The notes beneath the pieces were generated by a model, which saw only the letters and a program-made list of their open reading frames with translations, was not told the origin of the DNA and searched no databases. DNA of 64,000 nucleotides. Origin: Lachnotalea glycerini. GTDB lineage: Bacteria; Bacillota; Clostridia; Lachnospirales; Lachnospiraceae. Numbering within the stretch: the first letter of the stretch is position 1; each line of letters opens with the position of its first letter. The translations under genes and the position numbers were made by a program. The stretch spans positions 210,678-274,677 of the forward strand of contig NZ_QICS01000001.1 of the NCBI RefSeq assembly GCF_003201285.1, given 5' to 3'. Positions 1 to 64,000 of the stretch are shown in pieces.

Positions 1-243
1 CCTAAGAAGATTTTAATGTTAGCAGTTATGGCATTTGAAGATAAGTATGACGAGAAAGTAATACTTAACTGGATGAACATTTTTTACAAACGGTTCTTTC
101 AGCAACAATTCAAGCGTTCCTGTCTTCCAGATGGTCCCAAAGTGGGATCTATCTGCTTGTCACCAAGAGGGGACTGGAGAATGCCAAGTGACGCAGCTTA
201 TGATTTGTGGGTATCTGAACTGCAGGATATGGAATGTTTATGA
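1..243 (+). CDS. nadE: NAD(+) synthase, C-terminal end (partial)
   Basis: This is the 3' end of a gene that begins before the window; the frame is open from base 1 and stops with TGA at 241-243. The last residues carry the C-terminal signature of glutamine-dependent NAD synthase, including [14 protein letters not shown] followed by [13 protein letters not shown]. The enzyme converts deamido-NAD to NAD in the cytoplasm. The next gene is a NUDIX/NrtR-like protein, which fits because NrtR regulators commonly sit beside NAD synthesis genes. This is housekeeping DNA and probably lies outside the biosynthetic locus. Confidence 0.85.
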
Positions 244-277
244 AAGAAATAAGGATGAAGTGAAATGGAGTATAAAA

Positions 278-1156
278 ATGAATCAAAAAAAGGAAAATGA
301 ATTTTTAACGAATTACCATTTAGAAAATTACGATAGACCTTCCGTAGCTGCCGATATAGTTGCTTTCACAATAAAAAATAAAGAGACAGATGATTATAGA
401 AAGCTTTCAAAAAAGGAGCTATCTGTTCTGATGATTAAACGCAATGAATATCCATTCAAGGATTACTGGGCTTTACCAGGAGGCTTTGCCAGAAAAGATG
501 AAACACTTGAGGATACAGCAATCCGTGAATTGAATGAGGAGGCAGGAGTCTCTGACATTGCGCTTATGCAGCTTCAAACTTTTAGTGATATAAGAAGAGA
601 TCCAAGGGGGTGGATTATTTCATGTGCTTACCTGGCTTTGGCCGAAGAGGAGCAATTTCATATTACGGCAGGCAGTGATGCAGCGGCAGCGGAATGGTTT
701 CAAATTAAATATGACCTTATTCAGGAAAAATCAGAAGAGATTATGCAAGGAAAATGTAAGGTAAAGAGATTTGAATTACAGCTTATGCATTCTGACATTA
801 AGCTTGAAGCAAACATAGATATAAAAACTTATTTTACAGCCAAAAAGCAGAGAACGGAATATGAAATTACAAACATACAAGGTATTGCTTTTGATCATGC
901 TAAAATAATTGGTTTTGCCATGGAGTATCTTCGTGAAAATTTAAACGGTTCTAAGCTTGCATTTGAATTGCTGCCAAAATATTTCACACTGACTGACTTG
1001 CAGCAGGTGTATGAGGCTATATTGGACGAAGAATTGCTGCCTGCAAATTTTAGACGTAAAATATCGGATTTTGTTATTGAAACAGATGAAATTACGAAAG
1101 GAGCCGGTCATAGACCCTCAAAGCTATTTAAAAGAAATATAGAACAATTTAATTAA
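278..1156 (+). CDS. NUDIX domain protein with C-terminal winged helix (NrtR-like)
   Basis: The N-terminal half has an intact NUDIX box (GFARKDE, seven residues, then RELNEEAGV), so an ADP-ribose or nucleoside-diphosphate binding or hydrolysing domain is expected. The C-terminal part (FTLTDLQQVYEAIL then NFRRKI) matches the DNA-binding winged helix of NrtR-type regulators of NAD metabolism. The frame is open upstream to 131, but that region overlaps the nadE end. ATG 278 gives a product starting just before the domain, so I chose it, although its ribosome site is weak. Being next to nadE supports an NAD-responsive repressor. An ADP-ribose pyrophosphatase without a regulatory role is the alternative. 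Confidence 0.75.
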   Translation: MNQKKENEFLTNYHLENYDRPSVAADIVAFTIKNKETDDYRKLSKKELSVLMIKRNEYPFKDYWALPGGFARKDETLEDTAIRELNEEAGVSDIALMQLQTFSDIRRDPRGWIISCAYLALAEEEQFHITAGSDAAAAEWFQIKYDLIQEKSEEIMQGKCKVKRFELQLMHSDIKLEANIDIKTYFTAKKQRTEYEITNIQGIAFDHAKIIGFAMEYLRENLNGSKLAFELLPKYFTLTDLQQVYEAILDEELLPANFRRKISDFVIETDEITKGAGHRPSKLFKRNIEQFN

Positions 1157-1482
1157 AAAAGCGTTAATTGCTTTAAACATGAATATGAAAAGAGAAGCTG
1201 GCATGCTCTATGCAATGCAGCTTAGAGAGTTTTATTATGCTGCTTGGTGGGACGGCTGAAATGACGAACTGTATCCCCTGGCTTGTTTTAGCACTGATAG
1301 GAAGTATCGGAAAAGTGTTGCTGCAACTTTTTTACTGCATAAACCCATATAGCGACTTTTTCTGTACTTGCAAAAGTGCGAAACAAATAGCATTTGTTTT
1401 GGGTGCTTTTTCAAATAGTGGTACTATTTAAAATGATAACTGTGCATAGGTTACGTATCAACAACAATAATATGCCCTAATG
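1157..1482 (+). other. Stretch without a convincing gene
   Basis: I see no gene here. A 73-codon open frame at 1210-1431 has no good ribosome site and an unconvincing composition. A short AT-rich hairpin (AAACAAAT, loop AGC, ATTTGTTT, 1381-1399) is too weak to call a terminator. The stretch ends at the MarR promoter. Confidence 0.5.
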
Positions 1483-1530
1483 GTTGACACAGTCAACTAT
1501 TAGGGCTACAATATAGTTGATTCAATCAAC
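1483..1530 (+). promoter_or_regulatory. MarR promoter with two palindromic operators
   Basis: TTGACA at 1484-1489 and TACAAT at 1507-1512 are separated by exactly 17 bp, a near-consensus sigma-A promoter. Two related palindromes flank it: GTTGAC-ACA-GTCAAC at 1483-1497, overlapping the -35 box, and GTTGAT-TCA-ATCAAC at 1516-1530, just after the -10 box. Their centres are 33 bp apart, about three helical turns. The arrangement is what an autorepressing MarR dimer pair would use, and the MarR gene starts 15 bp further on. Confidence 0.8.
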
Positions 1531-1545
1531 GAAAGGGGCAAGAGC

Positions 1546-2004
1546 ATGAATTTATTATCTTTCGCAAGGTATGTTGGTATATTCAATAGGCAAACGCAGG
1601 CATATATTACGGCAGCGTTTAGCAGCATGAATATTAGCTTTTCAGAATACATTCTTTTAATGAATCTGTATAACCATGAGGGAATCAATCAGGAGGATAT
1701 ATCGTCTATTCTTTTTATTGATAAAGCAGCAATAGCAAGATCAATAAAATCATTAGAAGAAAAGGGTTATATATCACGGGAGGTGGCAATAGAAGATAGA
1801 AGATCGAAAAAACTTTTTTTAACAGACTTGGCGAAAAAAGATGAAAAGTATCTTTATTCAATATTGGAAAGATGGGAGAATTATACTACAGAAGGATTGG
1901 ATATAGTAACAAAAGACCAGATTTTTAAAGGACTTGAGACTATGGCAGAAAAATCTGCAAGCATAAATTTAAGTGACGTATCTAAATATGAAAGAAGGAA
2001 ATAA
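1546..2004 (+). CDS. MarR-family transcriptional regulator
   Basis: This 152-residue protein has the MarR layout: an N-terminal dimerisation helix, a winged helix-turn-helix at about residues 45-95 (INQEDISSILFIDKAAIARS, then the wing VAIEDRRSKKLFLT), and a C-terminal helical dimerisation region. A GAAAGGGG ribosome site precedes ATG 1546. Two palindromes at its promoter suggest it represses itself. The downstream M20 amidohydrolase is the only other gene before a terminator and is a likely target. The ligand cannot be read from the sequence. Confidence 0.85.
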   Translation: MNLLSFARYVGIFNRQTQAYITAAFSSMNISFSEYILLMNLYNHEGINQEDISSILFIDKAAIARSIKSLEEKGYISREVAIEDRRSKKLFLTDLAKKDEKYLYSILERWENYTTEGLDIVTKDQIFKGLETMAEKSASINLSDVSKYERRK

Positions 2005-2038
2005 GAAATGCTTTTCGGTTATTTCCAAGGTTATTAAA

Positions 2039-2056
2039 TATTAATGCATATTAATA
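2039..2056. promoter_or_regulatory. Inverted repeat upstream of the amidohydrolase
   Basis: TATTAAT-GCAT-ATTAATA is an inverted repeat with perfect 7-bp arms, 38 bp before the amidohydrolase start. It could be an operator, but AT-rich DNA makes such repeats common and the sequence is unlike the MarR palindromes upstream. Confidence 0.3.
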
Positions 2057-2093
2057 TAGAGTAAAGGGACTCTGATTTAAAAGGAGAGGTATT

Positions 2094-3494
2094 ATGTCAA
2101 AGATAGAAATTTGGGACAGTATAGACAAAAACAGTCAAATGTTAACAAAAATGGCGCGGGATATCTGGGAAAATCCAGAAGTCTCGCTTGAAGAGGTATA
2201 TGCTTCAAATCTACAGGCAAAAGTTCTTGAAGATGCTGGCTTAAAGGTAACACTTGGTCTTAAGGGATTACCAACGGCGCTTATAGCTGAGTATGGAAAT
2301 GGGAAACCAGTCATCGGCATATTAGGAGAATATGATGCGCTTGAAAGTTTGTCACAGGACTCTATATCGAAAAGAAAGGTACGTGTAGAAGGTGGACATG
2401 GACATGGCTGCGGTCACAACCTCCTTGGTACTGCTGGTGTTGGTGCTGTCATAGCAATCAAAAAAGCAATTGAACGCAAAGAACTTCATGGCACAATTCG
2501 TTATTATGGATGCCCGGCGGAGGAAGAGCTTGTAGGAAAACTATTTATGCTGCGTGACGGATATTTCAATCATTGTGATGCACTGCTGTATTGGCATCCG
2601 TCATCAAACAATACCCCATGGCGTGTGCCATGTCTAGCGTCTACTTCCATAGTTTTTAGCTTCAAGGGACTAACCGCCCATGCACCGCAGGCACATTTAG
2701 GTCGCAGCGCTCTTGACGCGGTTGAACTGATGAATGTTGGCGCAAATTATCTGCGTGAGCATCTTCCACGTGAGGTCATGTTCCATTACTCAATTCTTGG
2801 TAATGGGATCGCTCCAAACACCGTACCTGACAGATGTCAGTCTTGGTATATGGTGAGGGCTCCAAAGCGGTCATATCTTGATGAGACATTCCCACGTCTG
2901 GTTGATGTGGCAAAAGGTGCAGCTATGATGACTGGAACTACATTGGAAAATGTTGAGGTACTTGGTGGAGGTAATGATATGGTCATGAACCAAACACTGG
3001 CAGATCTATTCGTAAAAAACATGAATGAACTTAATGGTCCATCCTTTACTGATGAGGATTACTCTTTTGCTAAAGAAATAAACAAGCAATTTACACCAGA
3101 ACAAAAATCTATGGGGGCACAGGCATTCCAGATTCCACCTGAATATTATGATAAAGATCTACTGGATGAGGTTGTGCCAGTAGCAAATGTTAAGGTATTA
3201 CCAATCTCTGGCGATGCGGATCTGAGTTGGGTATATCCGTTTGGTGCATTTTACTGTGCTACATGGCCAATCGGTGTATTTACGCATACATGGCAAGCAA
3301 CAGCATGTACAGGTTCTGGTATAGGAATGCACGGTATGCTGTTTGCCTCGAAGACATTAGCGGGTGCATGTTATGAGCTCATGACAGATGATAATTTAAT
3401 GCAAAGGGTCAAAAAAGAATTCAAGGATTTAGATCTTCATTATAAGGTTAACATTGGAGCCGATTCTGTGCCGCGGAAAGTAATACTAAGATGA
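2094..3494 (+). CDS. M20-family amidohydrolase, AbgB-like
   Basis: The protein is 466 residues, the size of the AbgB branch (p-aminobenzoyl-glutamate hydrolase subunit B type). Metal and catalytic signatures of the M20 family are visible: GILGEYDAL, the GHGHGCGHNLLG metal-binding stretch, and CPAEEELVGK. Members hydrolyse amide bonds of N-acyl or aminobenzoyl amino acids in the cytoplasm. A strong AAAAGGAGAGG site precedes ATG 2094. It follows the MarR gene and ends just before a terminator, so the two probably form a small unit separate from the cluster to the right. The substrate is unknown. Confidence 0.8.
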   Translation: MSKIEIWDSIDKNSQMLTKMARDIWENPEVSLEEVYASNLQAKVLEDAGLKVTLGLKGLPTALIAEYGNGKPVIGILGEYDALESLSQDSISKRKVRVEGGHGHGCGHNLLGTAGVGAVIAIKKAIERKELHGTIRYYGCPAEEELVGKLFMLRDGYFNHCDALLYWHPSSNNTPWRVPCLASTSIVFSFKGLTAHAPQAHLGRSALDAVELMNVGANYLREHLPREVMFHYSILGNGIAPNTVPDRCQSWYMVRAPKRSYLDETFPRLVDVAKGAAMMTGTTLENVEVLGGGNDMVMNQTLADLFVKNMNELNGPSFTDEDYSFAKEINKQFTPEQKSMGAQAFQIPPEYYDKDLLDEVVPVANVKVLPISGDADLSWVYPFGAFYCATWPIGVFTHTWQATACTGSGIGMHGMLFASKTLAGACYELMTDDNLMQRVKKEFKDLDLHYKVNIGADSVPRKVILR

Positions 3495-3560
3495 TTAATG
3501 AGGATTTAAACATATAAATATAATGTCTATAAGAATATATGCAAAAAAGATCAGAATTTT

Positions 3561-3581
3561 ATTTTGCCTGTTTGGCAAAAT
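3561..3581. other. Hairpin preceding the terminator
   Basis: ATTTTGCC, a 5-base loop, then GGCAAAAT form a perfect 8-bp stem 67 bp after the amidohydrolase stop. No T-run follows at once, so it may be an RNA 3'-end stabiliser or an operator rather than a terminator. Confidence 0.35.
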
Positions 3582-3610
3582 TTATAATTAAAATAAAGTA
3601 CATTTGTTTG

Positions 3611-3640
3611 AAAAATGCGGGGCTGCCTCGCATTTTTTTT
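3611..3640 (+). terminator. Rho-independent terminator
   Basis: A 12-bp stem with one G-U pair (AAAAATGCGGGG / CCTCGCATTTTT) closes a CTG loop and runs into a continuous T tract ending at 3640. It ends the MarR/amidohydrolase unit and separates it from the biosynthetic locus. Confidence 0.85.
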
Positions 3641-3641
3641 G

Positions 3642-3689
3642 AAATAAAAACACAATGCGCACGAATGCAAGTGGAAAATGTCACTGCGT
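3642..3689. repeat. 48-bp dispersed repeat, copy 1
   Basis: This 48-base segment recurs at 10277-10324 with two mismatches. It directly follows the terminator. No transposase is nearby. It may be the end of a lost mobile element or a shared piece of decayed gene. Confidence 0.7.
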
Positions 3690-4145
3690 AACAGCAAACT
3701 AACTATCTATAAGAGCCTCACTAAGGTTATGCATTCAAGCTTTGCTAGGATACTAGAAAGTGAGTGCTTCAAATCTAAATAGTTTTACAACATATATAAA
3801 TAATAAAGATGTATTAAAATAATTAAAAATTATAATTTATATTGATGAAAAACAGACAATATGATATATTATAAGAAAATAAAATGATTAACGACAAAAT
3901 ATTTTTAATTTAGTAAAAATATAAACAAAAAAACGACAAAATAGTTAAATGCATAATATTAAAATAAAACAATATATTTATATTTAAATTGTCATATAAT
4001 TGATTTCTATTAATTGCCATTAACAGCCTTTCAAATAAGGATGTCATAAATGGAAAAGTATCCTGTTAGCATGAAGAATATAGGCTGACGGATGCATGAT
4101 AGATTGTAGAGACTTACGAGAGGATGTTAAAAGAGGTGGTTTAAC
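3690..4145 (+). other. AT-rich intergenic region before the cluster
   Basis: No gene is visible. The stretch is strongly AT-rich and holds two similar short segments beginning AACGACAAAATA (near 3890 and 3932) and a TATAAT at 3995-4000 without a convincing -35 box. It probably contains the promoter for the 4146 operon, but I cannot place it confidently. Confidence 0.4.
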
Positions 4146-5465
4146 TTGAAGGTTGCATTGATGTCAGTTGAGAATAATATTATACGAAAGGAAAAAAGTT
4201 ATCGTAATATAATCGAAAGTCTTGCAGAATATAAAAGGCGGGAACAGTTATGGGACTGTCCTAACTTGGGACTTTTGACAATTGCCGGATATTTTCCGGA
4301 AAAATGGGATATCACATATATTGATTTAAATAAAGAGCCATTAGAGTATAAAAAATATGACTGGGTATTTATTTCTGCCTCTACGGGACAGATTAATCGT
4401 GCTTATGAAGTTGCTGATGGATTTAAAAACATGCAAGTAAAGGTAGCAATCGGAGGTATTCACGCATCTGTGTGTAAGGAGGAGGCTATGAACCATGCAG
4501 ATGTTGTATTTGTAGGAGAATTTGAACCTGTTTATAAGCAGTTTTTGATGGACATGGAAGTAGGGACAGTGAAGAAATTTTATGAAAGTGCAGAAAAACC
4601 AAATTTGGATGATACAAAATGCCCCAGGTATGATTTAGCGGGCAAATATTCCTATCATGTGGTACCTGTTCAATTGTCCAGAGGATGCCCTCATGCTTGC
4701 AAATTTTGTGCATCGACAAAGGTTTATGGAAGAAGAAGGCGGGAAAAAAATTTGTCTTCTGTTGAAGAAGAAATTAAAACAATACAGAGCTTATGGAACC
4801 ATGCTTTTTTATTTTTTACAGATGACAATATGTTTATAAATCGTGATTACATAATAGGATTGTTAAGAATATTGAAAAAGTATAAAATGCAGTGGTACGC
4901 TTTTTCAGATATTCGTATTTCAGATGATGATGAATTGTTGGAGCAACTGGCTCAAACAGGCTGCCGTCAGCTTTTAATCGGTTTTGAGAGTATGTCTGAT
5001 GACAGTCTTTGTGAAATTAATGAAAATCAATGGAAAAAGAAACAAAAAAACAAATACTATTCTGCTGTTGAAAAAGTTCAATCATTTGGAATCGGAGTTG
5101 TAGGCAGTTTTGTATTGGGATTTGATCATGATAATGAAAAGTCGTTTGTTGATATTGCAGAATTTGTAGAACAGACCAAAATATATGCGACTAACATAAC
5201 GATACTTACACCGTTTCCAGGAACTGATTTATATGAGCAATATGTGAAAGAAAATCGTATTATAAGTAAAAATTGGTCATGTTTTAACGGATTTGAATTA
5301 ACTCATCATTTAAAACAAATGACATTAGAGGAATTTGAAAAAAATTATATGGAGCTAAATCAAAGAATTAATTCGAGTAAACGAATGTACGTAATGCTGA
5401 ATTATTTTAAAAATATATTGAAATTACGTTTGCAGTGTGACAAAGGAGGAAATCAAGATGAATAA
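4146..5465 (+). CDS. B12-binding-type radical SAM protein (1 of 6)
   Basis: The 439-residue protein has an N-terminal Rossmann-like region of the cobalamin-binding kind (about 1-150) and a radical SAM core with Cys181, Cys185 and Cys188 in RGCPHACKFC. It resembles the BchE/P-methylase-like class that uses a [4Fe-4S] cluster, SAM and often cobalamin for methylation, cyclisation or rearrangement at unactivated carbons. The start is TTG 4146, after AGAGGTGG. It is closely related to the proteins at 10427, 19950, 31304 and 40993. Its 3' end has a decayed copy near 38222. The first gene of the locus; substrate unknown. Confidence 0.85.
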   Translation: MKVALMSVENNIIRKEKSYRNIIESLAEYKRREQLWDCPNLGLLTIAGYFPEKWDITYIDLNKEPLEYKKYDWVFISASTGQINRAYEVADGFKNMQVKVAIGGIHASVCKEEAMNHADVVFVGEFEPVYKQFLMDMEVGTVKKFYESAEKPNLDDTKCPRYDLAGKYSYHVVPVQLSRGCPHACKFCASTKVYGRRRREKNLSSVEEEIKTIQSLWNHAFLFFTDDNMFINRDYIIGLLRILKKYKMQWYAFSDIRISDDDELLEQLAQTGCRQLLIGFESMSDDSLCEINENQWKKKQKNKYYSAVEKVQSFGIGVVGSFVLGFDHDNEKSFVDIAEFVEQTKIYATNITILTPFPGTDLYEQYVKENRIISKNWSCFNGFELTHHLKQMTLEEFEKNYMELNQRINSSKRMYVMLNYFKNILKLRLQCDKGGNQDE

Positions 5466-5544
5466 AGTTGTATTTGTAGGTGCGGTCAACCTCCCAGTTG
5501 GTAAAACAAACCAAATACAGATTGAGGGATGGGGGGTAAAATAA
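5458..5544 (+). pseudogene. Truncated thiolase start (remnant)
   Basis: A good ribosome site (AAAGGAGG) and ATG open a 28-codon frame beginning MNKVVFVG and continuing LPVGKTN. The intact thiolase at 38331 begins MNKVVIVD and continues TPVGKTN, and the DNA upstream of both is also alike. After about 16 codons the similarity ends and a stop precedes the ketosynthase. I read it as the front end of a duplicated thiolase cut by a rearrangement. It may still be translated as a short peptide. Confidence 0.75.
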
Positions 5545-6756
5545 TTGGATATTGCAATATCTGGAATGGGAGTTGTTTCAACAGCCGGATATGAACTGGA
5601 AGACTTTTGGAATTATCTATATGGTGGAAATATATCCTATGGAGTAGTAGATGAATTTAATAATCCAAACTACCGAGTACATATTGGTGCTGTTATAAAA
5701 GACAATATGTGGAGAGAAAATCTAACAGATTGTGAGAATGTTTTTGAATATGGAAGAGCCAGCCAATATGCAGCTAGTGCTGTGTTGCGGGCATTCGTAG
5801 ATGCCAACTTGGATAGGATGTCTTTAAAGGATACACGTATTGCTTTGTGTATTGGTACAACAATGGGTGAAGTTGATTATGAAGAGAACATATCAGAATT
5901 GCTGGTGAAAGATGATGCAAATGATTTACCAGACATTAAGAAAATGGCTTATCGATATTCAAGTGATAATATTGCAGAAGGAATCTGTGATATGCTTGGT
6001 ATCCGTGCAAATTACTATATGATTCCTGCCGCCTGCTCCGGTGGAAATTATGCAATCGCATTAGGAGAAAAATTATTAAGAGCAAATAAGGCAGATATTG
6101 TTATTGCAGGAGGAGTGGATGTTTTCTCGAGAGTCGCATTTACTGGTTTTCATAGGTTACTGACGTTATCACCGGATTATTGTCGTCCTTTTGATAAAAA
6201 AAGAAGAGGGTTGGTGATTGGAGAAGGTTGTGGATTTGTAGTCATGGAAGAGAAGGAGCAGGCAAAGAAAAGAACCGATATTCATGGATGCTTGTTAGGC
6301 GCTGGCGTGAAGTCAGATCGATATCATATGGTATCGCCTCATCCTGATGGAGATGGTGCTTATCGAGCTATGAAAGAAGCAATACAGACAGCACAGATAG
6401 GTAAGGATGATATAGATTATATATCAGCCCACGGCACCGGGACAAGTTCTAATGACAGGATTGAAGCCCATGTGTTGCAACAATTGTTTGGGGAAGAAAA
6501 CATTCCACCAACCAGCTCAATCAAATCAATGCTTGGACATTCAATGGGGGCAGCAAGTATTTTGGAATGTATTGCTTCATTGCTAATGATGGAAAAGAAA
6601 ATCATGTTGCCGACTGTAAATCTAATAGAAAAAGATGAGTGCGTAACGTTTAATTGTGTTCCGAATACTCCGCAAAAGAATAAGATGTCCTATGTTATGT
6701 CAAATTCATTTGCTTTTGGTGGACAGGTGGGAAGTATTATATTGAAAGGAAAGTGA
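5545..6756 (+). CDS. Beta-ketoacyl-ACP synthase (type II, KS-alpha)
   Basis: This FabF-type ketosynthase has the full catalytic set: Cys164 in PAACSGGN, His296 in SAHGTGTS and His332 in MLGHSMGA. It is 403 residues, normal for the family, and should condense an ACP-bound malonyl unit with an acyl chain. The likely start is TTG 5545 just after a G-rich ribosome site. Its TGA overlaps the ATG of the next gene, a catalytic-Cys-less partner, so the two probably form a KS/chain-length-factor heterodimer as in type II polyketide and aryl-polyene systems. Confidence 0.85.
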   Translation: MDIAISGMGVVSTAGYELEDFWNYLYGGNISYGVVDEFNNPNYRVHIGAVIKDNMWRENLTDCENVFEYGRASQYAASAVLRAFVDANLDRMSLKDTRIALCIGTTMGEVDYEENISELLVKDDANDLPDIKKMAYRYSSDNIAEGICDMLGIRANYYMIPAACSGGNYAIALGEKLLRANKADIVIAGGVDVFSRVAFTGFHRLLTLSPDYCRPFDKKRRGLVIGEGCGFVVMEEKEQAKKRTDIHGCLLGAGVKSDRYHMVSPHPDGDGAYRAMKEAIQTAQIGKDDIDYISAHGTGTSSNDRIEAHVLQQLFGEENIPPTSSIKSMLGHSMGAASILECIASLLMMEKKIMLPTVNLIEKDECVTFNCVPNTPQKNKMSYVMSNSFAFGGQVGSIILKGK

Positions 6757-7739
6757 TGTATTTGAATATAGATAATGTGATTTGTATTACTTCGTCAGAG
6801 TGTTATGTTGGAAAAGAAAAATCAGGAGATCATGCATGTGTGATTGACGAATCTTATTACATATATTATCAAGGAGAAAATAAAAGCCGCCATTTTGACA
6901 GAATAAGTAAGATACTGCTAACAGGAATGTCTAAGCTTTGTGACAAATACAACTTGAATATGGAAAAGCTGAAAACTGCAGGGATTTATTTGGGAACCCA
7001 GTACTCTTCCTGTAATAGTATTCATACTTTTGATTCAAAAGCTTTGAATGATTCTCCACTATCGGTAAACCCAATTCATTTTCCAGATACGGTAATCAAT
7101 TCACCGGCCAGCCAGTTAAGTATTGAGTATAAAATGGAAAATGAAAATTTTACAATATCAAATGGATTAAATGCTAGCTTGGATGCAATTGGTATTGCAT
7201 ATGAAAGTATCTTATCTAAAGCGACTGAAATAGCGATTGCAGGAGGGGTTGATGAATGGGGAAAAATCCAGTCATATGGAACCCAATGTAAAAAAGAAGT
7301 TGCAGAAGCAGTCGGGCTTGTTTTGCTTGAAGAGGTCAAACAGGATGAAGCCAGACAAAAATCTTATATTCAAATTATCTCTTATGTTTCGGAGAATGTG
7401 AAAAAAGATTGTATTTTATCGGCAGATATTATAAGTGAAGTTTTACGAAAGCAAATAGAAGAAAATTTAAAGGATTATGAACAAAAAATAGAAATATTTG
7501 TTAGCTCTTTACTGGATGAGACGGATGAAAAACATCTATTTGAAGAAGCAGTCAAGAAAAGTGGATTTGATATAGAATTACATTTTAACAATAAAATATA
7601 TTTCGGTGCTACTGGTGTTGTTGAGGTTGATAAGATTTATAAAAAAAGTAAATTAGATTGTTCATTTCAAATATTATTAAATTTAAACAAGAGTATATTA
7701 TCTTGTTTAATCATATCAAGGAATCCCCCTGTATCTTAA
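6756..7739 (+). CDS. Chain-length-factor-like ketosynthase (KS-beta)
   Basis: The 327-residue product is a ketosynthase homologue that has lost the nucleophile: the region equivalent to the active site reads SNGLNASLDA and lacks cysteine. The HGTGT motif is also missing. It is shorter than a standard KS. ATG 6756 overlaps the KS-alpha stop as TGATG, which gives tight translational coupling. In known type II systems the Cys-less partner forms the heterodimer interface and limits chain length; I infer the same role here. Sequence drift is strong in the C-terminal half. Confidence 0.75.
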   Translation: MYLNIDNVICITSSECYVGKEKSGDHACVIDESYYIYYQGENKSRHFDRISKILLTGMSKLCDKYNLNMEKLKTAGIYLGTQYSSCNSIHTFDSKALNDSPLSVNPIHFPDTVINSPASQLSIEYKMENENFTISNGLNASLDAIGIAYESILSKATEIAIAGGVDEWGKIQSYGTQCKKEVAEAVGLVLLEEVKQDEARQKSYIQIISYVSENVKKDCILSADIISEVLRKQIEENLKDYEQKIEIFVSSLLDETDEKHLFEEAVKKSGFDIELHFNNKIYFGATGVVEVDKIYKKSKLDCSFQILLNLNKSILSCLIISRNPPVS

Positions 7740-7793
7740 AGAGGAGTTGAATATAAAAATATAAAGCAGCAATTAGAAAAGGAGAAAGAAATT

Positions 7794-8030
7794 ATGAATA
7801 TTGAAAAAGAAATTAAGGGAATTATTAGTGAAATTGTAGGCATTGCAGAGGATAAAATCGATACAAAAGCATCTTTTCAGGATGATTATGGTCTGGATTC
7901 TTTGCGAGCATTAGAAATTTTGGCAGCTGTGGAAAATAAATTTGGTATTGTGATAGATCCGGAGAAACTTTCAGAAATGGTTAATGTTGATAATGTTGTA
8001 AGAATTGCAAAGGAATATATTAATGTATGA
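7794..8030 (+). CDS. Acyl carrier protein
   Basis: This 78-residue acidic protein has the phosphopantetheine site YGLDSLRALE, with the serine of DSL as attachment point. It follows a strong AAAAGGAGA site and overlaps the dehydratase gene by 4 bp (ATGA). It is the likely carrier for the KS/KS-beta pair. Confidence 0.9.
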   Translation: MNIEKEIKGIISEIVGIAEDKIDTKASFQDDYGLDSLRALEILAAVENKFGIVIDPEKLSEMVNVDNVVRIAKEYINV

Positions 8031-8497
8031 AAAACAAATTAACTTTTGAACAGATTAGAAAAATATTACCACAGCGTCCGCCATTTCTATTATTGGATAA
8101 AGTAATTGATTATGAAGTACATAAAAGTTTAGCAGGGTACAAAAATATAACGGGAACAGAAGAATTCTCCAATGTTCACTTTGGGGAGTGTGCTATTTAT
8201 CCCGGAGTATTTCTGATAGAAATAGCGGCACAAGCCTCTGCATTGCTATTCCTTCTTTCAAATGAAGAGGTGGACATTAAGGAGAAAAAAAACAAGTTTG
8301 GTTTGCTTGGAAATGTTTCGCAGTTTCAGTTTTTAAATATTGTGACACCAGGTGATTGCTTAGAAGTTCATGTATTTATGGTAAGAGAGATTAATCAAAT
8401 GGCAATTACAAAGGTTGAGATTACTTGTGAGGAAAGGCTGGTAGCAAAGGGGCAGTTATCTTTTGGAGTAAAAGAATATGAAGAAATATATCAATAA
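8027..8497 (+). CDS. FabZ-like 3-hydroxyacyl-ACP dehydratase
   Basis: The 156-residue protein has the hotdog-fold dehydratase pattern: ILPQRPPFLLLDKV near the N-terminus, then HFGECAIYPGVFLIEIAAQ, giving the catalytic His and the helix Glu of the FabZ/FabA family. It would remove water from 3-hydroxyacyl-ACP to give a trans-2-enoyl chain. It is coupled to the ACP by an ATGA overlap and overlaps the next KS by 20 bp. No dedicated enoyl reductase is adjacent, so the chain may keep its double bonds and become a polyene. Confidence 0.85.
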   Translation: MKNKLTFEQIRKILPQRPPFLLLDKVIDYEVHKSLAGYKNITGTEEFSNVHFGECAIYPGVFLIEIAAQASALLFLLSNEEVDIKEKKNKFGLLGNVSQFQFLNIVTPGDCLEVHVFMVREINQMAITKVEITCEERLVAKGQLSFGVKEYEEIYQ

Positions 8498-9650
8498 TGT
8501 ATTAATTACCGGATTAGGAGCAGTGACACCCTTTGGGTGTTCCTTAGAATCTATTTTTGAAAAGGTATTAGACTTGCAGATAATTCAAGAGGGAGGTCAA
8601 GAATGCATCAGCAAAATGGTAATTAACAGAAGTCATTCTATGGTTACCTGTAAAGAATTATTTCTTTGTATGTGTAAGGACGCAATTGAAAATGCGATTG
8701 CAGACTGGGGAAAAGACAGGATGAAATTTTTTGATGTTCCTCTTATACTTGGTTCCGGATTAGGATTGACAGACGCGCTGGGAGAACAAAGTTATAAATT
8801 AACTGGGAGTAATTTTTTATCTGAAATTGGTGATGAACTAAAAAAAACCTATGAGTTTATAGGAAGTGTATATTATTTTTCTAACGCATGTGCTGCGAGC
8901 AGTCAGGCAGTTTGCTATGGAGCGGACTTAATAGGATATGGGGAAAAAGAGATTGCTATTGTTGGCGGAGTTGATATTTATTCTAATATCGCAAAAGCAG
9001 GATTTGAGAGACTCTGTTCACTGGATCAGACAGGCTGCCATCCGTTTGATGCAGGCAGAAAAGGTATTTCAGTTGGTGAAGGAGCTGCCTTTTTTATCCT
9101 AGAGTCTGAAAGTTCTAACACTGTCATTTCACCCTTGCAAGCAAGTGAAAGCATGCATGTCAATATTGATAAAAGCTATGCTAGAATCATGGGTTATGGT
9201 TCAACCAATGATGCTTTTGATGTGGTACGAATGGATACGCAAGGTACTCAAATCATACGTGCAATGGAACAGGCTGTTACGATGGGAAATATAAAGAAAC
9301 AACAGATAACAGCGGTGATTGCTCATGGAACCGGAACGAAATTGAATGATAAAGTGGAAGCAAAACAAATTTCTTGCTTTTTTCGTGATTGTGGGAAAAT
9401 ACCTTATGTTGTAGCTCCAAAGGGAATGTTTGGGCATACTGGCGGTGCATCTGGAGCAATTAGTTTATTATATGCAATAGGGATTTTTCAATATCATATG
9501 CTTCCGGCTATACCGGGTCTCGTTAATAAAGACCAAGAAATTTCAATTCCGTTGGTTGATAGGGAAAGTATGAAAATAGAAGCAAAATATATTTTAATCA
9601 ATTGCTTTGCCTTTGGAGGAAGCAATGTAGTCCTTTTGGTAGGAAAGTAG
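8478..9650 (+). CDS. Second beta-ketoacyl-ACP synthase
   Basis: A 390-residue ketosynthase with complete catalytic residues: Cys138 in SNACAASSQ, His283 in IAHGTGTK and His320 in MFGHTGGA. It begins inside the dehydratase gene, with GGAG about 11 bp before ATG 8478. It differs clearly from the KS at 5545, so the set has two active condensing enzymes, for example one for initiation and one for elongation. It may pair with the half-KS that follows. Confidence 0.85.
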   Translation: MKKYINNVLITGLGAVTPFGCSLESIFEKVLDLQIIQEGGQECISKMVINRSHSMVTCKELFLCMCKDAIENAIADWGKDRMKFFDVPLILGSGLGLTDALGEQSYKLTGSNFLSEIGDELKKTYEFIGSVYYFSNACAASSQAVCYGADLIGYGEKEIAIVGGVDIYSNIAKAGFERLCSLDQTGCHPFDAGRKGISVGEGAAFFILESESSNTVISPLQASESMHVNIDKSYARIMGYGSTNDAFDVVRMDTQGTQIIRAMEQAVTMGNIKKQQITAVIAHGTGTKLNDKVEAKQISCFFRDCGKIPYVVAPKGMFGHTGGASGAISLLYAIGIFQYHMLPAIPGLVNKDQEISIPLVDRESMKIEAKYILINCFAFGGSNVVLLVGK

Positions 9651-9662
9651 AAAGATTTAGGT

Positions 9663-10202
9663 ATGAAAATGAAACGAAAAGGAATTACAGTATATAAAAA
9701 TATAGCAGGAAATGAATGGAATGAAGATACATTTAAGAGTATTCAATATCGAACAACAGATAATTTTACAAAGTGTGCAATAGCGGGAGTTAGTAAGGTT
9801 TTAATTGAGGTGGATGCTTCAAAAATCGATAAAAATTATCTTGGTGTTTTAGTTGCTACATCGACAGGCGCCTATCATTCGATTCAGAATATATATTCTG
9901 ATTATCTTCAACTTGGGTTTAGAAAAATCAATCCGTCTTTGTTTCCTAATATTATGATGAGTACCGTATTATCATGGTGTACCAGACAAAGCGGGGCACA
10001 TGGAAACAGTACAACATTATTGGTAAGTCAAAAACAGGAAAAAGAGCAGATTTATGAATATCTGAGCATGCAGTTAGACAGTGGTCGCTGTAATTATATG
10101 ATTGCAGTTTATTTAAACGATCAAGCAGATGGATATTGTATTTGGACAGAAAGAGAAGAAACTGCGATTCAAAGAGGAGATCATATAAAGATATATTTTT
10201 AG
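9663..10202 (+). CDS. Half-length ketosynthase-like protein
   Basis: The 179-residue product resembles only the N-terminal half of a ketosynthase: VLVATSTGAYHS matches the GTSTG turn and NPSLFPNIMMSTVLSW matches the FPN segment. There is no active-site cysteine nucleophile motif and no His motifs. It lies 12 bp after an active KS and has its own start, so it is probably a dedicated partner subunit. A recently truncated KS is the alternative, but the reading frame is clean to its stop. Confidence 0.65.
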   Translation: MKMKRKGITVYKNIAGNEWNEDTFKSIQYRTTDNFTKCAIAGVSKVLIEVDASKIDKNYLGVLVATSTGAYHSIQNIYSDYLQLGFRKINPSLFPNIMMSTVLSWCTRQSGAHGNSTTLLVSQKQEKEQIYEYLSMQLDSGRCNYMIAVYLNDQADGYCIWTEREETAIQRGDHIKIYF

Positions 10203-10221
10203 AATAACAAGAACTGTAGTA

Positions 10222-10284
10222 TTTTATTTCATAGGAAAGACCTTGTTGTTAACGTATAAAAGTTTTGATTCCTATAAAATAAAA
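10222..10284. repeat. 16-bp inverted repeat
   Basis: Arms 10222-10237 and 10269-10284 are reverse complements with one mismatch, with a 31-bp loop. The right arm runs into the dispersed 48-bp repeat. It may act as a transcript end after the type II KS set or be the edge of a mobile-element remnant. Confidence 0.5.
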
Positions 10285-10324
10285 ACACAATACGCACGAA
10301 TGCAAGAGGAAAATGTCACTGCGT
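10277..10324. repeat. 48-bp dispersed repeat, copy 2, with gene fragment
   Basis: Matches 3642-3689 at 46 of 48 positions. Here a reading frame continues through the repeat to a stop near 10412 (VIIRRGKTVKSVIVRDYEA and onwards) without a start codon, like the tail of a lost gene. I do not recognise the parent. The two copies bracket the first part of the cluster (4146-10202). Confidence 0.65.
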
Positions 10325-10426
10325 GTCATCATTCGGCGCGGCAAAACGGTCAAGTCGGTTATTGTGAGGGATTATGAAGCTGATAGGGACTTGTCCGCTT
10401 TGTTCAAATCTTAGGAGGAAAACAAA

Positions 10427-11734
10427 ATGTGTAATATACTTCTGCTGGTGCCCAAAAGCCCAGGTCCTGTTTTGGGAAAAAGGTGGAATTCTTCTTGGTC
10501 TGAGGAATTAGAGGAAATAGTAACGAATAATTATTGGTATACCATAGCGAATGGGGTACTGGTATTAGGAGCAATTGCAAAGAAACGTGGTTTACACGTT
10601 GATATCGTAGATGAGGAAATAACCAATATAGATTACAGTATCCATTATGATATAGTAGCTATGTATACAGTTACACCAAATGTATGCCGTTGTTATGAGT
10701 TGGCACAAAAATATAAAGAACTTGACTCCTATGTAGTCTTAGGTGGAGTTCATGCTACTGTATTTTCAGATGAAGCCTTGCAGCATGCAGACACCATACT
10801 AATTGGGGAAAGTGAATATACATGGAATACTTTTTTAGATGACTTTCAAAAAGAAATTCCACAAAGAGAATATAGGCAGGAAACAGGAACTGTTAATTTG
10901 AAAGATTCACCGATTCCTCTATTTGAAGCAATTCCATCAAATTATGATGGAATGATTCCGATTCAAACGGCAAGGGGATGTCCACATGGCTGCCAGTTCT
11001 GTGATTTAAGAAGTTTATATGGAAATTCATATCGTGGAAAATCAATCAAACAGGTGCAGTCGGAAATTGAAAAGACACTACAGGTAAACCAATCTAAGAA
11101 TATTTATTTTACAGATGATAATCTGTTTTGCGTGAAAAAAAGAGCATCAAACATGATGGAGATGTTACAGGAATACAAATTATCATGGGTTACCAATACA
11201 GATGTGTCATTTGGTATGGATCAGGAATTAATTAAGAAAGCATCCAAAGCGGGATGCAGGAGAGTTTTAATTGGACTGGAAAGTGTGAATCGATCGAATT
11301 TAATCGATTTGGATCAACATAATTTTAAAAGTAAACACAGGGATTGTTATGAAGAAGCAATTGAAAATATTCAGGGGCAAGGAATTGGAGTAATAGGGAG
11401 TTTTATCGTAGGCTTAGACGCAGACACCGAAGAAACGTTTTCTGAGATTTATGAATTTGTACAAAACACTGGTTTGTCGGGAGTCAACATTACAGTAAAT
11501 ACGCCCTTTCCAGGGACTGAAATGTTTCAAACAATGAAGAAAAATAATAGGATTCAAACATTTGATTGGGGTCAGTATACCATTTTTCAGCCTGTGATTA
11601 GTATAAAAAATATGCCAACCGATGTATTTCAAGATCAGTATGCTGACTTACTGTTAAAAATACATGAACCGGAAGCTGTTATGGCTCGAAAGAATATTAT
11701 GAAAGAGTCAATCAAGAAAAGGCTAAACGGATAG
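10427..11734 (+). CDS. B12-binding-type radical SAM protein (2 of 6)
   Basis: This 435-residue protein has the radical SAM cysteines at 185, 189 and 192 in RGCPHGCQFC and a preceding cobalamin-binding-like domain with VLGGVHATVF at about residue 105. It is the most divergent of the five close paralogues: its N-terminus lacks the PNLGLLT segment of the others. A strong TTAGGAGG site precedes ATG 10427. The 2-hydroxyacyl-CoA dehydratase-like genes follow within 11 bp, so it likely acts in the same branch. Expected chemistry is radical methylation, cyclisation or rearrangement. Confidence 0.85.
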   Translation: MCNILLLVPKSPGPVLGKRWNSSWSEELEEIVTNNYWYTIANGVLVLGAIAKKRGLHVDIVDEEITNIDYSIHYDIVAMYTVTPNVCRCYELAQKYKELDSYVVLGGVHATVFSDEALQHADTILIGESEYTWNTFLDDFQKEIPQREYRQETGTVNLKDSPIPLFEAIPSNYDGMIPIQTARGCPHGCQFCDLRSLYGNSYRGKSIKQVQSEIEKTLQVNQSKNIYFTDDNLFCVKKRASNMMEMLQEYKLSWVTNTDVSFGMDQELIKKASKAGCRRVLIGLESVNRSNLIDLDQHNFKSKHRDCYEEAIENIQGQGIGVIGSFIVGLDADTEETFSEIYEFVQNTGLSGVNITVNTPFPGTEMFQTMKKNNRIQTFDWGQYTIFQPVISIKNMPTDVFQDQYADLLLKIHEPEAVMARKNIMKESIKKRLNG

Positions 11735-11744
11735 GAGAGGTAAC

Positions 11745-13907
11745 ATGGATAGAAAAATACGAATCGGTTATTCCTGCTCCTATGTTCCGTCCAGCTTATT
11801 GGAACAGGCCGGATTGGAAATGATAAAAGTCAGCGAGCGCGAGTTGGAGAATTTAGCAGGAAATAAGGATATGTTAAATACCTTGTGTAGTCTTGCATTA
11901 AAAAGTACCGCTGTAATAGATGCTTGTGATCTAGATGGCTTTATTTTTACTAATTGCTGTAACAGTATGCAACGGGCATACGACTATCTGATCCATAAAG
12001 GAAAAAAGGTGTACCTCCTTGAAATAGAACGAAAACAGAGAGAGGATTACAAAGAGTACTACACCCATTGCGTGCGGGAGCTATTAGAACATATCGCTTA
12101 TGACTTTCCTATCCAAAAGAATTTAAACAATATAACAATAAAAGCTGGATGGAATATTCCGATGTGGAAAAACGATTTTGATGAAAAAGCAGTTTTGGTA
12201 ATAGCAAACATAATTCCGACGCATATAGAGAAACTATTTCACGATATCATTCAGCCATGCAGACTTATCATAAAAAGCTGTCATAGGATGATTTGTGATC
12301 AAGAAGAAAAGAATCCGTCTGTTTTGGAAAGAGAACCCTGCGTTCACAGCTTTGAATTTGCGAAATGGTTAGAAGAACTACTTCAGAAGAATCAAGAGAA
12401 ACTATATGGAATCATATTTCTAACCTCCTCTTATTGTGATGCTTCCTTATTTATGTATCCCTATGTAAGGAAAACAGCGAGAAAATATAATATTCCCGAG
12501 ATTTGTTTGGAAACCAGCTTTGACTATAGTGGTATGGGTCAAGTGGCAACCAGAGTAGAAGCTTTTATGGAAGGAATACAGAATAGAAAAATTTATCAGT
12601 ATCAATCAACGAGCGAAGAGTTTAAGTCGAAAAAACAAGATGTGCGTCTTGACGCTGTGATTTCATCCTTACAAGAAAGTGGAACCATACGCGCAGATAT
12701 GAAAGAAAATATCACTTTTCTGACCAAAATTCGATATGTAAGAGCAGTCGTTGGCAAAATGGAATATGATTGCCTGAAAACATTAATATCTTACCAAATA
12801 GATATGGTAATAAATAAATTAAAGGGTGAAAGCGAAAAAATAGTTTGGACGAACATGGTGATGCCGGTTGAGCTGTTTTATTCCATGGGGCTAATACCGG
12901 TACATATTGAATTGATTTCGGGGTGGCTTGCCTCACTTGGCTTGTCCAAACACTATATTATGCTGGCAGAAAGTATGGGAATTGCAAGTGCAGTTTGTTC
13001 CTATCACAAAGCAGTCTTAGGCCTGCTGATTTCAGAAGAATGTCTTCATCCAAAAACTATGGTTTTTGCGTCTACGATTTGTGATGGAGGCTTTGCTTTG
13101 GGTGAATATTGCAGCCAGAGGTTTGGCACTAATACCTTTTCTATCGAAGTTCCTTATGAGGATAATGAGGAGTCTTGTCAGTTTGTTAGTAAGCAGTATG
13201 AAACTCTTATTTATTGGTTGGAGCAAAATACAGGAATGAAATATAGTAAGAAGAAGTTTGAAGAGGCGCTGCAATTATCAAATCAGTCACGCAAAGGGTG
13301 GATTGAGGCCAACCGAATGCGAAAGGATACACCTGATTTTAAGGGAAGACTGGCACTTAGAAATTTATTTGGAACTACGTTTTTGTTTGGCTCAAAGATT
13401 GGAGTTCAGGTAGTAGAAGAATATAAAAAAGACATTCAAAGACTACAAAAGCAAAAGACCGGTGAGAAGAGAAGAAAAAGAATTTTATGGGTTCATTTTA
13501 GTCCACTTTATCGAAATGAATTATTAGAATACATGGAAGAGGATCTTGGACTTTCAGTGAGTGCTGATATAGTAAGTTACATTTATTGGAATGAATATAA
13601 AATGGAAGATGGTATATTGGATGTATCAAAACGATTACTATCACATTTTTATATAGGAAATGAAAAGAGAAGAAAAAACATATTTAACGATATCATAAAT
13701 GAGTATGAGATTGATGGGATTATTCATTACATGCACCGAGGATGCAGGACAATTGGAGGATCAGCCTGGTTGATACGTGAGCTTGCGCTAGAAAGGCATT
13801 TACCATATATGGAGTTGCATGGTGACTGTATCGATCCTCGTGGAAATGCGAGCCAGCAGGATTTTACCAGATTGGAAGCATTTAAGGAAAGTTTGGAAGG
13901 AGTGTAA
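11745..13907 (+). CDS. 2-hydroxyacyl-CoA dehydratase-like protein, two HgdB-type domains fused
   Basis: At 720 residues this is about twice the usual subunit length. The first half (about 1-290) carries the HgdB/BcrC-type pattern GYSCSYVPSSLLEQAG and FTNCCNSMQRAYDYL. The second (about 330-720) carries WTNMVMPVELFYSMGLIPV, a later cysteine (STICDGG) and MHRGCR. Such subunits bind [4Fe-4S] clusters and dehydrate 2-hydroxyacyl-CoA, or in benzoyl-CoA reductase reduce an aromatic ring, using electrons from an ATP-driven activator. The activator follows after 2 bp and a third HgdB-like protein after that. The fusion and the polyketide context are unusual; substrate unknown. Confidence 0.8.
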   Translation: MDRKIRIGYSCSYVPSSLLEQAGLEMIKVSERELENLAGNKDMLNTLCSLALKSTAVIDACDLDGFIFTNCCNSMQRAYDYLIHKGKKVYLLEIERKQREDYKEYYTHCVRELLEHIAYDFPIQKNLNNITIKAGWNIPMWKNDFDEKAVLVIANIIPTHIEKLFHDIIQPCRLIIKSCHRMICDQEEKNPSVLEREPCVHSFEFAKWLEELLQKNQEKLYGIIFLTSSYCDASLFMYPYVRKTARKYNIPEICLETSFDYSGMGQVATRVEAFMEGIQNRKIYQYQSTSEEFKSKKQDVRLDAVISSLQESGTIRADMKENITFLTKIRYVRAVVGKMEYDCLKTLISYQIDMVINKLKGESEKIVWTNMVMPVELFYSMGLIPVHIELISGWLASLGLSKHYIMLAESMGIASAVCSYHKAVLGLLISEECLHPKTMVFASTICDGGFALGEYCSQRFGTNTFSIEVPYEDNEESCQFVSKQYETLIYWLEQNTGMKYSKKKFEEALQLSNQSRKGWIEANRMRKDTPDFKGRLALRNLFGTTFLFGSKIGVQVVEEYKKDIQRLQKQKTGEKRRKRILWVHFSPLYRNELLEYMEEDLGLSVSADIVSYIYWNEYKMEDGILDVSKRLLSHFYIGNEKRRKNIFNDIINEYEIDGIIHYMHRGCRTIGGSAWLIRELALERHLPYMELHGDCIDPRGNASQQDFTRLEAFKESLEGV

Positions 13908-13909
13908 CA

Positions 13910-14689
13910 ATGTATCTTGGAATTGATATCGGATCAGTGAGTACAGATGCAGTACTCCTGAATGAAAAAAACGAAATTGTAGCAAAAGAAATCATCCGTA
14001 GTAATTATAATCAAAAAGAAACAGTAGAAGAGATTATAGAAAGATGCTGTCAGAATGCAAATATTAGAAGTCAGGATGTAAAGTGTATCGTATCCACCGG
14101 ATATGGAAGGAAAAATGTAGAAAAAGCAGATCTGTGTGTCACAGAGATATCTTGCCATGCAATGGGAATTCATTATATGAAAGAGGATATTGAAATGGTA
14201 ATTGACATTGGAGGACAGGATAGTAAGGTAATTCAAATCAGTGATAGAGGTATGATTGAAAATTTTACAATGAATGATAAATGTGCTGCCGGAACCGGTC
14301 GTTTTTTAGAAAACATGGCTCATGTACTAAATATACCAATTCATGAAATGGGAGATATCGCAATCAGGGCAAAACGAGAAGAACCAATAAGCAGCGTATG
14401 CACTGTTTTTGCAGAATCAGAAGTGATTTCTAAAATTTCCGATGGAATACCATTAGAGGAAATTGTTGCAGGTATCCATTGCTCTATTTCTGAAAGAATA
14501 CTAGGAATGATTTATCATATTGGAATAAAAAGTAAGATTGCCATGACAGGTGGTGTGGCAAAGAACAAGGGAATGGTATTTTATATCTCCCAAAAACTAA
14601 ATCAACCTATCTTTGTTCCGGAGGAACCACAAATGATAGGGGCGCTGGGGGCAGCTTTATTTGCAAAAAGTAAGAGTAATAAGGAATAG
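13910..14689 (+). CDS. BadF/HgdC-type activator ATPase
   Basis: The 259-residue protein has the ASKHA ATPase motifs GIDIGSVSTDAVL, DIGGQDSKVI and MTGGVAKNKG. Cys125 (DKCAAGTGRF) and Cys164 (SSVCTVFAES) are 39 residues apart, the spacing of the two cysteines that bridge the [4Fe-4S] cluster between subunits in HgdC. It should hydrolyse ATP to push a low-potential electron into its dehydratase or reductase partner, the flanking HgdB-like proteins. GGAAGGAG precedes ATG 13910. The enzyme type is very oxygen sensitive, which points to an anaerobe. Confidence 0.9.
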   Translation: MYLGIDIGSVSTDAVLLNEKNEIVAKEIIRSNYNQKETVEEIIERCCQNANIRSQDVKCIVSTGYGRKNVEKADLCVTEISCHAMGIHYMKEDIEMVIDIGGQDSKVIQISDRGMIENFTMNDKCAAGTGRFLENMAHVLNIPIHEMGDIAIRAKREEPISSVCTVFAESEVISKISDGIPLEEIVAGIHCSISERILGMIYHIGIKSKIAMTGGVAKNKGMVFYISQKLNQPIFVPEEPQMIGALGAALFAKSKSNKE

Positions 14690-14746
14690 AGTCAAGCAGC
14701 AAAAGTAGATTTTAATATCTGCTTTCAATAAATGATGGAGGCCGTT

Positions 14747-15931
14747 ATGAATCAGTATCACTATTATCTGGATTTATCCGTTCGATTAGCAAAAGCAAGA
14801 AATAAAAATTATTTAGCCGAATTTTTAACAGAACAACGAAATGTCTTAGACAGATGTTTTGGAGGGGAAGATTATGTCCTTGCAACTTATTACATACCAA
14901 ATGAGCTTTTGGTACCATTTGATTTGCCTGTGATTTATAGCGATAGAATTGCAGGCTTTGGAGCGGCTTGTAATCTGCTTAAGGAAGAAGAGTGGAAGAA
15001 ATCGGATCAATACACATCCAGGTGTTCGTACCAGATTTATTTGAATTCTATGTTGAAGAAAAAGATACTGCCACTGCCAAAATTAATTGTAGCATCGAAC
15101 TATCCATGCAATAGTGCATATCAATTTTGCAAAGAATTGTCTGAAACGTATCAAATACCATTTCTGGATTTAAAGGTGAAGCGGCAGGAAAGCACAGAAG
15201 CTTATCAAGATCATGTTAAGCAAATGGAGCAAATATTTCAATATTTAAAAGACCATTTTTCTGTAAAAAAAAGTATACAGAGTGTAGTTAACATATCAAA
15301 CCAGATGATTTTGATTAAGAAAGAAATTGACGACATAAGAAATCAGTATTTAGGAATCATAGATACACAAGATATGTTAAATATCTTTACTTTATATAAT
15401 GATTTTGGAAAAGAAAGTTCTGTTGAAGCTTTGCAGATGCTTAGAGATGATCTTCATTCTAAAACAGAGAATTATTCATGGAAGCCAGGTGTGAAAAAAC
15501 TTATGTGGCTTGGCACAACGCCGCTATGTATGAGTTTAATAGATAAGATAGAAGAACAATATGCTTGTAAATTTGTTTGTGAGGATCTTTTTCTATTTTG
15601 TGCAAAAGAGATACATTTCGATACATTTTGTCAAGATTTAGTAAAACGGATTATGGATTCAATTTTTTTTACCGAGGAAAAGAGGGTTTTTAAAACAATG
15701 GAGATTGCTAAGCGTTATCAGGTAGATGGCATTGTACATTATTCGCAGCGAATCTGTAAATTTCTTCCTCCTATGTTTCCAAAGATTCAAAAAGCGTTTT
15801 CTGATATTCGTATCCCAGCAATAGAATTATGTGGGGATGGAATTGAGAGAGCTAGCTGGGATAAAAATTATAAAGAACAAATTGAAACAATGATGCGTAT
15901 ACTTTGTGAGGATAAAAAAATTGAATGTTGA
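14747..15931 (+). CDS. HgdB-like dehydratase subunit
   Basis: A single HgdB-type subunit of 394 residues. It shows ATYYIPNELLVPFDLPVIY, CSYQ and SNYPCNSAYQFCKE as the cluster-binding region, and later LWLGTTPLC. ATG 14747 is preferred over 14732 because GGAG lies 6 bp before it. With the fused HgdB-HgdB protein and the activator it would make a complete system with an extra subunit, recalling benzoyl-CoA reductase subunit sets. Whether it works on CoA or ACP thioesters cannot be read from the sequence. Confidence 0.75.
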   Translation: MNQYHYYLDLSVRLAKARNKNYLAEFLTEQRNVLDRCFGGEDYVLATYYIPNELLVPFDLPVIYSDRIAGFGAACNLLKEEEWKKSDQYTSRCSYQIYLNSMLKKKILPLPKLIVASNYPCNSAYQFCKELSETYQIPFLDLKVKRQESTEAYQDHVKQMEQIFQYLKDHFSVKKSIQSVVNISNQMILIKKEIDDIRNQYLGIIDTQDMLNIFTLYNDFGKESSVEALQMLRDDLHSKTENYSWKPGVKKLMWLGTTPLCMSLIDKIEEQYACKFVCEDLFLFCAKEIHFDTFCQDLVKRIMDSIFFTEEKRVFKTMEIAKRYQVDGIVHYSQRICKFLPPMFPKIQKAFSDIRIPAIELCGDGIERASWDKNYKEQIETMMRILCEDKKIEC

Positions 15932-16664
15932 TATCGTTTTATATGATAAGAGAGCGTATATAAAATTACATAGAAAAAATGCAAATGCCTTAAACTTATC
16001 ATTTCTTAAAGAATTGTCAAACTGCATTGATGAAGTTGAAACATTAAAAGAGATTCGCTTGGTTATAATCCAGTCTGCTATCAAAGGAATTTGTTCATCC
16101 GGATTGGATTTAGGTGAATTATTTATAAAAGATGACCGTAAGAAAACAAGACAAAATATCATGACAGCAGTAAAAATGGTTTTTGAGATAAACCAGAAAA
16201 TACTTGGATCAAAACATATCTATTACTTTATTGCAAATGGTGCATTAATAGGCTCGGCAGTTTCTATTATGCTGGCGTGTGATATAAGGGGTGCTACAAA
16301 TAATAGCTGGATATGGCTTCCTGATGTCAGGTATGGAGGATTACTGGGAGATGGTGGAATTGATTTATTAGTGCAGCGTAGTTCAATCGCAGATGCAAAT
16401 AGTATAGGTCTTTTAAATAGTAGATATAATGCCGCACAATTAAGGAATAATGGAGTTTTTGACTGGGTTTGTAAAACAGACGAAGTGGAATTATACATAC
16501 AAAAGGAACTTATAAGAATCGAAGAATTTTCTTTATTATCCATGAGTTTAACTAAAAAAATAATAAATCAACAGATTCGGATTACCTATCAAGAGGAGCT
16601 GTTACATCAGATTTTTGATTCAGAGGATGTTTATATACAGATGTCTAAGTATATTAAGAATTAG
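15921..16664 (+). CDS. Enoyl-CoA hydratase/isomerase (crotonase) family protein
   Basis: The product (about 247 residues) has the crotonase pattern: LHRKNANALNLSFLKEL near the start, then GICSSGLDLGELF (oxyanion-hole loop), and ANGALIGSAVSIMLACDIRG. The fold handles hydration, isomerisation or decarboxylation of acyl thioesters. It overlaps the end of the HgdB-like gene. TTG 15921 has GAGGA 8 bp upstream; GTG 15906 is an alternative. It may act after the dehydratase step, or serve as an ECH of a beta-branching cassette. The catalytic acids usual in hydratases are not obvious. Confidence 0.75.
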   Translation: MNVDIVLYDKRAYIKLHRKNANALNLSFLKELSNCIDEVETLKEIRLVIIQSAIKGICSSGLDLGELFIKDDRKKTRQNIMTAVKMVFEINQKILGSKHIYYFIANGALIGSAVSIMLACDIRGATNNSWIWLPDVRYGGLLGDGGIDLLVQRSSIADANSIGLLNSRYNAAQLRNNGVFDWVCKTDEVELYIQKELIRIEEFSLLSMSLTKKIINQQIRITYQEELLHQIFDSEDVYIQMSKYIKN

Positions 16665-16764
16665 AGGAACGATTTTAATCTGGGAAGTCGACGTTGAATA
16701 GAGATAGAGTGTAGAGAAGAGGATTGTAAATATCCGCTTTGAATGAGTAAGGAGTGTATGCAGA

Positions 16765-17502
16765 ATGAAAAATGTACTAATATCAGGCGGAACTAGAGGA
16801 ATTGGACGAGCCATTATTTCATCATTGCTTGAAAAGGGGTATCAGGTAGCCTACACCTATAAGGAAAATAAAGAGCTTGCAAGGCAGATTGATGAAATGG
16901 CAAGAGATAATTGTCAGGTTGCAAAAGGATATCAGGTGGATATTTGCAATCAAAATGCAGTCAAGCAATTGATAAAGGATATCAATAATGAGTGGGGTAA
17001 CATTGATATTCTGATTAATAATGCCGGTATTACCAAGGATAAATCATTGGCTATGATGTCATATGAAGAATGGGATATGGTAATTAAGACGAATTTATAT
17101 GGTGTTTACAATCTGACAAGGGAATGCATTTATCCAATGCTTCGCCAAAAGGACGGACGGATTATTAATATTAGTTCTACCAGCGGGATAAATGGAATGA
17201 GGGGACAATGCAATTATTCAAGTTCAAAAGCAGCTATAATAGGTTTTACCAAATCTCTTGCAAAGGAAGTGGCGCATTTTGGAGTTACGGTAAACTGTAT
17301 TGCGCCTGGTGGTGTAGAGACAGATATGACTCAGAAAATGAGTGAGGCAGAGAGAAAGAAACTATTAGAAGGTGTGCCAATGGAGAGGCTTTGTATGCCG
17401 GATGAAGTAGCAAAAATAGTAGTATTTTTAGCTGATCAAAAGCTTTGTCCACAATATCTGACAGGAGTTACCATACCTTTAGACGGAGGACTTGGACTGT
17501 GA
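16765..17502 (+). CDS. FabG-type 3-oxoacyl-ACP reductase (SDR)
   Basis: A classical short-chain dehydrogenase of 245 residues: SGGTRGIGRA cofactor motif, NNAG, catalytic Ser in ISSTSG, YSSSK catalytic Tyr/Lys, and a GGLGL-type C-terminus. It should reduce 3-oxoacyl-ACP to the 3-hydroxy form with NAD(P)H and feed the FabZ-like dehydratase. AAGGAG precedes ATG 16765. Its stop overlaps the GTG start of the GGDEF-NHL gene. Confidence 0.9.
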   Translation: MKNVLISGGTRGIGRAIISSLLEKGYQVAYTYKENKELARQIDEMARDNCQVAKGYQVDICNQNAVKQLIKDINNEWGNIDILINNAGITKDKSLAMMSYEEWDMVIKTNLYGVYNLTRECIYPMLRQKDGRIINISSTSGINGMRGQCNYSSSKAAIIGFTKSLAKEVAHFGVTVNCIAPGGVETDMTQKMSEAERKKLLEGVPMERLCMPDEVAKIVVFLADQKLCPQYLTGVTIPLDGGLGL

Positions 17503-19019
17503 TAGATGAAAGGGATGAGGAATTAACTGAGCTTTTCAATCGTTTTACTATGATTGAATATTTAAAGGATAATCTTAGGAATAAAGATATGTTTATCGCT
17601 ATATGTGATGTAGATTTTTTTGCTAACATTAATGCAAAGGTGGGAGACGAAGAGGGAAATAGTATTCTTTATAATATTTCAAAATTTTTAAAGCAAGAAA
17701 TCAAGGGAACAATTGGACGTTATGGCGGTGATGAATTTATTTTTGCCTTGTCGGAATTGGAAATAGAGAATGTTTTAAAGATTATGAGGGAATTGAAAAG
17801 AAAGATGAGAAAACAGAGGTTTATTCAAAATAATGAATTGTATTGTCGTGTTCCAATTTCTTGTAGCTATGGTGTAACCTTTGCCAAGAGAGGAGAAAAT
17901 GTCAATTATGCATTAAAAAATGCAGAAATTGCTTTAGCCATGGCTAAGAAAAAAGGAAGAAACCGAATTGAAGTTATATCAGATTTATCATTGTATTTTA
18001 TGAAAGACAAAAAAAACTTTGTTTCAACTGTGTGCGGCAGTGGCCTTCGTGGATATTCAGGAGATGGTGGAGAGGCATATCATGCACAGCTTGCAGAGCC
18101 ATATGGAGTCAGTGTTGGAGAAAATGGTGAAATATATATTGCAGATCGAGGAAATCATTGCATTCGAAAGGTAGATTTAAGAGGTAAAATATCAACTGTA
18201 GCTGGCTGCGGAAAGATAGGGTATACAGGTGATTATGGAGCAGCAATATCAGCGACTCTTAGTAAACCAAGCGGCGTGGCCTATGAAAAAGGAGGAAATT
18301 TCTATATAGCAGATACTGGTAATCATTGTATTAGAAAAGTAGATAAATTCGGTATAATTACTACTTTAGCAGGTGATGGGAGTGAAGGAAAAGCCGAATT
18401 GGAAAAGAATCCAGATGTTGTTAGATTAAGCAGACCAGGTGGTGTTGCGGTGGATGTTAATGGCTATGTTTATACAAATGATTATGGAAATAACCGTGTT
18501 TTAAAAATAGACCAATTTGGAAGGTTAATAGAAGCTTATGGAAATTCTGAATTCGGCTATAAAGGGGATGGTGAAGGAGTTGATTCGATAAGGTTTAATA
18601 AACCATATGGTGTAACTGTTACCAAGAATGGCAGGAAGGTTTATATTCCTGATTATGAAAATTATTGTGTGCGTTGTATTGATACAAAAAGGAAAAATGT
18701 CAGCACAGTTTTTCATTTCAACGATTATGATGAAAAGCTACTATATGGTGGTCCATATTGGGTAGATATTTGGAAAAATCAGATTTTGTGTATTGCAGAT
18801 GGAGTAAAAAACCATATTGTTTTTTATGATATAGATAAGAAAGCAATTAAATTAGTGTTGGGAATGACAGAAGGCGGATACAAAGATGCTGCCGGACCAA
18901 AGGAGTGGCCGTGCTTTAATGTTCCAGCAGGAGTTGCGGTGGATGAGGAAGCGGCAGTTTTATATGTCGCAGATTATGCAAATAATGCAGTTAGGAGGGT
19001 AAATCTAAGGATGTTATGA
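17499..19019 (+). CDS. GGDEF domain fused to NHL repeats
   Basis: The start is GTG 17499 overlapping the SDR stop, with GGAGGA 8 bp upstream. Residues 1-165 are a diguanylate-cyclase-like GGDEF domain, with DVDFF and an intact RYGGDEF signature. Residues about 175-506 are a beta-propeller of NHL repeats (YGVSVGENGEIYIADRGNHC, GNHCIRKVD repeated). No signal peptide or membrane segment is seen, so it should be cytoplasmic. NHL propellers bind proteins or small ligands; the GGDEF part may make or sense c-di-GMP. This pairing inside a polyketide-like operon is unusual and recurs at 34561. Confidence 0.8.
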   Translation: MIDERDEELTELFNRFTMIEYLKDNLRNKDMFIAICDVDFFANINAKVGDEEGNSILYNISKFLKQEIKGTIGRYGGDEFIFALSELEIENVLKIMRELKRKMRKQRFIQNNELYCRVPISCSYGVTFAKRGENVNYALKNAEIALAMAKKKGRNRIEVISDLSLYFMKDKKNFVSTVCGSGLRGYSGDGGEAYHAQLAEPYGVSVGENGEIYIADRGNHCIRKVDLRGKISTVAGCGKIGYTGDYGAAISATLSKPSGVAYEKGGNFYIADTGNHCIRKVDKFGIITTLAGDGSEGKAELEKNPDVVRLSRPGGVAVDVNGYVYTNDYGNNRVLKIDQFGRLIEAYGNSEFGYKGDGEGVDSIRFNKPYGVTVTKNGRKVYIPDYENYCVRCIDTKRKNVSTVFHFNDYDEKLLYGGPYWVDIWKNQILCIADGVKNHIVFYDIDKKAIKLVLGMTEGGYKDAAGPKEWPCFNVPAGVAVDEEAAVLYVADYANNAVRRVNLRML

Positions 19020-19918
19020 TAAAGACACTTATTATAGTATTAATCATCATTATATTAAAATTATTCACATATGTGATTTTGGAAGGAAAAGCTGCGATTC
19101 AGTTTTCTTACAAAATATGCCATCCAGTTAGAAATCCAAGAGTACTAACGGTAAAGGAAAAATATCATATTGAAAAAATTACAACAAAATCTTCTTATGG
19201 TACAGATTTGTCAGGTCTGATTATAAGTCCAAAACAAATAAAAGGTAGTATCATTGTATGTCACTATCTGGGAGGTAATAAAGAAGCAGTTGTATCTATG
19301 TTAGAACCTCTAATAGAAGAAGGATATCAAATCGTCAGTTATGATTATATAAACCATGGTGCCAGCAGCAATAGTCTTTCAACAAAGTATACATTAATGA
19401 AAGACTTTGATTTGTTTTTTAAATATATCCAAAGCCGAAAACTTTCAATGAAATATGGAATTATTGGATTCTCAATGGGAAGCACACTTGTTATTCATGG
19501 AATGGCAAACTACCCAGAAATTATTACAGGTGTTATTGACAGTGGACCTTTGATGAATACCGAAAAATATTTTCAATATGTATTAGATTCGAATAAGATA
19601 AATCATTGGTTGGAGAGAAAACTATTTATATGGTATCAACTGTATATAGCAGGTTTTAGGAAAATGGAGAGAGTGACGAAAAAGGAATTAGCCATGATTA
19701 GAGATAGACATATCTTGTTTATTCATGGAACACGAGATAATATAATTGGTCTTGATGATGCCAAACAGGCTATCGAATATTTAAAAACCAATGACATTGA
19801 GTTATGGGTGATGGAAGGCGCAAGGCATTTGACTGGATACTTTTTGAAAAAGGAAGAATACATAAAGAAGATAAAAGAAGTATTTGTTGCCATTAGGGAA
19901 GACGATACGTTCGTATAA
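19016..19918 (+). CDS. Membrane-anchored alpha/beta hydrolase
   Basis: Residues about 2-22 are a hydrophobic N-terminal segment (LIIVLIIIILKLFTYVIL), so the protein is probably membrane anchored. The rest is an alpha/beta hydrolase: nucleophile in GFSMGS, a DNIIGLDD acid loop and His in GARHL. It could release the product from a carrier, act as an acyltransferase, or activate an exported precursor. ATG 19016 overlaps the upstream stop (ATGA). A decayed copy of its 5' region is present at 42331. Confidence 0.8.
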   Translation: MIKTLIIVLIIIILKLFTYVILEGKAAIQFSYKICHPVRNPRVLTVKEKYHIEKITTKSSYGTDLSGLIISPKQIKGSIIVCHYLGGNKEAVVSMLEPLIEEGYQIVSYDYINHGASSNSLSTKYTLMKDFDLFFKYIQSRKLSMKYGIIGFSMGSTLVIHGMANYPEIITGVIDSGPLMNTEKYFQYVLDSNKINHWLERKLFIWYQLYIAGFRKMERVTKKELAMIRDRHILFIHGTRDNIIGLDDAKQAIEYLKTNDIELWVMEGARHLTGYFLKKEEYIKKIKEVFVAIREDDTFV

Positions 19919-19949
19919 AAGTAAAATACATCATATTAGGAGGGATAGA

Positions 19950-21269
19950 GTGAAAAATATTTTACTGGTTAATCCAAGAGGAAATATTTTTGGAAAAAAT
20001 GAAAAAATGTCAAATTTTTTACAAGAGTCAGAATACATGGAGAGTTTCAAACTTCTATGGTCAGGTCCAAATCTTGGATTATTGACATTAGCCGCGCTAT
20101 TTCCAGAAGACTGGGAATGCACCTATATAGATGAAAATTATAGAAGTATTGATTCTACCAAGGAATACGATATTGTATTTTTAAGTGCAATGACACAACA
20201 AATTGTAAGAGCATATGAAATTGCAGATTATTATAAAGCAAAAAATATTTTTACAGTAATTGGTGGAATTCATGTATCTACTTTACCAGAAGATGCACAA
20301 CATCATGTAGACGTAGTTTTATCTGGTGAGGCTGAGAATGTATGGTTTGATTTTTATAGTGATTATTGTAAAGGAAGTTGTAAGAAAATTTATATACCGA
20401 AGAAAAATACGGTATATCAATTTGAAATACCATTAATTCCAAGGTATGACTTATTAATGGACTATAACTATCCTCTTATTACTGTACAAACAACGAGAGG
20501 ATGTCCTCATAATTGTTCCTTTTGTGCAGCGTCTAAAGTTTTTGGGAATAAGTATAGAAGAAAGAGTAATGAGCAGATTATACGTGAATTTACACTTGTT
20601 AAAAAATTATTTCCAGATAGACTAATTCTATTTGCAGATGATAATGCATTCGTATATACATCATTGAGTATTGAGTTATTAAAACAATTGGAAGAGTTAT
20701 CGATTCGTTTTATTGCACAGGTTGATATTTCTATAGCAAATAAAACAGAATTACTTAAAGCAATGGCAAAGGCAGGGTGTCAGTGGGTTGTCATTGGTTT
20801 TGAAAGTGTAAATGTTAACAGCTTGTATGAATTGGATGATATAAACTGGAAATACAAGCAGTCAAAAAATTATCCGGCTCTGATTCGTTCTATACAAAGT
20901 TTTGGAATAGGGATATATGGTACATTTATTATAGGTCTGGATTGTGATAATATCAATATATTTCAGGATACGGCACAATTTATTATTGATAATCAACTTT
21001 ATAGTGCAAATATAACAGTTCCTACTCCATTACCTGGTACAAAGATGCGTACCCAGATGCAAGAGAAAGGCAGAATATTGGATTACGGATGGGACTATTA
21101 TACACTATGGGACGTTGTTGTGAAATTTACTAATTTTACTAAAGAGGAAATTGAGGATGGATTAGTACAGCTATATAAGAAAATTAACAGTGAGGAAAAT
21201 ATTAAAAAGAGACTAGCACATTTAAAGCAATTAGCTAAAAATCGCAATGTAGTCTTAGCTGAAAAATAA
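19950..21269 (+). CDS. B12-binding-type radical SAM protein (3 of 6)
   Basis: GTG 19950 follows AGGAGG with a 6-bp gap, so I prefer it to the longer open frame. The 439-residue product has PNLGLLTLAALFPE, VIGGIHVSTLP and the radical SAM cysteines at 185, 189 and 192 in RGCPHNCSFC. It closely resembles 4146, 31304 and 40993. It lies between a hydrolase and an AT/ACP pair. Expected chemistry is SAM-dependent radical modification of the nascent acyl chain. Confidence 0.85.
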   Translation: MKNILLVNPRGNIFGKNEKMSNFLQESEYMESFKLLWSGPNLGLLTLAALFPEDWECTYIDENYRSIDSTKEYDIVFLSAMTQQIVRAYEIADYYKAKNIFTVIGGIHVSTLPEDAQHHVDVVLSGEAENVWFDFYSDYCKGSCKKIYIPKKNTVYQFEIPLIPRYDLLMDYNYPLITVQTTRGCPHNCSFCAASKVFGNKYRRKSNEQIIREFTLVKKLFPDRLILFADDNAFVYTSLSIELLKQLEELSIRFIAQVDISIANKTELLKAMAKAGCQWVVIGFESVNVNSLYELDDINWKYKQSKNYPALIRSIQSFGIGIYGTFIIGLDCDNINIFQDTAQFIIDNQLYSANITVPTPLPGTKMRTQMQEKGRILDYGWDYYTLWDVVVKFTNFTKEEIEDGLVQLYKKINSEENIKKRLAHLKQLAKNRNVVLAEK

Positions 21270-21291
21270 AGCAATGTAGTTGGAGGGGTAA

Positions 21292-22251
21292 ATGGAAAAT
21301 TGGAATGGTTATGGAATAGGCTTTCCGCCTCGTGAGGTGGTACAGAAAGGTCTTAATATAGAATTTTATGAGCAGTTCGATTCTTTTCGAAAGTTATATG
21401 AGGAAGCATCATACCTTTTCAAATTTGACTTTTATAAGGCATCTTTTAAAAGGGCACAGGTAATTGAACAGCAGATGCTCTGCTTACTATTGTATTGTCA
21501 TGGAATTACAAAGATATTAACGGAGCAGATTGGTCTTCCAAAGTTCACGCTGGGATATAGTCAGGGAGAATTTGCAGCTATTACTGAAAGCAGTGGTATG
21601 GATTTTTTTGTGACAATGGACTTGGTATATAGATTAGAGAAAATCATAATGCAGAATCAAGAAAAGCTGACCGGAAAAATGTGTCGGGTAGTTGATTTTT
21701 CCTATGAAAGGTTACAGGAACTTTGTAAACGAGTTGATCCGGTTGGAAATGAGGTTTCTATTGCAATACATATATCAGATAGGCAAAATATTATAGCAGG
21801 TAAGCAAGATAAGGTAGATAGTGTTTGCAATATGGCAAAGCAGGAATCGGCACATTTTATTATACCAACAGGAGACAGCGTATATCACTGCTTAATGTGT
21901 AGTGATATACAGAAAATGGCAAAGCACGAATTTGATTCGCATAAATTTCAAAACAGCGATATTGATGTGTTTTCATGTTTTACAGGGGAATCGACACGAT
22001 TAGCAGATATAATAAAAAGAAATATTTCTAATCAAATTGTTAATATGATTCAGTGGAAAAGGCTGTGTGATAATGTTTACAAAACGGGGGTAAGGCATAT
22101 AGTTGAAATTGGTGCGGGAACAACTGTAAGTGGAAATATGAGATTAAATTATCCTCAGTTAAAATATTCTTGGATAAATAGCCCTGGTGATTTAGAAGAA
22201 GTAGTGAAGACGTATAAGGCTATAACTGAAAATAAAAAGAAGGAGATATAA
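21292..22251 (+). CDS. Stand-alone malonyltransferase-like protein
   Basis: The 319-residue protein has the FabD/AT fold: Ser90 in GYSQGEFAA (usually GHSxGE) and a candidate catalytic His in DSVYHCLM. The N-terminal FPGQG motif has become GIGFPPR. The shift from GHS to GYS suggests an altered or non-malonyl substrate, or a hydrolytic proofreading role. It overlaps the ACP start by one base and is therefore coupled to that ACP, as an AT/ACP loading pair. Confidence 0.75.
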   Translation: MENWNGYGIGFPPREVVQKGLNIEFYEQFDSFRKLYEEASYLFKFDFYKASFKRAQVIEQQMLCLLLYCHGITKILTEQIGLPKFTLGYSQGEFAAITESSGMDFFVTMDLVYRLEKIIMQNQEKLTGKMCRVVDFSYERLQELCKRVDPVGNEVSIAIHISDRQNIIAGKQDKVDSVCNMAKQESAHFIIPTGDSVYHCLMCSDIQKMAKHEFDSHKFQNSDIDVFSCFTGESTRLADIIKRNISNQIVNMIQWKRLCDNVYKTGVRHIVEIGAGTTVSGNMRLNYPQLKYSWINSPGDLEEVVKTYKAITENKKKEI

Positions 22252-22496
22252 TGGACGATAAGGAAATAGGCGAAGTAATTATAAAAATAATTCATCAAGC
22301 AATGGAAACAAATATTGAAATTGAACTTAACAATCGTTTGGAAGAGATTAGAATAAACTCTATGTCTTTTGTCAAGATAATAGTAGGAATTGAAAGTTAT
22401 TTTGATTTGAATTTTGAGGATGATAAGCTATCTATTTCCTATTTTAATACAGTAATGGATTTAGTCCATTACACGTTGTACCTTATTAATCAGTAA
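22251..22496 (+). CDS. Acyl carrier protein, atypical site
   Basis: An 81-residue ACP-like protein with the attachment serine in IRINSMSFVKI, where DSL has become NSM. AAGGAGATATA precedes ATG 22251. It likely works with the preceding AT-like protein. It is the last gene before a 640-bp gap, so it probably ends an operon. Confidence 0.75.
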   Translation: MDDKEIGEVIIKIIHQAMETNIEIELNNRLEEIRINSMSFVKIIVGIESYFDLNFEDDKLSISYFNTVMDLVHYTLYLINQ

Positions 22497-23137
22497 CTCT
22501 TTGTTAAAAATTATTTTTGTATAGTATTAGGTTGTACTCCTAACGTTAAATGTATTCAATTAGTGAGGAGGTAATTTTAATGACAGAGCTATGATTTAAA
22601 ATATGTGATAAAGCTGGAATTATAACTTTGAAATTATCAATATCGTGAGAATAAGCGGCTTACAGAGTAAAATATCAAAATTATATCCATAATTGCACAA
22701 ACAATTAAAAAATGTTAATAAAAATCGCAATTATTATATTAGTGTAAGCATTTTTGTAATTAAAAAATCTTAAAATACCATTAGTTTACTGTATTGTTTG
22801 TTGTATTAAATAAAAATAAATAGAAAAATAAATATAATATTGATAAATAATTAATAATATGATACATTGAATTAAAATAAATAAATACCAGATAATTTTA
22901 TTATTTTTATTTAATTTAAAATCAATATGAAATAGAAATAATAAGGTTGAATAATAAAAATATTAAGATGATAACATAGAGAATTGTTTATTTAACGTAA
23001 AAGACTACATTAATTATGGTAGATTTATATTAGTGGGAATCTAAAGGAACTAAAATAGGGAACATATATATCATCCACGCCTCATTGTGTGATTTGGAAA
23101 TATACTATTTTAATATTTTGATTTAAGAGGGGATTAT
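22497..23137 (+). other. AT-rich 640-bp intergenic region
   Basis: No gene is visible. A GAGGAGG ribosome site at about 22565 is followed by ATG 22580 and only three more codons before TGA, probably a decayed gene start. The rest is extremely AT-rich and likely holds the promoter for the exporter and protection genes, but I cannot pick it with confidence. Confidence 0.5.
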
Positions 23138-24910
23138 ATGAAAAGACTATTAATTAATCTTAAATTTATTTTTAAGATGATGTACGAGTTTCAGCCTAAA
23201 AAATTATATATATTTCCATTAATTATATTGGTAGAGGCACTTAATCCATTTATTGTAATTTTTTTTCCAGCAAAAATAATTAACCAGCTAGTGGCTAAGG
23301 ATATATGGGAAAATGTACTAATGACAGTTTTGTTGATGTGCTTGACAAAGTTTGTATTAAGCTTTCTTACTTATATATTATTTGAATTTGATATTGTTTA
23401 TCAAGCTTGTTTTCTTTTTCAATTGACAGGAGAAATATTAAAGAAATACATGCAGATAGATTTAAAGGATTTGGAGTCACCTGAAACATTTAAAAAATAT
23501 TACATGGCAAATCAGGCGTTAGAACAGGGTGCTGGTTTCTTCATGGATACAGTGAAAAAATGTATGGTAAATGTAATACAGGTTATTGGAACCTTGGTAA
23601 TCTTACTTACGCTAAATTGGTTTGTAGCAATTGCAATATTGTTGGTTGTTGTATTGAATACATTCTTACAAAACAAGATACTAAAGATTTCATATGATTT
23701 GGACAAAAAGTTAGTTAATCAAAATCGAAAACATGCTTACTATGAAAAGATTATGTATAATTTTGAATATGGAATGGAGATAAGGCTGTATTCCTTGAGA
23801 GATATATTACTGAAGCGTTACTCTAGAAATAAAGAAAGTATAATAAAGGAGAAAAGAATAGCAAATCAGAAAACTACTGGATTCAAGTTTTGCATTGAAA
23901 TGGCAAATTATTTGCAACAAGGTGGAATATATATATATATTATAATGAAAAGTTTTGCAAAAGGAATAAAGATAGGTAACTTTTCTATGTATATATCTAC
24001 TTTGGAGACGTTTAAGTCTTCGGTAAATAATATTACAGAAAGCATAATTAATATAAATAAGTTGGGATTAAGAATAGGGGATATACGAACGTTTATGGAA
24101 ATGAATTGTGACTTACGTGAAACTGCTAGATTAAGCGATGATTTATGTAACTTTAATGATTATACCATTGAATTTCGAAATGTAAGCTTTAAATATCCAA
24201 CAAAGGATGAATATGTTTTAAAAAATGTATCAATAAAGATACCGTACAGAACGAAATTAGCTGTTATAGGAAATAATGGAGCAGGAAAGTCGACATTTAT
24301 AAAATTACTAATTAGACTATATGAGCCAATAGAAGGCGATATTTATTTAGGAAATATAAATATTAAAGATATACCACTTGAAAAATATTATAATTTGATA
24401 GGAATAGTATTTCAGGATTACCGCTTATTTTCATTTACGATAAAGGATAATATTGTTTTTTCAGATAATATTGAATCAAGCGATTGCTGGTTAAATACAA
24501 TATTGGATAAAGTAGATTTAAAAACTATGATTGAAAAAACAAACTTTGGCTTAGATACCTATGTGAACAAGAATTTTGAAGATACAGGTATTAAATTATC
24601 TGGAGGTGAATGTCAGAAAATAGTAATTGCAAGAGCTATTTATAGAGATGGAAGCATAGTCATAATGGATGAACCAACAAGTGCGCTTGATGCAATTGCA
24701 GAATTTAGGACTTATCAGCAGTTTAACGAAATGCTTTATGAGAAGACTGGAATTTATATTTCGCATAGAATGGCAAGTACAAAGTTTTGCGATAAGATAG
24801 TTGTATTTAAGGATGGAGAAATATGCGAGTATGGAACACATCAGGAATTAATGGAGAGTAGAAAAGAGTACTATAATATGTACTTAATACAAGCACAATA
24901 TTACACTTAA
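23138..24910 (+). CDS. ABC exporter half-transporter 1
   Basis: A 590-residue transmembrane-ATPase fusion. Residues 1-320 contain several hydrophobic helices. The C-terminal domain has Walker A GNNGAGKST, signature LSGGECQK and Walker B IVIMDEPTSALD. This is the exporter (MsbA/multidrug) layout, and it would act as a heterodimer with the next gene in the inner membrane. TAAGAGGGG precedes ATG 23138. First gene after the AT-rich gap, so probably the start of an operon for export and self-protection. Confidence 0.9.
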   Translation: MKRLLINLKFIFKMMYEFQPKKLYIFPLIILVEALNPFIVIFFPAKIINQLVAKDIWENVLMTVLLMCLTKFVLSFLTYILFEFDIVYQACFLFQLTGEILKKYMQIDLKDLESPETFKKYYMANQALEQGAGFFMDTVKKCMVNVIQVIGTLVILLTLNWFVAIAILLVVVLNTFLQNKILKISYDLDKKLVNQNRKHAYYEKIMYNFEYGMEIRLYSLRDILLKRYSRNKESIIKEKRIANQKTTGFKFCIEMANYLQQGGIYIYIIMKSFAKGIKIGNFSMYISTLETFKSSVNNITESIININKLGLRIGDIRTFMEMNCDLRETARLSDDLCNFNDYTIEFRNVSFKYPTKDEYVLKNVSIKIPYRTKLAVIGNNGAGKSTFIKLLIRLYEPIEGDIYLGNINIKDIPLEKYYNLIGIVFQDYRLFSFTIKDNIVFSDNIESSDCWLNTILDKVDLKTMIEKTNFGLDTYVNKNFEDTGIKLSGGECQKIVIARAIYRDGSIVIMDEPTSALDAIAEFRTYQQFNEMLYEKTGIYISHRMASTKFCDKIVVFKDGEICEYGTHQELMESRKEYYNMYLIQAQYYT

Positions 24911-24931
24911 ACTTACGGAAGGATTGAAAAA

Positions 24932-26719
24932 GTGACAACATTTGTAAGGAATATGCGAACTTATGTAATTTTAAAGGATATTAAGCTATATGTTTTTTTA
25001 AATATAATAAATAGTGTTTTAACATCATTATTGGGAATATATGTAATTATATTTCCTAGAAAAATAGTAGATTATGTAATAATTGGTGATTTTAATAAAG
25101 CAGTTGAGACGGCAATTTTGTTTTTAATATTTAATGTACTAACTGCTGCTATAAAAATAATTATTACATATACTGTAGATAATCTGAAAGAGTATGTAAA
25201 GAAGCATTTTGATGAAAAATTAAAAAAAAAATTTATGGATTTGGAATATCAAAAGATTGAAACATCTAGTTTGTTAGATGAAAAAGAAAGAGCTAAAGTT
25301 GGTGCTGACAACATAATTGATTTAGTTGAAAATATTAATATTCAAATATCCTGTCTCTTTACAATTGGTTATGTTTGCTACCTTCTCTTTCACTTAAGTT
25401 TAGTATTAGTCTTTCTTGTAATTGCAACTGTTTTATTCAGCTCCTTTTTGAACTACCAAAAAATAAAGGTAGAAGAACGATTACAGGGAAATTTCGTAGT
25501 TCTAAATAGAAAATGGGATTATTTAAATTATATTTGTAGAGATAAAGATAATAGTAAAGAGATAAGGCTCTATAATTTGAGTACTTGGTTGTCTGATAAA
25601 ATAAGATTTTTTGTTGAAGACAACGAAAGACTAATAAAGGAGAACTATAGGGCTTCAACAAAGGCTAGTATAGGAGATACTTTTGGCCAAAATGTACAAG
25701 TATTAATCGTATATTTATATTTAGGATATAGAGTAGCATTAAATTTAATTTCTATAGGCGAATTTATACAGTATATTACAGCTGTTAACATGTTATCGGA
25801 TAGCTTGACAAAATTAGCTAAGAGTTTTCAAACAGCTTTAAAAAATTCGAAGTTTATAAACAACTATGATAATTTTCTACGAGAGGAGGATGTGGAAGAA
25901 GGAACTTTAGACATGCCTGAGAATATGGACACCTTTACGTTAGAGATTAAGGATATATCTTTTCAATATCCTAATACAAATGAATATATTTTAAAGAATT
26001 TCTCGCTTCAAATCAATTATGGGAAAAAATTGTCTATAGTGGGCTTAAATGGTGCGGGAAAGACAACATTAATTAAGCTGATTCTTCGATTATATAAACT
26101 AGAAGAAGGAACTATTCTCTTAAATGGTGTAGATATAAGAAAATATAAATTAGAGGAATATAGAAAGAGATTCTCAGCTGTTTTTCAAGATTTTAAAATT
26201 TACTCCTTTAGCATCAGAGATAACATTTTAATGTCAGATATGAGTGAAGAAGATAACGGAATTATTGATGAAGAAAAGGAAAAAGAAGTATGGAAATCAA
26301 TTCGTAAAGTTGATTTTTATGAAAAGGTTGCGGTTTTAAAAGATGGGCTTGATACCTATATGCTTAGAGACTATGACGTAAATGGAATTGAACTGTCTGG
26401 TGGAATGCAGCAAAAGATTGCATTAATCCGGGCATACTATCGTAATCCGAGAATGCTTATATTGGATGAACCAACTTCCATGCTTGATCCGTTTGAGGAA
26501 TATAAAATGTATAAGAGTTTAGGAAAGATAGCAAGTGATAAAACTGCTATATTTATATCACATAGGTTAGCAAGTTCAAAATTTTGTGATAAGATTGCGT
26601 ATATTGAAAATGGAAGAGTGGTTGAATATGGAACACACGATGAATTAATGAAACTTGGTAAGCGATATTGTAAGCTATTTACCACTCAAGCACAATATTA
26701 TGAAACAACAGTATCGTAA
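24932..26719 (+). CDS. ABC exporter half-transporter 2
   Basis: A 595-residue partner of the preceding protein: membrane helices in the first 320 residues, then Walker A GLNGAGKTT, signature LSGGMQQK and Walker B LILDEPTSMLDP. GTG 24932 follows a GGAAGGA site 21 bp after the previous stop. Both genes share the rare aspect of lacking any N-terminal peptidase domain, so they look like small-molecule rather than peptide exporters. Confidence 0.9.
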   Translation: MTTFVRNMRTYVILKDIKLYVFLNIINSVLTSLLGIYVIIFPRKIVDYVIIGDFNKAVETAILFLIFNVLTAAIKIIITYTVDNLKEYVKKHFDEKLKKKFMDLEYQKIETSSLLDEKERAKVGADNIIDLVENINIQISCLFTIGYVCYLLFHLSLVLVFLVIATVLFSSFLNYQKIKVEERLQGNFVVLNRKWDYLNYICRDKDNSKEIRLYNLSTWLSDKIRFFVEDNERLIKENYRASTKASIGDTFGQNVQVLIVYLYLGYRVALNLISIGEFIQYITAVNMLSDSLTKLAKSFQTALKNSKFINNYDNFLREEDVEEGTLDMPENMDTFTLEIKDISFQYPNTNEYILKNFSLQINYGKKLSIVGLNGAGKTTLIKLILRLYKLEEGTILLNGVDIRKYKLEEYRKRFSAVFQDFKIYSFSIRDNILMSDMSEEDNGIIDEEKEKEVWKSIRKVDFYEKVAVLKDGLDTYMLRDYDVNGIELSGGMQQKIALIRAYYRNPRMLILDEPTSMLDPFEEYKMYKSLGKIASDKTAIFISHRLASSKFCDKIAYIENGRVVEYGTHDELMKLGKRYCKLFTTQAQYYETTVS

Positions 26720-26739
26720 TGTTTAGGGGAGGAAATAAA

Positions 26740-27351
26740 ATGATTATTGATAAATATTTAGATGAAGTAGTAGATAATTTGCCGGAACATCCAAAGTTTA
26801 TGCATTCAAATATTAATGTGAATGTAGATGAAATCAAAATGATAATGATAAATGAGAGTATGCCAAATAATATAAATCATTATTTCTATAGTTCAGCTAA
26901 TAATGCAGAATATGCAGCGTCAGCAGTAAGTATTTTCAATAAAGCAGGCGAAGAGGTGAGCAGGGTAGATGATATTTTAAATATGGGTATTTATATAACA
27001 AGTGCTGTAAAATGGTCAAAGGAGGAAGCTATTATTCCTAGTGAAATGGTAAAAAAATATTCTTTTTTATTAGAAGAAGAGCTTAAGTTGTTTCGAGATT
27101 TGAAAGTAATTATGCTAATGGGTGATGTAGCAAAAAAATCTATGAACATTATTTCAAAGCGCAATACGAAAAAAAATGTAATTCCTTCTATAGCTACGTA
27201 TAAGATCAGGCAAAATGATTTTTTTTATAAGGATATACAAGTTATCCCTTCTTATATTATGACAGGGCCTAATCTTCTTCTTGAAAAAAATAAAATGAAT
27301 ATGATTGTTGAAGATGTACAAAAGGGACTAAGAATTTTAAAGTTACTATAG
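26740..27351 (+). CDS. Uracil-DNA-glycosylase-superfamily-like protein
   Basis: A 203-residue protein. ATG 26740 follows AGGGGAGG and is preferred to ATG 26719. Residues about 25-35 (IMINESMP) resemble the active-site turn of the UDG superfamily. A later IMLMGDVAKK and a C-terminal VIPSYIMTGPN resemble the core strand and the HPS-type loop. No uracil-specific residues stand out, so the substrate may differ. It is next to a Fpg/Nei-like gene and after the exporters, which suggests self-protection against DNA damage. The family call is tentative. Confidence 0.55.
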   Translation: MIIDKYLDEVVDNLPEHPKFMHSNINVNVDEIKMIMINESMPNNINHYFYSSANNAEYAASAVSIFNKAGEEVSRVDDILNMGIYITSAVKWSKEEAIIPSEMVKKYSFLLEEELKLFRDLKVIMLMGDVAKKSMNIISKRNTKKNVIPSIATYKIRQNDFFYKDIQVIPSYIMTGPNLLLEKNKMNMIVEDVQKGLRILKLL

Positions 27352-27374
27352 TAAGAAAGAGTGGAGGGAATAAC

Positions 27375-28196
27375 ATGGCAGAATATCCTGAACTAAGTCA
27401 ATTATCCAGCCAGATGCAAGATAAATTGGTGGGACGGCTTATAATAGATATTGATATAAGACAGGAAAAGTGTCTGAATGTAGAGGTATCTGATTTTCGA
27501 GAAAAAGTATGTAACAGGAAAATTTGTTATGTAAGTAATTGGGGAAAATATCTTCGGTTACATTTAGACAGTGAATATAATATAATGCTTGGTTTGGGTA
27601 TGGGAGCTGACATTTTATATTACGATACAGAGAAATTACCATCGGATAATTATCAATGCAATTTAATGTTAGACAAAAACATAGGTTTTACATGTCGTTT
27701 TTGGTGGTTTGGACATTTTCACCTACTAAGTGATGAGGAGCTAGGTCAAACAAAGAAGTATCAGAAAATCGGGTTATTACCAGATCATTTGGAGTTTACT
27801 TTTAACTACTTTTACGAAAGATTGTATAAAAGAAAGGCTAGAATAAAGAATGCTATTTTAGATCAGAGAGTAGTCAGTGGTATAGGGAATGCTTATATCC
27901 ATGATATTCTATATGAAAGCAGGATACATCCGGATACACAATGTAATCAAATCCCCAAAGAAGTATACCAACAGCTATACATGCAAATCAAGGAACAAAT
28001 GAAATATATAAAGAGTATGAAAGGTCTTCATTATGAAAAAGACTTTTATGGTAAGTTTGGAAATTATGATGAGAAAGAATTTAAAATTGCGTATAAGGAA
28101 AACAGTAAATGTCCAAAATGTAATAGTACGATTCAAAAAGTAAAAACAGGAAGTACATCCTCTTATATTTGCCAGGAATGTCAAGTGCTTTTCTGA
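27375..28196 (+). CDS. Fpg/Nei-family DNA glycosylase-like protein
   Basis: The 273-residue protein matches the formamidopyrimidine-glycosylase family: MAEYPELSQLSSQM at the N-terminus, VVSGIGNAYIHDILYESRIHP (the helix-two-turn-helix region), and a C-terminal zinc finger CPKCN...CQECQ (C-x2-C-x16-C-x2-C). Classical Fpg/Nei enzymes use Pro2 as nucleophile; here residue 2 is Ala and the Pro comes at position 5. Either the nucleophile has moved or the protein binds lesions without classical lyase chemistry. GGAGGG precedes ATG 27375. Confidence 0.8.
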   Translation: MAEYPELSQLSSQMQDKLVGRLIIDIDIRQEKCLNVEVSDFREKVCNRKICYVSNWGKYLRLHLDSEYNIMLGLGMGADILYYDTEKLPSDNYQCNLMLDKNIGFTCRFWWFGHFHLLSDEELGQTKKYQKIGLLPDHLEFTFNYFYERLYKRKARIKNAILDQRVVSGIGNAYIHDILYESRIHPDTQCNQIPKEVYQQLYMQIKEQMKYIKSMKGLHYEKDFYGKFGNYDEKEFKIAYKENSKCPKCNSTIQKVKTGSTSSYICQECQVLF

Positions 28197-28212
28197 TATA
28201 TGGAGGAAAATA

Positions 28213-28890
28213 ATGAAAGAGTATAAATATATTAGTTTTGACTATTTCATGACACTTGTAGAGCTAGAAAAACCATTTAAGAAGATTGAGCAATGGATAA
28301 GAAGAACGTATTCTGACACTGAGCAAGGATATCAAATAATCTTTAAGAAATTTATGCGTGAGTATGCAAGGCTCTATGCTACCAGAAAATATATATTAGG
28401 TAAGAGACTTCTTGCAGATGCGTTAGAAAGAGTAACAGTGAAATATGCTCTTGTTAATAAGTTAGGGGAGTTTGAACTATTTCTTTTTCAATTATTTACA
28501 GATACGAAGGCATATAAAGATAGTAAATGGACAATAGAAAAGCTTAAAACGAAGTATAAGGTTGGTCTTTTAACAAATGCGGACAATGATATTTTATGGG
28601 AGTCAATACAAAAACAGGGTTTTCAATTTGATTTTGTTATATCATCTGAGGATGTAGGCTGTAATAAGCCGGATGCAGAAATATTTGAATATGCCTGTCA
28701 ATTATTAAAATGTAAAAAACAAGAAATTATACATATAGGGGATTCGCAGGTAGATGATATCTTTGCCGGGGGGAGAGCCGGAATACATACAATATGGATA
28801 AATAGAAATTTAGAGGAATTGAAAGAAGAAATTATTCCGCCTATAACAACACTTAGTGATTTAAAAGATTTAATAGGGGAGTTAATGTAA
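28213..28890 (+). CDS. HAD-family hydrolase
   Basis: A 225-residue HAD protein: nucleophile Asp10 in SFDYFMTLV, then LLTNADN (motif II), NKPDAEIF (motif III Lys) and GDSQVDDIFAGGRAG (motif IV). The second Asp of the phosphatase DxDxT motif is replaced by Phe (DYF), a pattern nearer to haloacid dehalogenase-type members. It may be a dehalogenase-like or altered phosphatase. Its partner could be the dikinase-like gene that follows directly. Confidence 0.8.
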   Translation: MKEYKYISFDYFMTLVELEKPFKKIEQWIRRTYSDTEQGYQIIFKKFMREYARLYATRKYILGKRLLADALERVTVKYALVNKLGEFELFLFQLFTDTKAYKDSKWTIEKLKTKYKVGLLTNADNDILWESIQKQGFQFDFVISSEDVGCNKPDAEIFEYACQLLKCKKQEIIHIGDSQVDDIFAGGRAGIHTIWINRNLEELKEEIIPPITTLSDLKDLIGELM

Positions 28891-31341
28891 ATGGATAAAG
28901 AAGTGGTTAATTTAAAAAACAAGCAAGTTTTAAACGGCAATTATGGGGAGAAAGCAAAAAATCTGCATCAATTAATAGAGTGGGGATATTGCGTTCCAGA
29001 TGGTTATGCTTTTTCCATTTCATTATTTCAAGAGTACAGCGTAGATAACGGATTGTATTTAAAATTTGAAAAATTCGATGAAACAAAATGTTATATTTTG
29101 AATAGTCATATAAATAGCGTATTGTATGATACATGGATAGAGATAAAGAATACATATTCATGTAAGATTACTGTGCGCTCTTCTGCTATTGGGGAAGATA
29201 CCGATAAAGCGTCAGCAGCAGGAATATACAAAAGTATATTAGATGTAGATACATATGAGCAATTTAAAAGTGCGGTTATTAAAGTATGGAATTCATTCTT
29301 CCAAAAAGAAGCCATACAGTATCGAAAAGATTTTAATATTAATTCCACTGGTATGGGAATCGTTATTCAAAGAATGGCTAAGGGAAATGTTTCTGGTGTT
29401 ATATTTACGATAAATCCTGTATGTAATAAGGAAGAAATGATAATTGAAGTAGCAGAAGGACTAAATGAGAATGTTGTTTCAAATATTACGCAGGCATCTA
29501 CATATAGTATTGAAAAAGTCTGCGATGAATACAATCATTTTGAAGTAAAAGAGGCTCATAATGTAAAACCAAACATTAAGCGTGTGTTTAGTGAGAACTT
29601 GCGTAACAAGTTATGTAAAATGGCTTTACAGATTGAAGAATTGGTAAAAGCACCATGTGATTTGGAATGGACGATTGAGAATGATGAAATCGTATTTCTT
29701 CAATTGAGAAAAATTACTACGTTAAGTGAAGAAAGTGAAATTCCATATGCAACATTGAAAGACAGCGCGAACAATTGTTGTCTGCTAGATAGGTATGCCC
29801 TTCCAGCTTCAATTCTATACTTATCTTTATTAGAGCATTGGCAGGAATTAGTGTACTTGGACTTTGAGTCAGATAAAATAGGAAACAGTTTTCAAGAAAA
29901 ACCGCTGTTAATTTACTATAACAGAGTATACTGGAACATTAATTATCAACACCAATATTTTAGTATGGCTGGTTTTGGAGAAGAAATGAAAAAGAAGTTC
30001 TATGTAAAAAGCGGACATGAACAATGGTACGAAAAGCTCCCATTATATCATGAGAGACTCAAGAAATATGCAGATAATTTAGATAAATGTATATCAAGAA
30101 GTGAAATAGGAAGTCTACTAGAACTTGTTCTTAATAATTTCTGTAGCTTTATTGGAATTGAACATTATAGGATGCTTGGAATGGCAAATATTTGTTATGA
30201 TCAATTAATAAATATGCTTAATTTTACTGATAATCCCAAAAGTAGAGCAAGTTTATTGATTCAGGGTGCAAATAGAGTAAATATGACTGAGAAATCAAAT
30301 CATGAACTAGCAGAATTAGCAGCCTGGATTGCTCAGAATACAAATTTACTAAAATATATTGATATAGAAGATAGCATTGAGGTGCTAAAAAGGGTGGAGG
30401 CTGATAAAGAGCTTTCAAATAAGTTTAACAGCTTTCTAAGTAATCATGGGCATAGAGGTATATCTAGTGATGATTTAATGTATCCTCACTGGAGTGAGGA
30501 TCCATCCAATGTAATAGAAATCATACGCCAGCTTGTAAAGGATCAGCAATCTGTTAATAAAAACACAGTAAAATCATTAGACACTATGCTTAATGAAACC
30601 GAGGGATATAAGGATCTAAGCAGTGAAAAACAAGAGGAATTAAAAAGGGTGATAAATCTTACTGCATGTTATATGACTTTACGTGAAGATCAAAGGTATT
30701 ATTTTGACAAAAGCTGGCTTCTAATGCGAAAAATATTTTTAAAAGTTGCAAATTTATTGATTCAAGATGATTACATCAAAGAAAAAGAAGATGTTTTTCA
30801 TCTTCAAATCAGTGAAGTGAATGAATATTTAAAGGATGGGGCATTTAATGTTTCGAAGCAACTGATAAGAAGAAGGAAGAATGCATTGAAGAGGAATTTT
30901 TATATGACACCTCCATATTATATTCGGGAGGGTAAGCATATTAAAATTCAAAAAGAAAGTTATTCTAATAGGTACAAGGGAACGGTAATATGTTCAGGCT
31001 ATGTAGAAGGCAGAGTGAAAATCGTAAGGTCTTGTAATGATTTGTGTAAAGTACAGAATAATGACATCATAATTGTACCAACATTTCATCCTTCATGGAC
31101 GCCGATTCTTCGAAATGTGGGGGGCATGTTGATGAATTATGGAAATATTCTTTCACATGGATCGGTTATGGCTAGAGAGTATGGAATACCGGTAGTTGTA
31201 TTTAATGGTTTAGCAACAGATGTTTTTCAAGATGGGGAAGTAATTGTATTAGATGCAACATCAGGGAGAATTACAAGGAATAAAAATAAGCAGGGAGTAA
31301 ATTATGAGGAAAATAGCATTAATTGTATCAAAAGGTTCTAG
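28891..31341 (+). CDS. Rifampicin-phosphotransferase/PEP-synthase-like dikinase
   Basis: An 816-residue protein with an N-terminal PPDK-type ATP-grasp domain (ITVRSSAIGEDTDKASAAG, then GVIFTINPV) and a C-terminal swivelling phosphohistidine domain with His756 in ILSHGSVMAREYGIP. The order and size match rifampicin phosphotransferase, which moves the beta phosphate of ATP to a hydroxyl of an antibiotic. In this cluster it could inactivate the product inside the producer, or phosphorylate an intermediate to drive a dehydration. It starts right after the HAD stop; its 3' end overlaps the next radical SAM gene by 38 bp. Confidence 0.8.
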   Translation: MDKEVVNLKNKQVLNGNYGEKAKNLHQLIEWGYCVPDGYAFSISLFQEYSVDNGLYLKFEKFDETKCYILNSHINSVLYDTWIEIKNTYSCKITVRSSAIGEDTDKASAAGIYKSILDVDTYEQFKSAVIKVWNSFFQKEAIQYRKDFNINSTGMGIVIQRMAKGNVSGVIFTINPVCNKEEMIIEVAEGLNENVVSNITQASTYSIEKVCDEYNHFEVKEAHNVKPNIKRVFSENLRNKLCKMALQIEELVKAPCDLEWTIENDEIVFLQLRKITTLSEESEIPYATLKDSANNCCLLDRYALPASILYLSLLEHWQELVYLDFESDKIGNSFQEKPLLIYYNRVYWNINYQHQYFSMAGFGEEMKKKFYVKSGHEQWYEKLPLYHERLKKYADNLDKCISRSEIGSLLELVLNNFCSFIGIEHYRMLGMANICYDQLINMLNFTDNPKSRASLLIQGANRVNMTEKSNHELAELAAWIAQNTNLLKYIDIEDSIEVLKRVEADKELSNKFNSFLSNHGHRGISSDDLMYPHWSEDPSNVIEIIRQLVKDQQSVNKNTVKSLDTMLNETEGYKDLSSEKQEELKRVINLTACYMTLREDQRYYFDKSWLLMRKIFLKVANLLIQDDYIKEKEDVFHLQISEVNEYLKDGAFNVSKQLIRRRKNALKRNFYMTPPYYIREGKHIKIQKESYSNRYKGTVICSGYVEGRVKIVRSCNDLCKVQNNDIIIVPTFHPSWTPILRNVGGMLMNYGNILSHGSVMAREYGIPVVVFNGLATDVFQDGEVIVLDATSGRITRNKNKQGVNYEENSINCIKRF

Positions 31342-32620
31342 GTATGGAAAAAATAACTATTTACAAGAATTTTTACAGGTTAATGATACTGTTTATAATT
31401 TCTATGGTATGTGGGAAACACCGAATTTAAGTCTGCTTACTATTGCAGGTATATTACCTGAAAATTATGACATTCAGTTTATTGATGAAGACCATGGTCA
31501 GGAAATAGACTTTAGTCAGTTTTATGATATTGTTGCGTTAACAGGTATGACTCAACAAATTAACAGAACATATGAAATAGCGGATCGATTTAGGGAACAG
31601 GGTATTTATGTTGTTATTGGAGGAATACATGCAACTTTATTACCCAAGGAGGCAAAGCAGCATGCCGATAGTGTTATGGTTGGGGAAGGAGAAGCGCTTT
31701 GGAAAGAATTTATAAGTGACTATGATACCGGAACCTGTAGAGAGATATATGAGAGTAAAGGTTATATAGATTTAAAGACATCTCCAGTTCCAAGGTATGA
31801 CTTAGTAGATAAGAGGTTATATACTTCTTACAGTATTCAGACAACAAGAGGCTGTCCACGTTCATGTGATTATTGTACCTTGCCGATTATGTATGGATCT
31901 ACATATAGACATAAAACAATTGAACAAATTGTAAATGAAATTAAAGCAATAAAAAAAGTTGATAAAGATGCTTTTATATTTTTTGCAGATGACAACATGT
32001 TTATTAATCGAGATTTTTCATTTGAACTTTTAGAAAAAATTTCTACAATGAATATTAAATGGGGAACACAAACGGATATATCGGTTGCAAATGATACAGA
32101 GCTACTTAAGCTGATTCATAAAGCGGGGTGTCATTGGATGTTTATAGGGTTTGAAAATGTTTCAGAAAGTGGACTAAAATTCTTGGATCGTAAACAATGG
32201 AAGGCAAAACAGTTAGAGGCTTATACAGATTCAATTGAAAAAATTCATAAGGCAGGATTAAATATATGGGCATCCTTTATGTTTGGTGGGGATAATGATA
32301 CTAATGAAACTTTCAAGAAGACATTAGATTTCGCTTTAGATAACGGTATATATTCTGGTAGCTTTACAATTTTAACGCCATTGCCTGGAACCAAACTGTA
32401 TGATGACATGAAAGAACAAAACCGTATTATTGACTATGACTGGAGCCGTTATACATTTTGGGATACTGTATACAAGCCAAATAATCTGACTTCTGATGAA
32501 TTATCAAAAGGAGTTGCATGGGTATATAGTAATTTCTATTCAAAGGAAAATGTAATAAGAAGGACACAATTAATAAAGAAAAGAATTAAGGATTATTATA
32601 GAAATGAAGCAAGAGTTTAG
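31304..32620 (+). CDS. B12-binding-type radical SAM protein (4 of 6)
   Basis: The 438-residue protein shows PNLSLLTIAGILPE, VVIGGIHATLLP and cysteines 184, 188 and 191 in RGCPRSCDYC. It closely resembles 4146, 19950 and 40993. The start (ATG after CAGGGAG) lies inside the dikinase gene, showing tight coupling. The TetR gene overlaps its 3' end. Confidence 0.85.
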   Translation: MRKIALIVSKGSRYGKNNYLQEFLQVNDTVYNFYGMWETPNLSLLTIAGILPENYDIQFIDEDHGQEIDFSQFYDIVALTGMTQQINRTYEIADRFREQGIYVVIGGIHATLLPKEAKQHADSVMVGEGEALWKEFISDYDTGTCREIYESKGYIDLKTSPVPRYDLVDKRLYTSYSIQTTRGCPRSCDYCTLPIMYGSTYRHKTIEQIVNEIKAIKKVDKDAFIFFADDNMFINRDFSFELLEKISTMNIKWGTQTDISVANDTELLKLIHKAGCHWMFIGFENVSESGLKFLDRKQWKAKQLEAYTDSIEKIHKAGLNIWASFMFGGDNDTNETFKKTLDFALDNGIYSGSFTILTPLPGTKLYDDMKEQNRIIDYDWSRYTFWDTVYKPNNLTSDELSKGVAWVYSNFYSKENVIRRTQLIKKRIKDYYRNEARV

Positions 32621-33191
32621 TAATAGGGAAAAACATATTTTGAAAATGGCAATATCATTAATGGTTAAAGATGGGTTTGAAGAAGTTACTATTACTAAAC
32701 TTTCAAACTGGACTAAATTAGATGAGACTTTTATAAGAAAGACATTCCCATCAGACCTAAAGCTTAAAATGTCAGCAATGGAATATGCTGCATTTCTATG
32801 GGTAAATAAAATACGTTCACATGCAGAATCTATTAATGATCCAAATGAGAAGCTGTGTTATGTGGTAAAAGAATTTGCATTTGGAACGGAGGAATATGGA
32901 CAATCTCTATCATTGTATATTGATATTTGGGCAAAAATACGGAAGTATAATCAATCTGTTGATACAGCATGGTTAAAGAAAAGCTTATTAGAAATATATA
33001 ATTATTATGTTTCCTTTTTTAACGAGTTATACTTCAATGAAGGTAATAGCAGAGATGATAATTCGCTAGCATGGCTTATGGTTGTGCTATCTGATGGGAT
33101 TCATATACAGTCGTTATTAGATAATATGGAAATTAATAGGGAAATCATAGTAAATCAGCTATGTTGTTTAATAAAATGTAATGAAAAATAG
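32604..33191 (+). CDS. TetR/AcrR-family regulator
   Basis: A 195-residue protein. Residues about 10-55 form a TetR-type helix-turn-helix (ILKMAISLMVKDGFEEVTIT, then LDETFIRKTFPS), and the rest is a helical ligand-binding domain. It is the only classical DNA-binding regulator found inside the biosynthetic part of the window. It is embedded between two radical SAM genes rather than next to the exporters, so its ligand could be a pathway intermediate. Its operator was not identified. Confidence 0.8.
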   Translation: MKQEFSNREKHILKMAISLMVKDGFEEVTITKLSNWTKLDETFIRKTFPSDLKLKMSAMEYAAFLWVNKIRSHAESINDPNEKLCYVVKEFAFGTEEYGQSLSLYIDIWAKIRKYNQSVDTAWLKKSLLEIYNYYVSFFNELYFNEGNSRDDNSLAWLMVVLSDGIHIQSLLDNMEINREIIVNQLCCLIKCNEK

Positions 33192-33200
33192 GAGAAACAT

Positions 33201-34604
33201 ATGTATAAGGTATTGCTTTATTATCCAAGAATTAGTGGAAGTGAAGACACAAGTGATTTGTACATTGGTGCACCACTATCTGTAATGGCAATAGCGGCAC
33301 AGATAGACCGAGCCGAATTTGATGTAAAGATAGTTGATGGCAGGTTTTATGAAGAAACAAAGGTAGAAATTGATGAGTGGATATCTGATGATATTCTGAT
33401 AACTGGTATTAGTGCCATTACAAGTTATCAGATTACAGATGGGATACAATTAGCAAAAAGACTAAAGAAAAGATATCCTAATATGCATGTCGTCTGGGGA
33501 GGCTGGCATCCAAGCTTAATGCCAGATACCACGGTTGTAAATGATATGGTAGATATCATAATTATAGGTCAAGGGGAAAGAATATTTCCCGAACTTATAA
33601 AGTGTTTACAAAACAACCGCGATATTAGTCAGATACCAAATTTAGTTTATAAGGACAAAGATAAAAATATACAGAAAACAATTAGAAAGCCTATAGAACC
33701 GATAACAAGTTTTAAAAGTATAATAAATAGTTATAGTTTATTGGATATGAATCAATATGTCAATAAGGTATGGAACAACGAAAGGGTTATAGGTTATGAA
33801 TCAAGTCGGGGATGTCCTTGGAACTGTCTTTATTGTTCAATCGGCTCGCTCTATTGTCATCACTGGAGTGGGCTGCCGGCAGAACAGGTGACTGTAGATG
33901 TTAAATATTTATATGAGCATTATAACGTAGATGCAATACATTTTTTTGACAATAACTTTTTTATTGATACAAAAAGAGTAAGAAGGTTTTGTGAATTACT
34001 GCAGGCAGAAAACTTTAGTATCCGTTGGGATGGAACATGTAATGTGCTTCAGTTTCTTGAGTTTTCAGATGAATTTATGAACCTGATGATTTCAAGTGGG
34101 TTTTATAGGGTTATTATAGGAATTGAGTCTGGTGATGAAGAAGTTTTGGAAAAAATAGATAAAAAGCATAAGAATAAGCATGTAATTGCAGTAATTGAAA
34201 AGTGTAAGAAATATAATATTATGCCATCCTTGTCTTTTATGGTTGGATTTCCCTGGAATTCGGAAAAGGATTTCAACTGTACTGTATCACTAATTGAGCA
34301 GATTATAAAAATTTATGATAGAAGTGAAATTTTACTTTTTATTTTTACACCGTATTGTGGCACAAAAATGTATGAGGTTGCAAAAAAATATGGGATGAAA
34401 TTTCCACAAGAATTAGAGGAGTGGTCTCACTATACATATGATAAGTGTAATACACCGTGGATATCAAAAAAACTTAGGAGAAAGATGATGAGATATATCA
34501 CATTCTTTGGAACAAAAGATATAGATGAGAATTTAAAGAATTTCTACGAGGGAAAAAAGAATGATGCACTGGAAACTACTAGAGGGAAACAGTACAAATT
34601 GTAA
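33201..34604 (+). CDS. B12-binding-type radical SAM protein (5 of 6, divergent)
   Basis: At 467 residues this is longer than and distinct from the other five. The N-terminal domain has GAPLSVMAIAAQI and VWGGWHPSLMP, typical of the cobalamin-binding class. The radical SAM core has Cys205, Cys209 and Cys212 in RGCPWNCLYC. AGGAGAAAC precedes ATG 33201. Its 3' end overlaps the GGDEF-NHL gene by 44 bp, so the two are coupled. It probably does a different reaction from the paralogous five. Confidence 0.85.
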   Translation: MYKVLLYYPRISGSEDTSDLYIGAPLSVMAIAAQIDRAEFDVKIVDGRFYEETKVEIDEWISDDILITGISAITSYQITDGIQLAKRLKKRYPNMHVVWGGWHPSLMPDTTVVNDMVDIIIIGQGERIFPELIKCLQNNRDISQIPNLVYKDKDKNIQKTIRKPIEPITSFKSIINSYSLLDMNQYVNKVWNNERVIGYESSRGCPWNCLYCSIGSLYCHHWSGLPAEQVTVDVKYLYEHYNVDAIHFFDNNFFIDTKRVRRFCELLQAENFSIRWDGTCNVLQFLEFSDEFMNLMISSGFYRVIIGIESGDEEVLEKIDKKHKNKHVIAVIEKCKKYNIMPSLSFMVGFPWNSEKDFNCTVSLIEQIIKIYDRSEILLFIFTPYCGTKMYEVAKKYGMKFPQELEEWSHYTYDKCNTPWISKKLRRKMMRYITFFGTKDIDENLKNFYEGKKNDALETTRGKQYKL

Positions 34605-36093
34605 TGAGCTGCCTAAATTTGTTGTGATAATTGATTTAGATTTTTTTATACGTTACTGCAAACGCTTTGATAAGAAAGCAGTTGAGAAAATCATTAATGA
34701 AATCAACCAATTTTTTCTTAAAAATAAGACGAAAGATGCTTTTGTATATCAATCAGATGGTGATGAATATATGTTTGAGTTTTATGAGAACTGTAATCTT
34801 AAGAAAATACAAGATTATATACAGTTATTGAAGAATAATTTCCGCAAGCAGCATTTCTTAATGAATGTTGATTATAATTATCGGTTTGCAAGATTATCAT
34901 TTAGTGCAGGGATTTCTGTGTGCAAAAAAGAAGAAGGAGGTATTAAATTTGCCAGACAAAAGGCACTTGTAGCATTAAACCAAGCAAAAGCTTTAAGGAG
35001 AAACTGTGTTGTATGCTTTCCAGAGAAGACAGTAAGAAATAATAATATAGTGTATTTTAACAAAAAATTAGAACTATCAATTTTGTTTGGAAAAAGTGGA
35101 ATAAAGGGTTTTTGTAACGATAAGAAAACACTCGAAGCTGCTTTGCTGGATGAACCTCAAAGTATTGCGGCTGATAGCCGTGGAAACATATATATTGCCG
35201 ATCAAAACAATCATAGTATTGTGAAATTTGATGGAATACATGTATATAGTATCGTTGGGAATGGAAAATTTTCAAATCACCTTACGAAAGATAGTGTAAA
35301 TAAGGCTTGTTTAAATAAGCCAACTGGTATAACAGTTAAGGGAACGCTTTTATATATTACCGATACTGGAAATGATGTTGTGTGGAAGGTAGATATGAAT
35401 TCTATGAGGATGACAGTTTTAGCAGGTAATGGTGTTCCTGGCTTTGAGGGTGATGGAATACCTGCTATTGAGGCAAAGTTAAATAAGCCAGGCGGAATTG
35501 TTATTGATAAGGAAGACAATATATATATCAATGATATAGCAAATAATTTAATTAGAAAAGTAGGCTTGGATGGTGTTATTACTACATATGCCGGAACGGG
35601 TCAATATGGATATGCTGGAGATGGAACTGATGCATGCAATGCAACTTTTGGTGAAATATATGGTATGGGAATAGACAGAGAGGCCGGTGAAATTTTTCTG
35701 GCTGATTATCATAATCATTGTATTCGTATGATTGACATTCAAACTCATATGATATGCACAGTTGCTGGTTGTGGAATACAAGGATATGAAGGAGATGGTG
35801 ATGATGCACTAAAAGCAAAGCTAACGAGACCTGTAGCTGTCTGTGTTGATAGAAAGAAGAATATAATCATTGCTGAATCAGGTAATCATTGTATTCGAAT
35901 ATTAGAAAGAAAATCTAACAAAATCTATACACTAGCAGGAGATGGATCATGGGGAATTGGAAGTGTAAAGCAAGCATATACCTTTCGGTTCGCTAACCCA
36001 AATGCAGTATGTTTAGGTGCAGACAATAAACTTTATGTGGTAGATGAAGCCAATAACAGAATTTGTTTATTAAATTATGAAGGAGAGAAATAA
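34561..36093 (+). CDS. NHL-repeat protein with degenerate GGDEF domain
   Basis: The same architecture as the protein at 17499, with 510 residues. The N-terminal domain has IIDLDFF and the GGDEF signature replaced by SDGDEY, so cyclase activity is doubtful. The C-terminal NHL propeller (GNIYIADQNNHSI, GNHCIRILE) is well conserved. ATG 34561 follows GAGGGAAAAAAGA inside the radical SAM gene. The pair of copies, one intact and one degenerate, suggests a regulatory or scaffold role tied to neighbouring radical SAM and ACP/SDR genes. Confidence 0.75.
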   Translation: MMHWKLLEGNSTNCNELPKFVVIIDLDFFIRYCKRFDKKAVEKIINEINQFFLKNKTKDAFVYQSDGDEYMFEFYENCNLKKIQDYIQLLKNNFRKQHFLMNVDYNYRFARLSFSAGISVCKKEEGGIKFARQKALVALNQAKALRRNCVVCFPEKTVRNNNIVYFNKKLELSILFGKSGIKGFCNDKKTLEAALLDEPQSIAADSRGNIYIADQNNHSIVKFDGIHVYSIVGNGKFSNHLTKDSVNKACLNKPTGITVKGTLLYITDTGNDVVWKVDMNSMRMTVLAGNGVPGFEGDGIPAIEAKLNKPGGIVIDKEDNIYINDIANNLIRKVGLDGVITTYAGTGQYGYAGDGTDACNATFGEIYGMGIDREAGEIFLADYHNHCIRMIDIQTHMICTVAGCGIQGYEGDGDDALKAKLTRPVAVCVDRKKNIIIAESGNHCIRILERKSNKIYTLAGDGSWGIGSVKQAYTFRFANPNAVCLGADNKLYVVDEANNRICLLNYEGEK

Positions 36094-36095
36094 TC

Positions 36096-36350
36096 ATGAG
36101 AGGTATGGAAGAAATTAAAGAGGGAATCAAAAATATTATTGCATCTAAAATGACTAATTCTGAAAAAATAAAAGAATTTTCATATGATACACCATTATTA
36201 TTATTAGGGATTGATTCTATTTTAGCATTAGCAATATTAGTTGAGATTGAAGAGACTTATGATATTGAAATTGATGATGGTGATTTAAATATGGATAAAA
36301 TCCGGAATGTAGATAATTTTGCTAGTTTAGTTGCAGAATATTTAGAATAG
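36096..36350 (+). CDS. Acyl carrier protein
   Basis: An 84-residue ACP with the attachment serine in LLGIDSILALA. GAAGGAGAG precedes ATG 36096. It lies between the degenerate GGDEF-NHL protein and an SDR, repeating a carrier/reductase theme seen in the first part of the cluster. Confidence 0.85.
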   Translation: MRGMEEIKEGIKNIIASKMTNSEKIKEFSYDTPLLLLGIDSILALAILVEIEETYDIEIDDGDLNMDKIRNVDNFASLVAEYLE

Positions 36351-36368
36351 AATTAGGAGTCTAAAAGT

Positions 36369-37274
36369 ATGAGAAATGATATTTTAACTAATAGGGTAGC
36401 TCTAATTACTGGTGCAGCTAGGGGATTGGGTTATTCATATGCAAAACTTCTTGCAAGAGCCGGGGCAACTATTATTGTGAATGACATTTTGCAAAATAAT
36501 AATGGAGAATTTGAAGCAGAAAAAGTCGCAGAAGAAATAAATGAGATGGGAGGCATAGCAGAAGCTTGTACAGAATCTATAGCAGACAGCACATCGGTAA
36601 GTGAGATAACAAAGCAGATTATTAAAAAGTATAAAAGAATTGATATTCTTATACATAATGCAGGAAATATTGTACCCAAGCAATTTTTAGATCATAAACA
36701 AGAAGACTGGAAAGACGTTATGGATGTCCATTTAAATGGTACATTTTATCTATTACAAAACATATGTCCTGAAATGATTAAGAATAACTATGGAAGGATT
36801 GTTTTAGTTACGTCATCAATGGGAATGTTTGGAGCTGTGAACTGCAGTTCTTATGCAGCAAGTAAAATGGCAATATGGGGATTAACTAAGTCTATTGATG
36901 CAGAAATGGCTCAATACAATGTTATATGTAACGCTATTTCACCTCTTGCGAAGACTGATTTAACAAAAGAAATTTTACAGAGTTCATTTTATGATGAGTT
37001 TACTTGTGAAAAAGTAGCAGATATTGTTTTGATTTTATGTTCCGATGCGGCAAAGAGAGGCGGAAATATATACTTAGCATCTAATGGTGTTTATTCACTA
37101 ATTGATATATATCAAAACGATGGAAAAACAATTAATCTTGAGCAGGGTCATTTTGAAGAACAAATAGAAAGTATTAATCATAGTTCATCAGGTAAACCGA
37201 TAAAAAGTTTAATGCAGATGACGAAAAGAATTTTTAAGGATGCCATAAAGCAAAAAAAGTATGATAAATCGTAA
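36369..37274 (+). CDS. Short-chain dehydrogenase/reductase
   Basis: A 301-residue SDR: ITGAARGLGYS cofactor motif, HNAGN, catalytic Ser in VTSSMG and YAASK. It is longer than FabG by a C-terminal extension of about 50 residues, as in 3-hydroxyacyl-CoA dehydrogenase parts of multifunctional beta-oxidation proteins. It likely oxidises or reduces a 3-hydroxy/3-oxo acyl thioester. It follows the ACP and overlaps the NHL gene by 14 bp. Confidence 0.85.
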   Translation: MRNDILTNRVALITGAARGLGYSYAKLLARAGATIIVNDILQNNNGEFEAEKVAEEINEMGGIAEACTESIADSTSVSEITKQIIKKYKRIDILIHNAGNIVPKQFLDHKQEDWKDVMDVHLNGTFYLLQNICPEMIKNNYGRIVLVTSSMGMFGAVNCSSYAASKMAIWGLTKSIDAEMAQYNVICNAISPLAKTDLTKEILQSSFYDEFTCEKVADIVLILCSDAAKRGGNIYLASNGVYSLIDIYQNDGKTINLEQGHFEEQIESINHSSSGKPIKSLMQMTKRIFKDAIKQKKYDKS

Positions 37275-38160
37275 ATGGAAAAGTATTAAGATTGTTGCTG
37301 GAATGAATGAGAAATTCAACTTTCCATCGGGTATATGTCATAATGCAAAAGATAATAAGCTGTATTTATCTGATTTACATAATGGAGTTGTTCACAGTTA
37401 TGATATAAAGAATGGTGTTCTAAACACTCTTTCAAATAAGGCTGTCGTAAATGGGAAGGTAACCTGTTTGAAAAAACCATTGGGAATTTCATGGCGTGAA
37501 GAATATGGGCTGGTTATAACGGATGTAGCAGAAGACAAGATACTATTTTGGAATGATAAGGAAAAGTTATGGAAGGATATTTCATATGTGAGAATGAACC
37601 ATAGAGAAAAATACCAAATGCTGGGTGGAATTACAGGGGATAATAAAAAAAATATATATGTAAATGATTTTTTAAACAATCGAATCTGTATGATAGATGA
37701 AGATGGACAAGTAGAAGAGCTGATTCATTTTGGATTAACAAGGTATGAGGAGCTATCAGGCAGCTTTCAGACAATTAAGCGATGCTATGGACTATTCTAC
37801 CATAAGGATGCTTTATATTTGACAGATACAGACAGCAGCAAAATAATAAAAATGGATTTAGATACAAAGCATGTCAAAGAATTACCGCTTAATAAATATA
37901 TGTTATCAAGACCGATTGCTCTAACTGTCGATAGTTCTGGGAACTTGTTTATCTGTGAACCACGAAGAGTATGGGGGATAACTGGTGATGGAGAACAATT
38001 ACTTTTCATGCTTGATTCTACAAATTGGTCAAAATATTTAAGTCAATTTTCCTTATATACACGTCTTACATATGCAGGCACAATTGTATCGCCGACATTC
38101 GGCACAATATATTTGGTTGACTCAATCAAAGGGCTGGTTTACGAGATGGTGTTGGAGTGA
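37261..38160 (+). CDS. NHL-repeat beta-propeller protein
   Basis: A 299-residue NHL-type protein without any GGDEF domain. Repeats include FPSGICHNAKDNKLYLSDLH, IYVNDFLNNRICMIDE, and FGTIYLVDS. No signal peptide is seen. It is the third NHL protein in the window, starts inside the SDR gene, and probably works with it. Ligand or protein partner unknown. Confidence 0.7.
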   Translation: MINRKWKSIKIVAGMNEKFNFPSGICHNAKDNKLYLSDLHNGVVHSYDIKNGVLNTLSNKAVVNGKVTCLKKPLGISWREEYGLVITDVAEDKILFWNDKEKLWKDISYVRMNHREKYQMLGGITGDNKKNIYVNDFLNNRICMIDEDGQVEELIHFGLTRYEELSGSFQTIKRCYGLFYHKDALYLTDTDSSKIIKMDLDTKHVKELPLNKYMLSRPIALTVDSSGNLFICEPRRVWGITGDGEQLLFMLDSTNWSKYLSQFSLYTRLTYAGTIVSPTFGTIYLVDSIKGLVYEMVLE

Positions 38161-38221
38161 GTGTTTTACTTGAAAGGTGTTTATCTATCTATCGCAGTTA
38201 CATAACAGTATGATTAAGTAA

Positions 38222-38330
38222 ATTTAGAGTTGAATTAAAGGACTAATTCGAGTAAACGTATGTATACATATGAATTATTTTAAAGATGTTTTTAAATTAT
38301 GTTTACAGTGTGACCAAGGAGGGAATTAAG
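38222..38330 (+). pseudogene. Decayed 3' end of a radical SAM gene
   Basis: The DNA from about 38222 to the thiolase start is clearly alike to 5350-5457, the 3' end of the radical SAM gene at 4146 (for example AATTCGAGTAAACG in both, and GTTTGCAGTGTGAC versus GTTTACAGTGTGAC). The frame is lost. With the thiolase start remnant at 5458 it shows that a radical SAM gene once directly preceded a thiolase gene. Confidence 0.75.
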
Positions 38331-39503
38331 ATGAATAAAGTTGTAATTGTAGATGCTGGTAGAACTCCCGTTGGTAAAACAAATGGAAAACTGGCAAATG
38401 CGACAGAAGTACAATTGATGTCCGAAGTGTTTCGGGCTATACAAAAACGTACAAACATTAAAAAGGATGGATTGGAAGATGTGCTCGTAGGCTGCTGTTT
38501 TCCAAATGAGTCGGATAATCTGGCAAAGAAATCTCTAATTGAAGCAGGATTTGATATAGCAACTCCAGCGGCAACAATTAACCGTACGTGTGCATCTTCT
38601 CTTGAAGCATTATCAATTGCTTTATATAGAATTCAGTTAGGATATCAGGAACAGATTATGGTAGGCGGAGTTGAGAATATGAGCAAAAGTCCACATGTAA
38701 TGAAGCAGTTGATTAGAGAGGCAAGAAGAGCTATTAAATATGGAATGCCGTTGACAAGCGATAAAAGCTATATGGATTCAATTGTAGACAACATAGGTGT
38801 TGCAGTAGAATGGATGGCAATTGAACGTGGTATTACCAGAAAGATGCAGGATGATTATGCTGCAAGAAGTAACCAGCTTGCGAGCATGGCTTGGCAAAAA
38901 GGGTACTTCGATAGGGAAATTGTTCCAGTATCATTGGAGGATGGAACAATCTCGCTTGCCTATGATGAAAATATTCATGCAGAAACAACAATGGAAGAGT
39001 ATAAGAAAGAAAAGCCATTTCTATTTGCAGATGGTAATATCAGCAAGCTTAATGCAGCTTCTGTTACAGACGGAGCAGCCGGAATGTTAATTATGTCAGA
39101 AGAAAAGTCAATGATTTTAGGATATAAACCATTAGCAGAAATAATAGGAATGGAAGTAATAGGAAGACATCCAAAGAATATCGGTGAAGTAGCAGCAGTT
39201 GCGATTAATAAGTTACTAACACATTATTCTATGGAATTAGGGGATATTGGCTTAATAGAATGTAATGAAGCATATGCTGCACAAATGCTGTTATGTGAAA
39301 GATATCTGAAATGGGATATTGATAAAGTAAACATCAGTGGTGGGGGATTAGCAATCGGTCATCCGCTTGGAAGCACAGGATTACGTATATGCACAACATT
39401 ATTATATAATATGATACGTAAAAATATAGAATATGGAATAGCATCAATGTGTGCAGGGGGAGGTATGGGATATTCCGTATTATTAAGGAATTTATGGCGG
39501 TGA
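38331..39503 (+). CDS. Thiolase (acetyl-CoA acetyltransferase family)
   Basis: ATG 38331 follows AAGGAGGG. The 390-residue protein has all thiolase motifs: nucleophile Cys in NRTCASSLEA, CNEAYAAQM, GGLAIGHPLGSTG with its His, and the second Cys in CAGGGMG. It would condense or cleave acyl-CoA units. With the SDR, crotonase and dehydratase-like proteins it could build or trim a CoA-bound starter unit. A front-end copy is left at 5458. Confidence 0.9.
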   Translation: MNKVVIVDAGRTPVGKTNGKLANATEVQLMSEVFRAIQKRTNIKKDGLEDVLVGCCFPNESDNLAKKSLIEAGFDIATPAATINRTCASSLEALSIALYRIQLGYQEQIMVGGVENMSKSPHVMKQLIREARRAIKYGMPLTSDKSYMDSIVDNIGVAVEWMAIERGITRKMQDDYAARSNQLASMAWQKGYFDREIVPVSLEDGTISLAYDENIHAETTMEEYKKEKPFLFADGNISKLNAASVTDGAAGMLIMSEEKSMILGYKPLAEIIGMEVIGRHPKNIGEVAAVAINKLLTHYSMELGDIGLIECNEAYAAQMLLCERYLKWDIDKVNISGGGLAIGHPLGSTGLRICTTLLYNMIRKNIEYGIASMCAGGGMGYSVLLRNLWR

Positions 39504-40822
39504 CGAGTATGTATAGAAGAGAATACAAGGTATCTATTAGTAATTATCCATATTGCAATAAAAAAGTAGATGTAAAGAAGCTAGAAGAGGAATTGGAACA
39601 AGATAGCAATGAACAAAAAGAGGCTGTAGTTTATATACACATTCCATTCTGTGCTGAGATATGTGACTTTTGTATTTACTGCCATGAACAGGTAGTTAAT
39701 AATGACAAGATAGAAAAATATACAAATGCATTAATTAGAGAGATTCAAGAGTATAGTCGAAAATCATATGTGCGTTCTCTTTCGATTAAAGCCATATATT
39801 TTGGTGGTGGAACTCCGAGCATGTTGTCGGTAAATCAATTTGACAGAATTTTATCAGTGTGCAAGGAATGTTTGAATCTTGTATCAGATGTAGAAATATC
39901 AGTCGAAGTAAATGTGCTGAATGCAACAGAAAAAAAGATAGAACAGTTTAAATATTCTAGGGTAAAGCGAATTAGTGTAGGTATTCAGACATTTAGCGAG
40001 AAGACAAGGGAAACGTTAGGGTTACCTTTAAAACAAAAGGATTTATTAAATTTCATCAATATGATGGGACAGTATGAATTTCCAGTTATGGCTATTGATG
40101 TAATGTATGGAGAACCGTGTCAGGAAAAAGAAGAGATTATTCAGGACATTGAGATAGCATCTGACTTAAATATATCGCATATTTCGTTATATCAACTATG
40201 CGTAATCCGAGGCACAAAGCTATTTTCTAGGATGCAGCAATTTGATTGGGTACAGCCGGATGAGAGTATGTTATATGCAATGTTTAATGTGGCCGATGAT
40301 ACATTACAAAAATTGGGATTCTATAATACTGTTATACCAGAATACAGCAAATATGGTAAAGAATCTGTATTTTGGAAAGATAATTTCAATCCACAATTAG
40401 ACAGACTTTCCTTTGGTGCGTCAGCATATGGCTACCTAAATGGACGGACATATCAAAATGTATGCAATGTAGACACCTATATAAATTATTTACAAAAATT
40501 TAAAGTTCCTTTAGATTCTATAAGTGAAAAAGTAACGGTATTACAAAAATTGGAACGAGATATTATCTTGCAGTCACGTACTCAGGTAATTGATACAAAA
40601 TATCTGGAGGATGAATATAACGAACTATATGAGCAGATGTATAAAGAGACTTTGCAGGAAATAATTGATCAGCAATTGGCATATAGGGAGAAGAATCTGA
40701 TAAAGTTTACGAAACCGGGAATGTATATGCAAGAGGATATTGCAGTCAAATTTATGAAATCGATATTAGAGGGTAAATCGCGCTTATATAAAAAAATGGT
40801 AATTGGAAATCAGAAGATATAA
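39494..40822 (+). CDS. HemN/HemW-like radical SAM protein
   Basis: ATG 39494 follows AAGGA and overlaps the thiolase stop. The product (442 residues) has IHIPFCAEICDFC with cysteines at 53, 57 and 60, an extra Cys63, and FGGGTPSML, typical of the coproporphyrinogen-oxidase-like radical SAM family, which often binds two SAM molecules. Members include HemN, HemW, and methylase/cyclopropanase enzymes of natural-product clusters (C10P-type). In this context a methyl transfer, cyclopropanation or rearrangement is more likely than heme synthesis. Confidence 0.85.
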   Translation: MAVTSMYRREYKVSISNYPYCNKKVDVKKLEEELEQDSNEQKEAVVYIHIPFCAEICDFCIYCHEQVVNNDKIEKYTNALIREIQEYSRKSYVRSLSIKAIYFGGGTPSMLSVNQFDRILSVCKECLNLVSDVEISVEVNVLNATEKKIEQFKYSRVKRISVGIQTFSEKTRETLGLPLKQKDLLNFINMMGQYEFPVMAIDVMYGEPCQEKEEIIQDIEIASDLNISHISLYQLCVIRGTKLFSRMQQFDWVQPDESMLYAMFNVADDTLQKLGFYNTVIPEYSKYGKESVFWKDNFNPQLDRLSFGASAYGYLNGRTYQNVCNVDTYINYLQKFKVPLDSISEKVTVLQKLERDIILQSRTQVIDTKYLEDEYNELYEQMYKETLQEIIDQQLAYREKNLIKFTKPGMYMQEDIAVKFMKSILEGKSRLYKKMVIGNQKI

Positions 40823-40855
40823 TAATATACTTGAGTTATAGGCATAACAGAAGAT

Positions 40856-40905
40856 AAACATAAATAATGTATTTATTACTGGAGTTGTACAACATTATTT
40901 GTAAG
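40856..40905 (+). pseudogene. Possible ketosynthase start remnant
   Basis: A reading frame here gives NNVFITGV, close to NNVLITGL at the start of the ketosynthase at 8478, in DNA with a similar preceding stretch. The match is short, so it could be chance. If real, it is one more scar of a lost gene. Confidence 0.35.
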
Positions 40906-40992
40906 TCAGAAATAGGAAAGAGGGGATAGTATTTAGGTATTTTTTTAGGTAGGAAGGAACTGTAGTGCTATTTACAAATTGGAGGAGAGAGT

Positions 40993-42306
40993 ATGAAGCT
41001 TGGATTAATATCACCAAAAGGTGTCTGCATGGGGTCAGATGATAATCAAAGGCGAACGAAACAAATTTATAGTAAATTAGTTGGTATGGAAACACTTGAA
41101 GAATTAATGAGTTGTCCAAATTCTCCATTGTTAACTATTGCAGCTATTGTACAAGATTATTTTACAGAGATAAAATTTATTGATGAAGAAGTTGAAACAA
41201 TCGACTTTAATGAATCATATGACTTAGTAGCAATGTCATTTATGACACAGCAGGCTTCTAGAGCATTTGAGCTGGCTAAGAAATATAAAGAAATGGGTGT
41301 CTATACGTGTGCAGGTGGTATGCATCCAACAAATTCTCCAGATGAGACAATAAAATATTTTGATACCGTTTTTATTGGAGAAGGTGAAGTGACATGGATA
41401 GAATTTATGGAAGATTTTAAGAGACAGAGTCCTAAGAAAATCTATCAAAATGTAGACGAAATTGATATGGAGAAAGTACCTGTACCAAGATTTGATTTAC
41501 TAAAATTAGATGCTTATAAAACTATTCCAATTCAAATTTCCAGAGGATGTCCACATAATTGTGAGTTTTGTGCATCTACAAAGGTTTATGGACCAAAGTA
41601 TAGGCATAAGAGTGTTGAAAGAATATTAGAAGAGGTTGATTTGGTAACTAGCTTAAAACCAAACATACAAATATATTTTACTGATGATAATATGCTTGTA
41701 AATGAACGATTTTCCAAGAAATTGTTAACAGAGCTATGCAAAAGGAAAATTCGTTGGATGAGCCATACAGACATTGGTGTTGCAGAGCATGAAGAAATAT
41801 TAAAATTGTTACATAAATCAGGATGCAGTAAATTAGTTATTGGCTTTGAGAGCATAGAGCCAAATTCTTTAAAACACCTTGAAAGGTGGAAATATAAAAA
41901 ATATAAGCATTATGAGGAGTATATTGCCAAAATACAATCTTATGGTGTGGGTGTTTGGGGAACTTTCATAGTTGGTTTAGATAGTGATGAACGCTCAATT
42001 TTTCAAAAGGTTGTAGATTTTGCATTAGATAATAATTTATATGGAGCTATGATTTCTGTACCTACACCCTTTCCAGGTTCTAAGCTTTACGAGCGTTTGG
42101 AAGAAGAGGATAGAATTTTAACAAAGTATTGGGGTGATTATACCTTATGGAATGTTGTTGTAAGACCGAAGAAAATGTCAGTTAAGGAACTAGAAAATGG
42201 TTTTGAATATGTGCTGACATCCGTTTATTCGATTGAAAACAGAATGAAGCGTTTGAACCACTTTAAGAGAATTTATACAAATCTTATGAGGAATCAAAAT
42301 GTGTAA
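40993..42306 (+). CDS. B12-binding-type radical SAM protein (6 of 6)
   Basis: A 437-residue close paralogue of 4146, 19950 and 31304: PNSPLLTIAAIVQD, GGMHPTNSP, and cysteines 186, 190 and 193 in RGCPHNCEFC. A GGAGGAGAG site precedes ATG 40993. After its stop there is a decayed hydrolase start, so the order radical SAM / hydrolase found at 19016-21269 seems to have been duplicated here in another arrangement. Confidence 0.85.
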   Translation: MKLGLISPKGVCMGSDDNQRRTKQIYSKLVGMETLEELMSCPNSPLLTIAAIVQDYFTEIKFIDEEVETIDFNESYDLVAMSFMTQQASRAFELAKKYKEMGVYTCAGGMHPTNSPDETIKYFDTVFIGEGEVTWIEFMEDFKRQSPKKIYQNVDEIDMEKVPVPRFDLLKLDAYKTIPIQISRGCPHNCEFCASTKVYGPKYRHKSVERILEEVDLVTSLKPNIQIYFTDDNMLVNERFSKKLLTELCKRKIRWMSHTDIGVAEHEEILKLLHKSGCSKLVIGFESIEPNSLKHLERWKYKKYKHYEEYIAKIQSYGVGVWGTFIVGLDSDERSIFQKVVDFALDNNLYGAMISVPTPFPGSKLYERLEEEDRILTKYWGDYTLWNVVVRPKKMSVKELENGFEYVLTSVYSIENRMKRLNHFKRIYTNLMRNQNV

Positions 42307-42330
42307 TATAATCTTTTGGTGATAATGGAT

Positions 42331-42430
42331 CATATTCTATTTTGGAAAAGAGAAAGCTTCAATTCAGTTTCTTACAAGACATGTCATCCAGTTGAAATTC
42401 AAGAGCACTAACGGAAAGAAGAAATAAGGA
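42331..42430 (+). pseudogene. Decayed hydrolase 5' segment
   Basis: The DNA 42331-42430 aligns to 19068-19160, inside the 5' part of the membrane-anchored hydrolase gene (shared segments such as CATCCAGTT and CACTAACGG versus TACTAACGG). It has no start codon and the frame is broken. It is a leftover of a duplicated hydrolase gene. Confidence 0.7.
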
Positions 42431-42441
42431 AAGGAGTTGTT

Positions 42442-43170
42442 ATGGAATTATATGAGGCTATACTTGGCCGTAAATCGATACGTTCTTTTGAAGATAAGAA
42501 AATAGAAAAAGAAAAATTGGAATTCATGATTCAGATGGCTACATATGCACCGTCAGCATCAAACAGACAAGCATGGAAATTTATTGAAATTGATGATATT
42601 GATCTAAAAGAAAAAATATGTAATAACAATGGTGGAGGAATCCAATATGGAAAAAACTTAATTATGAATGCGCCTACAGGAATATTAGTATTATATCGTA
42701 ATGATGTATCAAAAAATTGCCTGATTTATAAGGATCATATTCAAAGTGCGTCAGCAGCTATTCAAAATATGTTATTAACTGCATATGAGATGGGAATAGG
42801 TACATGCTGGGTATGTAAATTGCCTAAACCCAGTTATTTAAAAAAAATCATGGATATTCCTCGCTGTTATGATATTATCGGGTACATTGCAATGGGTTAT
42901 CCCAAAGACTATATTTCTGAGCATACAGTTAAGCATTACAATGGAGATGTGAATCAAGCGCTAAGTAGAGTTAGAAAATACTCTGTGAAATGTGTTTTAT
43001 CCAAAAACAAATTAAATGACAAAGAATGTCTTGATGCATTTAAGTATCCTAAGGTATTATTTGTACTGCAAAGCATACAATTAAATTTTAGTAGTGGTTA
43101 CAATCAACATAAAATGATAAATAAACTATTAGAGAGATTGATTATTTATTTTGCTAATAAAAAATTATGA
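42442..43170 (+). CDS. Nitroreductase-family FMN oxidoreductase
   Basis: A 242-residue protein with the nitroreductase pattern: RKSIRSFEDKKI at the N-terminus, APSASNRQAWKF (FMN contact), and a central QSASAAIQNMLLTAYEMGIG helix. The C-terminal 60 residues extend beyond the usual fold. AAGGAAAGGAG precedes ATG 42442. It may reduce an enone or nitro group of a pathway intermediate using FMN and NAD(P)H. Confidence 0.85.
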   Translation: MELYEAILGRKSIRSFEDKKIEKEKLEFMIQMATYAPSASNRQAWKFIEIDDIDLKEKICNNNGGGIQYGKNLIMNAPTGILVLYRNDVSKNCLIYKDHIQSASAAIQNMLLTAYEMGIGTCWVCKLPKPSYLKKIMDIPRCYDIIGYIAMGYPKDYISEHTVKHYNGDVNQALSRVRKYSVKCVLSKNKLNDKECLDAFKYPKVLFVLQSIQLNFSSGYNQHKMINKLLERLIIYFANKKL

Positions 43171-43291
43171 TTGGTTCATCGCCAAAGAGCCATTGAAGTC
43201 CAAAGGGAACGTTTTGTTTGTGCATTTTTATGAAGATTGAAATATGGAAGAATATAAAAAAAAGAAGTATCGAATACAGAAGGGGAATCTT

Positions 43292-44344
43292 ATGAACGAT
43301 AATAATAAAAAAATACTGAATGTGGTCGTACAAAGAAAAATTAATTGCTATTCAAGCGATGCTTATTTTTTAAACTTGATTCTTGCCTATCCAAATATGT
43401 TGCCTTGGATTTATGAAAATTACATTCAATTATTTTTTTCCAGTGGGAAGAAAGTAAGAAATACGAATGAGAACGAAGTTTTTTTGGATTTTTTTGGAGG
43501 GTGGACAGAGCCAAGAAAATTGTTGAATTGCAAACAATATGACAGGAAATTTTTAAGTACTACAGATATAATTTGTTTTATAGAAAATAAGATCAGTGAC
43601 GGATTTTACCTTTATACCTATATAGATGAGTATTATTCCATTTCTGAAGGAAAAGAGCATTACTGTCATGACATCTCTATTTATGGTTATGACAAGATAA
43701 AGCAGTTACTGCATGTGATTGGGTTTGATAAGAAAGGTAATTATACTACATATACAATACTATATAGTGTATTTCGTTTAGCCTTTGAAAGTGGAATCCT
43801 GTTATCAAAGGAATACGACCAATATGGAGGAAAAAATTATCTCCTTGGAATAGCGCCAAACTTTAGCAGAGAAAAAAAATATGTAATAGAGCCGGAAAAT
43901 ATGAAGAGTATTTTCTATGATTATCTAAATAACATTAGAACAATTGACAATTTTGTAACAGATGACCCAAATTACGATCTTTATATGCAACCTCAAAATG
44001 TTTACGGAATATGCGTGTATGATTGCATAACAGAATACATTAGCAATTTTACCAATTGGACACACAAAATTGATTATAGAATTTTTCATGTTCTATATGA
44101 ACATAAGAAGTTGATGTCAGATAGACTTCTTTATTTAAAAGAGGAGTTGAAATATCCAATTAGTGAACAGGAAATCATTCAGACAAATGAATTAATTCAT
44201 AGTTGCGATAAAGCAAGACTCATTGTTTTAAAGCACAATATTATCCCAAAAGAGCAAACGTTATCTAAATTATTGAATTATATATTACAAATTAGTCAGG
44301 AAGAATCAAAACTTTTTAAACAGGTATATGATAAGATGATTTAG
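43292..44344 (+). CDS. Unknown protein, paralogue of the split protein at 44491
   Basis: 350 residues from ATG 43292, which follows AGAAGGGG; a longer frame opens at 43244. I do not recognise it firmly. A Cys near the N-terminus (INCYSSDAYF), a central HDISIYGYDKI and IGFDKKGNY give a weak resemblance to papain-like BtrH/C39-type proteins of natural-product clusters. A later HKKLMSDRLLYLKEE is shared with the 44742 product. It comes after the nitroreductase and before a strong terminator downstream. Confidence 0.55.
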   Translation: MNDNNKKILNVVVQRKINCYSSDAYFLNLILAYPNMLPWIYENYIQLFFSSGKKVRNTNENEVFLDFFGGWTEPRKLLNCKQYDRKFLSTTDIICFIENKISDGFYLYTYIDEYYSISEGKEHYCHDISIYGYDKIKQLLHVIGFDKKGNYTTYTILYSVFRLAFESGILLSKEYDQYGGKNYLLGIAPNFSREKKYVIEPENMKSIFYDYLNNIRTIDNFVTDDPNYDLYMQPQNVYGICVYDCITEYISNFTNWTHKIDYRIFHVLYEHKKLMSDRLLYLKEELKYPISEQEIIQTNELIHSCDKARLIVLKHNIIPKEQTLSKLLNYILQISQEESKLFKQVYDKMI

Positions 44345-44490
44345 CGTTTAATAAATAATAACTCATAAGTGTGTAATAAATTTATTTTCGGTTTATCTGT
44401 ATTTATATTAATTTTTTGCTTATTTATCACAAAATCTATTGTTTTATACGCACATTTCTTACCAGTTTTAAATTAAAGAGGAGTAATGAT

Positions 44491-44745
44491 ATGGAAGAAA
44501 AAACATTAAGCTTATGCTATGACCCTCCCGTAAAGTATTTTATGCATCATTCCATAGTTCTGGCAATGTTATTAGCAGAAAATAAAAATTGGAATTTTGT
44601 ATTATCTAATTATATACAATTAAATAAGTCAAAGATGAATAAATATTTATTTGATATGTATCCAAGAATTGGATCAGGTGAAAAATATGGTGAATATCCG
44701 TTAGATAATATTATGGAAAGCCATATAATATCTGGAATATTATGA
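44491..44745 (+). CDS. Unknown protein, N-terminal part of a split paralogue
   Basis: 84 residues from ATG 44491, after AGAGGAG. It aligns to the N-terminal part of the 43292 product (LSLCYDPP against INCYSSDA; NYIQL in both) and then stops. The next frame starts at the ATGA overlap and continues the alignment. It is either the first half of a two-subunit protein or a gene broken by a frameshift. Confidence 0.5.
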   Translation: MEEKTLSLCYDPPVKYFMHHSIVLAMLLAENKNWNFVLSNYIQLNKSKMNKYLFDMYPRIGSGEKYGEYPLDNIMESHIISGIL

Positions 44746-45536
44746 AAATAAGTAATAGAGATATTATTGACAAAGTAATCGAATGGATTAATAATGGATA
44801 TTATGTAACGATTAATTCGGATGAAAGAATGCTTCCTGACACAGCAGGGTATCAAAGTAAAATTTTTCATAACCATCAGGGATTTTATTTTGGATATGAC
44901 ATTGTAAAATGCAAGATGAAAATGTTAAACTTTGACACTAAAATGAATTACAGAATTATAGATGTTGATTTTAAGAATTTAATTAGATCATTTGAATCAG
45001 AGGAATTGATTAAGTCGCTCGATGAAAAAGGATTTGATTCGTATTTAATCCAATTAAGAAAAGTCAAACAAGACGTAATTGATTATAATTATACGGATTC
45101 AAACACAATTGTGTATATTCAACAATATCTTTATGAGTATTTAAATGGAATCAATTCAAGTAAAAAAAATTTATTATCATATGAAATATTAAAGGACAAT
45201 GATTGGGGTGTTAATGTATATGAAACTCTATTTGCCTGCTTACAAGGTAAATATTCCAATCGCTTTCTGTTTCAAGGAGTATGTGGTCTTTGTGAGCATA
45301 AGAATTTAATGTTAAAACGAATACACTATTTAAAGGAAAGAGGTTACGATATTGAAGAAAAAACACTTACAGAATACGAAAGCGTAGTCAAATTTTTTGA
45401 TAAATTTAAACATATTGCTTTAAAAAGCATACTATCCAATCAATATCAATTATTAAATGATTATATAAAGGAATTAAAAATCATAATTGCTTTGGAAAAA
45501 AAAGTATTAGAAAGAATTGTTAAAAGTATGGAATGA
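44742..45536 (+). CDS. Unknown protein, C-terminal part of a split paralogue
   Basis: 264 residues starting at ATG 44742, which overlaps the previous stop as ATGA. It continues the alignment to the 43292 product: RDIIDKVIEWINNGYY against TDIICFIENKISDGFY, FGYDIV against YGYDKI, and HKNLMLKRIHYLKE against HKKLMSDRLLYLKE. No separate ribosome site is needed if translation is coupled. Function unknown. Confidence 0.5.
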   Translation: MKISNRDIIDKVIEWINNGYYVTINSDERMLPDTAGYQSKIFHNHQGFYFGYDIVKCKMKMLNFDTKMNYRIIDVDFKNLIRSFESEELIKSLDEKGFDSYLIQLRKVKQDVIDYNYTDSNTIVYIQQYLYEYLNGINSSKKNLLSYEILKDNDWGVNVYETLFACLQGKYSNRFLFQGVCGLCEHKNLMLKRIHYLKERGYDIEEKTLTEYESVVKFFDKFKHIALKSILSNQYQLLNDYIKELKIIIALEKKVLERIVKSME

Positions 45537-45735
45537 TGGTATCTTAACAATAAAAGAGAATAAGGGGATTGGCCGGTCAGCTTCATTGATAATACATATC
45601 GTATGAATAGAATGAAATAAGTTCATTATCAAAATCATGTTATAAAATTCAGAAATAGTATTGAAAGAGCAAAGAAAACTGTACACCCGAAATACTCATT
45701 TCATATTAGCTAATTAGAAAGCGAGGAAAATGTCA

Positions 45736-45927
45736 ATGATGTATTTTTCTTTTATATTACAATTTATTTGTTTTGTTATTTGGATTGTCCTTTATTTTAC
45801 GAAAGGCGAAGTGTTGTTTTTAATAGTTGCAGCAATTATGCCATTAAATGCTTTATCAACTTACTTCTATTATAAGTATAAGAAAAAAAACAAAGAATTA
45901 ACTGATAAAAATTCAGACGAAGATTAA
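45736..45927 (+). CDS. Small membrane protein
   Basis: 63 residues from ATG 45736 (GAGG 9 bp before; 45730 and 45739 are other ATGs). It has two hydrophobic helices (FSFILQFICFVIWIVLYF and VLFLIVAAIMPLNALSTYFY) and a charged tail KYKKKNKELTDKNSDED. It could be an immunity or accessory membrane peptide. It ends 58 bp before a terminator. No family is recognised. Confidence 0.5.
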   Translation: MMYFSFILQFICFVIWIVLYFTKGEVLFLIVAAIMPLNALSTYFYYKYKKKNKELTDKNSDED

Positions 45928-45985
45928 GAAAGATAATTAAAAAAGAAGACAAAGATTATAAAGAAGACCTTGAATATAATTTAGG

Positions 45986-46024
45986 AATAGCATTCGAGCT
46001 TTAATAGCTTGGGTGCTATTTTTG
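45986..46024 (+). terminator. Rho-independent terminator
   Basis: A 15-bp stem with three G-U pairs (AATAGCATTCGAGCT / AGCTTGGGTGCTATT) closes a TTAAT loop and ends in a T run. It separates the small membrane protein from the AgrD-like gene. Confidence 0.85.
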
Positions 46025-46195
46025 TCTTCTCAATGAAGAAGCCATCAATTTTAGCAAGACGTATTAGAGAAAGTATTGACAAATGTGAATAAGGAATAAG
46101 TCAAGGAAAAAGAGTATATGGCTTTCGTAAATAAAAATTAATATAAGTGAATTAAATAACATAAGTAACTCTGTATAAGATAATAGAAACAATTT

Positions 46196-46283
46196 TGCAA
46201 CAATCCCCTTCGTATGCAAAAATTTCCCTCTAAATTGCAAAAATTTCCTATATTATTGTCAAAGTTTGACAAAGTTATATAAT
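46196..46283 (+). promoter_or_regulatory. Promoter with 21-bp-spaced direct repeats and a palindrome
   Basis: TTGTCA at 46256-46261 and TATAAT at 46278-46283 are 16 bp apart. Two exact 13-bp repeats TGCAAAAATTTCC lie at 46215-46227 and 46236-46248, a 21-bp period, just upstream of the -35 box; a poorer third copy begins at 46196. A perfect palindrome TTGTCAAA-G-TTTGACAA (46256-46272) covers the -35 box. Direct repeats two helical turns apart are how LytTR/AgrA-type regulators bind. No other gene is visible in 46025-46356. Confidence 0.65.
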
Positions 46284-46356
46284 TAATTAATAGAAAACAA
46301 AAGGTAAAAACTATAAATAATACACTATATAAAGATAAAAATGGAGTTGAAACTAA

Positions 46357-46524
46357 ATGGATAATAAAATAACAATTTGTCAAAAAATTATAAAACCTAT
46401 TAACTTTTTGGCGCTTTTATTAGTAAAACAGACAGCAAATGCATCCTGTGCCTGGGTGTTTCATCAGCCGGAATTTCCAGAAGAAGCTAGCAAATTTAAA
46501 AAGTATCATGACGGATTAATTTGA
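46357..46524 (+). CDS. AgrD-like cyclic autoinducer precursor peptide
   Basis: A 55-residue peptide: an amphipathic, hydrophobic leader (PINFLALLLVKQ), then a small residue stretch with Cys31, CAWVF, and a tail HQPEFPEEASKFKK. This matches clostridial AgrD peptides, in which the AgrB protease forms a thiolactone between the Cys and a residue four later, and the tail carries the conserved QPxxP(E)E. The expected signal is a five-residue ring CAWVF with or without a short exo-tail. No AgrB, AgrC or AgrA gene is in the window. It has its own promoter with LytTR-like repeats. Confidence 0.75.
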   Translation: MDNKITICQKIIKPINFLALLLVKQTANASCAWVFHQPEFPEEASKFKKYHDGLI

Positions 46525-46668
46525 ATCTATTACGATTCATTATTTTGTTACATGAAATGCTTCGTCGTTCATAAACAGGCAGCAAAGGAGGAAGTATACG
46601 ATATTATTTTAAACAAATGTATAAGAGTTCATATTAAAGTTTGTTGAGGCTTAGATAGGAGGTCGTTT

Positions 46669-47466
46669 ATGGCGCAGAATTTATTTGTAAAGTGTAAAGA
46701 ATGCGGAACAATTATAGAGAGAAAAAAATATGCAGAAAACAATGATGTCTGTAACGTATGTGATTCTTATGGAACATTGGATTATAAGAAAAGGCTTGCT
46801 ATGGTAATAGACCATGATACTTTCGAAGAAACAAATATACATACTGGCTTTTATAACCCGATTGATTTTCCCGGATATTTGGAAAAGCACGAAAAAATAA
46901 AAAGTAAAACTGGTTTAACAGAGGCAATTGTTACTGGTAAAGCATGTATTAATGAACAAAAAGTTATGATTGGAATTATGGACACCAGATATATGATGGG
47001 GAGCATGGGAATCATTGTTGGAGAAAAAGTAACCAGATTGTTTGAGGATGCTAAAGAGCTGAAATATCCGGTTATCATTTTTACCGCTTCCGGCGGTGCC
47101 AGAATGCAGGAAGGAATTTTTTCATTGATGCAAATGGCAAAAACAGCTGCGGCTGTTTCAAGCTTTGGTGAATCAGGAGGATTGTATATTAGTGTATTGA
47201 CAAACCCTACTACCGGTGGAGTCAGTGCAAGCTTTGCATTTTTAGGAGATATCATAGTGGCAGAACCAGGGGCATTAATAGGATTTGCAGGAAAACGAGT
47301 CATTGAACAGACAATCAACGAAGTACTTCCTCCTAATTTTCAAACCTCAGAATATTTATTTGAACACGGTTACATTGATATGATTGTAGAGCGAAAAACG
47401 TTAAAGGATACTCTTGGTCAAATACTAAAGATTCATAGTCAGGAAGAGAACCAAATATTTCAATAA
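46669..47466 (+). CDS. accD: Acetyl-CoA carboxylase carboxyltransferase beta subunit
   Basis: 265 residues with the N-terminal zinc ribbon (CKECG and CNVCD) and the carboxyltransferase core (FTASGGARMQEG, TNPTTGGVSASFA). It works with AccA to transfer CO2 from carboxybiotin to acetyl-CoA, giving malonyl-CoA. ATAGGAGG precedes ATG 46669. With accA, accB and accC next to it this makes a complete carboxylase placed beside the trans-AT synthase, so it probably supplies extender units. Confidence 0.9.
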   Translation: MAQNLFVKCKECGTIIERKKYAENNDVCNVCDSYGTLDYKKRLAMVIDHDTFEETNIHTGFYNPIDFPGYLEKHEKIKSKTGLTEAIVTGKACINEQKVMIGIMDTRYMMGSMGIIVGEKVTRLFEDAKELKYPVIIFTASGGARMQEGIFSLMQMAKTAAAVSSFGESGGLYISVLTNPTTGGVSASFAFLGDIIVAEPGALIGFAGKRVIEQTINEVLPPNFQTSEYLFEHGYIDMIVERKTLKDTLGQILKIHSQEENQIFQ

Positions 47467-47497
47467 GTTTTTAATTCTGTAAAAGGCAGGTGTTACG

Positions 47498-48343
47498 TTG
47501 AAAAGCAGTAGTAATGAGGAATTAGAGAACAATAATGCATGGAGCAAAGTTTTGTTGGCAAGAAAAATCACCAGATTTCGATCGTTGGAGATGATAAAGA
47601 ATGTGTTTGATTCTTTTATTCCATTACATGGGGATCGGGGTATTGGAGACGATAAGTCTATCATTGGAGGAATTGCCTTATTAAATCATCAAGCGGTAAC
47701 TATAATTGGACAGCAAAAAGGGAATACACCAAGAGAAATGGAATACCATCAATATGGAATGACAAAGCCAGAGGGGTATAGAAAGTCATTACGTTTGATG
47801 CGGCAGGCTGAAAAATTCAGACGTCCAATCATATGTTTGATTGATACCCCAGGAGCATTTCCTGGCGTTTTGGCAGAAGAAAACGGACAAGCAGAGGCAA
47901 TTGCGAGGAATTTGTATGAAATGGCAAATTTTACAGTTCCCATCGTATCCATTATTATCGGGGAAGGTGGCAGTGGAGGTGCACTTGCACTAGGAGTTGC
48001 CAATCGTGTGTTTATGATGGAAAACGCAGTCTATTCTGTTGTTTCACCAGAAGGCTGTGCAAGTATTTTATGCAAGGATTCCCGAAAAGCTCCAGATATG
48101 GCAGGGAATTTAAAGGTCACAGCACGTGATTTGAAAAATTATGGAGTGATAGACGAAATCATAAGTGAAGAGGGAACGAATGAAGTCATATTTAATCGAA
48201 TTAAACAGAATATAAACAAAGAACTTCTTCGTTGCAGTCAACTAAACGGGGAAGAAGTAAGAAAGGAAAGAATAGAAAAATTTAGAAAAATCGGAAGTGA
48301 AATCACATTTACACAATATGATACGAGGGTCAAAAAGTCATAG
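47498..48343 (+). CDS. accA: Acetyl-CoA carboxylase carboxyltransferase alpha subunit
   Basis: 281 residues, somewhat shorter than usual at the N-terminus. The core has HGDRGIGDD, QQKGNTPREM, and IDTPGAFPGVLAEENGQ, with GEGGSGGALALGVANRV. The start is TTG 47498. It lies 31 bp after accD. Shortness and the TTG start leave some doubt about the true start. Confidence 0.9.
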   Translation: MKSSSNEELENNNAWSKVLLARKITRFRSLEMIKNVFDSFIPLHGDRGIGDDKSIIGGIALLNHQAVTIIGQQKGNTPREMEYHQYGMTKPEGYRKSLRLMRQAEKFRRPIICLIDTPGAFPGVLAEENGQAEAIARNLYEMANFTVPIVSIIIGEGGSGGALALGVANRVFMMENAVYSVVSPEGCASILCKDSRKAPDMAGNLKVTARDLKNYGVIDEIISEEGTNEVIFNRIKQNINKELLRCSQLNGEEVRKERIEKFRKIGSEITFTQYDTRVKKS

Positions 48344-48378
48344 TTTCTTGCATGAAAAAACATAACTTGGGAACCCAT

Positions 48379-48420
48379 AAAACATTAAGTAGCCCGAGCA
48401 GGGCGGATTTTGAATGTTTT
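48379..48420 (+). other. Hairpin between accA and accB
   Basis: An outer 8-bp stem (AAAACATT / AATGTTTT) encloses GCCC-GAGCA-GGGC. Only a short T run follows, so it may be a weak terminator, an attenuator or a processing site between the two halves of the carboxylase operon. Confidence 0.4.
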
Positions 48421-48522
48421 TAGGATTGTGGCAGCAGTGCGTAACAATACGTAGGTATCTGGGGTTAAAATACATTTTGACCTCTACATCATAATAATAG
48501 TTGAATGAGGGAAAAGAATAGG

Positions 48523-49032
48523 ATGGATGATTTAGATAACAAATTAAATGTAATTAATAAGATAATTAAAGAATGTGAACAATCAAAATTAATATCTTTT
48601 GCATATCAGGATTCATTGTTTTCCATAGAATTTAGTCAGGCAAATGGGAAAATAAATAGTAATTCAAATTCATATCAAAAAGAAAAGACGGAAAATGATT
48701 TTGATTTAAGGAAAGAACACAGAGAGCTAGAGTTGTCGGATCAATGTGCTATCACAGAAATTTTGCAAAGCGAGGATAAGCAAGCCAAAGATATAGTCAC
48801 AATTGTATCTCCGTTTGTTGGTACTGTTGAATTTATTGATCAAATCAAACTGGATGATAATAATAAACATATAAACAAAGGAGATGTCATTTGTTCTGTT
48901 GAGGCCATGAAGTTACTAAATGATATCAAGTCTCCGGTTTCAGGAACTATTTTTGAGATCTTTGTACAAGATGGTCATTTAGTTGAATATGAACAACCAA
49001 TATTAAAGATAAGAGCTGATAAAAATGAGTAA
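48523..49032 (+). CDS. accB: Biotin carboxyl carrier protein
   Basis: 169 residues from ATG 48523, which has GAGGGA upstream. The C-terminal biotinyl domain carries the biotin lysine in VEAMKLLN. The middle is a low-complexity linker (SNSNSYQKEKTEND). It overlaps accC by 8 bp. It shuttles carboxybiotin between AccC and AccA/AccD. Confidence 0.9.
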   Translation: MDDLDNKLNVINKIIKECEQSKLISFAYQDSLFSIEFSQANGKINSNSNSYQKEKTENDFDLRKEHRELELSDQCAITEILQSEDKQAKDIVTIVSPFVGTVEFIDQIKLDDNNKHINKGDVICSVEAMKLLNDIKSPVSGTIFEIFVQDGHLVEYEQPILKIRADKNE

Positions 49033-50371
49033 AAAATATAAAAGGATATTAGTTGCAAATCGCGGTGACAGTGCAGTTCGAGTGATTCGTGCCTGTAGAG
49101 AGATGGGGATAGAGACAGTTGGTGTTTTTTCCAAGGGAGACAGAGGAGCCTTGCATACCAGGCTTGCCGATTACGCAATCTGTATCGGAGATGTTCAAAG
49201 TAAGGATTCCTATTTAAATGCGTATAACGTACTAGCCGCCGCAACTGATTATAAGGTGGATGCAATTCACCCCGGGATAGGATATTTTGCAGAAAATCCG
49301 GATTTTTGTGAATTATGTGAAGAATGTAAGATAGATTACATTGGGCCGGGTAGTTCTAACATTGCTTTGATGGGTGACAAGGTAAGAGCGAAAAGGGTTG
49401 CAAAAGAATCGAATATTCCTGTTATTGGAGATGACAGTGTTGAAATAAATTCATATGAGGAGTGTTATCAGTATGCAAAGCAAATGGGATATCCTATTAT
49501 ACTGAAAGCAGCGAAAGGCGGCGGAGGAAAAGGCATTCGTATCGTATACAAAGAAGAAGATTTATTTCGGGCACTTGAGTTATGTATAAAAGAAGCAGAA
49601 AAGGTATTTGATTCCGGCTGTATTTTAGTGGAACGATATATAGAGGATGCAAAGCACATAGAGGTTCAGGTATTAGCAGATCAATTTGGAAATGTAATAC
49701 ATTTAGGGGACCGAGAGTGTACGATACAAAGAAAAAATCAAAAGCTTATCGAGGAATCCAGATGCACCACACTTGACGAAGAGACAAGAAGAAGAATGTA
49801 TGAAGGTGCAATTGATATCTGCAAGAATATTGGATATGTAGGAGTGGGCACAATTGAATATATTTTAGAAGATAATAAAACCTTCTATTTTATGGAAATG
49901 AATACCAGACTTCAAGTCGAACACACCATTTCTGAGTTGATAACCGGAATTGATTTAGTCAAAGAGCAGATTCAGATTGCACAAGGAGAATCGCTTCAAA
50001 TAAAGCAAGAGGATGTACTGTTTCAAGGATATGCGATTCAATGCAGAATATTAGCAGAATATTTCAAAGATGATTTTGTGCCTGATTTTGGTATAATTAC
50101 AAGATTTGATATGCCGGGAGGATTTGGTGTAAGAGTAGACTCGGCCTATGAAGCGGATAATATAGTAACGCCCTATTATGATTCCCTTTTGTGTAAGATA
50201 TGCTGCCATGATCAAACGAAAGGAAAGGCTATAAATAAAATGCTTCGATGCCTAGAAGAAATGCGGGTAGAGGGTATTTCTACGAACAAAGAAGTATTGA
50301 TGAACATACTTAAGGATACAAGATTCTTAGCAGGAGATTATGCAACAACTTTTTTAGATACATTCAATTAG
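49025..50371 (+). CDS. accC: Biotin carboxylase subunit
   Basis: 448 residues with the biotin carboxylase/ATP-grasp signatures: RILVANRGDSAVRVIRACRE, AIHPGIGYFAENPDF, KAAKGGGGKGIRIV and MEMNTRLQVEHTI. It carboxylates the biotin of AccB using ATP and bicarbonate. Its start overlaps accB. The next 150 bp have no gene before the AT-ER protein. Confidence 0.95.
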   Translation: MSKKYKRILVANRGDSAVRVIRACREMGIETVGVFSKGDRGALHTRLADYAICIGDVQSKDSYLNAYNVLAAATDYKVDAIHPGIGYFAENPDFCELCEECKIDYIGPGSSNIALMGDKVRAKRVAKESNIPVIGDDSVEINSYEECYQYAKQMGYPIILKAAKGGGGKGIRIVYKEEDLFRALELCIKEAEKVFDSGCILVERYIEDAKHIEVQVLADQFGNVIHLGDRECTIQRKNQKLIEESRCTTLDEETRRRMYEGAIDICKNIGYVGVGTIEYILEDNKTFYFMEMNTRLQVEHTISELITGIDLVKEQIQIAQGESLQIKQEDVLFQGYAIQCRILAEYFKDDFVPDFGIITRFDMPGGFGVRVDSAYEADNIVTPYYDSLLCKICCHDQTKGKAINKMLRCLEEMRVEGISTNKEVLMNILKDTRFLAGDYATTFLDTFN

Positions 50372-50521
50372 TCGTTTCTATACCAGGCATCCTTTCATAC
50401 ATAAAAACCAGGCATTCTGTGACTTTCGCTCGCAAAGAACCTCATGGGATTTATAGCGAAACGGCAACAAATAAACTTCAAAAATCAGATATTTATATTT
50501 ACATAAGAAAGAAGGGGAAAA

Positions 50522-52795
50522 ATGATTACATATGTGTTTCCTGGGCAGGGCGTCCAGAAAAAGGGAATGGGAGCAGAGGTATTTGATGAATTTCCCGAAT
50601 TAATTGCGATTGCAGACCGGGTATTGGGATACTCAATAAAAGAAATTTGTTTAGAGAACCCGGAAGGGAAATTAAGTCTTACTCAGTATACACAACCCGC
50701 AATATTTATTGTAAATGCTTTGTTATATCTAAAAAAGTGTAAAGAGACCGGTGTGACTCCGGATTTTGTTGCAGGTCATAGTCTGGGAGAATATAATGCT
50801 TTGTTTGCAGCCAAAGCATTTGATTTTGAAACCGGAGTAAAACTTGTGAAAAAGCGTGGGGAACTGATGGGACAAGTAACCGGTGGAGGAATGGCTGCGG
50901 TGATTGGTCTGACGGGAGAGGAAGTTTTCTCGGTATTAAAAGAAAAAAATTTAAATAAAATTGATATAGCTAATTACAATTCACCTTTTCAGGTGGTAAT
51001 AGCAGGACCAAAAGAAGAAGTAGGGAAGGCGAAGTCCATTTTTGAATCAATTGAAAAAGTAAAAATGGTCTCATTGCTAACGGTAAGCGGAGCGTTCCAT
51101 TCCAGATATATGGAAGAGGCAAGCATAGAATTTGGAACAATGCTTGATACGAATTCCTTTTCTGAAATAAAAATTCCGGTTATTGCTAACGTCAATGCCA
51201 GAACATATAAACAGGCTGATATAAAGAAAAATTTAATTTGGCAGATGAATCATTCGGTGCAATGGGTAGATACGATCCGATACCTTATGGGACTTGGAGA
51301 AATGACCTTTGAAGAAGTCGGAGCAGGACGCGTTTTGACGGGAATGATTAAAAAAATACAAAGTGAGGCTACCCCTTTGATGATTAAGAAAGAAGACGTA
51401 GAAACCTCAAAAACCTCAGAATTCACAGAAAACTCTAAGCCCCCAAAAGAGGTAAGATTTTTGGCAGACACATTAGGCAGTGAGGCTTTTAGAAGCAGAT
51501 ATCATTTGAAATATGCATATATAGCCGGAGCGATGTATCGCGGTATCAGTTCAAAAGAATTGGTGGTTAAGGCAGGAAAGGCAGGAATGCTGGCATTTTA
51601 TGGAAGCGGAGGATTAACGCTTGACACGATAGAGCAAGACTTACAATTTATAAAGCATGAGCTTTCCGGCAAAGGAGCCTATGGATGCAATTTTCTTCAC
51701 AATCCAAATTATCCTCAAAAAGAAGAAAAACTTGCAAGGCTGTTGATAAAAAACAGAGTTTCGGTAATAGAGGCATCTGCATTTATGGGGATAACGCCGG
51801 CACTGATTTTATACAAAGCAGCGGGTATCGTTGAAGATTCATTTGGAACAATGAAGTGTTTGAATCGAATCATTGCCAAGGTTTCCAGACCAGAGGTAGC
51901 AGAGGCTTTTCTTAGTCCTGCGCCTGAAAGAATGGTAAAGAAATTATTAGAGGAAGAGAAAATAACGATAAAACAGGCACAAGAGCTGAAAAGAATTCCT
52001 ATGGCTGATGATATTTGTATTGAATCAGATTCGGGAGGACATACCGATTGTGGTGTTGCATTTGCATTGATTCCATCGATCAGAAGATTAAGAGACAACA
52101 TGATGGAACAATATAATTTTACAGAAAAAATCAGCATTGGAGCTGCCGGTGGAATTGGCACACCTGAGGCAGCAGCAGCATCTTTGGCTCTGGGGGCTGA
52201 TTTTATTGTAACAGGCTCTATCAATCAGTGCAGTCTAGAAGCGGGCACAAGTGATGTGGTAAAAGATATTCTTGCACAAATGAATGTACAGGATACAGAA
52301 TATTCACCGGCAGGAGATATGTTTGAATATGGTGCAAAGGTTCAGGTGTTGAAAAAAGGTGTATTTTTCCCGGCACGTGCCAATAAATTATACGATTTAT
52401 ATATACATCATAATTCCATCGATGAAATCGATGAAAAGACAAAAAATCAAATTCAGGAGAAGTATTTTAAACGAAGTTTTGAAAGTTTATTTCTTGAATT
52501 AAAACAACATTATAATGAAGCAATGATTGAGAAAGCAGATAGCAATCCAAAGTACAAAATGGCATTGATTTTTAAATGGTATTTTCATTATGCAAATCAA
52601 CTGGCCATATCAGGAAATACAGAGAGTAAAGTGGACTATCAGGTATACACCGGGCCTGCTTTGGGGGCATTTAACCAATGGGTTCTAAACAGTGAATTAA
52701 AGGATTGGAGAAAACGCCATGTGGATGAGATTGGAAAGATGTTATTAGAGGCTACGGCAGATTATTTAAATGATTTCTATGAACAAAGTAACTAG
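50522..52795 (+). CDS. trans-acyltransferase/trans-enoyl-reductase fusion (PksE-like)
   Basis: 757 residues. Residues 1-290 are a malonyl-CoA:ACP transacylase (FPGQGVQ, Ser87 in GHSLGEYNA, and His in GAFHSRYM). Residues about 320-750 are a PfaD-type FMN enoyl reductase (RSRYHLKYAYIAGAMYRG, IEASAFMGIT, ESDSGGHTDCG, GAAGGIGTPEAA). This AT-ER didomain is a hallmark of trans-AT polyketide systems and loads malonyl units on the AT-less synthase that follows, while reducing selected enoyl units in trans. GAAGGGG precedes ATG 50522. Confidence 0.95.
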   Translation: MITYVFPGQGVQKKGMGAEVFDEFPELIAIADRVLGYSIKEICLENPEGKLSLTQYTQPAIFIVNALLYLKKCKETGVTPDFVAGHSLGEYNALFAAKAFDFETGVKLVKKRGELMGQVTGGGMAAVIGLTGEEVFSVLKEKNLNKIDIANYNSPFQVVIAGPKEEVGKAKSIFESIEKVKMVSLLTVSGAFHSRYMEEASIEFGTMLDTNSFSEIKIPVIANVNARTYKQADIKKNLIWQMNHSVQWVDTIRYLMGLGEMTFEEVGAGRVLTGMIKKIQSEATPLMIKKEDVETSKTSEFTENSKPPKEVRFLADTLGSEAFRSRYHLKYAYIAGAMYRGISSKELVVKAGKAGMLAFYGSGGLTLDTIEQDLQFIKHELSGKGAYGCNFLHNPNYPQKEEKLARLLIKNRVSVIEASAFMGITPALILYKAAGIVEDSFGTMKCLNRIIAKVSRPEVAEAFLSPAPERMVKKLLEEEKITIKQAQELKRIPMADDICIESDSGGHTDCGVAFALIPSIRRLRDNMMEQYNFTEKISIGAAGGIGTPEAAAASLALGADFIVTGSINQCSLEAGTSDVVKDILAQMNVQDTEYSPAGDMFEYGAKVQVLKKGVFFPARANKLYDLYIHHNSIDEIDEKTKNQIQEKYFKRSFESLFLELKQHYNEAMIEKADSNPKYKMALIFKWYFHYANQLAISGNTESKVDYQVYTGPALGAFNQWVLNSELKDWRKRHVDEIGKMLLEATADYLNDFYEQSN

Positions 52796-52880
52796 GTACC
52801 GATGCATCGGGTTGCAGTAACCAGGACGTACTGAATTGTTACTAAAATAAATTGGTATCGATAAGAAAGGACAAAATGAT

Positions 52881-53123
52881 ATGAACAGAGAAGAGGTTTT
52901 TGAAAAATTAAGTGAGATCATGATTGAGTACATACCGGAATTAAACGGCGTTACGTTTACAATGGAAGATAGTCTACATGAACTTGGAGCAAATTCAGTA
53001 GATCGAATGGATATTATAGTAGATATTATGGAGGAGCTTGGAGTAAAAGTATCAATCACTAAATTTGCAAATGCAAAAAATATAAAAGAAATTATAGATA
53101 TATTATGTGAAGAGTATGTATAG
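52881..53123 (+). CDS. Stand-alone ACP of the beta-branching type
   Basis: 80 residues with the attachment serine in LGANSVDRMDI. The GANS(I/V)DR form is typical of the discrete ACP in beta-branching (HMG-synthase) cassettes of trans-AT systems. It is followed, with overlap, by a KS that lacks its nucleophile, which is the expected partner. Confidence 0.85.
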   Translation: MNREEVFEKLSEIMIEYIPELNGVTFTMEDSLHELGANSVDRMDIIVDIMEELGVKVSITKFANAKNIKEIIDILCEEYV

Positions 53124-54429
53124 GTTGAAAAAAGAAAATAGTAAAAGAGTTTTTGTAAGTGGTATGGGATGTGTGAATTCGATTGCCGAATCAGCGGCCG
53201 AATTTGAACAGGCGCTAAGAGAGGGCAGGCAGGGAATTGACTTTTATAAGGAAAGCAAACAAAAAGGGCCGATTAAAATAGGTGCTGAGATTAGAAATTT
53301 TTCACTTAATAAAAGAATTGATGATTATTCTCTGAAAGAAAACGTACCTCAAACGATACTAAATAAAGCCAGAAAGGTTGCAAGGCGTTCGCCTTTCGTA
53401 ATTCAGACAGCGGTAGCGGCAGTTTTAGAAGCCTATGTTCAAGCAGACCTGTTTCAGAAGCAAGTTAGCGGAGAGAGAATTGGTATTATTGTTGCAGGTA
53501 ATAACTTAACAAATGTAGTGAAGAACGCTTATATGGATAAATGCAAAAATGATTTAGAATATATGTCCCCTTCCTATGCACTTCAATTTATGGATACGGA
53601 TCATATTGGGACTTTGAGTGAAATATTTGGAATATTTGGAGAAGGATGTACCATTGGAGGAGCCTCTGCAAGTGGAAATGTTGGCATAATAAAAGCTTAC
53701 GAAATGCTTCAGCTTGAAATTGCAGACATCTGCATTGTGGTTGGAGCAATGGCAGAATTATCTGATGCAGAAATGTATGGTTTTTATAATGTTGGTGCAT
53801 TAGGGGGCAGACGGTTTGGGACAGAACCACAAAAGGCCTGTCGTCCTTTTGATATGGAGCATGAAGGATTTATTTATGGACAGGGATGTGGGTGTTTCAT
53901 ACTCGAATCACAAGAATCCATTGCGAAACGTAATGCAGGTATATTAGCTGAAATCATGGGAGGAGCTATACTGTTAGATGGCAACAGGCTGAGCAATCCA
54001 AGCGTACAGGGTGAAGCAAGAGTAATGGAACTGGTATTGGACAGATGTGGTTTAGTGCCAGAGGATATTGATTATATTAATACACATGGAACCTCTTCAC
54101 CATTAGGAGATGAGACAGAACTAAAAGCAATTAAACAGGTATGGAAAGATCAGGTGAAGAATGTCTGGATTAATTCAACGAAAGGTCTAATCGGGCATTG
54201 CTTCTATGCAGCGGGTGTGATGGAAGCAATTGCATCCATTATCCAGATGAAAGAAGGATTTTTACATCCGAATAAAAATCTGGATCATCCGATTTCGAAA
54301 GGATTTCGTTTTGTAGGAAATGATAGAGAGGAAAAACAAATTGATATAGCCATGAGTAATTCATTTGGTTTTGGAGGAATCAATACAAGCATTGTTTTAA
54401 AATATTGCAGTCAATATAAATCTGAGTAA
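53107..54429 (+). CDS. Decarboxylating ketosynthase (KS with Cys-to-Ser)
   Basis: 440 residues from GTG 53107 (ATG 53116 is an alternative). The nucleophile position reads GGASASGN, Ser187 in place of Cys, while the His motifs (NTHGTSSPLGDE and LIGHCFYAAG) remain. This is the hallmark of the decarboxylase (PksF/CurC-like) in beta-branching cassettes, which turns malonyl-ACP into acetyl-ACP for HMG-type condensation. The matching HMG synthase and ECH pair are not seen next to it; they may lie beyond the window, or the crotonase at 15921 may serve. Confidence 0.85.
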   Translation: MKSMYRLKKENSKRVFVSGMGCVNSIAESAAEFEQALREGRQGIDFYKESKQKGPIKIGAEIRNFSLNKRIDDYSLKENVPQTILNKARKVARRSPFVIQTAVAAVLEAYVQADLFQKQVSGERIGIIVAGNNLTNVVKNAYMDKCKNDLEYMSPSYALQFMDTDHIGTLSEIFGIFGEGCTIGGASASGNVGIIKAYEMLQLEIADICIVVGAMAELSDAEMYGFYNVGALGGRRFGTEPQKACRPFDMEHEGFIYGQGCGCFILESQESIAKRNAGILAEIMGGAILLDGNRLSNPSVQGEARVMELVLDRCGLVPEDIDYINTHGTSSPLGDETELKAIKQVWKDQVKNVWINSTKGLIGHCFYAAGVMEAIASIIQMKEGFLHPNKNLDHPISKGFRFVGNDREEKQIDIAMSNSFGFGGINTSIVLKYCSQYKSE

Positions 54430-54452
54430 GGCTACGAATGAGGAGTAGAACG

Positions 54453-57400
54453 ATGAAGAATAGACGGAATATAAATTTAAAAACTAATTCAAACAAGAAA
54501 AATATGGATATTGCCGTGATTGGTATAGCCTGCCGTTTTCCTGATGCTAGAAATTACCATGAATTTTGGGAAAATTTAAAAAATGGTGTTAACTCAATTC
54601 AGGAAATTACAAAAGAACGCTGGGACGTTCATAAATATTATTCGAAAGATCAATCAGAGAAAAACAAAAGTTACTGCAAGTGGTCTGGTTGTTTAGATAA
54701 GTTTGAATATTTTGATAATAAGTTTTTTAATATTTCGCCTAGAGAGGCATTAGAAATGGATCCGCATCAGCGTCAGCTCCTTGAGGTTTCATGGCAATGT
54801 GTGGAAGATGCGGGAATTCCCATAAAAAGATTACAGAATCGGAATACCTCTGTAATCATGAGTGAATCCAATAGTGATTATAAACAGAGAGCTTATTCTG
54901 TTAACAGAACGATCGATAGTTATACCAATATTGGGAATTATGAGAGCAGTCTGGCAAATAGGATATCTTTTTCACTGGGATTTTGCGGTCAAAGTTATGC
55001 AATTACAACAGCCTGTGCATCTGGTATTACAGTGATACATGAAGCCAAAAAAAGTTTGCAGTGTGGTGAGAGTAATTATGTACTTGCCGGAAGTGCAAAC
55101 ATTATTATGGATGCCAAAAGATATATATCGTATTCAAAAGCAAGGATGCTTAGTAAAGATGGGCAATGCAAAACTTTTGATGAAGCAGCAAATGGCTTTG
55201 TTCCCGGCGAAGGGGTAGGAGTTGTACTTTTGCAGCCATTAGAAGATGCAATCAGAGAAAAAAATCACATTTATGCGGTAATAAAAGGATCGAGTAGTAA
55301 TCATATAGGAAAACATACGTCTATCACAGTACCCAGTATGAAATCCCAAATGAATCTGTTATCGTCTGCTCTTCATGATGCCAAAATGGATGCAGCTACG
55401 GTAGGCTATATTGAAGCCCATGGGACAGGAACAGTTTTGGGAGATCCAATTGAAGTGGAAGCCTTAAGCAATGTTTTTAAACAAAATACGGATAAGAAGC
55501 AGTTTTGTAGAATTGGTTCAGTCAAAACGAATATTGGACATTTAGAGGGTGCATCCGGAATGGCAGGTTTTATCAAAACAGTTTTAATGTTAAGCAATCG
55601 TTCGATTCCGAAAACGTTAAATATAAACCGTCATAATCCCATTATAGAATTTAAAAATTCACCATTTATTCCTGCCGAGAAAACACAAGAGTGGAATCGA
55701 ATTGAAAATGCAATACCGCTTCGTGCCGGAGTCAGTGCCTTTGGATTTGGTGGTTCTTGTTCGCACATTTTACTGGAGGAATATGAAGAAAAAGAGAAAA
55801 AAGAAACAAAACAAGACACGAAAAAATTATATTTAACCTTATCGGCTAAAAGCATAAATAGTTTAAACATGATATTAAAAGAGTGGAAAAGCTTTGTAGA
55901 AAGTGAAAGGTTTGCTCATGCAAATCTTCCTGATATTTGTCGGACAAGTATGCTAAGCCGTTTTGATATGCCATACCGTTTTGGGTGCGAGGTTATTGAT
56001 AAAGATCAGTTAAAACAGGCAATCAAAGAAAGTGATGGCAGCTACAGAAAAAATGAATGTGATGAATGGTATCTGGTACTCGGTGATTTAAAATTATACG
56101 GGGTTGAGGATTTTAAAACATTATATGATTCAGATTGTAATTATAAAAATCAGCTCTTATTCTTTCATGACATGCTAACAGAGGAAGAGTGGAAGGGGTT
56201 ATTTCTTAAAGAGTGGAAGGATAAAGAGCAAAAAAGAAATACCTTTATTGTTTATTATGCGTTTGCAAAAGTAATAAAAGAGTATGGCTTTCAAGGAAAG
56301 GAAAATTTATTTGAAGGAATTGGAGTATGGGTTTTTCTTGCATTAAGTGAAGTGGTAAAAGTAGAACAAGTACTTGCATATTTATCCGATAAAATTAGTT
56401 TCAATCAGATAACCCTTTCAAGACCAATCACACCTTTTTATGATCCGGTGCACAGACAAATGATTGCCCCTTTTGTGATTGCCCAGTCCTATTTAACCAG
56501 TCTGACAACAAACCTTTGGGTAGAACCAGCTTATTTGAACCAATATGTGCAGAAAGCAAAGGTTCTATATAAAATCAATTATACGTTTCAAAAATTTATG
56601 GAAGAATGGAATGAAGCATTAGGACAGTATCATCGAAATGTGCATGAATTATTGCAAAACAGTGAGTCGGCAACCGATGAAAAAGTAACAGAGGATTCCT
56701 TGATTCTTCTTGTCATTGTTGTCAGTTCGTTGCGTAGACTTTATATGAAATGGGATATTACAGATCATGCAATCTGTGGGAGTGTGCAATTGATTGAATT
56801 CATTGATTTAATTCTTGATAAGGTTGCCCCAAAGGAAATTGTGGTTGAATTGTTACTTTCCAATCGATCGGTAGCGTTAGCCCCTCAACAGATCAGCCAA
56901 CTGAATGAAAATCTTTCTAAGCTAGACAGAAAGAAACCATATGAAATATTAAGAAAATTCAATGAGCAGTTATGCGAAATTCCAGATTTATTCCAATGGA
57001 TTGAGGACTTGAATGCAAAGCCATTAGAGCTTGACTTGAAAGATTCTGACGGCATATTGAAAATTGGAACCTGTGAGGGATTTCAAATCCATGGTGGTTC
57101 ATTGATACAGGTAAATGGAAAACTGCAAGATATGCTTTCAGAGTGTATCTTTCAATTATGGTTATACGGAGAAAATGTAAATTGGACATTATATTGCCCG
57201 GAAGATACCTTTACTAAAGTTTCGTTACCGGTATATGAATTTGACCAAAAAGCATATTTACTGCCAGCGGCAGGTGACACGTTAACAGCTTTTGAAAAGA
57301 TAGAAAATCCTAAAACAGAGTTAAACAGTGGGACACAAAGTGTGTTTCATATTGAGGACGATGTGGTAAAGGATCATATCATTACAGGGGTTAATTTGCT

Positions 57401-60400
57401 TCCGGGTGCTGCTTTAATCACATTTGCTCTTGAGCAGTTAACAAAAAAAACAGATCAGACGGCGATTCATTTTTCAGGCATCACGATTTCCAAGCCTGCT
57501 ATTGTAAAAAGTGAATTAAAAATAGATTTTTTAAAGTATGATGACGATATTTACTCACTAAAAAGTGAAAAGGTAGAAATAAGTAAAGGCAGCTATAAAG
57601 AAATAGAACCGAAATTATCGCAGGTTAGCTTTCGTGAAATTGATACGTATCCAAGAGCTGATTTGCAGGAACTGTACCATTACTTTTATAAAATGGGATA
57701 TCAATATAAAGCTGCATTTCAGGTCATTAAAAAAATATATGAAGTGAACCATAATTATCTGGCATATCTCAATGAAAAAGAACCATATTCCAAAGGAATG
57801 TGCAGTCCCTATCTTTTAGATGGTGTGATTCAATCTGTTTTGGCAGCTTGCTATTTACAAGGAAAACGCATGAATGGGGAAAGCTTGTATATACCATACC
57901 AAATAAAGGATATATATTTCTATGGCGAATTAAAGGATGCCTGCTTTGTTGTATTAGAAAAAGCGCTTATCTGCATGAATAAAAAAAGTATAGTAGCTTC
58001 GATATGCGTTTATGACAAAAATGGCAGACTGGTTATAGAGATAAAAGATTTACAGATGATATTATGCAAGAAAGATTTTTTACTGTTTTATCACAAACAA
58101 AATACAGTACGTTTAGAGACAGAAAATGTACCTTTATCGCTTTTTCAGCCTGTTTGGATGAAACAAGAGATACCAAATGCAATGGATCACCGTATGAACC
58201 ATGCCGTGATTTTTATGGATTCAGTATTGGGTGGCGAGCTGCAAAAGCTCATTCAAAATAGATATGAGAAAGTAACCTATCTATATGAGGGAAATGCTTT
58301 TTCAACAGTGCACGATCGTATTGTAATTCGCGCTGCCTATGAGAAAGATTACGAAGATTTTTGGAAAGAGCTTAATTTACAAAACGAAGGGAAAAGGCAA
58401 GATTTTGATTTCTATTATCTGTGGTCATATGAGCAGATTGATCAAAATGATTTGGAACAGGCACAAGACAGAATTCTTAGCCCGATTTTCTATTTGTGTA
58501 AATCTCTGGCAAAGATAAGAGTAAATAGCAAAGTAAATTTAATCATTCTTGTAAATGACTGTTTTGCGGCAGATAAAAAAGATACGGTATCAAATTATCT
58601 GTGCGGTGGTATTTCAGGTCTGGCTAAAACAATGATGTCGGAATGTCCTCGTATATCCATACAGGTAGTAGATATCAAAAAGAATGAAAACACCAATTCT
58701 AACATAGCAATGCTACTGTGGAGAGAACAATGCAGCAGTAATAGAGAAAACAGGATTGCATATCGACATCATGATCGGCTGCTATGTGGAATGCAAAAAG
58801 AAGAAATTCCAAATAGAAGTGAGATTACTATCTTAAGAGAGTGTGGAATTTATCTGATTATTGGTGGAATGGGTGGAATTGGATATCGCTTGATTGAAGA
58901 GATTAGTAAAAATGTAAATGCAACAATTATTATAATCGGTTCTTCTGCCTTGGATGTGAAACGAAGTAAGAAGCTGGAAGTGGTAAATAAAGATAGAGCA
59001 GCAGTTAAATATTATCAATGTGATATTGCAGATGAGCAGAATTTGAAGTCAGTATTATTAGAAATCAAACAAAAGTATAAGCAGATTAATGGTGTGATAC
59101 ATTGTGGCGGTATCAATCAGGATAAGCTAATCATAGGAAAAGAGTGGACAGAATTTAAAGAAGTGCTTTCTCCAAAGACAAAGGGAACTTATCTGTTAAA
59201 TAAATTAACAGCCAAAGAACCACTTGATTTCTTTGTTGTTTGCTCCTCCATTGTATCGGTACTTGGAAATATCGGACAGTCTGATTATGCAACAGCCAAT
59301 GGTTTTGTAGATACCTTTATGGAATACCGTAGAAGAAATGGATTTCATGGTAAATCCATCACGATAAATTGGACATTATGGGATCAGACCGGAATGGGCA
59401 AAAATGATAATGCGGTATCTCTGTTTCAGAATAAGACAGGAATTATTACGTATATTCAAGGTGTAAAAACTTTTTTGAAGCTTATTGAAAACGCAGTGGG
59501 ACAGGTGATTGTGATTGCTGATGAAAAAGCATTCTTAAATTATTCTGAAAAAATCGGAATTCATATACTGGAGCATTCTAATATAACTCCAAAGGAGCAA
59601 GGGAGGATAGTCATGTCAAATGAAATGGAGGCACAGATTTTAGTAAACGAACTTATCACAATGCTAGGGGAACTGTTAGGAGTGGATCAAAGCGAAATAG
59701 GTGATAAGACAGACTTGCGGGAATTTGGATTGGATTCCATAACACTCAATGAGTTTGCCGAAATGATGAATCAAAAATTAAATATTGACATTAATTCCAC
59801 CTTGCTGTTTGAATATCCCACGATGAAAGAAATCAGTGAATATTTGTTGGCAGAATATAAAGAAAGAATAGAGGCTTACTGTGCCCCTTTGAAACACGAG
59901 AAATTAATGCAGATAGTAGAGGAAGTGCCAACTGTAGCTGTTAAGCAGGAAGAAAGTGAGAATGATTTAATTGAATTGCTTTCCACAATGCTTTCAACGC
60001 TTCTGGGAGTGGATGAAAGTGATATAGATGAAAAGACAGATATAAGGGAATGGGGTCTGGATTCCATCTCGTTTAATGAGTTTACCGATAGAATCAATCA
60101 AAATTTAGGTACAAACATTAATTCCACCTTGCTGTTTGAGTACTCTACGATTGAGGAGATAGCAAATTATTTACAAAAAGAATGTAAGACAGAAATGAGT
60201 CAGAAGAAGAATAGAAAGCAAAATACCATAAATTCAAAAACGGATCAGACGCAGAAAGTGGAAAGCTTGGAATCACTATTTAGTGAAGCTTCTGACTCAA
60301 ATCAGGTCGTAAAAGACGAAGATATGGTAACAGTACCACCTGTAGCAAAAAGTGATATACAAGAGCCAATGGCTATCATTGGGATGAGTGGTACATTTCC

Positions 60401-63400
60401 AAAGGCAAAGGATTTGGATGAGTTTTGGGAAAATCTGGACGCAGAAACAGACGGAATCTCAGAAGTACCAAAAAGTAGATGGGACTGGAAAAAATATGAT
60501 GGAGACCCTGGCAAAGAGGAAAATAAAACCAACATAAAATGGGGGGGATTTATAGAAGATACCGATCAGTTTGACCCTCTGTTTTTTGGAATTTCACCTC
60601 GTGAAGCAGAAAGCATGGATCCGCAGCAGCGTTTATTAATGATGTATGTATGGAAAGCAATTGAGGATGCCGGTTACTCAACTGACAGCATTTCAGATAG
60701 TGATGCCGGTATATTTGTAGGTACGATAGAAAGCGGATATCAGGACCTTCTTCGTAAAGCGGGTGTTCCGATTGAAGGATTTAGCGCCGCCGCCGCAATT
60801 CCTTCGATTGGCCCTAATCGGATGAGTTTTTTTCTTAACATACATGGACCAAGTGAGCCAATTGAAACAGCATGTTCCAGTGCACTGGTTGCAATCCACA
60901 GGGCGGTAAAAGCAATCGAAGAGGGAACGTGTTCCCTGGCAATTGCGGGAGGTATCAATACAATTGTCTCACCGGACAGACACATCAGCTTTAATAAGGC
61001 AGGGATGCTATGTCAAGATGGTCATTGTAAAACCTTTTCTGCAAATGCAGATGGTTATGTTCGCAGTGAAAGTGTTGGCATGATTGTAATTAAGAAGCTT
61101 TCAGAGGCAGAAAAAGATCGAGATCATATTTACGCAGTCATAAGAGGAACCGCAGAAAATCATGGAGGATATGCCAACTCATTGACAGCTCCGAACCCGA
61201 AAGCACAAGCAGAGGTCATTAAAAGGGCAATGAGACGTTCCGGAATTGATCCAAGGACAGTAACCTATATAGAAGCACATGGAACAGGAACCAAATTGGG
61301 AGATCCCATCGAGATCAATGGACTGAAAATGGCATATAAACAGCTATATCAGGAATGGGGAATTGAAGATGATGAAGACGCGACGAAACAATACTGTGGA
61401 ATTGGCTCAGTAAAAACTAACATTGGACATTCGGAATTTGCAGCAGGTATTGTTGGAGTGATTAAAATACTATTACAGCTTCAACATAAAACATTAGCAA
61501 AGTCACTCTACTGTGACACCTTGAATCCATATATACAATTGGAAAAAAGTCCATTTTATATTGTGACACAAAAGCAAACATGGAATGCCTTAAAGGATGA
61601 ATCAAATCAGGATATTCCAAGACGTGCCGGCATAAGTTCATTTGGATTTGGGGGCGTAAATTCCCATGTTGTAATAGAAGAGTACATTTCTGATTTGAAT
61701 CAGAGGATGGAAAAGAACCAAAAGAGGACAGACAGAGAAATTATTGTTTTATCTGCAAAAAGTGAAAGTATGCTTAAGAAAAGAGTAGAAGATCTTTTGG
61801 ATGTCATGGAAAAGAAAGCGTTTCAAGATACCATGTTAGCAGATATGGCATATACATTGCAGGTGGGACGTAAGGCGATGGAAGAGAGACTGGCTGTGGT
61901 GGTCGGTTCCATTGAAGAATTAAAGGACAAGCTAAGGACCTATCTATTACTTGGCTCCAATGGGATAGAAGATTGTTACACTGGGAAAGCAAAAAAAACT
62001 TATGATAGCATAGAAACATTTTCAAATAATGAGGAACAAAAAGAACGACAAAATAGGTGGTTGCAGACGGGCAGCTATGAGAAGCTTCTTGGTGATTGGG
62101 TAAAAGGGCTGAATCTTAATTGGGCTGATTTATATCAGCGGGCAGGCATCAGAAAACGTATCAGTCTTCCCTCCTACGCTTTTGATAAAGAGAGGTATTG
62201 GGTATTTGGCGAAAGCAACAGTAATAATTCGCTGCCATCTAGACCAAGTAACCTAAATATTCATCCGCTGATACAAAAAAATGAATCAAATTTACGGGAA
62301 ATAAAATATAGCAGCACGTTTACAGGAGAGGAATTTTTCTTAAGTGCTCACGTAATCAATGGAAAAAGAATATTACCGGGAGCTGCATACTTGGAAATGG
62401 CATATACAGCAGTAAAAGAGATGCTAGAGCTCAGTAAAAAAGAACAGCGGCTCATTTCCTTAAATCATGTTGCATGGGCAATGCCCATTGTAGTAAAGCA
62501 GGATTTGGTTACCGTCCAGACAAAGTTAGCGTTAGAAGAGGATGGTAGCGTAACCTATGTAATATGTGATAAGGCGGATCAGCGTAAAATTTATAATGAG
62601 GGCAGGGTACTATTACAGGAGAATGCAATACATACCAAATTAGAACTGGATTATGTAAAAGAACAATGCAATCAGAAAACCTTTTCTAAAAAACAAATAT
62701 ATGATGAGCTAGAAAGCATTGGATTCCAATATGGTGAGGCACAGCAGGGAATTGAGATGTTATATGTTGGCGAGGAAACAATCCTTGCAAAGCTTGCTTT
62801 ACCAAAAATCATTGAGTCTACAAAGGATCACTATTTTCTTCATCCAAGCTTACTGGATTCAGCAATACAGTCCATATATGGGCTGATGCTGACAGAAAAA
62901 AAGGCAGAAGTATTCATCCCTTTTGCTTTGGAAGAGCTTACTGTATATGAGGAAGCCCCAGACTTTGCGTGGGTATCCATACATACTGGCGGCAATGTAA
63001 AAACAGGTTCCAAGATTAAAAAGTATGATATCGATTTGTATAACAAAAATGAAACGATTTGCGCTTCTCTAAAGGGACTTACGCTTAAGAAATATGAAAC
63101 AGACAAAACGTCTGTCATAGAAGAAGCAGAGAACGTGCTCTTTGTACCAGAGTGGGTAGAAAAAAAGCCTGATTTAAACAGGGTGGCATTTTCAGGCAGA
63201 CATTGCGTGCTTTTTTTAGAGGAGCAAGGTTTTACCGCTGAAAACCTGAAAGAAGAATTGAAATATGACATAGGTGAGACAGAATGTTTCATCGTTACAT
63301 CAAAAGAAGTCATGGTAACAAAGAGGATACATGATTATGTACTCCAGGTATTTGAACAGGTAAAAGATAGGATGACATCAAAGAACGAGGCAGAAGTACT

Positions 63401-64000
63401 GATGCAAATTTTTATAAGGAATGAGGGGATTGCACAGATTAACAACGGACTTTTTGGATTGTTGAAAACCGCAGAGCAGGAAAATCCGGATTTTCATGGG
63501 CAGGTGATTTTGGTTGACAGTGACGAATCTCTCTTTGAGGTCAGACAAAAAATACTGGAAAACCGATTGTGCATAGAGGATCAAGAAATTTTATACGCGG
63601 ATAACAAACGATTTGTCAAACAATTAAAGGAAGTATCCAATGTGGATAGAACAGACTGGGATTGTTGGCGTGAGGATGGTGTTTATCTATTGACTGGCGG
63701 TACAGGAGAATTAGGTTTCTTGTTTGCAAAAGAAATTGCAAAGAAAGCGGCTCATCCGGTGATTATCCTAGCCGGACGAAGTGAGCTTGGTGATGAGAAA
63801 AAACGTAAATTAAAAGACATCCAAAATTGGGGAGCAGAGGTACATTTTAAGCAGGTGGATGTAAGTAAATCAGAGGAAGTAAATAACCTGATTCAAGAGG
63901 TGCTGGAACAACATGGAAAGCTAAATGGCATTTTACATTTTGCGGGGATTAACCGGGATCAATACCTATTAAGAAAGTCCAAACAAGAAGTTACACAGGT
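54453..64000 (+). CDS. trans-AT polyketide synthase, first modules (partial)
   Basis: Starts at ATG 54453 (AGGAGTAG upstream) and stays open to the window edge: 3182 residues so far. Order: KS1 (about 18-445; Cys188, His323, His363), a 430-residue linker, DH1 (about 950-1230; His975, Asp1123), KR1 (about 1465-1690; GGMGGIG, Tyr1612), tandem ACPs (Ser1762, Ser1871), KS2 (about 1970-2412; Cys2141, His2276, His2326), DH2 (His2633, Asp2802), KR2 begins (GGTGELG near 3080). No active AT is present, so loading must come from the fusion at 50522. All visible catalytic residues are intact. Each KS-DH-KR module should add a double bond. Confidence 0.95.
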   Translation, partial: MKNRRNINLKTNSNKKNMDIAVIGIACRFPDARNYHEFWENLKNGVNSIQEITKERWDVHKYYSKDQSEKNKSYCKWSGCLDKFEYFDNKFFNISPREALEMDPHQRQLLEVSWQCVEDAGIPIKRLQNRNTSVIMSESNSDYKQRAYSVNRTIDSYTNIGNYESSLANRISFSLGFCGQSYAITTACASGITVIHEAKKSLQCGESNYVLAGSANIIMDAKRYISYSKARMLSKDGQCKTFDEAANGFVPGEGVGVVLLQPLEDAIREKNHIYAVIKGSSSNHIGKHTSITVPSMKSQMNLLSSALHDAKMDAATVGYIEAHGTGTVLGDPIEVEALSNVFKQNTDKKQFCRIGSVKTNIGHLEGASGMAGFIKTVLMLSNRSIPKTLNINRHNPIIEFKNSPFIPAEKTQEWNRIENAIPLRAGVSAFGFGGSCSHILLEEYEEKEKKETKQDTKKLYLTLSAKSINSLNMILKEWKSFVESERFAHANLPDICRTSMLSRFDMPYRFGCEVIDKDQLKQAIKESDGSYRKNECDEWYLVLGDLKLYGVEDFKTLYDSDCNYKNQLLFFHDMLTEEEWKGLFLKEWKDKEQKRNTFIVYYAFAKVIKEYGFQGKENLFEGIGVWVFLALSEVVKVEQVLAYLSDKISFNQITLSRPITPFYDPVHRQMIAPFVIAQSYLTSLTTNLWVEPAYLNQYVQKAKVLYKINYTFQKFMEEWNEALGQYHRNVHELLQNSESATDEKVTEDSLILLVIVVSSLRRLYMKWDITDHAICGSVQLIEFIDLILDKVAPKEIVVELLLSNRSVALAPQQISQLNENLSKLDRKKPYEILRKFNEQLCEIPDLFQWIEDLNAKPLELDLKDSDGILKIGTCEGFQIHGGSLIQVNGKLQDMLSECIFQLWLYGENVNWTLYCPEDTFTKVSLPVYEFDQKAYLLPAAGDTLTAFEKIENPKTELNSGTQSVFHIEDDVVKDHIITGVNLLPGAALITFALEQLTKKTDQTAIHFSGITISKPAIVKSELKIDFLKYDDDIYSLKSEKVEISKGSYKEIEPKLSQVSFREIDTYPRADLQELYHYFYKMGYQYKAAFQVIKKIYEVNHNYLAYLNEKEPYSKGMCSPYLLDGVIQSVLAACYLQGKRMNGESLYIPYQIKDIYFYGELKDACFVVLEKALICMNKKSIVASICVYDKNGRLVIEIKDLQMILCKKDFLLFYHKQNTVRLETENVPLSLFQPVWMKQEIPNAMDHRMNHAVIFMDSVLGGELQKLIQNRYEKVTYLYEGNAFSTVHDRIVIRAAYEKDYEDFWKELNLQNEGKRQDFDFYYLWSYEQIDQNDLEQAQDRILSPIFYLCKSLAKIRVNSKVNLIILVNDCFAADKKDTVSNYLCGGISGLAKTMMSECPRISIQVVDIKKNENTNSNIAMLLWREQCSSNRENRIAYRHHDRLLCGMQKEEIPNRSEITILRECGIYLIIGGMGGIGYRLIEEISKNVNATIIIIGSSALDVKRSKKLEVVNKDRAAVKYYQCDIADEQNLKSVLLEIKQKYKQINGVIHCGGINQDKLIIGKEWTEFKEVLSPKTKGTYLLNKLTAKEPLDFFVVCSSIVSVLGNIGQSDYATANGFVDTFMEYRRRNGFHGKSITINWTLWDQTGMGKNDNAVSLFQNKTGIITYIQGVKTFLKLIENAVGQVIVIADEKAFLNYSEKIGIHILEHSNITPKEQGRIVMSNEMEAQILVNELITMLGELLGVDQSEIGDKTDLREFGLDSITLNEFAEMMNQKLNIDINSTLLFEYPTMKEISEYLLAEYKERIEAYCAPLKHEKLMQIVEEVPTVAVKQEESENDLIELLSTMLSTLLGVDESDIDEKTDIREWGLDSISFNEFTDRINQNLGTNINSTLLFEYSTIEEIANYLQKECKTEMSQKKNRKQNTINSKTDQTQKVESLESLFSEASDSNQVVKDEDMVTVPPVAKSDIQEPMAIIGMSGTFPKAKDLDEFWENLDAETDGISEVPKSRWDWKKYDGDPGKEENKTNIKWGGFIEDTDQFDPLFFGISPREAESMDPQQRLLMMYVWKAIEDAGYSTDSISDSDAGIFVGTIESGYQDLLRKAGVPIEGFSAAAAIPSIGPNRMSFFLNIHGPSEPIETACSSALVAIHRAVKAIEEGTCSLAIAGGINTIVSPDRHISFNKAGMLCQDGHCKTFSANADGYVRSESVGMIVIKKLSEAEKDRDHIYAVIRGTAENHGGYANSLTAPNPKAQAEVIKRAMRRSGIDPRTVTYIEAHGTGTKLGDPIEINGLKMAYKQLYQEWGIEDDEDATKQYCGIGSVKTNIGHSEFAAGIVGVIKILLQLQHKTLAKSLYCDTLNPYIQLEKSPFYIVTQKQTWNALKDESNQDIPRRAGISSFGFGGVNSHVVIEEYISDLNQRMEKNQKRTDREIIVLSAKSESMLKKRVEDLLDVMEKKAFQDTMLADMAYTLQVGRKAMEERLAVVVGSIEELKDKLRTYLLLGSNGIEDCYTGKAKKTYDSIETFSNNEEQKERQNRWLQTGSYEKLLGDWVKGLNLNWADLYQRAGIRKRISLPSYAFDKERYWVFGESNSNNSLPSRPSNLNIHPLIQKNESNLREIKYSSTFTGEEFFLSAHVINGKRILPGAAYLEMAYTAVKEMLELSKKEQRLISLNHVAWAMPIVVKQDLVTVQTKLALEEDGSVTYVICDKADQRKIYNEGRVLLQENAIHTKLELDYVKEQCNQKTFSKKQIYDELESIGFQYGEAQQGIEMLYVGEETILAKLALPKIIESTKDHYFLHPSLLDSAIQSIYGLMLTEKKAEVFIPFALEELTVYEEAPDFAWVSIHTGGNVKTGSKIKKYDIDLYNKNETICASLKGLTLKKYETDKTSVIEEAENVLFVPEWVEKKPDLNRVAFSGRHCVLFLEEQGFTAENLKEELKYDIGETECFIVTSKEVMVTKRIHDYVLQVFEQVKDRMTSKNEAEVLMQIFIRNEGIAQINNGLFGLLKTAEQENPDFHGQVILVDSDESLFEVRQKILENRLCIEDQEILYADNKRFVKQLKEVSNVDRTDWDCWREDGVYLLTGGTGELGFLFAKEIAKKAAHPVIILAGRSELGDEKKRKLKDIQNWGAEVHFKQVDVSKSEEVNNLIQEVLEQHGKLNGILHFAGINRDQYLLRKSKQEVTQ
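56680..56860 (+). other. Possible decayed AT segment within PKS module 1
   Basis: Within the long KS1-DH1 linker (about residues 743-803), the stretch SLRRLYMKWDITDHAICGSV resembles the acyltransferase core before and at GHSxGE, but the active-site motif is gone. KS2 has only the usual short flanking segment of about 190 residues, half as long. I infer an ancestral AT lost its function here. Confidence 0.45.

What the first reader, a model, noticed from the sequence alone, without database searches (positions are those of the whole stretch)
4146..64000. A composite biosynthetic locus joining type II KS, B12 radical SAM, 2-hydroxyacyl-CoA dehydratase and trans-AT PKS genes
About 60 kb of one-directional, often overlapping genes brings together four enzyme systems rarely seen in one place. 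They are a KS/KS-beta/ACP/FabZ set, seven radical SAM proteins, a HgdB/HgdC-type system, and a trans-AT assembly line with its own acetyl-CoA carboxylase. The overlaps and the shared duplicate fragments argue that it evolved as a unit. I know of no described cluster with this combination.
Basis: partly seen in the sequence, partly recalled or inferred. Interest (0 to 1): 0.9.

Follow-up and report, generated by a model that had tools for sequence, protein, structure and literature searches.

The report
Anaerobic polyketide cluster with internal duplication
An unnamed Clostridia-type bacterium carries a 41-kb gene cluster that looks built to make an unusual, possibly DNA-reactive small molecule from a mix of enzyme types we did not find together elsewhere, and beside it a second, more ordinary polyketide assembly line.

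Summary
Units A+B (4146-45536, 38 ORFs, all +) hold two ketosynthase/truncated-partner pairs, three ACPs, FabZ, two SDR reductases, six B12-type radical SAM proteins plus one HemN-like one, a fused 2-hydroxyacyl-CoA-dehydratase-type protein with ATPase activator, GGDEF-NHL proteins, an ABC exporter pair and two DNA-glycosylase-like proteins. Unit C (46669 to about 107.5 kb, beyond the window) is a trans-AT PKS with a beta-branching cassette and its own ACC; a stand-alone relative exists in another genome. New evidence: A and B share nine DNA matches, five of them gene fragments or edges in collinear order, so 37.4-42.4 kb looks like a decayed duplicate of 4.0-19.2 kb. A+B against C gives none. 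Codon usage does not separate them. No full-length relative of the 720-aa fused protein was found in the sets searched. Best reading: a type II polyketide chain tailored by radical SAM chemistry and a low-potential reductase, exported, with DNA repair for self-protection. The product is unknown; nothing is shown biochemically. New variant of a known kind; interest 0.62.

The parts
4022..4067 (+). remnant of an NHL gene like 37261
   Evidence: 84.8% to 37423-37468, E 1.1e-7; translated fragment matches 37261
4146..5465 (+). B12-type radical SAM protein 1
   Evidence: Pfam; CxxxCxxC
5458..5510 (+). thiolase remnant
   Evidence: same start as thiolase 38331 (MNKVV...PVGKTN)
5545..6756 (+). ketosynthase KS1, Cys-His-His present
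6753..7739 (+). truncated KS partner (CLF/CYF-like) 1, no active-site Cys
7794..8030 (+). ACP
8027..8497 (+). FabZ-like dehydratase
8478..9650 (+). ketosynthase KS2, Cys-His-His present; AmcF model is the best NCBIfam match
9663..10202 (+). half-KS partner 2 (179 aa)
   Evidence: weak NCBIfam match; alignment
10427..11734 (+). B12-type radical SAM protein 2 (B12 domain below cut-off)
11745..13907 (+). fused HGD-D protein, beta-like half then alpha-like half, 720 aa
13910..14689 (+). HgdC/BadF-type ATPase activase
   Evidence: TIGR00241 above cut-off
14732..15931 (+). second alpha-like HGD-D protein
15906..16664 (+). enoyl-CoA hydratase family
16765..17502 (+). FabG-like SDR
17445..19019 (+). 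GGDEF + NHL fusion
19016..19918 (+). alpha/beta hydrolase
19884..21269 (+). B12-type radical SAM protein 3
21292..22251 (+). FabD-like acyltransferase (below cut-offs)
22251..22496 (+). ACP
23138..26719 (+). ABC exporter pair (23138-24910, 24932-26719)
26719..27351 (+). UDG-like protein (Pfam 23.1 bits, cut-off 24.3)
   Evidence: relatives
27375..28196 (+). Fpg/MutM-like DNA glycosylase, residue 2 Ala not Pro
28213..28890 (+). HAD hydrolase
28891..31341 (+). PEP-synthase-like ligase or phosphotransferase (Rph/PigC-like layout)
31304..32620 (+). B12-type radical SAM protein 4
32604..33191 (+). no family match; looks TetR-like by eye
33201..34604 (+). B12-type radical SAM protein 5 (separate branch)
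34561..36093 (+). degenerate GGDEF + NHL fusion
36096..36350 (+). ACP
36369..37274 (+). SDR reductase
37261..38160 (+). NHL protein
38227..38330 (+). remnant of the 3' end of a 4146-like radical SAM gene
38286..39503 (+). thiolase (likely start 38331)
39449..40822 (+). HemN-like (class C type) radical SAM
40887..40922 (+). remnant of a 9663-like half-KS
   Evidence: 88.9%, E 1.4e-6
40993..42306 (+). B12-type radical SAM protein 6
42272..42310 (+). match to the start region of radical SAM gene 10427
   Evidence: 87.5%, E 4.8e-6
42331..42426 (+). remnant of hydrolase 19016
   Evidence: 81.8%, E 2.3e-16
42442..43170 (+). nitroreductase family
43244..45536 (+). three ORFs without family match (43244, 44416, 44742)
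46669..50371 (+). unit C: AccD, AccA, BCCP, AccC
   Evidence: copies on G000:C2
50522..64000 (+). unit C: AT-ER, ACP, decarboxylase-type KS, trans-AT PKS (continues beyond the window)

Best explanation
4146-45536 is one biosynthetic gene cluster of a (probable) anaerobe. Two KS/truncated-partner pairs with ACPs, SDR ketoreductases and FabZ build an unsaturated chain on ACP (no FabI/FabK-type enoyl reductase was called), perhaps with ring closure as in AmcF-AmcG. Six B12-type radical SAM enzymes and one HemN-like enzyme then add carbon or close rings without oxygen. The fused HGD beta/alpha protein, powered by its ATPase activase, does a low-potential step on a thioester (removal of a 2-hydroxyl or reduction of a conjugated or aromatic acyl group). 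A PEP-synthase-like enzyme joins or phosphorylates, the ABC pair exports, and the two DNA-glycosylase-like proteins protect the producer, so the product may well be DNA-reactive. The cluster grew by a segmental duplication: 37.4-42.4 kb is a decayed collinear copy of 4.0-19.2 kb. 46669 onward is a separate trans-AT PKS cluster. Shown from sequence: families, active-site residues, duplicate fragments, a stand-alone relative of C. Inferred: every catalytic step, the order of steps, the product. My odds: one biosynthetic cluster A+B 0.85; separate from C 0.75; DNA-reactive product 0.35.
For: Families and residues. The C half of 11745 aligns to the HadB alpha subunit (3o3m_A, 2.2e-15), the N half weakly to its beta subunit (3o3m_B, 2.3e-4); three Cys of the C half are invariant in 7 aligned sequences; activase above its cut-off. 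Duplication: 9 A-B matches, 5 of them collinear fragments, 0 in 10 Markov shuffles. Five B12-rSAMs form a clade: 95/86 among 17 sequences, 100/100 among 28. Glycosylase genes lie in one tight run with exporter, ligase and rSAM (gaps 21, -1, 23, 16, 0, -38 bp). Resistance glycosylases inside clusters are known (PMC9040887, passages); HemN-like C10P takes part in cyclopropane formation (PMC6050322, passages); AmcG is a reduced KS partner (PMC10698177, passages and section 9). B12-rSAM with HGD alpha, beta and activase recurs in G122, beside UbiA and squalene-hopene-cyclase genes.
Against: No product, expression or enzyme data. 26719 is below the Pfam cut-off, has no PDB match, and its model failed (pLDDT 28.9). 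27375 lacks the Pro at position 2. Relatives of the two sit as single genes with no cluster-type neighbours in the four neighbourhoods I looked at (G002, G048, G021, G077), so they may be general repair genes. No rSAM passes a specific equivalog cut-off, so methylation, cyclisation or other chemistry cannot be told apart. No AMP-binding acyl ligase was called in A+B. A 641-bp gap separates A from B. Separation from C: codon usage A-C 0.984 is as close as A-B 0.983, and no terminator-like site marks either gap.
Confidence: 0.5

Rival explanations
1. A+B+C is one hybrid pathway: the type II chain of A is a starter or side chain for the trans-AT PKS of C, and ACC supplies both.
For: Same strand and adjacency; codon usage of A and C alike (0.984) and no terminator-like site at the gap. 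A second type II KS/CLF/KR/FabZ cluster on G000:C2 lies directly upstream of an AccDABC set that is 77/82/56/79% identical to the one at 46669-50371, so ACC sets do sit beside type II genes in this genome.
Against: 0 A+B to C DNA matches in 54,885 b, 1132-bp gap and different GC, relative of C in G056 without rSAM or HGD matches, own AT-like gene in A (21292).
Confidence: 0.2
2. A+B makes an unusual membrane lipid (ladderane-, ether- or membrane-spanning-like) rather than an exported agent; the DNA glycosylase genes are bystanders.
For: KS/ACP/FabZ plus B12 radical SAM resembles the Kuenenia clusters proposed for ladderanes (PMC2649909, passages); 31304 scores 106 bits with the model TIGR04072.
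Against: TIGR04072 cut-off is 360; no phytoene-desaturase-like oxidoreductase, present in those clusters, was called here; exporter pair, PEP-synthase-like enzyme and glycosylases have no place in that scheme.
Confidence: 0.2
3. The HGD system is catabolic (fermentation of a 2-hydroxy acid) and only happens to lie there.
For: At all six relative loci fetched, with about 1.5 kb on each side, alpha stands next to a beta-activase fusion, a layout that recurs in the family; what those do is not known to me.
Against: Gaps of 10, 2, 42 and -26 bp tie it to rSAM 10427 and ECH 15906; it is rearranged into a beta-alpha fusion unlike those six; no CoA-transferase was called; linkage with B12-rSAM recurs in G122.
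Confidence: 0.07

Closest known systems
AmcF-AmcG (KS-CYF) type II PKS of cispentacin (PMC10698177)
   Same: active KS followed by a reduced partner without KS motifs; 8478 has the AmcF model as its best NCBIfam match
   Different: scores 216 and 193 bits against a cut-off of 325; two pairs; radical SAM and HGD genes added; an AmcH-type gene was not looked for
Highly reducing / polyene type II PKS (ishigamide, aryl polyene)
   Same: KS, CLF-like partner, ACP, KR, DH, no enoyl reductase called; 6kxd among the PDB matches of KS1 (but on a poor model)
   Different: truncated partners; seven radical SAM proteins
Kuenenia clusters proposed for ladderanes (PMC2649909)
   Same: FASII/KS genes with B12 radical SAM
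   Different: no phytoene-desaturase-like gene; rSAM far below TIGR04072 cut-off; HGD and DNA-glycosylase-like genes present
2-hydroxyacyl-CoA dehydratases / benzoyl-CoA reductases (HadABC, Bcr, double-cubane proteins)
   Same: two HGD-D units with Cys ligands and an ATPase activase
   Different: beta-alpha fusion, extra alpha-like protein, below the specific models matched; biosynthetic setting
CC-1065 / azinomycin / hedamycin clusters (PMC6050322, PMC9040887)
   Same: HemN-like radical SAM (CC-1065) or glycosylase genes (azinomycin, hedamycin) in a cluster
   Different: glycosylases here are UDG/Fpg-like, not the HTH_42 type; product unknown
Trans-AT PKS clusters with HCS cassette (G056:C19 is the nearest found)
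   Same: AT-ER, ACP, decarboxylase-type KS, HMGS, ECH, AT-less modules
   Different: own AccDABC set; different module set

Membership tests
KS-CLF type II PKS | KS with Cys-His-His and adjacent partner lacking the Cys | tested here: met
   KS1 and KS2 keep the triad, 6753 and 9663 lack it
KS-CLF type II PKS | full-length CLF partner | tested here: not met
   partners 328 and 179 aa without the C-terminal KS domain
AmcF-AmcG subfamily | AmcF model NF058662 above cut-off | tested here: not met
   216.0 and 192.8 vs 325
2-hydroxyacyl-CoA dehydratase / BCR superfamily | HGD-D domain(s) plus activase | tested here: met
   PF06050 265.9 and 90.2 bits; TIGR00241 273.8 vs 125.4
2-hydroxyacyl-CoA dehydratase / BCR superfamily | a specific equivalog (HadB, BcrB, double-cubane) | tested here: not met
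   80.8 vs 750; 30.6 vs 486.55; 122.3 vs 350
B12 radical SAM | Radical_SAM and B12-binding domains above cut-off, CxxxCxxC | tested here: met
   5 of 6; 10427 has the B12 domain at 29.6 vs 32.1
Ladderane locus | B12-rSAM of TIGR04072 above cut-off | tested here: not met
   best 106.1 vs 360
Ladderane locus | phytoene-desaturase-like oxidoreductase | tested here: not met
   no such Pfam match in 4146-45536
HemN-like class C methylase/cyclopropanase | function as methylenetransferase | not testable with these tools
   best PDB HemN 1olt 75.3 and NocN 9p2u 74.9 bits; HutW 218.8 vs 400
Resistance DNA glycosylase | glycosylase fold and catalytic residues | tested here: inconclusive
   Fpg-like over 270 aa but Ala2; UDG-like below cut-off, model failed
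Trans-AT PKS (unit C) | free-standing AT(-ER) and AT-less modules | tested here: met
   pfaD_fam 633.8 vs 449.25, fabD 351.4 vs 260.9; no AT match in the window part of 54438; the four later PKS proteins were not scanned with Pfam

The most novel reading that the evidence does not exclude
A clostridial anaerobe makes a strained, DNA-alkylating carbocycle or cyclopropane polyketide. A KS/cyclisation-factor type II PKS builds it, serially duplicated B12 radical SAM enzymes and a HemN-like enzyme install the rings or methylenes, and an ATP-driven fused archerase does a Birch-type or 2-hydroxyl-removing step on the carrier-bound chain; UDG- and Fpg-type glycosylases give self-resistance. Such use of an archerase in a polyketide pathway and of these glycosylase types in self-resistance would both be new as far as I know.
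Probability: 0.17. Interest if true: 0.87.

Novelty: new variant of a known kind. Interest (0 to 1): 0.62.

Why it matters
Oxygen-free equivalents of P450-type tailoring are poorly known. A cluster that puts type II polyketide chemistry, many B12 radical SAM enzymes and an ATP-driven low-potential reductase in one operon-like run would be a direct place to learn that chemistry, and the glycosylase pair makes a testable prediction (a DNA-reactive product). The collinear fragments also record how such a cluster grows: duplication followed by complementary gene loss.

Tried and rejected
Single A+B+C unit: weakened, not excluded. Ladderane membership: rejected on TIGR04072 score and missing desaturase. 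Relatives of the 720-aa protein: 97 other relatives at 1e-40, 6 match, the C half only; 390 other class genomes at 1e-50, none (weaker ones would not show); plasmids at 1e-20, none; genome contigs none with six exact octapeptides, a weak probe. A second genome-contig scan with the GGDEF-NHL alignment drew only on GGDEF patterns; in the 80 loci kept (141 confirmed) no match passes residue 226 of 524, and a tblastn of nine cluster queries against these 80 loci found only HemN-type matches, in 17. KS1 relatives: none at 1e-70 in 97 other relatives, 2 in 397 other phylum genomes, one in a small KR-CLF-KS-FabZ-ACP cluster, one a fatty-acid gene. Empty-site test in the two same-genus genomes: flanking gene 2094 gave no match there, so no site could be compared. 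AlphaFold models of 26719 (pLDDT 28.9) and KS1 (43.5) are too poor to use; the 50 Foldseek rows listed for the KS model are KS/FabF-type entries. I could not learn what PDB entry 9s5h is, although it is the best sequence match of both KS1 and its partner (paper search listed one unrelated paper). Paper searches showed me no description of this combination; apart from the five papers of which I saw passages or a section, I saw listings only, and of the 232 papers of one search only 20.

Full report
Setting. The window is G000:C1:210678-274677 of a 4.86-Mb, 48-contig genome. The one Rfam match, Clostridiales-1 RNA at 48319-48460, suggests Clostridia; an anaerobic life is inferred from that and from the enzymes. 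I extended the view to 144 kb with L009-L012.

What is there. 38 ORFs of my choice on the + strand fill 4146-45536. Unit A (4146-22496) holds three B12-type radical SAM genes, KS1 with a truncated partner, ACP, FabZ, KS2 with a half-KS partner, a fused HGD-D protein, its activase, a second HGD-D protein, ECH, SDR, a GGDEF-NHL fusion, a hydrolase, a FabD-like AT and an ACP. Unit B (23138-45536) holds an ABC pair, a UDG-like and an Fpg-like protein, HAD, a PEP-synthase-like enzyme, three B12-type and one HemN-like radical SAM protein, a second GGDEF-NHL and a plain NHL protein, ACP, SDR, thiolase, nitroreductase and four ORFs without a family match: 32604, 43244, 44416 (Pfam only), 44742. Unit C starts at 46669 with AccDABC.

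Active sites. KS1 and KS2 keep Cys-His-His; 6753 and 9663 lack it. All seven radical SAM proteins have CxxxCxxC. The alpha half of 11745 keeps three Cys that are invariant in the seven aligned sequences. By eye, the beta half and 14732 also carry Cys at the places where this family has ligands (sequences; ligand positions recalled). 27375 has Ala where Fpg has the N-terminal Pro (role of the Pro recalled); its relative in G077 contains MAELPE near its start. 53107 lacks the KS Cys and fits the decarboxylase KS of HCS cassettes (assignment by recalled knowledge and by its relative in G056).

One unit or two. blastn of A against B gives nine matches at E<=1e-4. A+B gives none against C (46669-101553, 54,885 b), none against 20 kb upstream, none against 20 kb of contig C2, and one 37-bp match against 15.9 kb downstream; ten Markov shuffles give none. 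Control stretches also have self-matches (3, 0 and 2), so repeats alone are not special. What is special is what they are. An NHL remnant like 37261 lies before radical SAM 4146. A thiolase remnant lies just behind 4146, while intact thiolase 38331 is preceded by a remnant of a 4146-like gene end. A 9663-like remnant lies before radical SAM 40993, as 9663 lies before 10427. A match to the start region of 10427 overlaps the end of 40993, and a remnant of hydrolase 19016 follows. The five pairs (4022/37423, 5352/38227, 10009/40887, 10399/42272, 19068/42331) run in the same order; the two shortest have E of 1e-6 and 5e-6. The other four matches are between radical SAM genes. The simplest account is a duplication of the 4.0-19.2 kb block followed by complementary loss. 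In trees of 17 and 28 sequences the five B12-type proteins 4146, 10427, 19884, 31304, 40993 form a clade (95/86 and 100/100); 33201 does not join them, and its branch is long. The other sequences were drawn from the neighbourhoods of hits to 4146 or 31304, not from the whole family.

Against a split at 46 kb: codon usage correlates 0.984 for A-C, 0.983 for A-B, 0.967 for B-C, and no terminator-like site was found at the A-B or B-C gap (0 found, shuffles 1.3 and 2.7). So composition gives no verdict except for GC.

Unit C continues to 97555 as five PKS proteins with nine KS domains found by BLAST, then 97582-101553 and 103197-107495, the last including an ECH (105406) and an HMGS-like protein (106236), named by eye and by their place in such cassettes. 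G056:C19 carries a PKS cluster with AT-ER 51%, HMGS 63%, ECH 51%, ACP 29% and KS 46% identical to these and no rSAM or HGD match in the 100 kb read. So C is an ordinary kind of cluster whose like can stand alone. Its ACC set is 77/82/56/79% identical to one on G000:C2 that lies beside a second type II KS/CLF cluster (AccA), which leaves room for shared malonyl supply.

How rare. No full-length relative of the 720-aa protein appeared in 97 other relatives (1e-40), 390 other class genomes (1e-50), the plasmid set or genome contigs; the sets overlap, the cut-offs are strict and the last probe was weak. At the six relative loci fetched the alpha subunit is separate and the beta is fused to the activase; here beta is fused to alpha. 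B12-rSAM relatives: 6 of 390 other class genomes at 1e-58 and 5 of 357 other family genomes at 1e-70. In those 11 neighbourhoods (up to 20 kb a side) I saw no stand-alone KS with partner like A's; G120 and G908 are short contigs of 5 and 15 kb. G122 has rSAM with HGD alpha, beta and activase, and G906 rSAM with activase.

Mechanism. Established family knowledge (recalled) gives KS/KR/DH chain building, B12 radical SAM methylation or ring chemistry, HemN-like methylene transfer, archerase-type low-potential reduction, export. The DNA-glycosylase-like proteins give the one functional hint about the product. 26719 has relatives in 3 of 97 other relatives; for 27375 the only close relative among 60 other genomes is in G077 at 39%, the other listed matches being at 24-28%. 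So they are uncommon genes drawn into the operon-like run, not core genes of the family. This supports, but does not show, self-resistance.

Novelty. The parts are known kinds; I met no description of the combination, the beta-alpha HGD fusion, the GGDEF-NHL fusions or the duplication history in the papers I could search. I rate it a new variant of a known kind.

Noticed in passing
L126-L127 (G122:C1 about 4051777-4075502) and L170-L171 (G906:C4 about 219531-239121): Clusters with UbiA, squalene-hopene-cyclase fused to an ABC permease, U32 proteins, B12 radical SAM and activase genes (Pfam done on G122 only; AMP-ligase-PCP and HGD alpha/beta seen only in G122): look like an anaerobic prenylated-aromatic pathway. 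Their rSAM proteins are near-identical in two different families; in G122 two near-identical recombinase blocks flank the cluster.
   Followed up: partly
L031 (G000:C2:9884-20486): Second type II KS/CLF/KR/FabZ cluster of the same genome with its own AccDABC, 77/82/56/79% identical to the window's set.
   Followed up: partly
48319-48460: Clostridiales-1 RNA match lies mostly in the gap between accA and the BCCP gene of unit C; the C2 copy of the operon has a gap of 1 bp there.
   Followed up: no
L012, window-frame 107547-110717: AgrB-like, LytTR-type regulator and histidine kinase genes just downstream of unit C (identified by eye), a possible quorum-sensing control.
   Followed up: no
17445-19019, 34561-36093: GGDEF fused to NHL repeats, one intact GGDEF and one degenerate; role in a biosynthetic cluster unexplained.
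   Followed up: partly
L175-L176 (G1077:C41:51940-66772): A trans-AT-like PKS region with one B12 radical SAM of the same group next to the PKS genes.
   Followed up: no
3642-3689 and 10277-10324: 48-bp segment, 96% identical, in two gaps upstream of radical SAM genes 4146 and 10427; nature unknown.
   Followed up: partly
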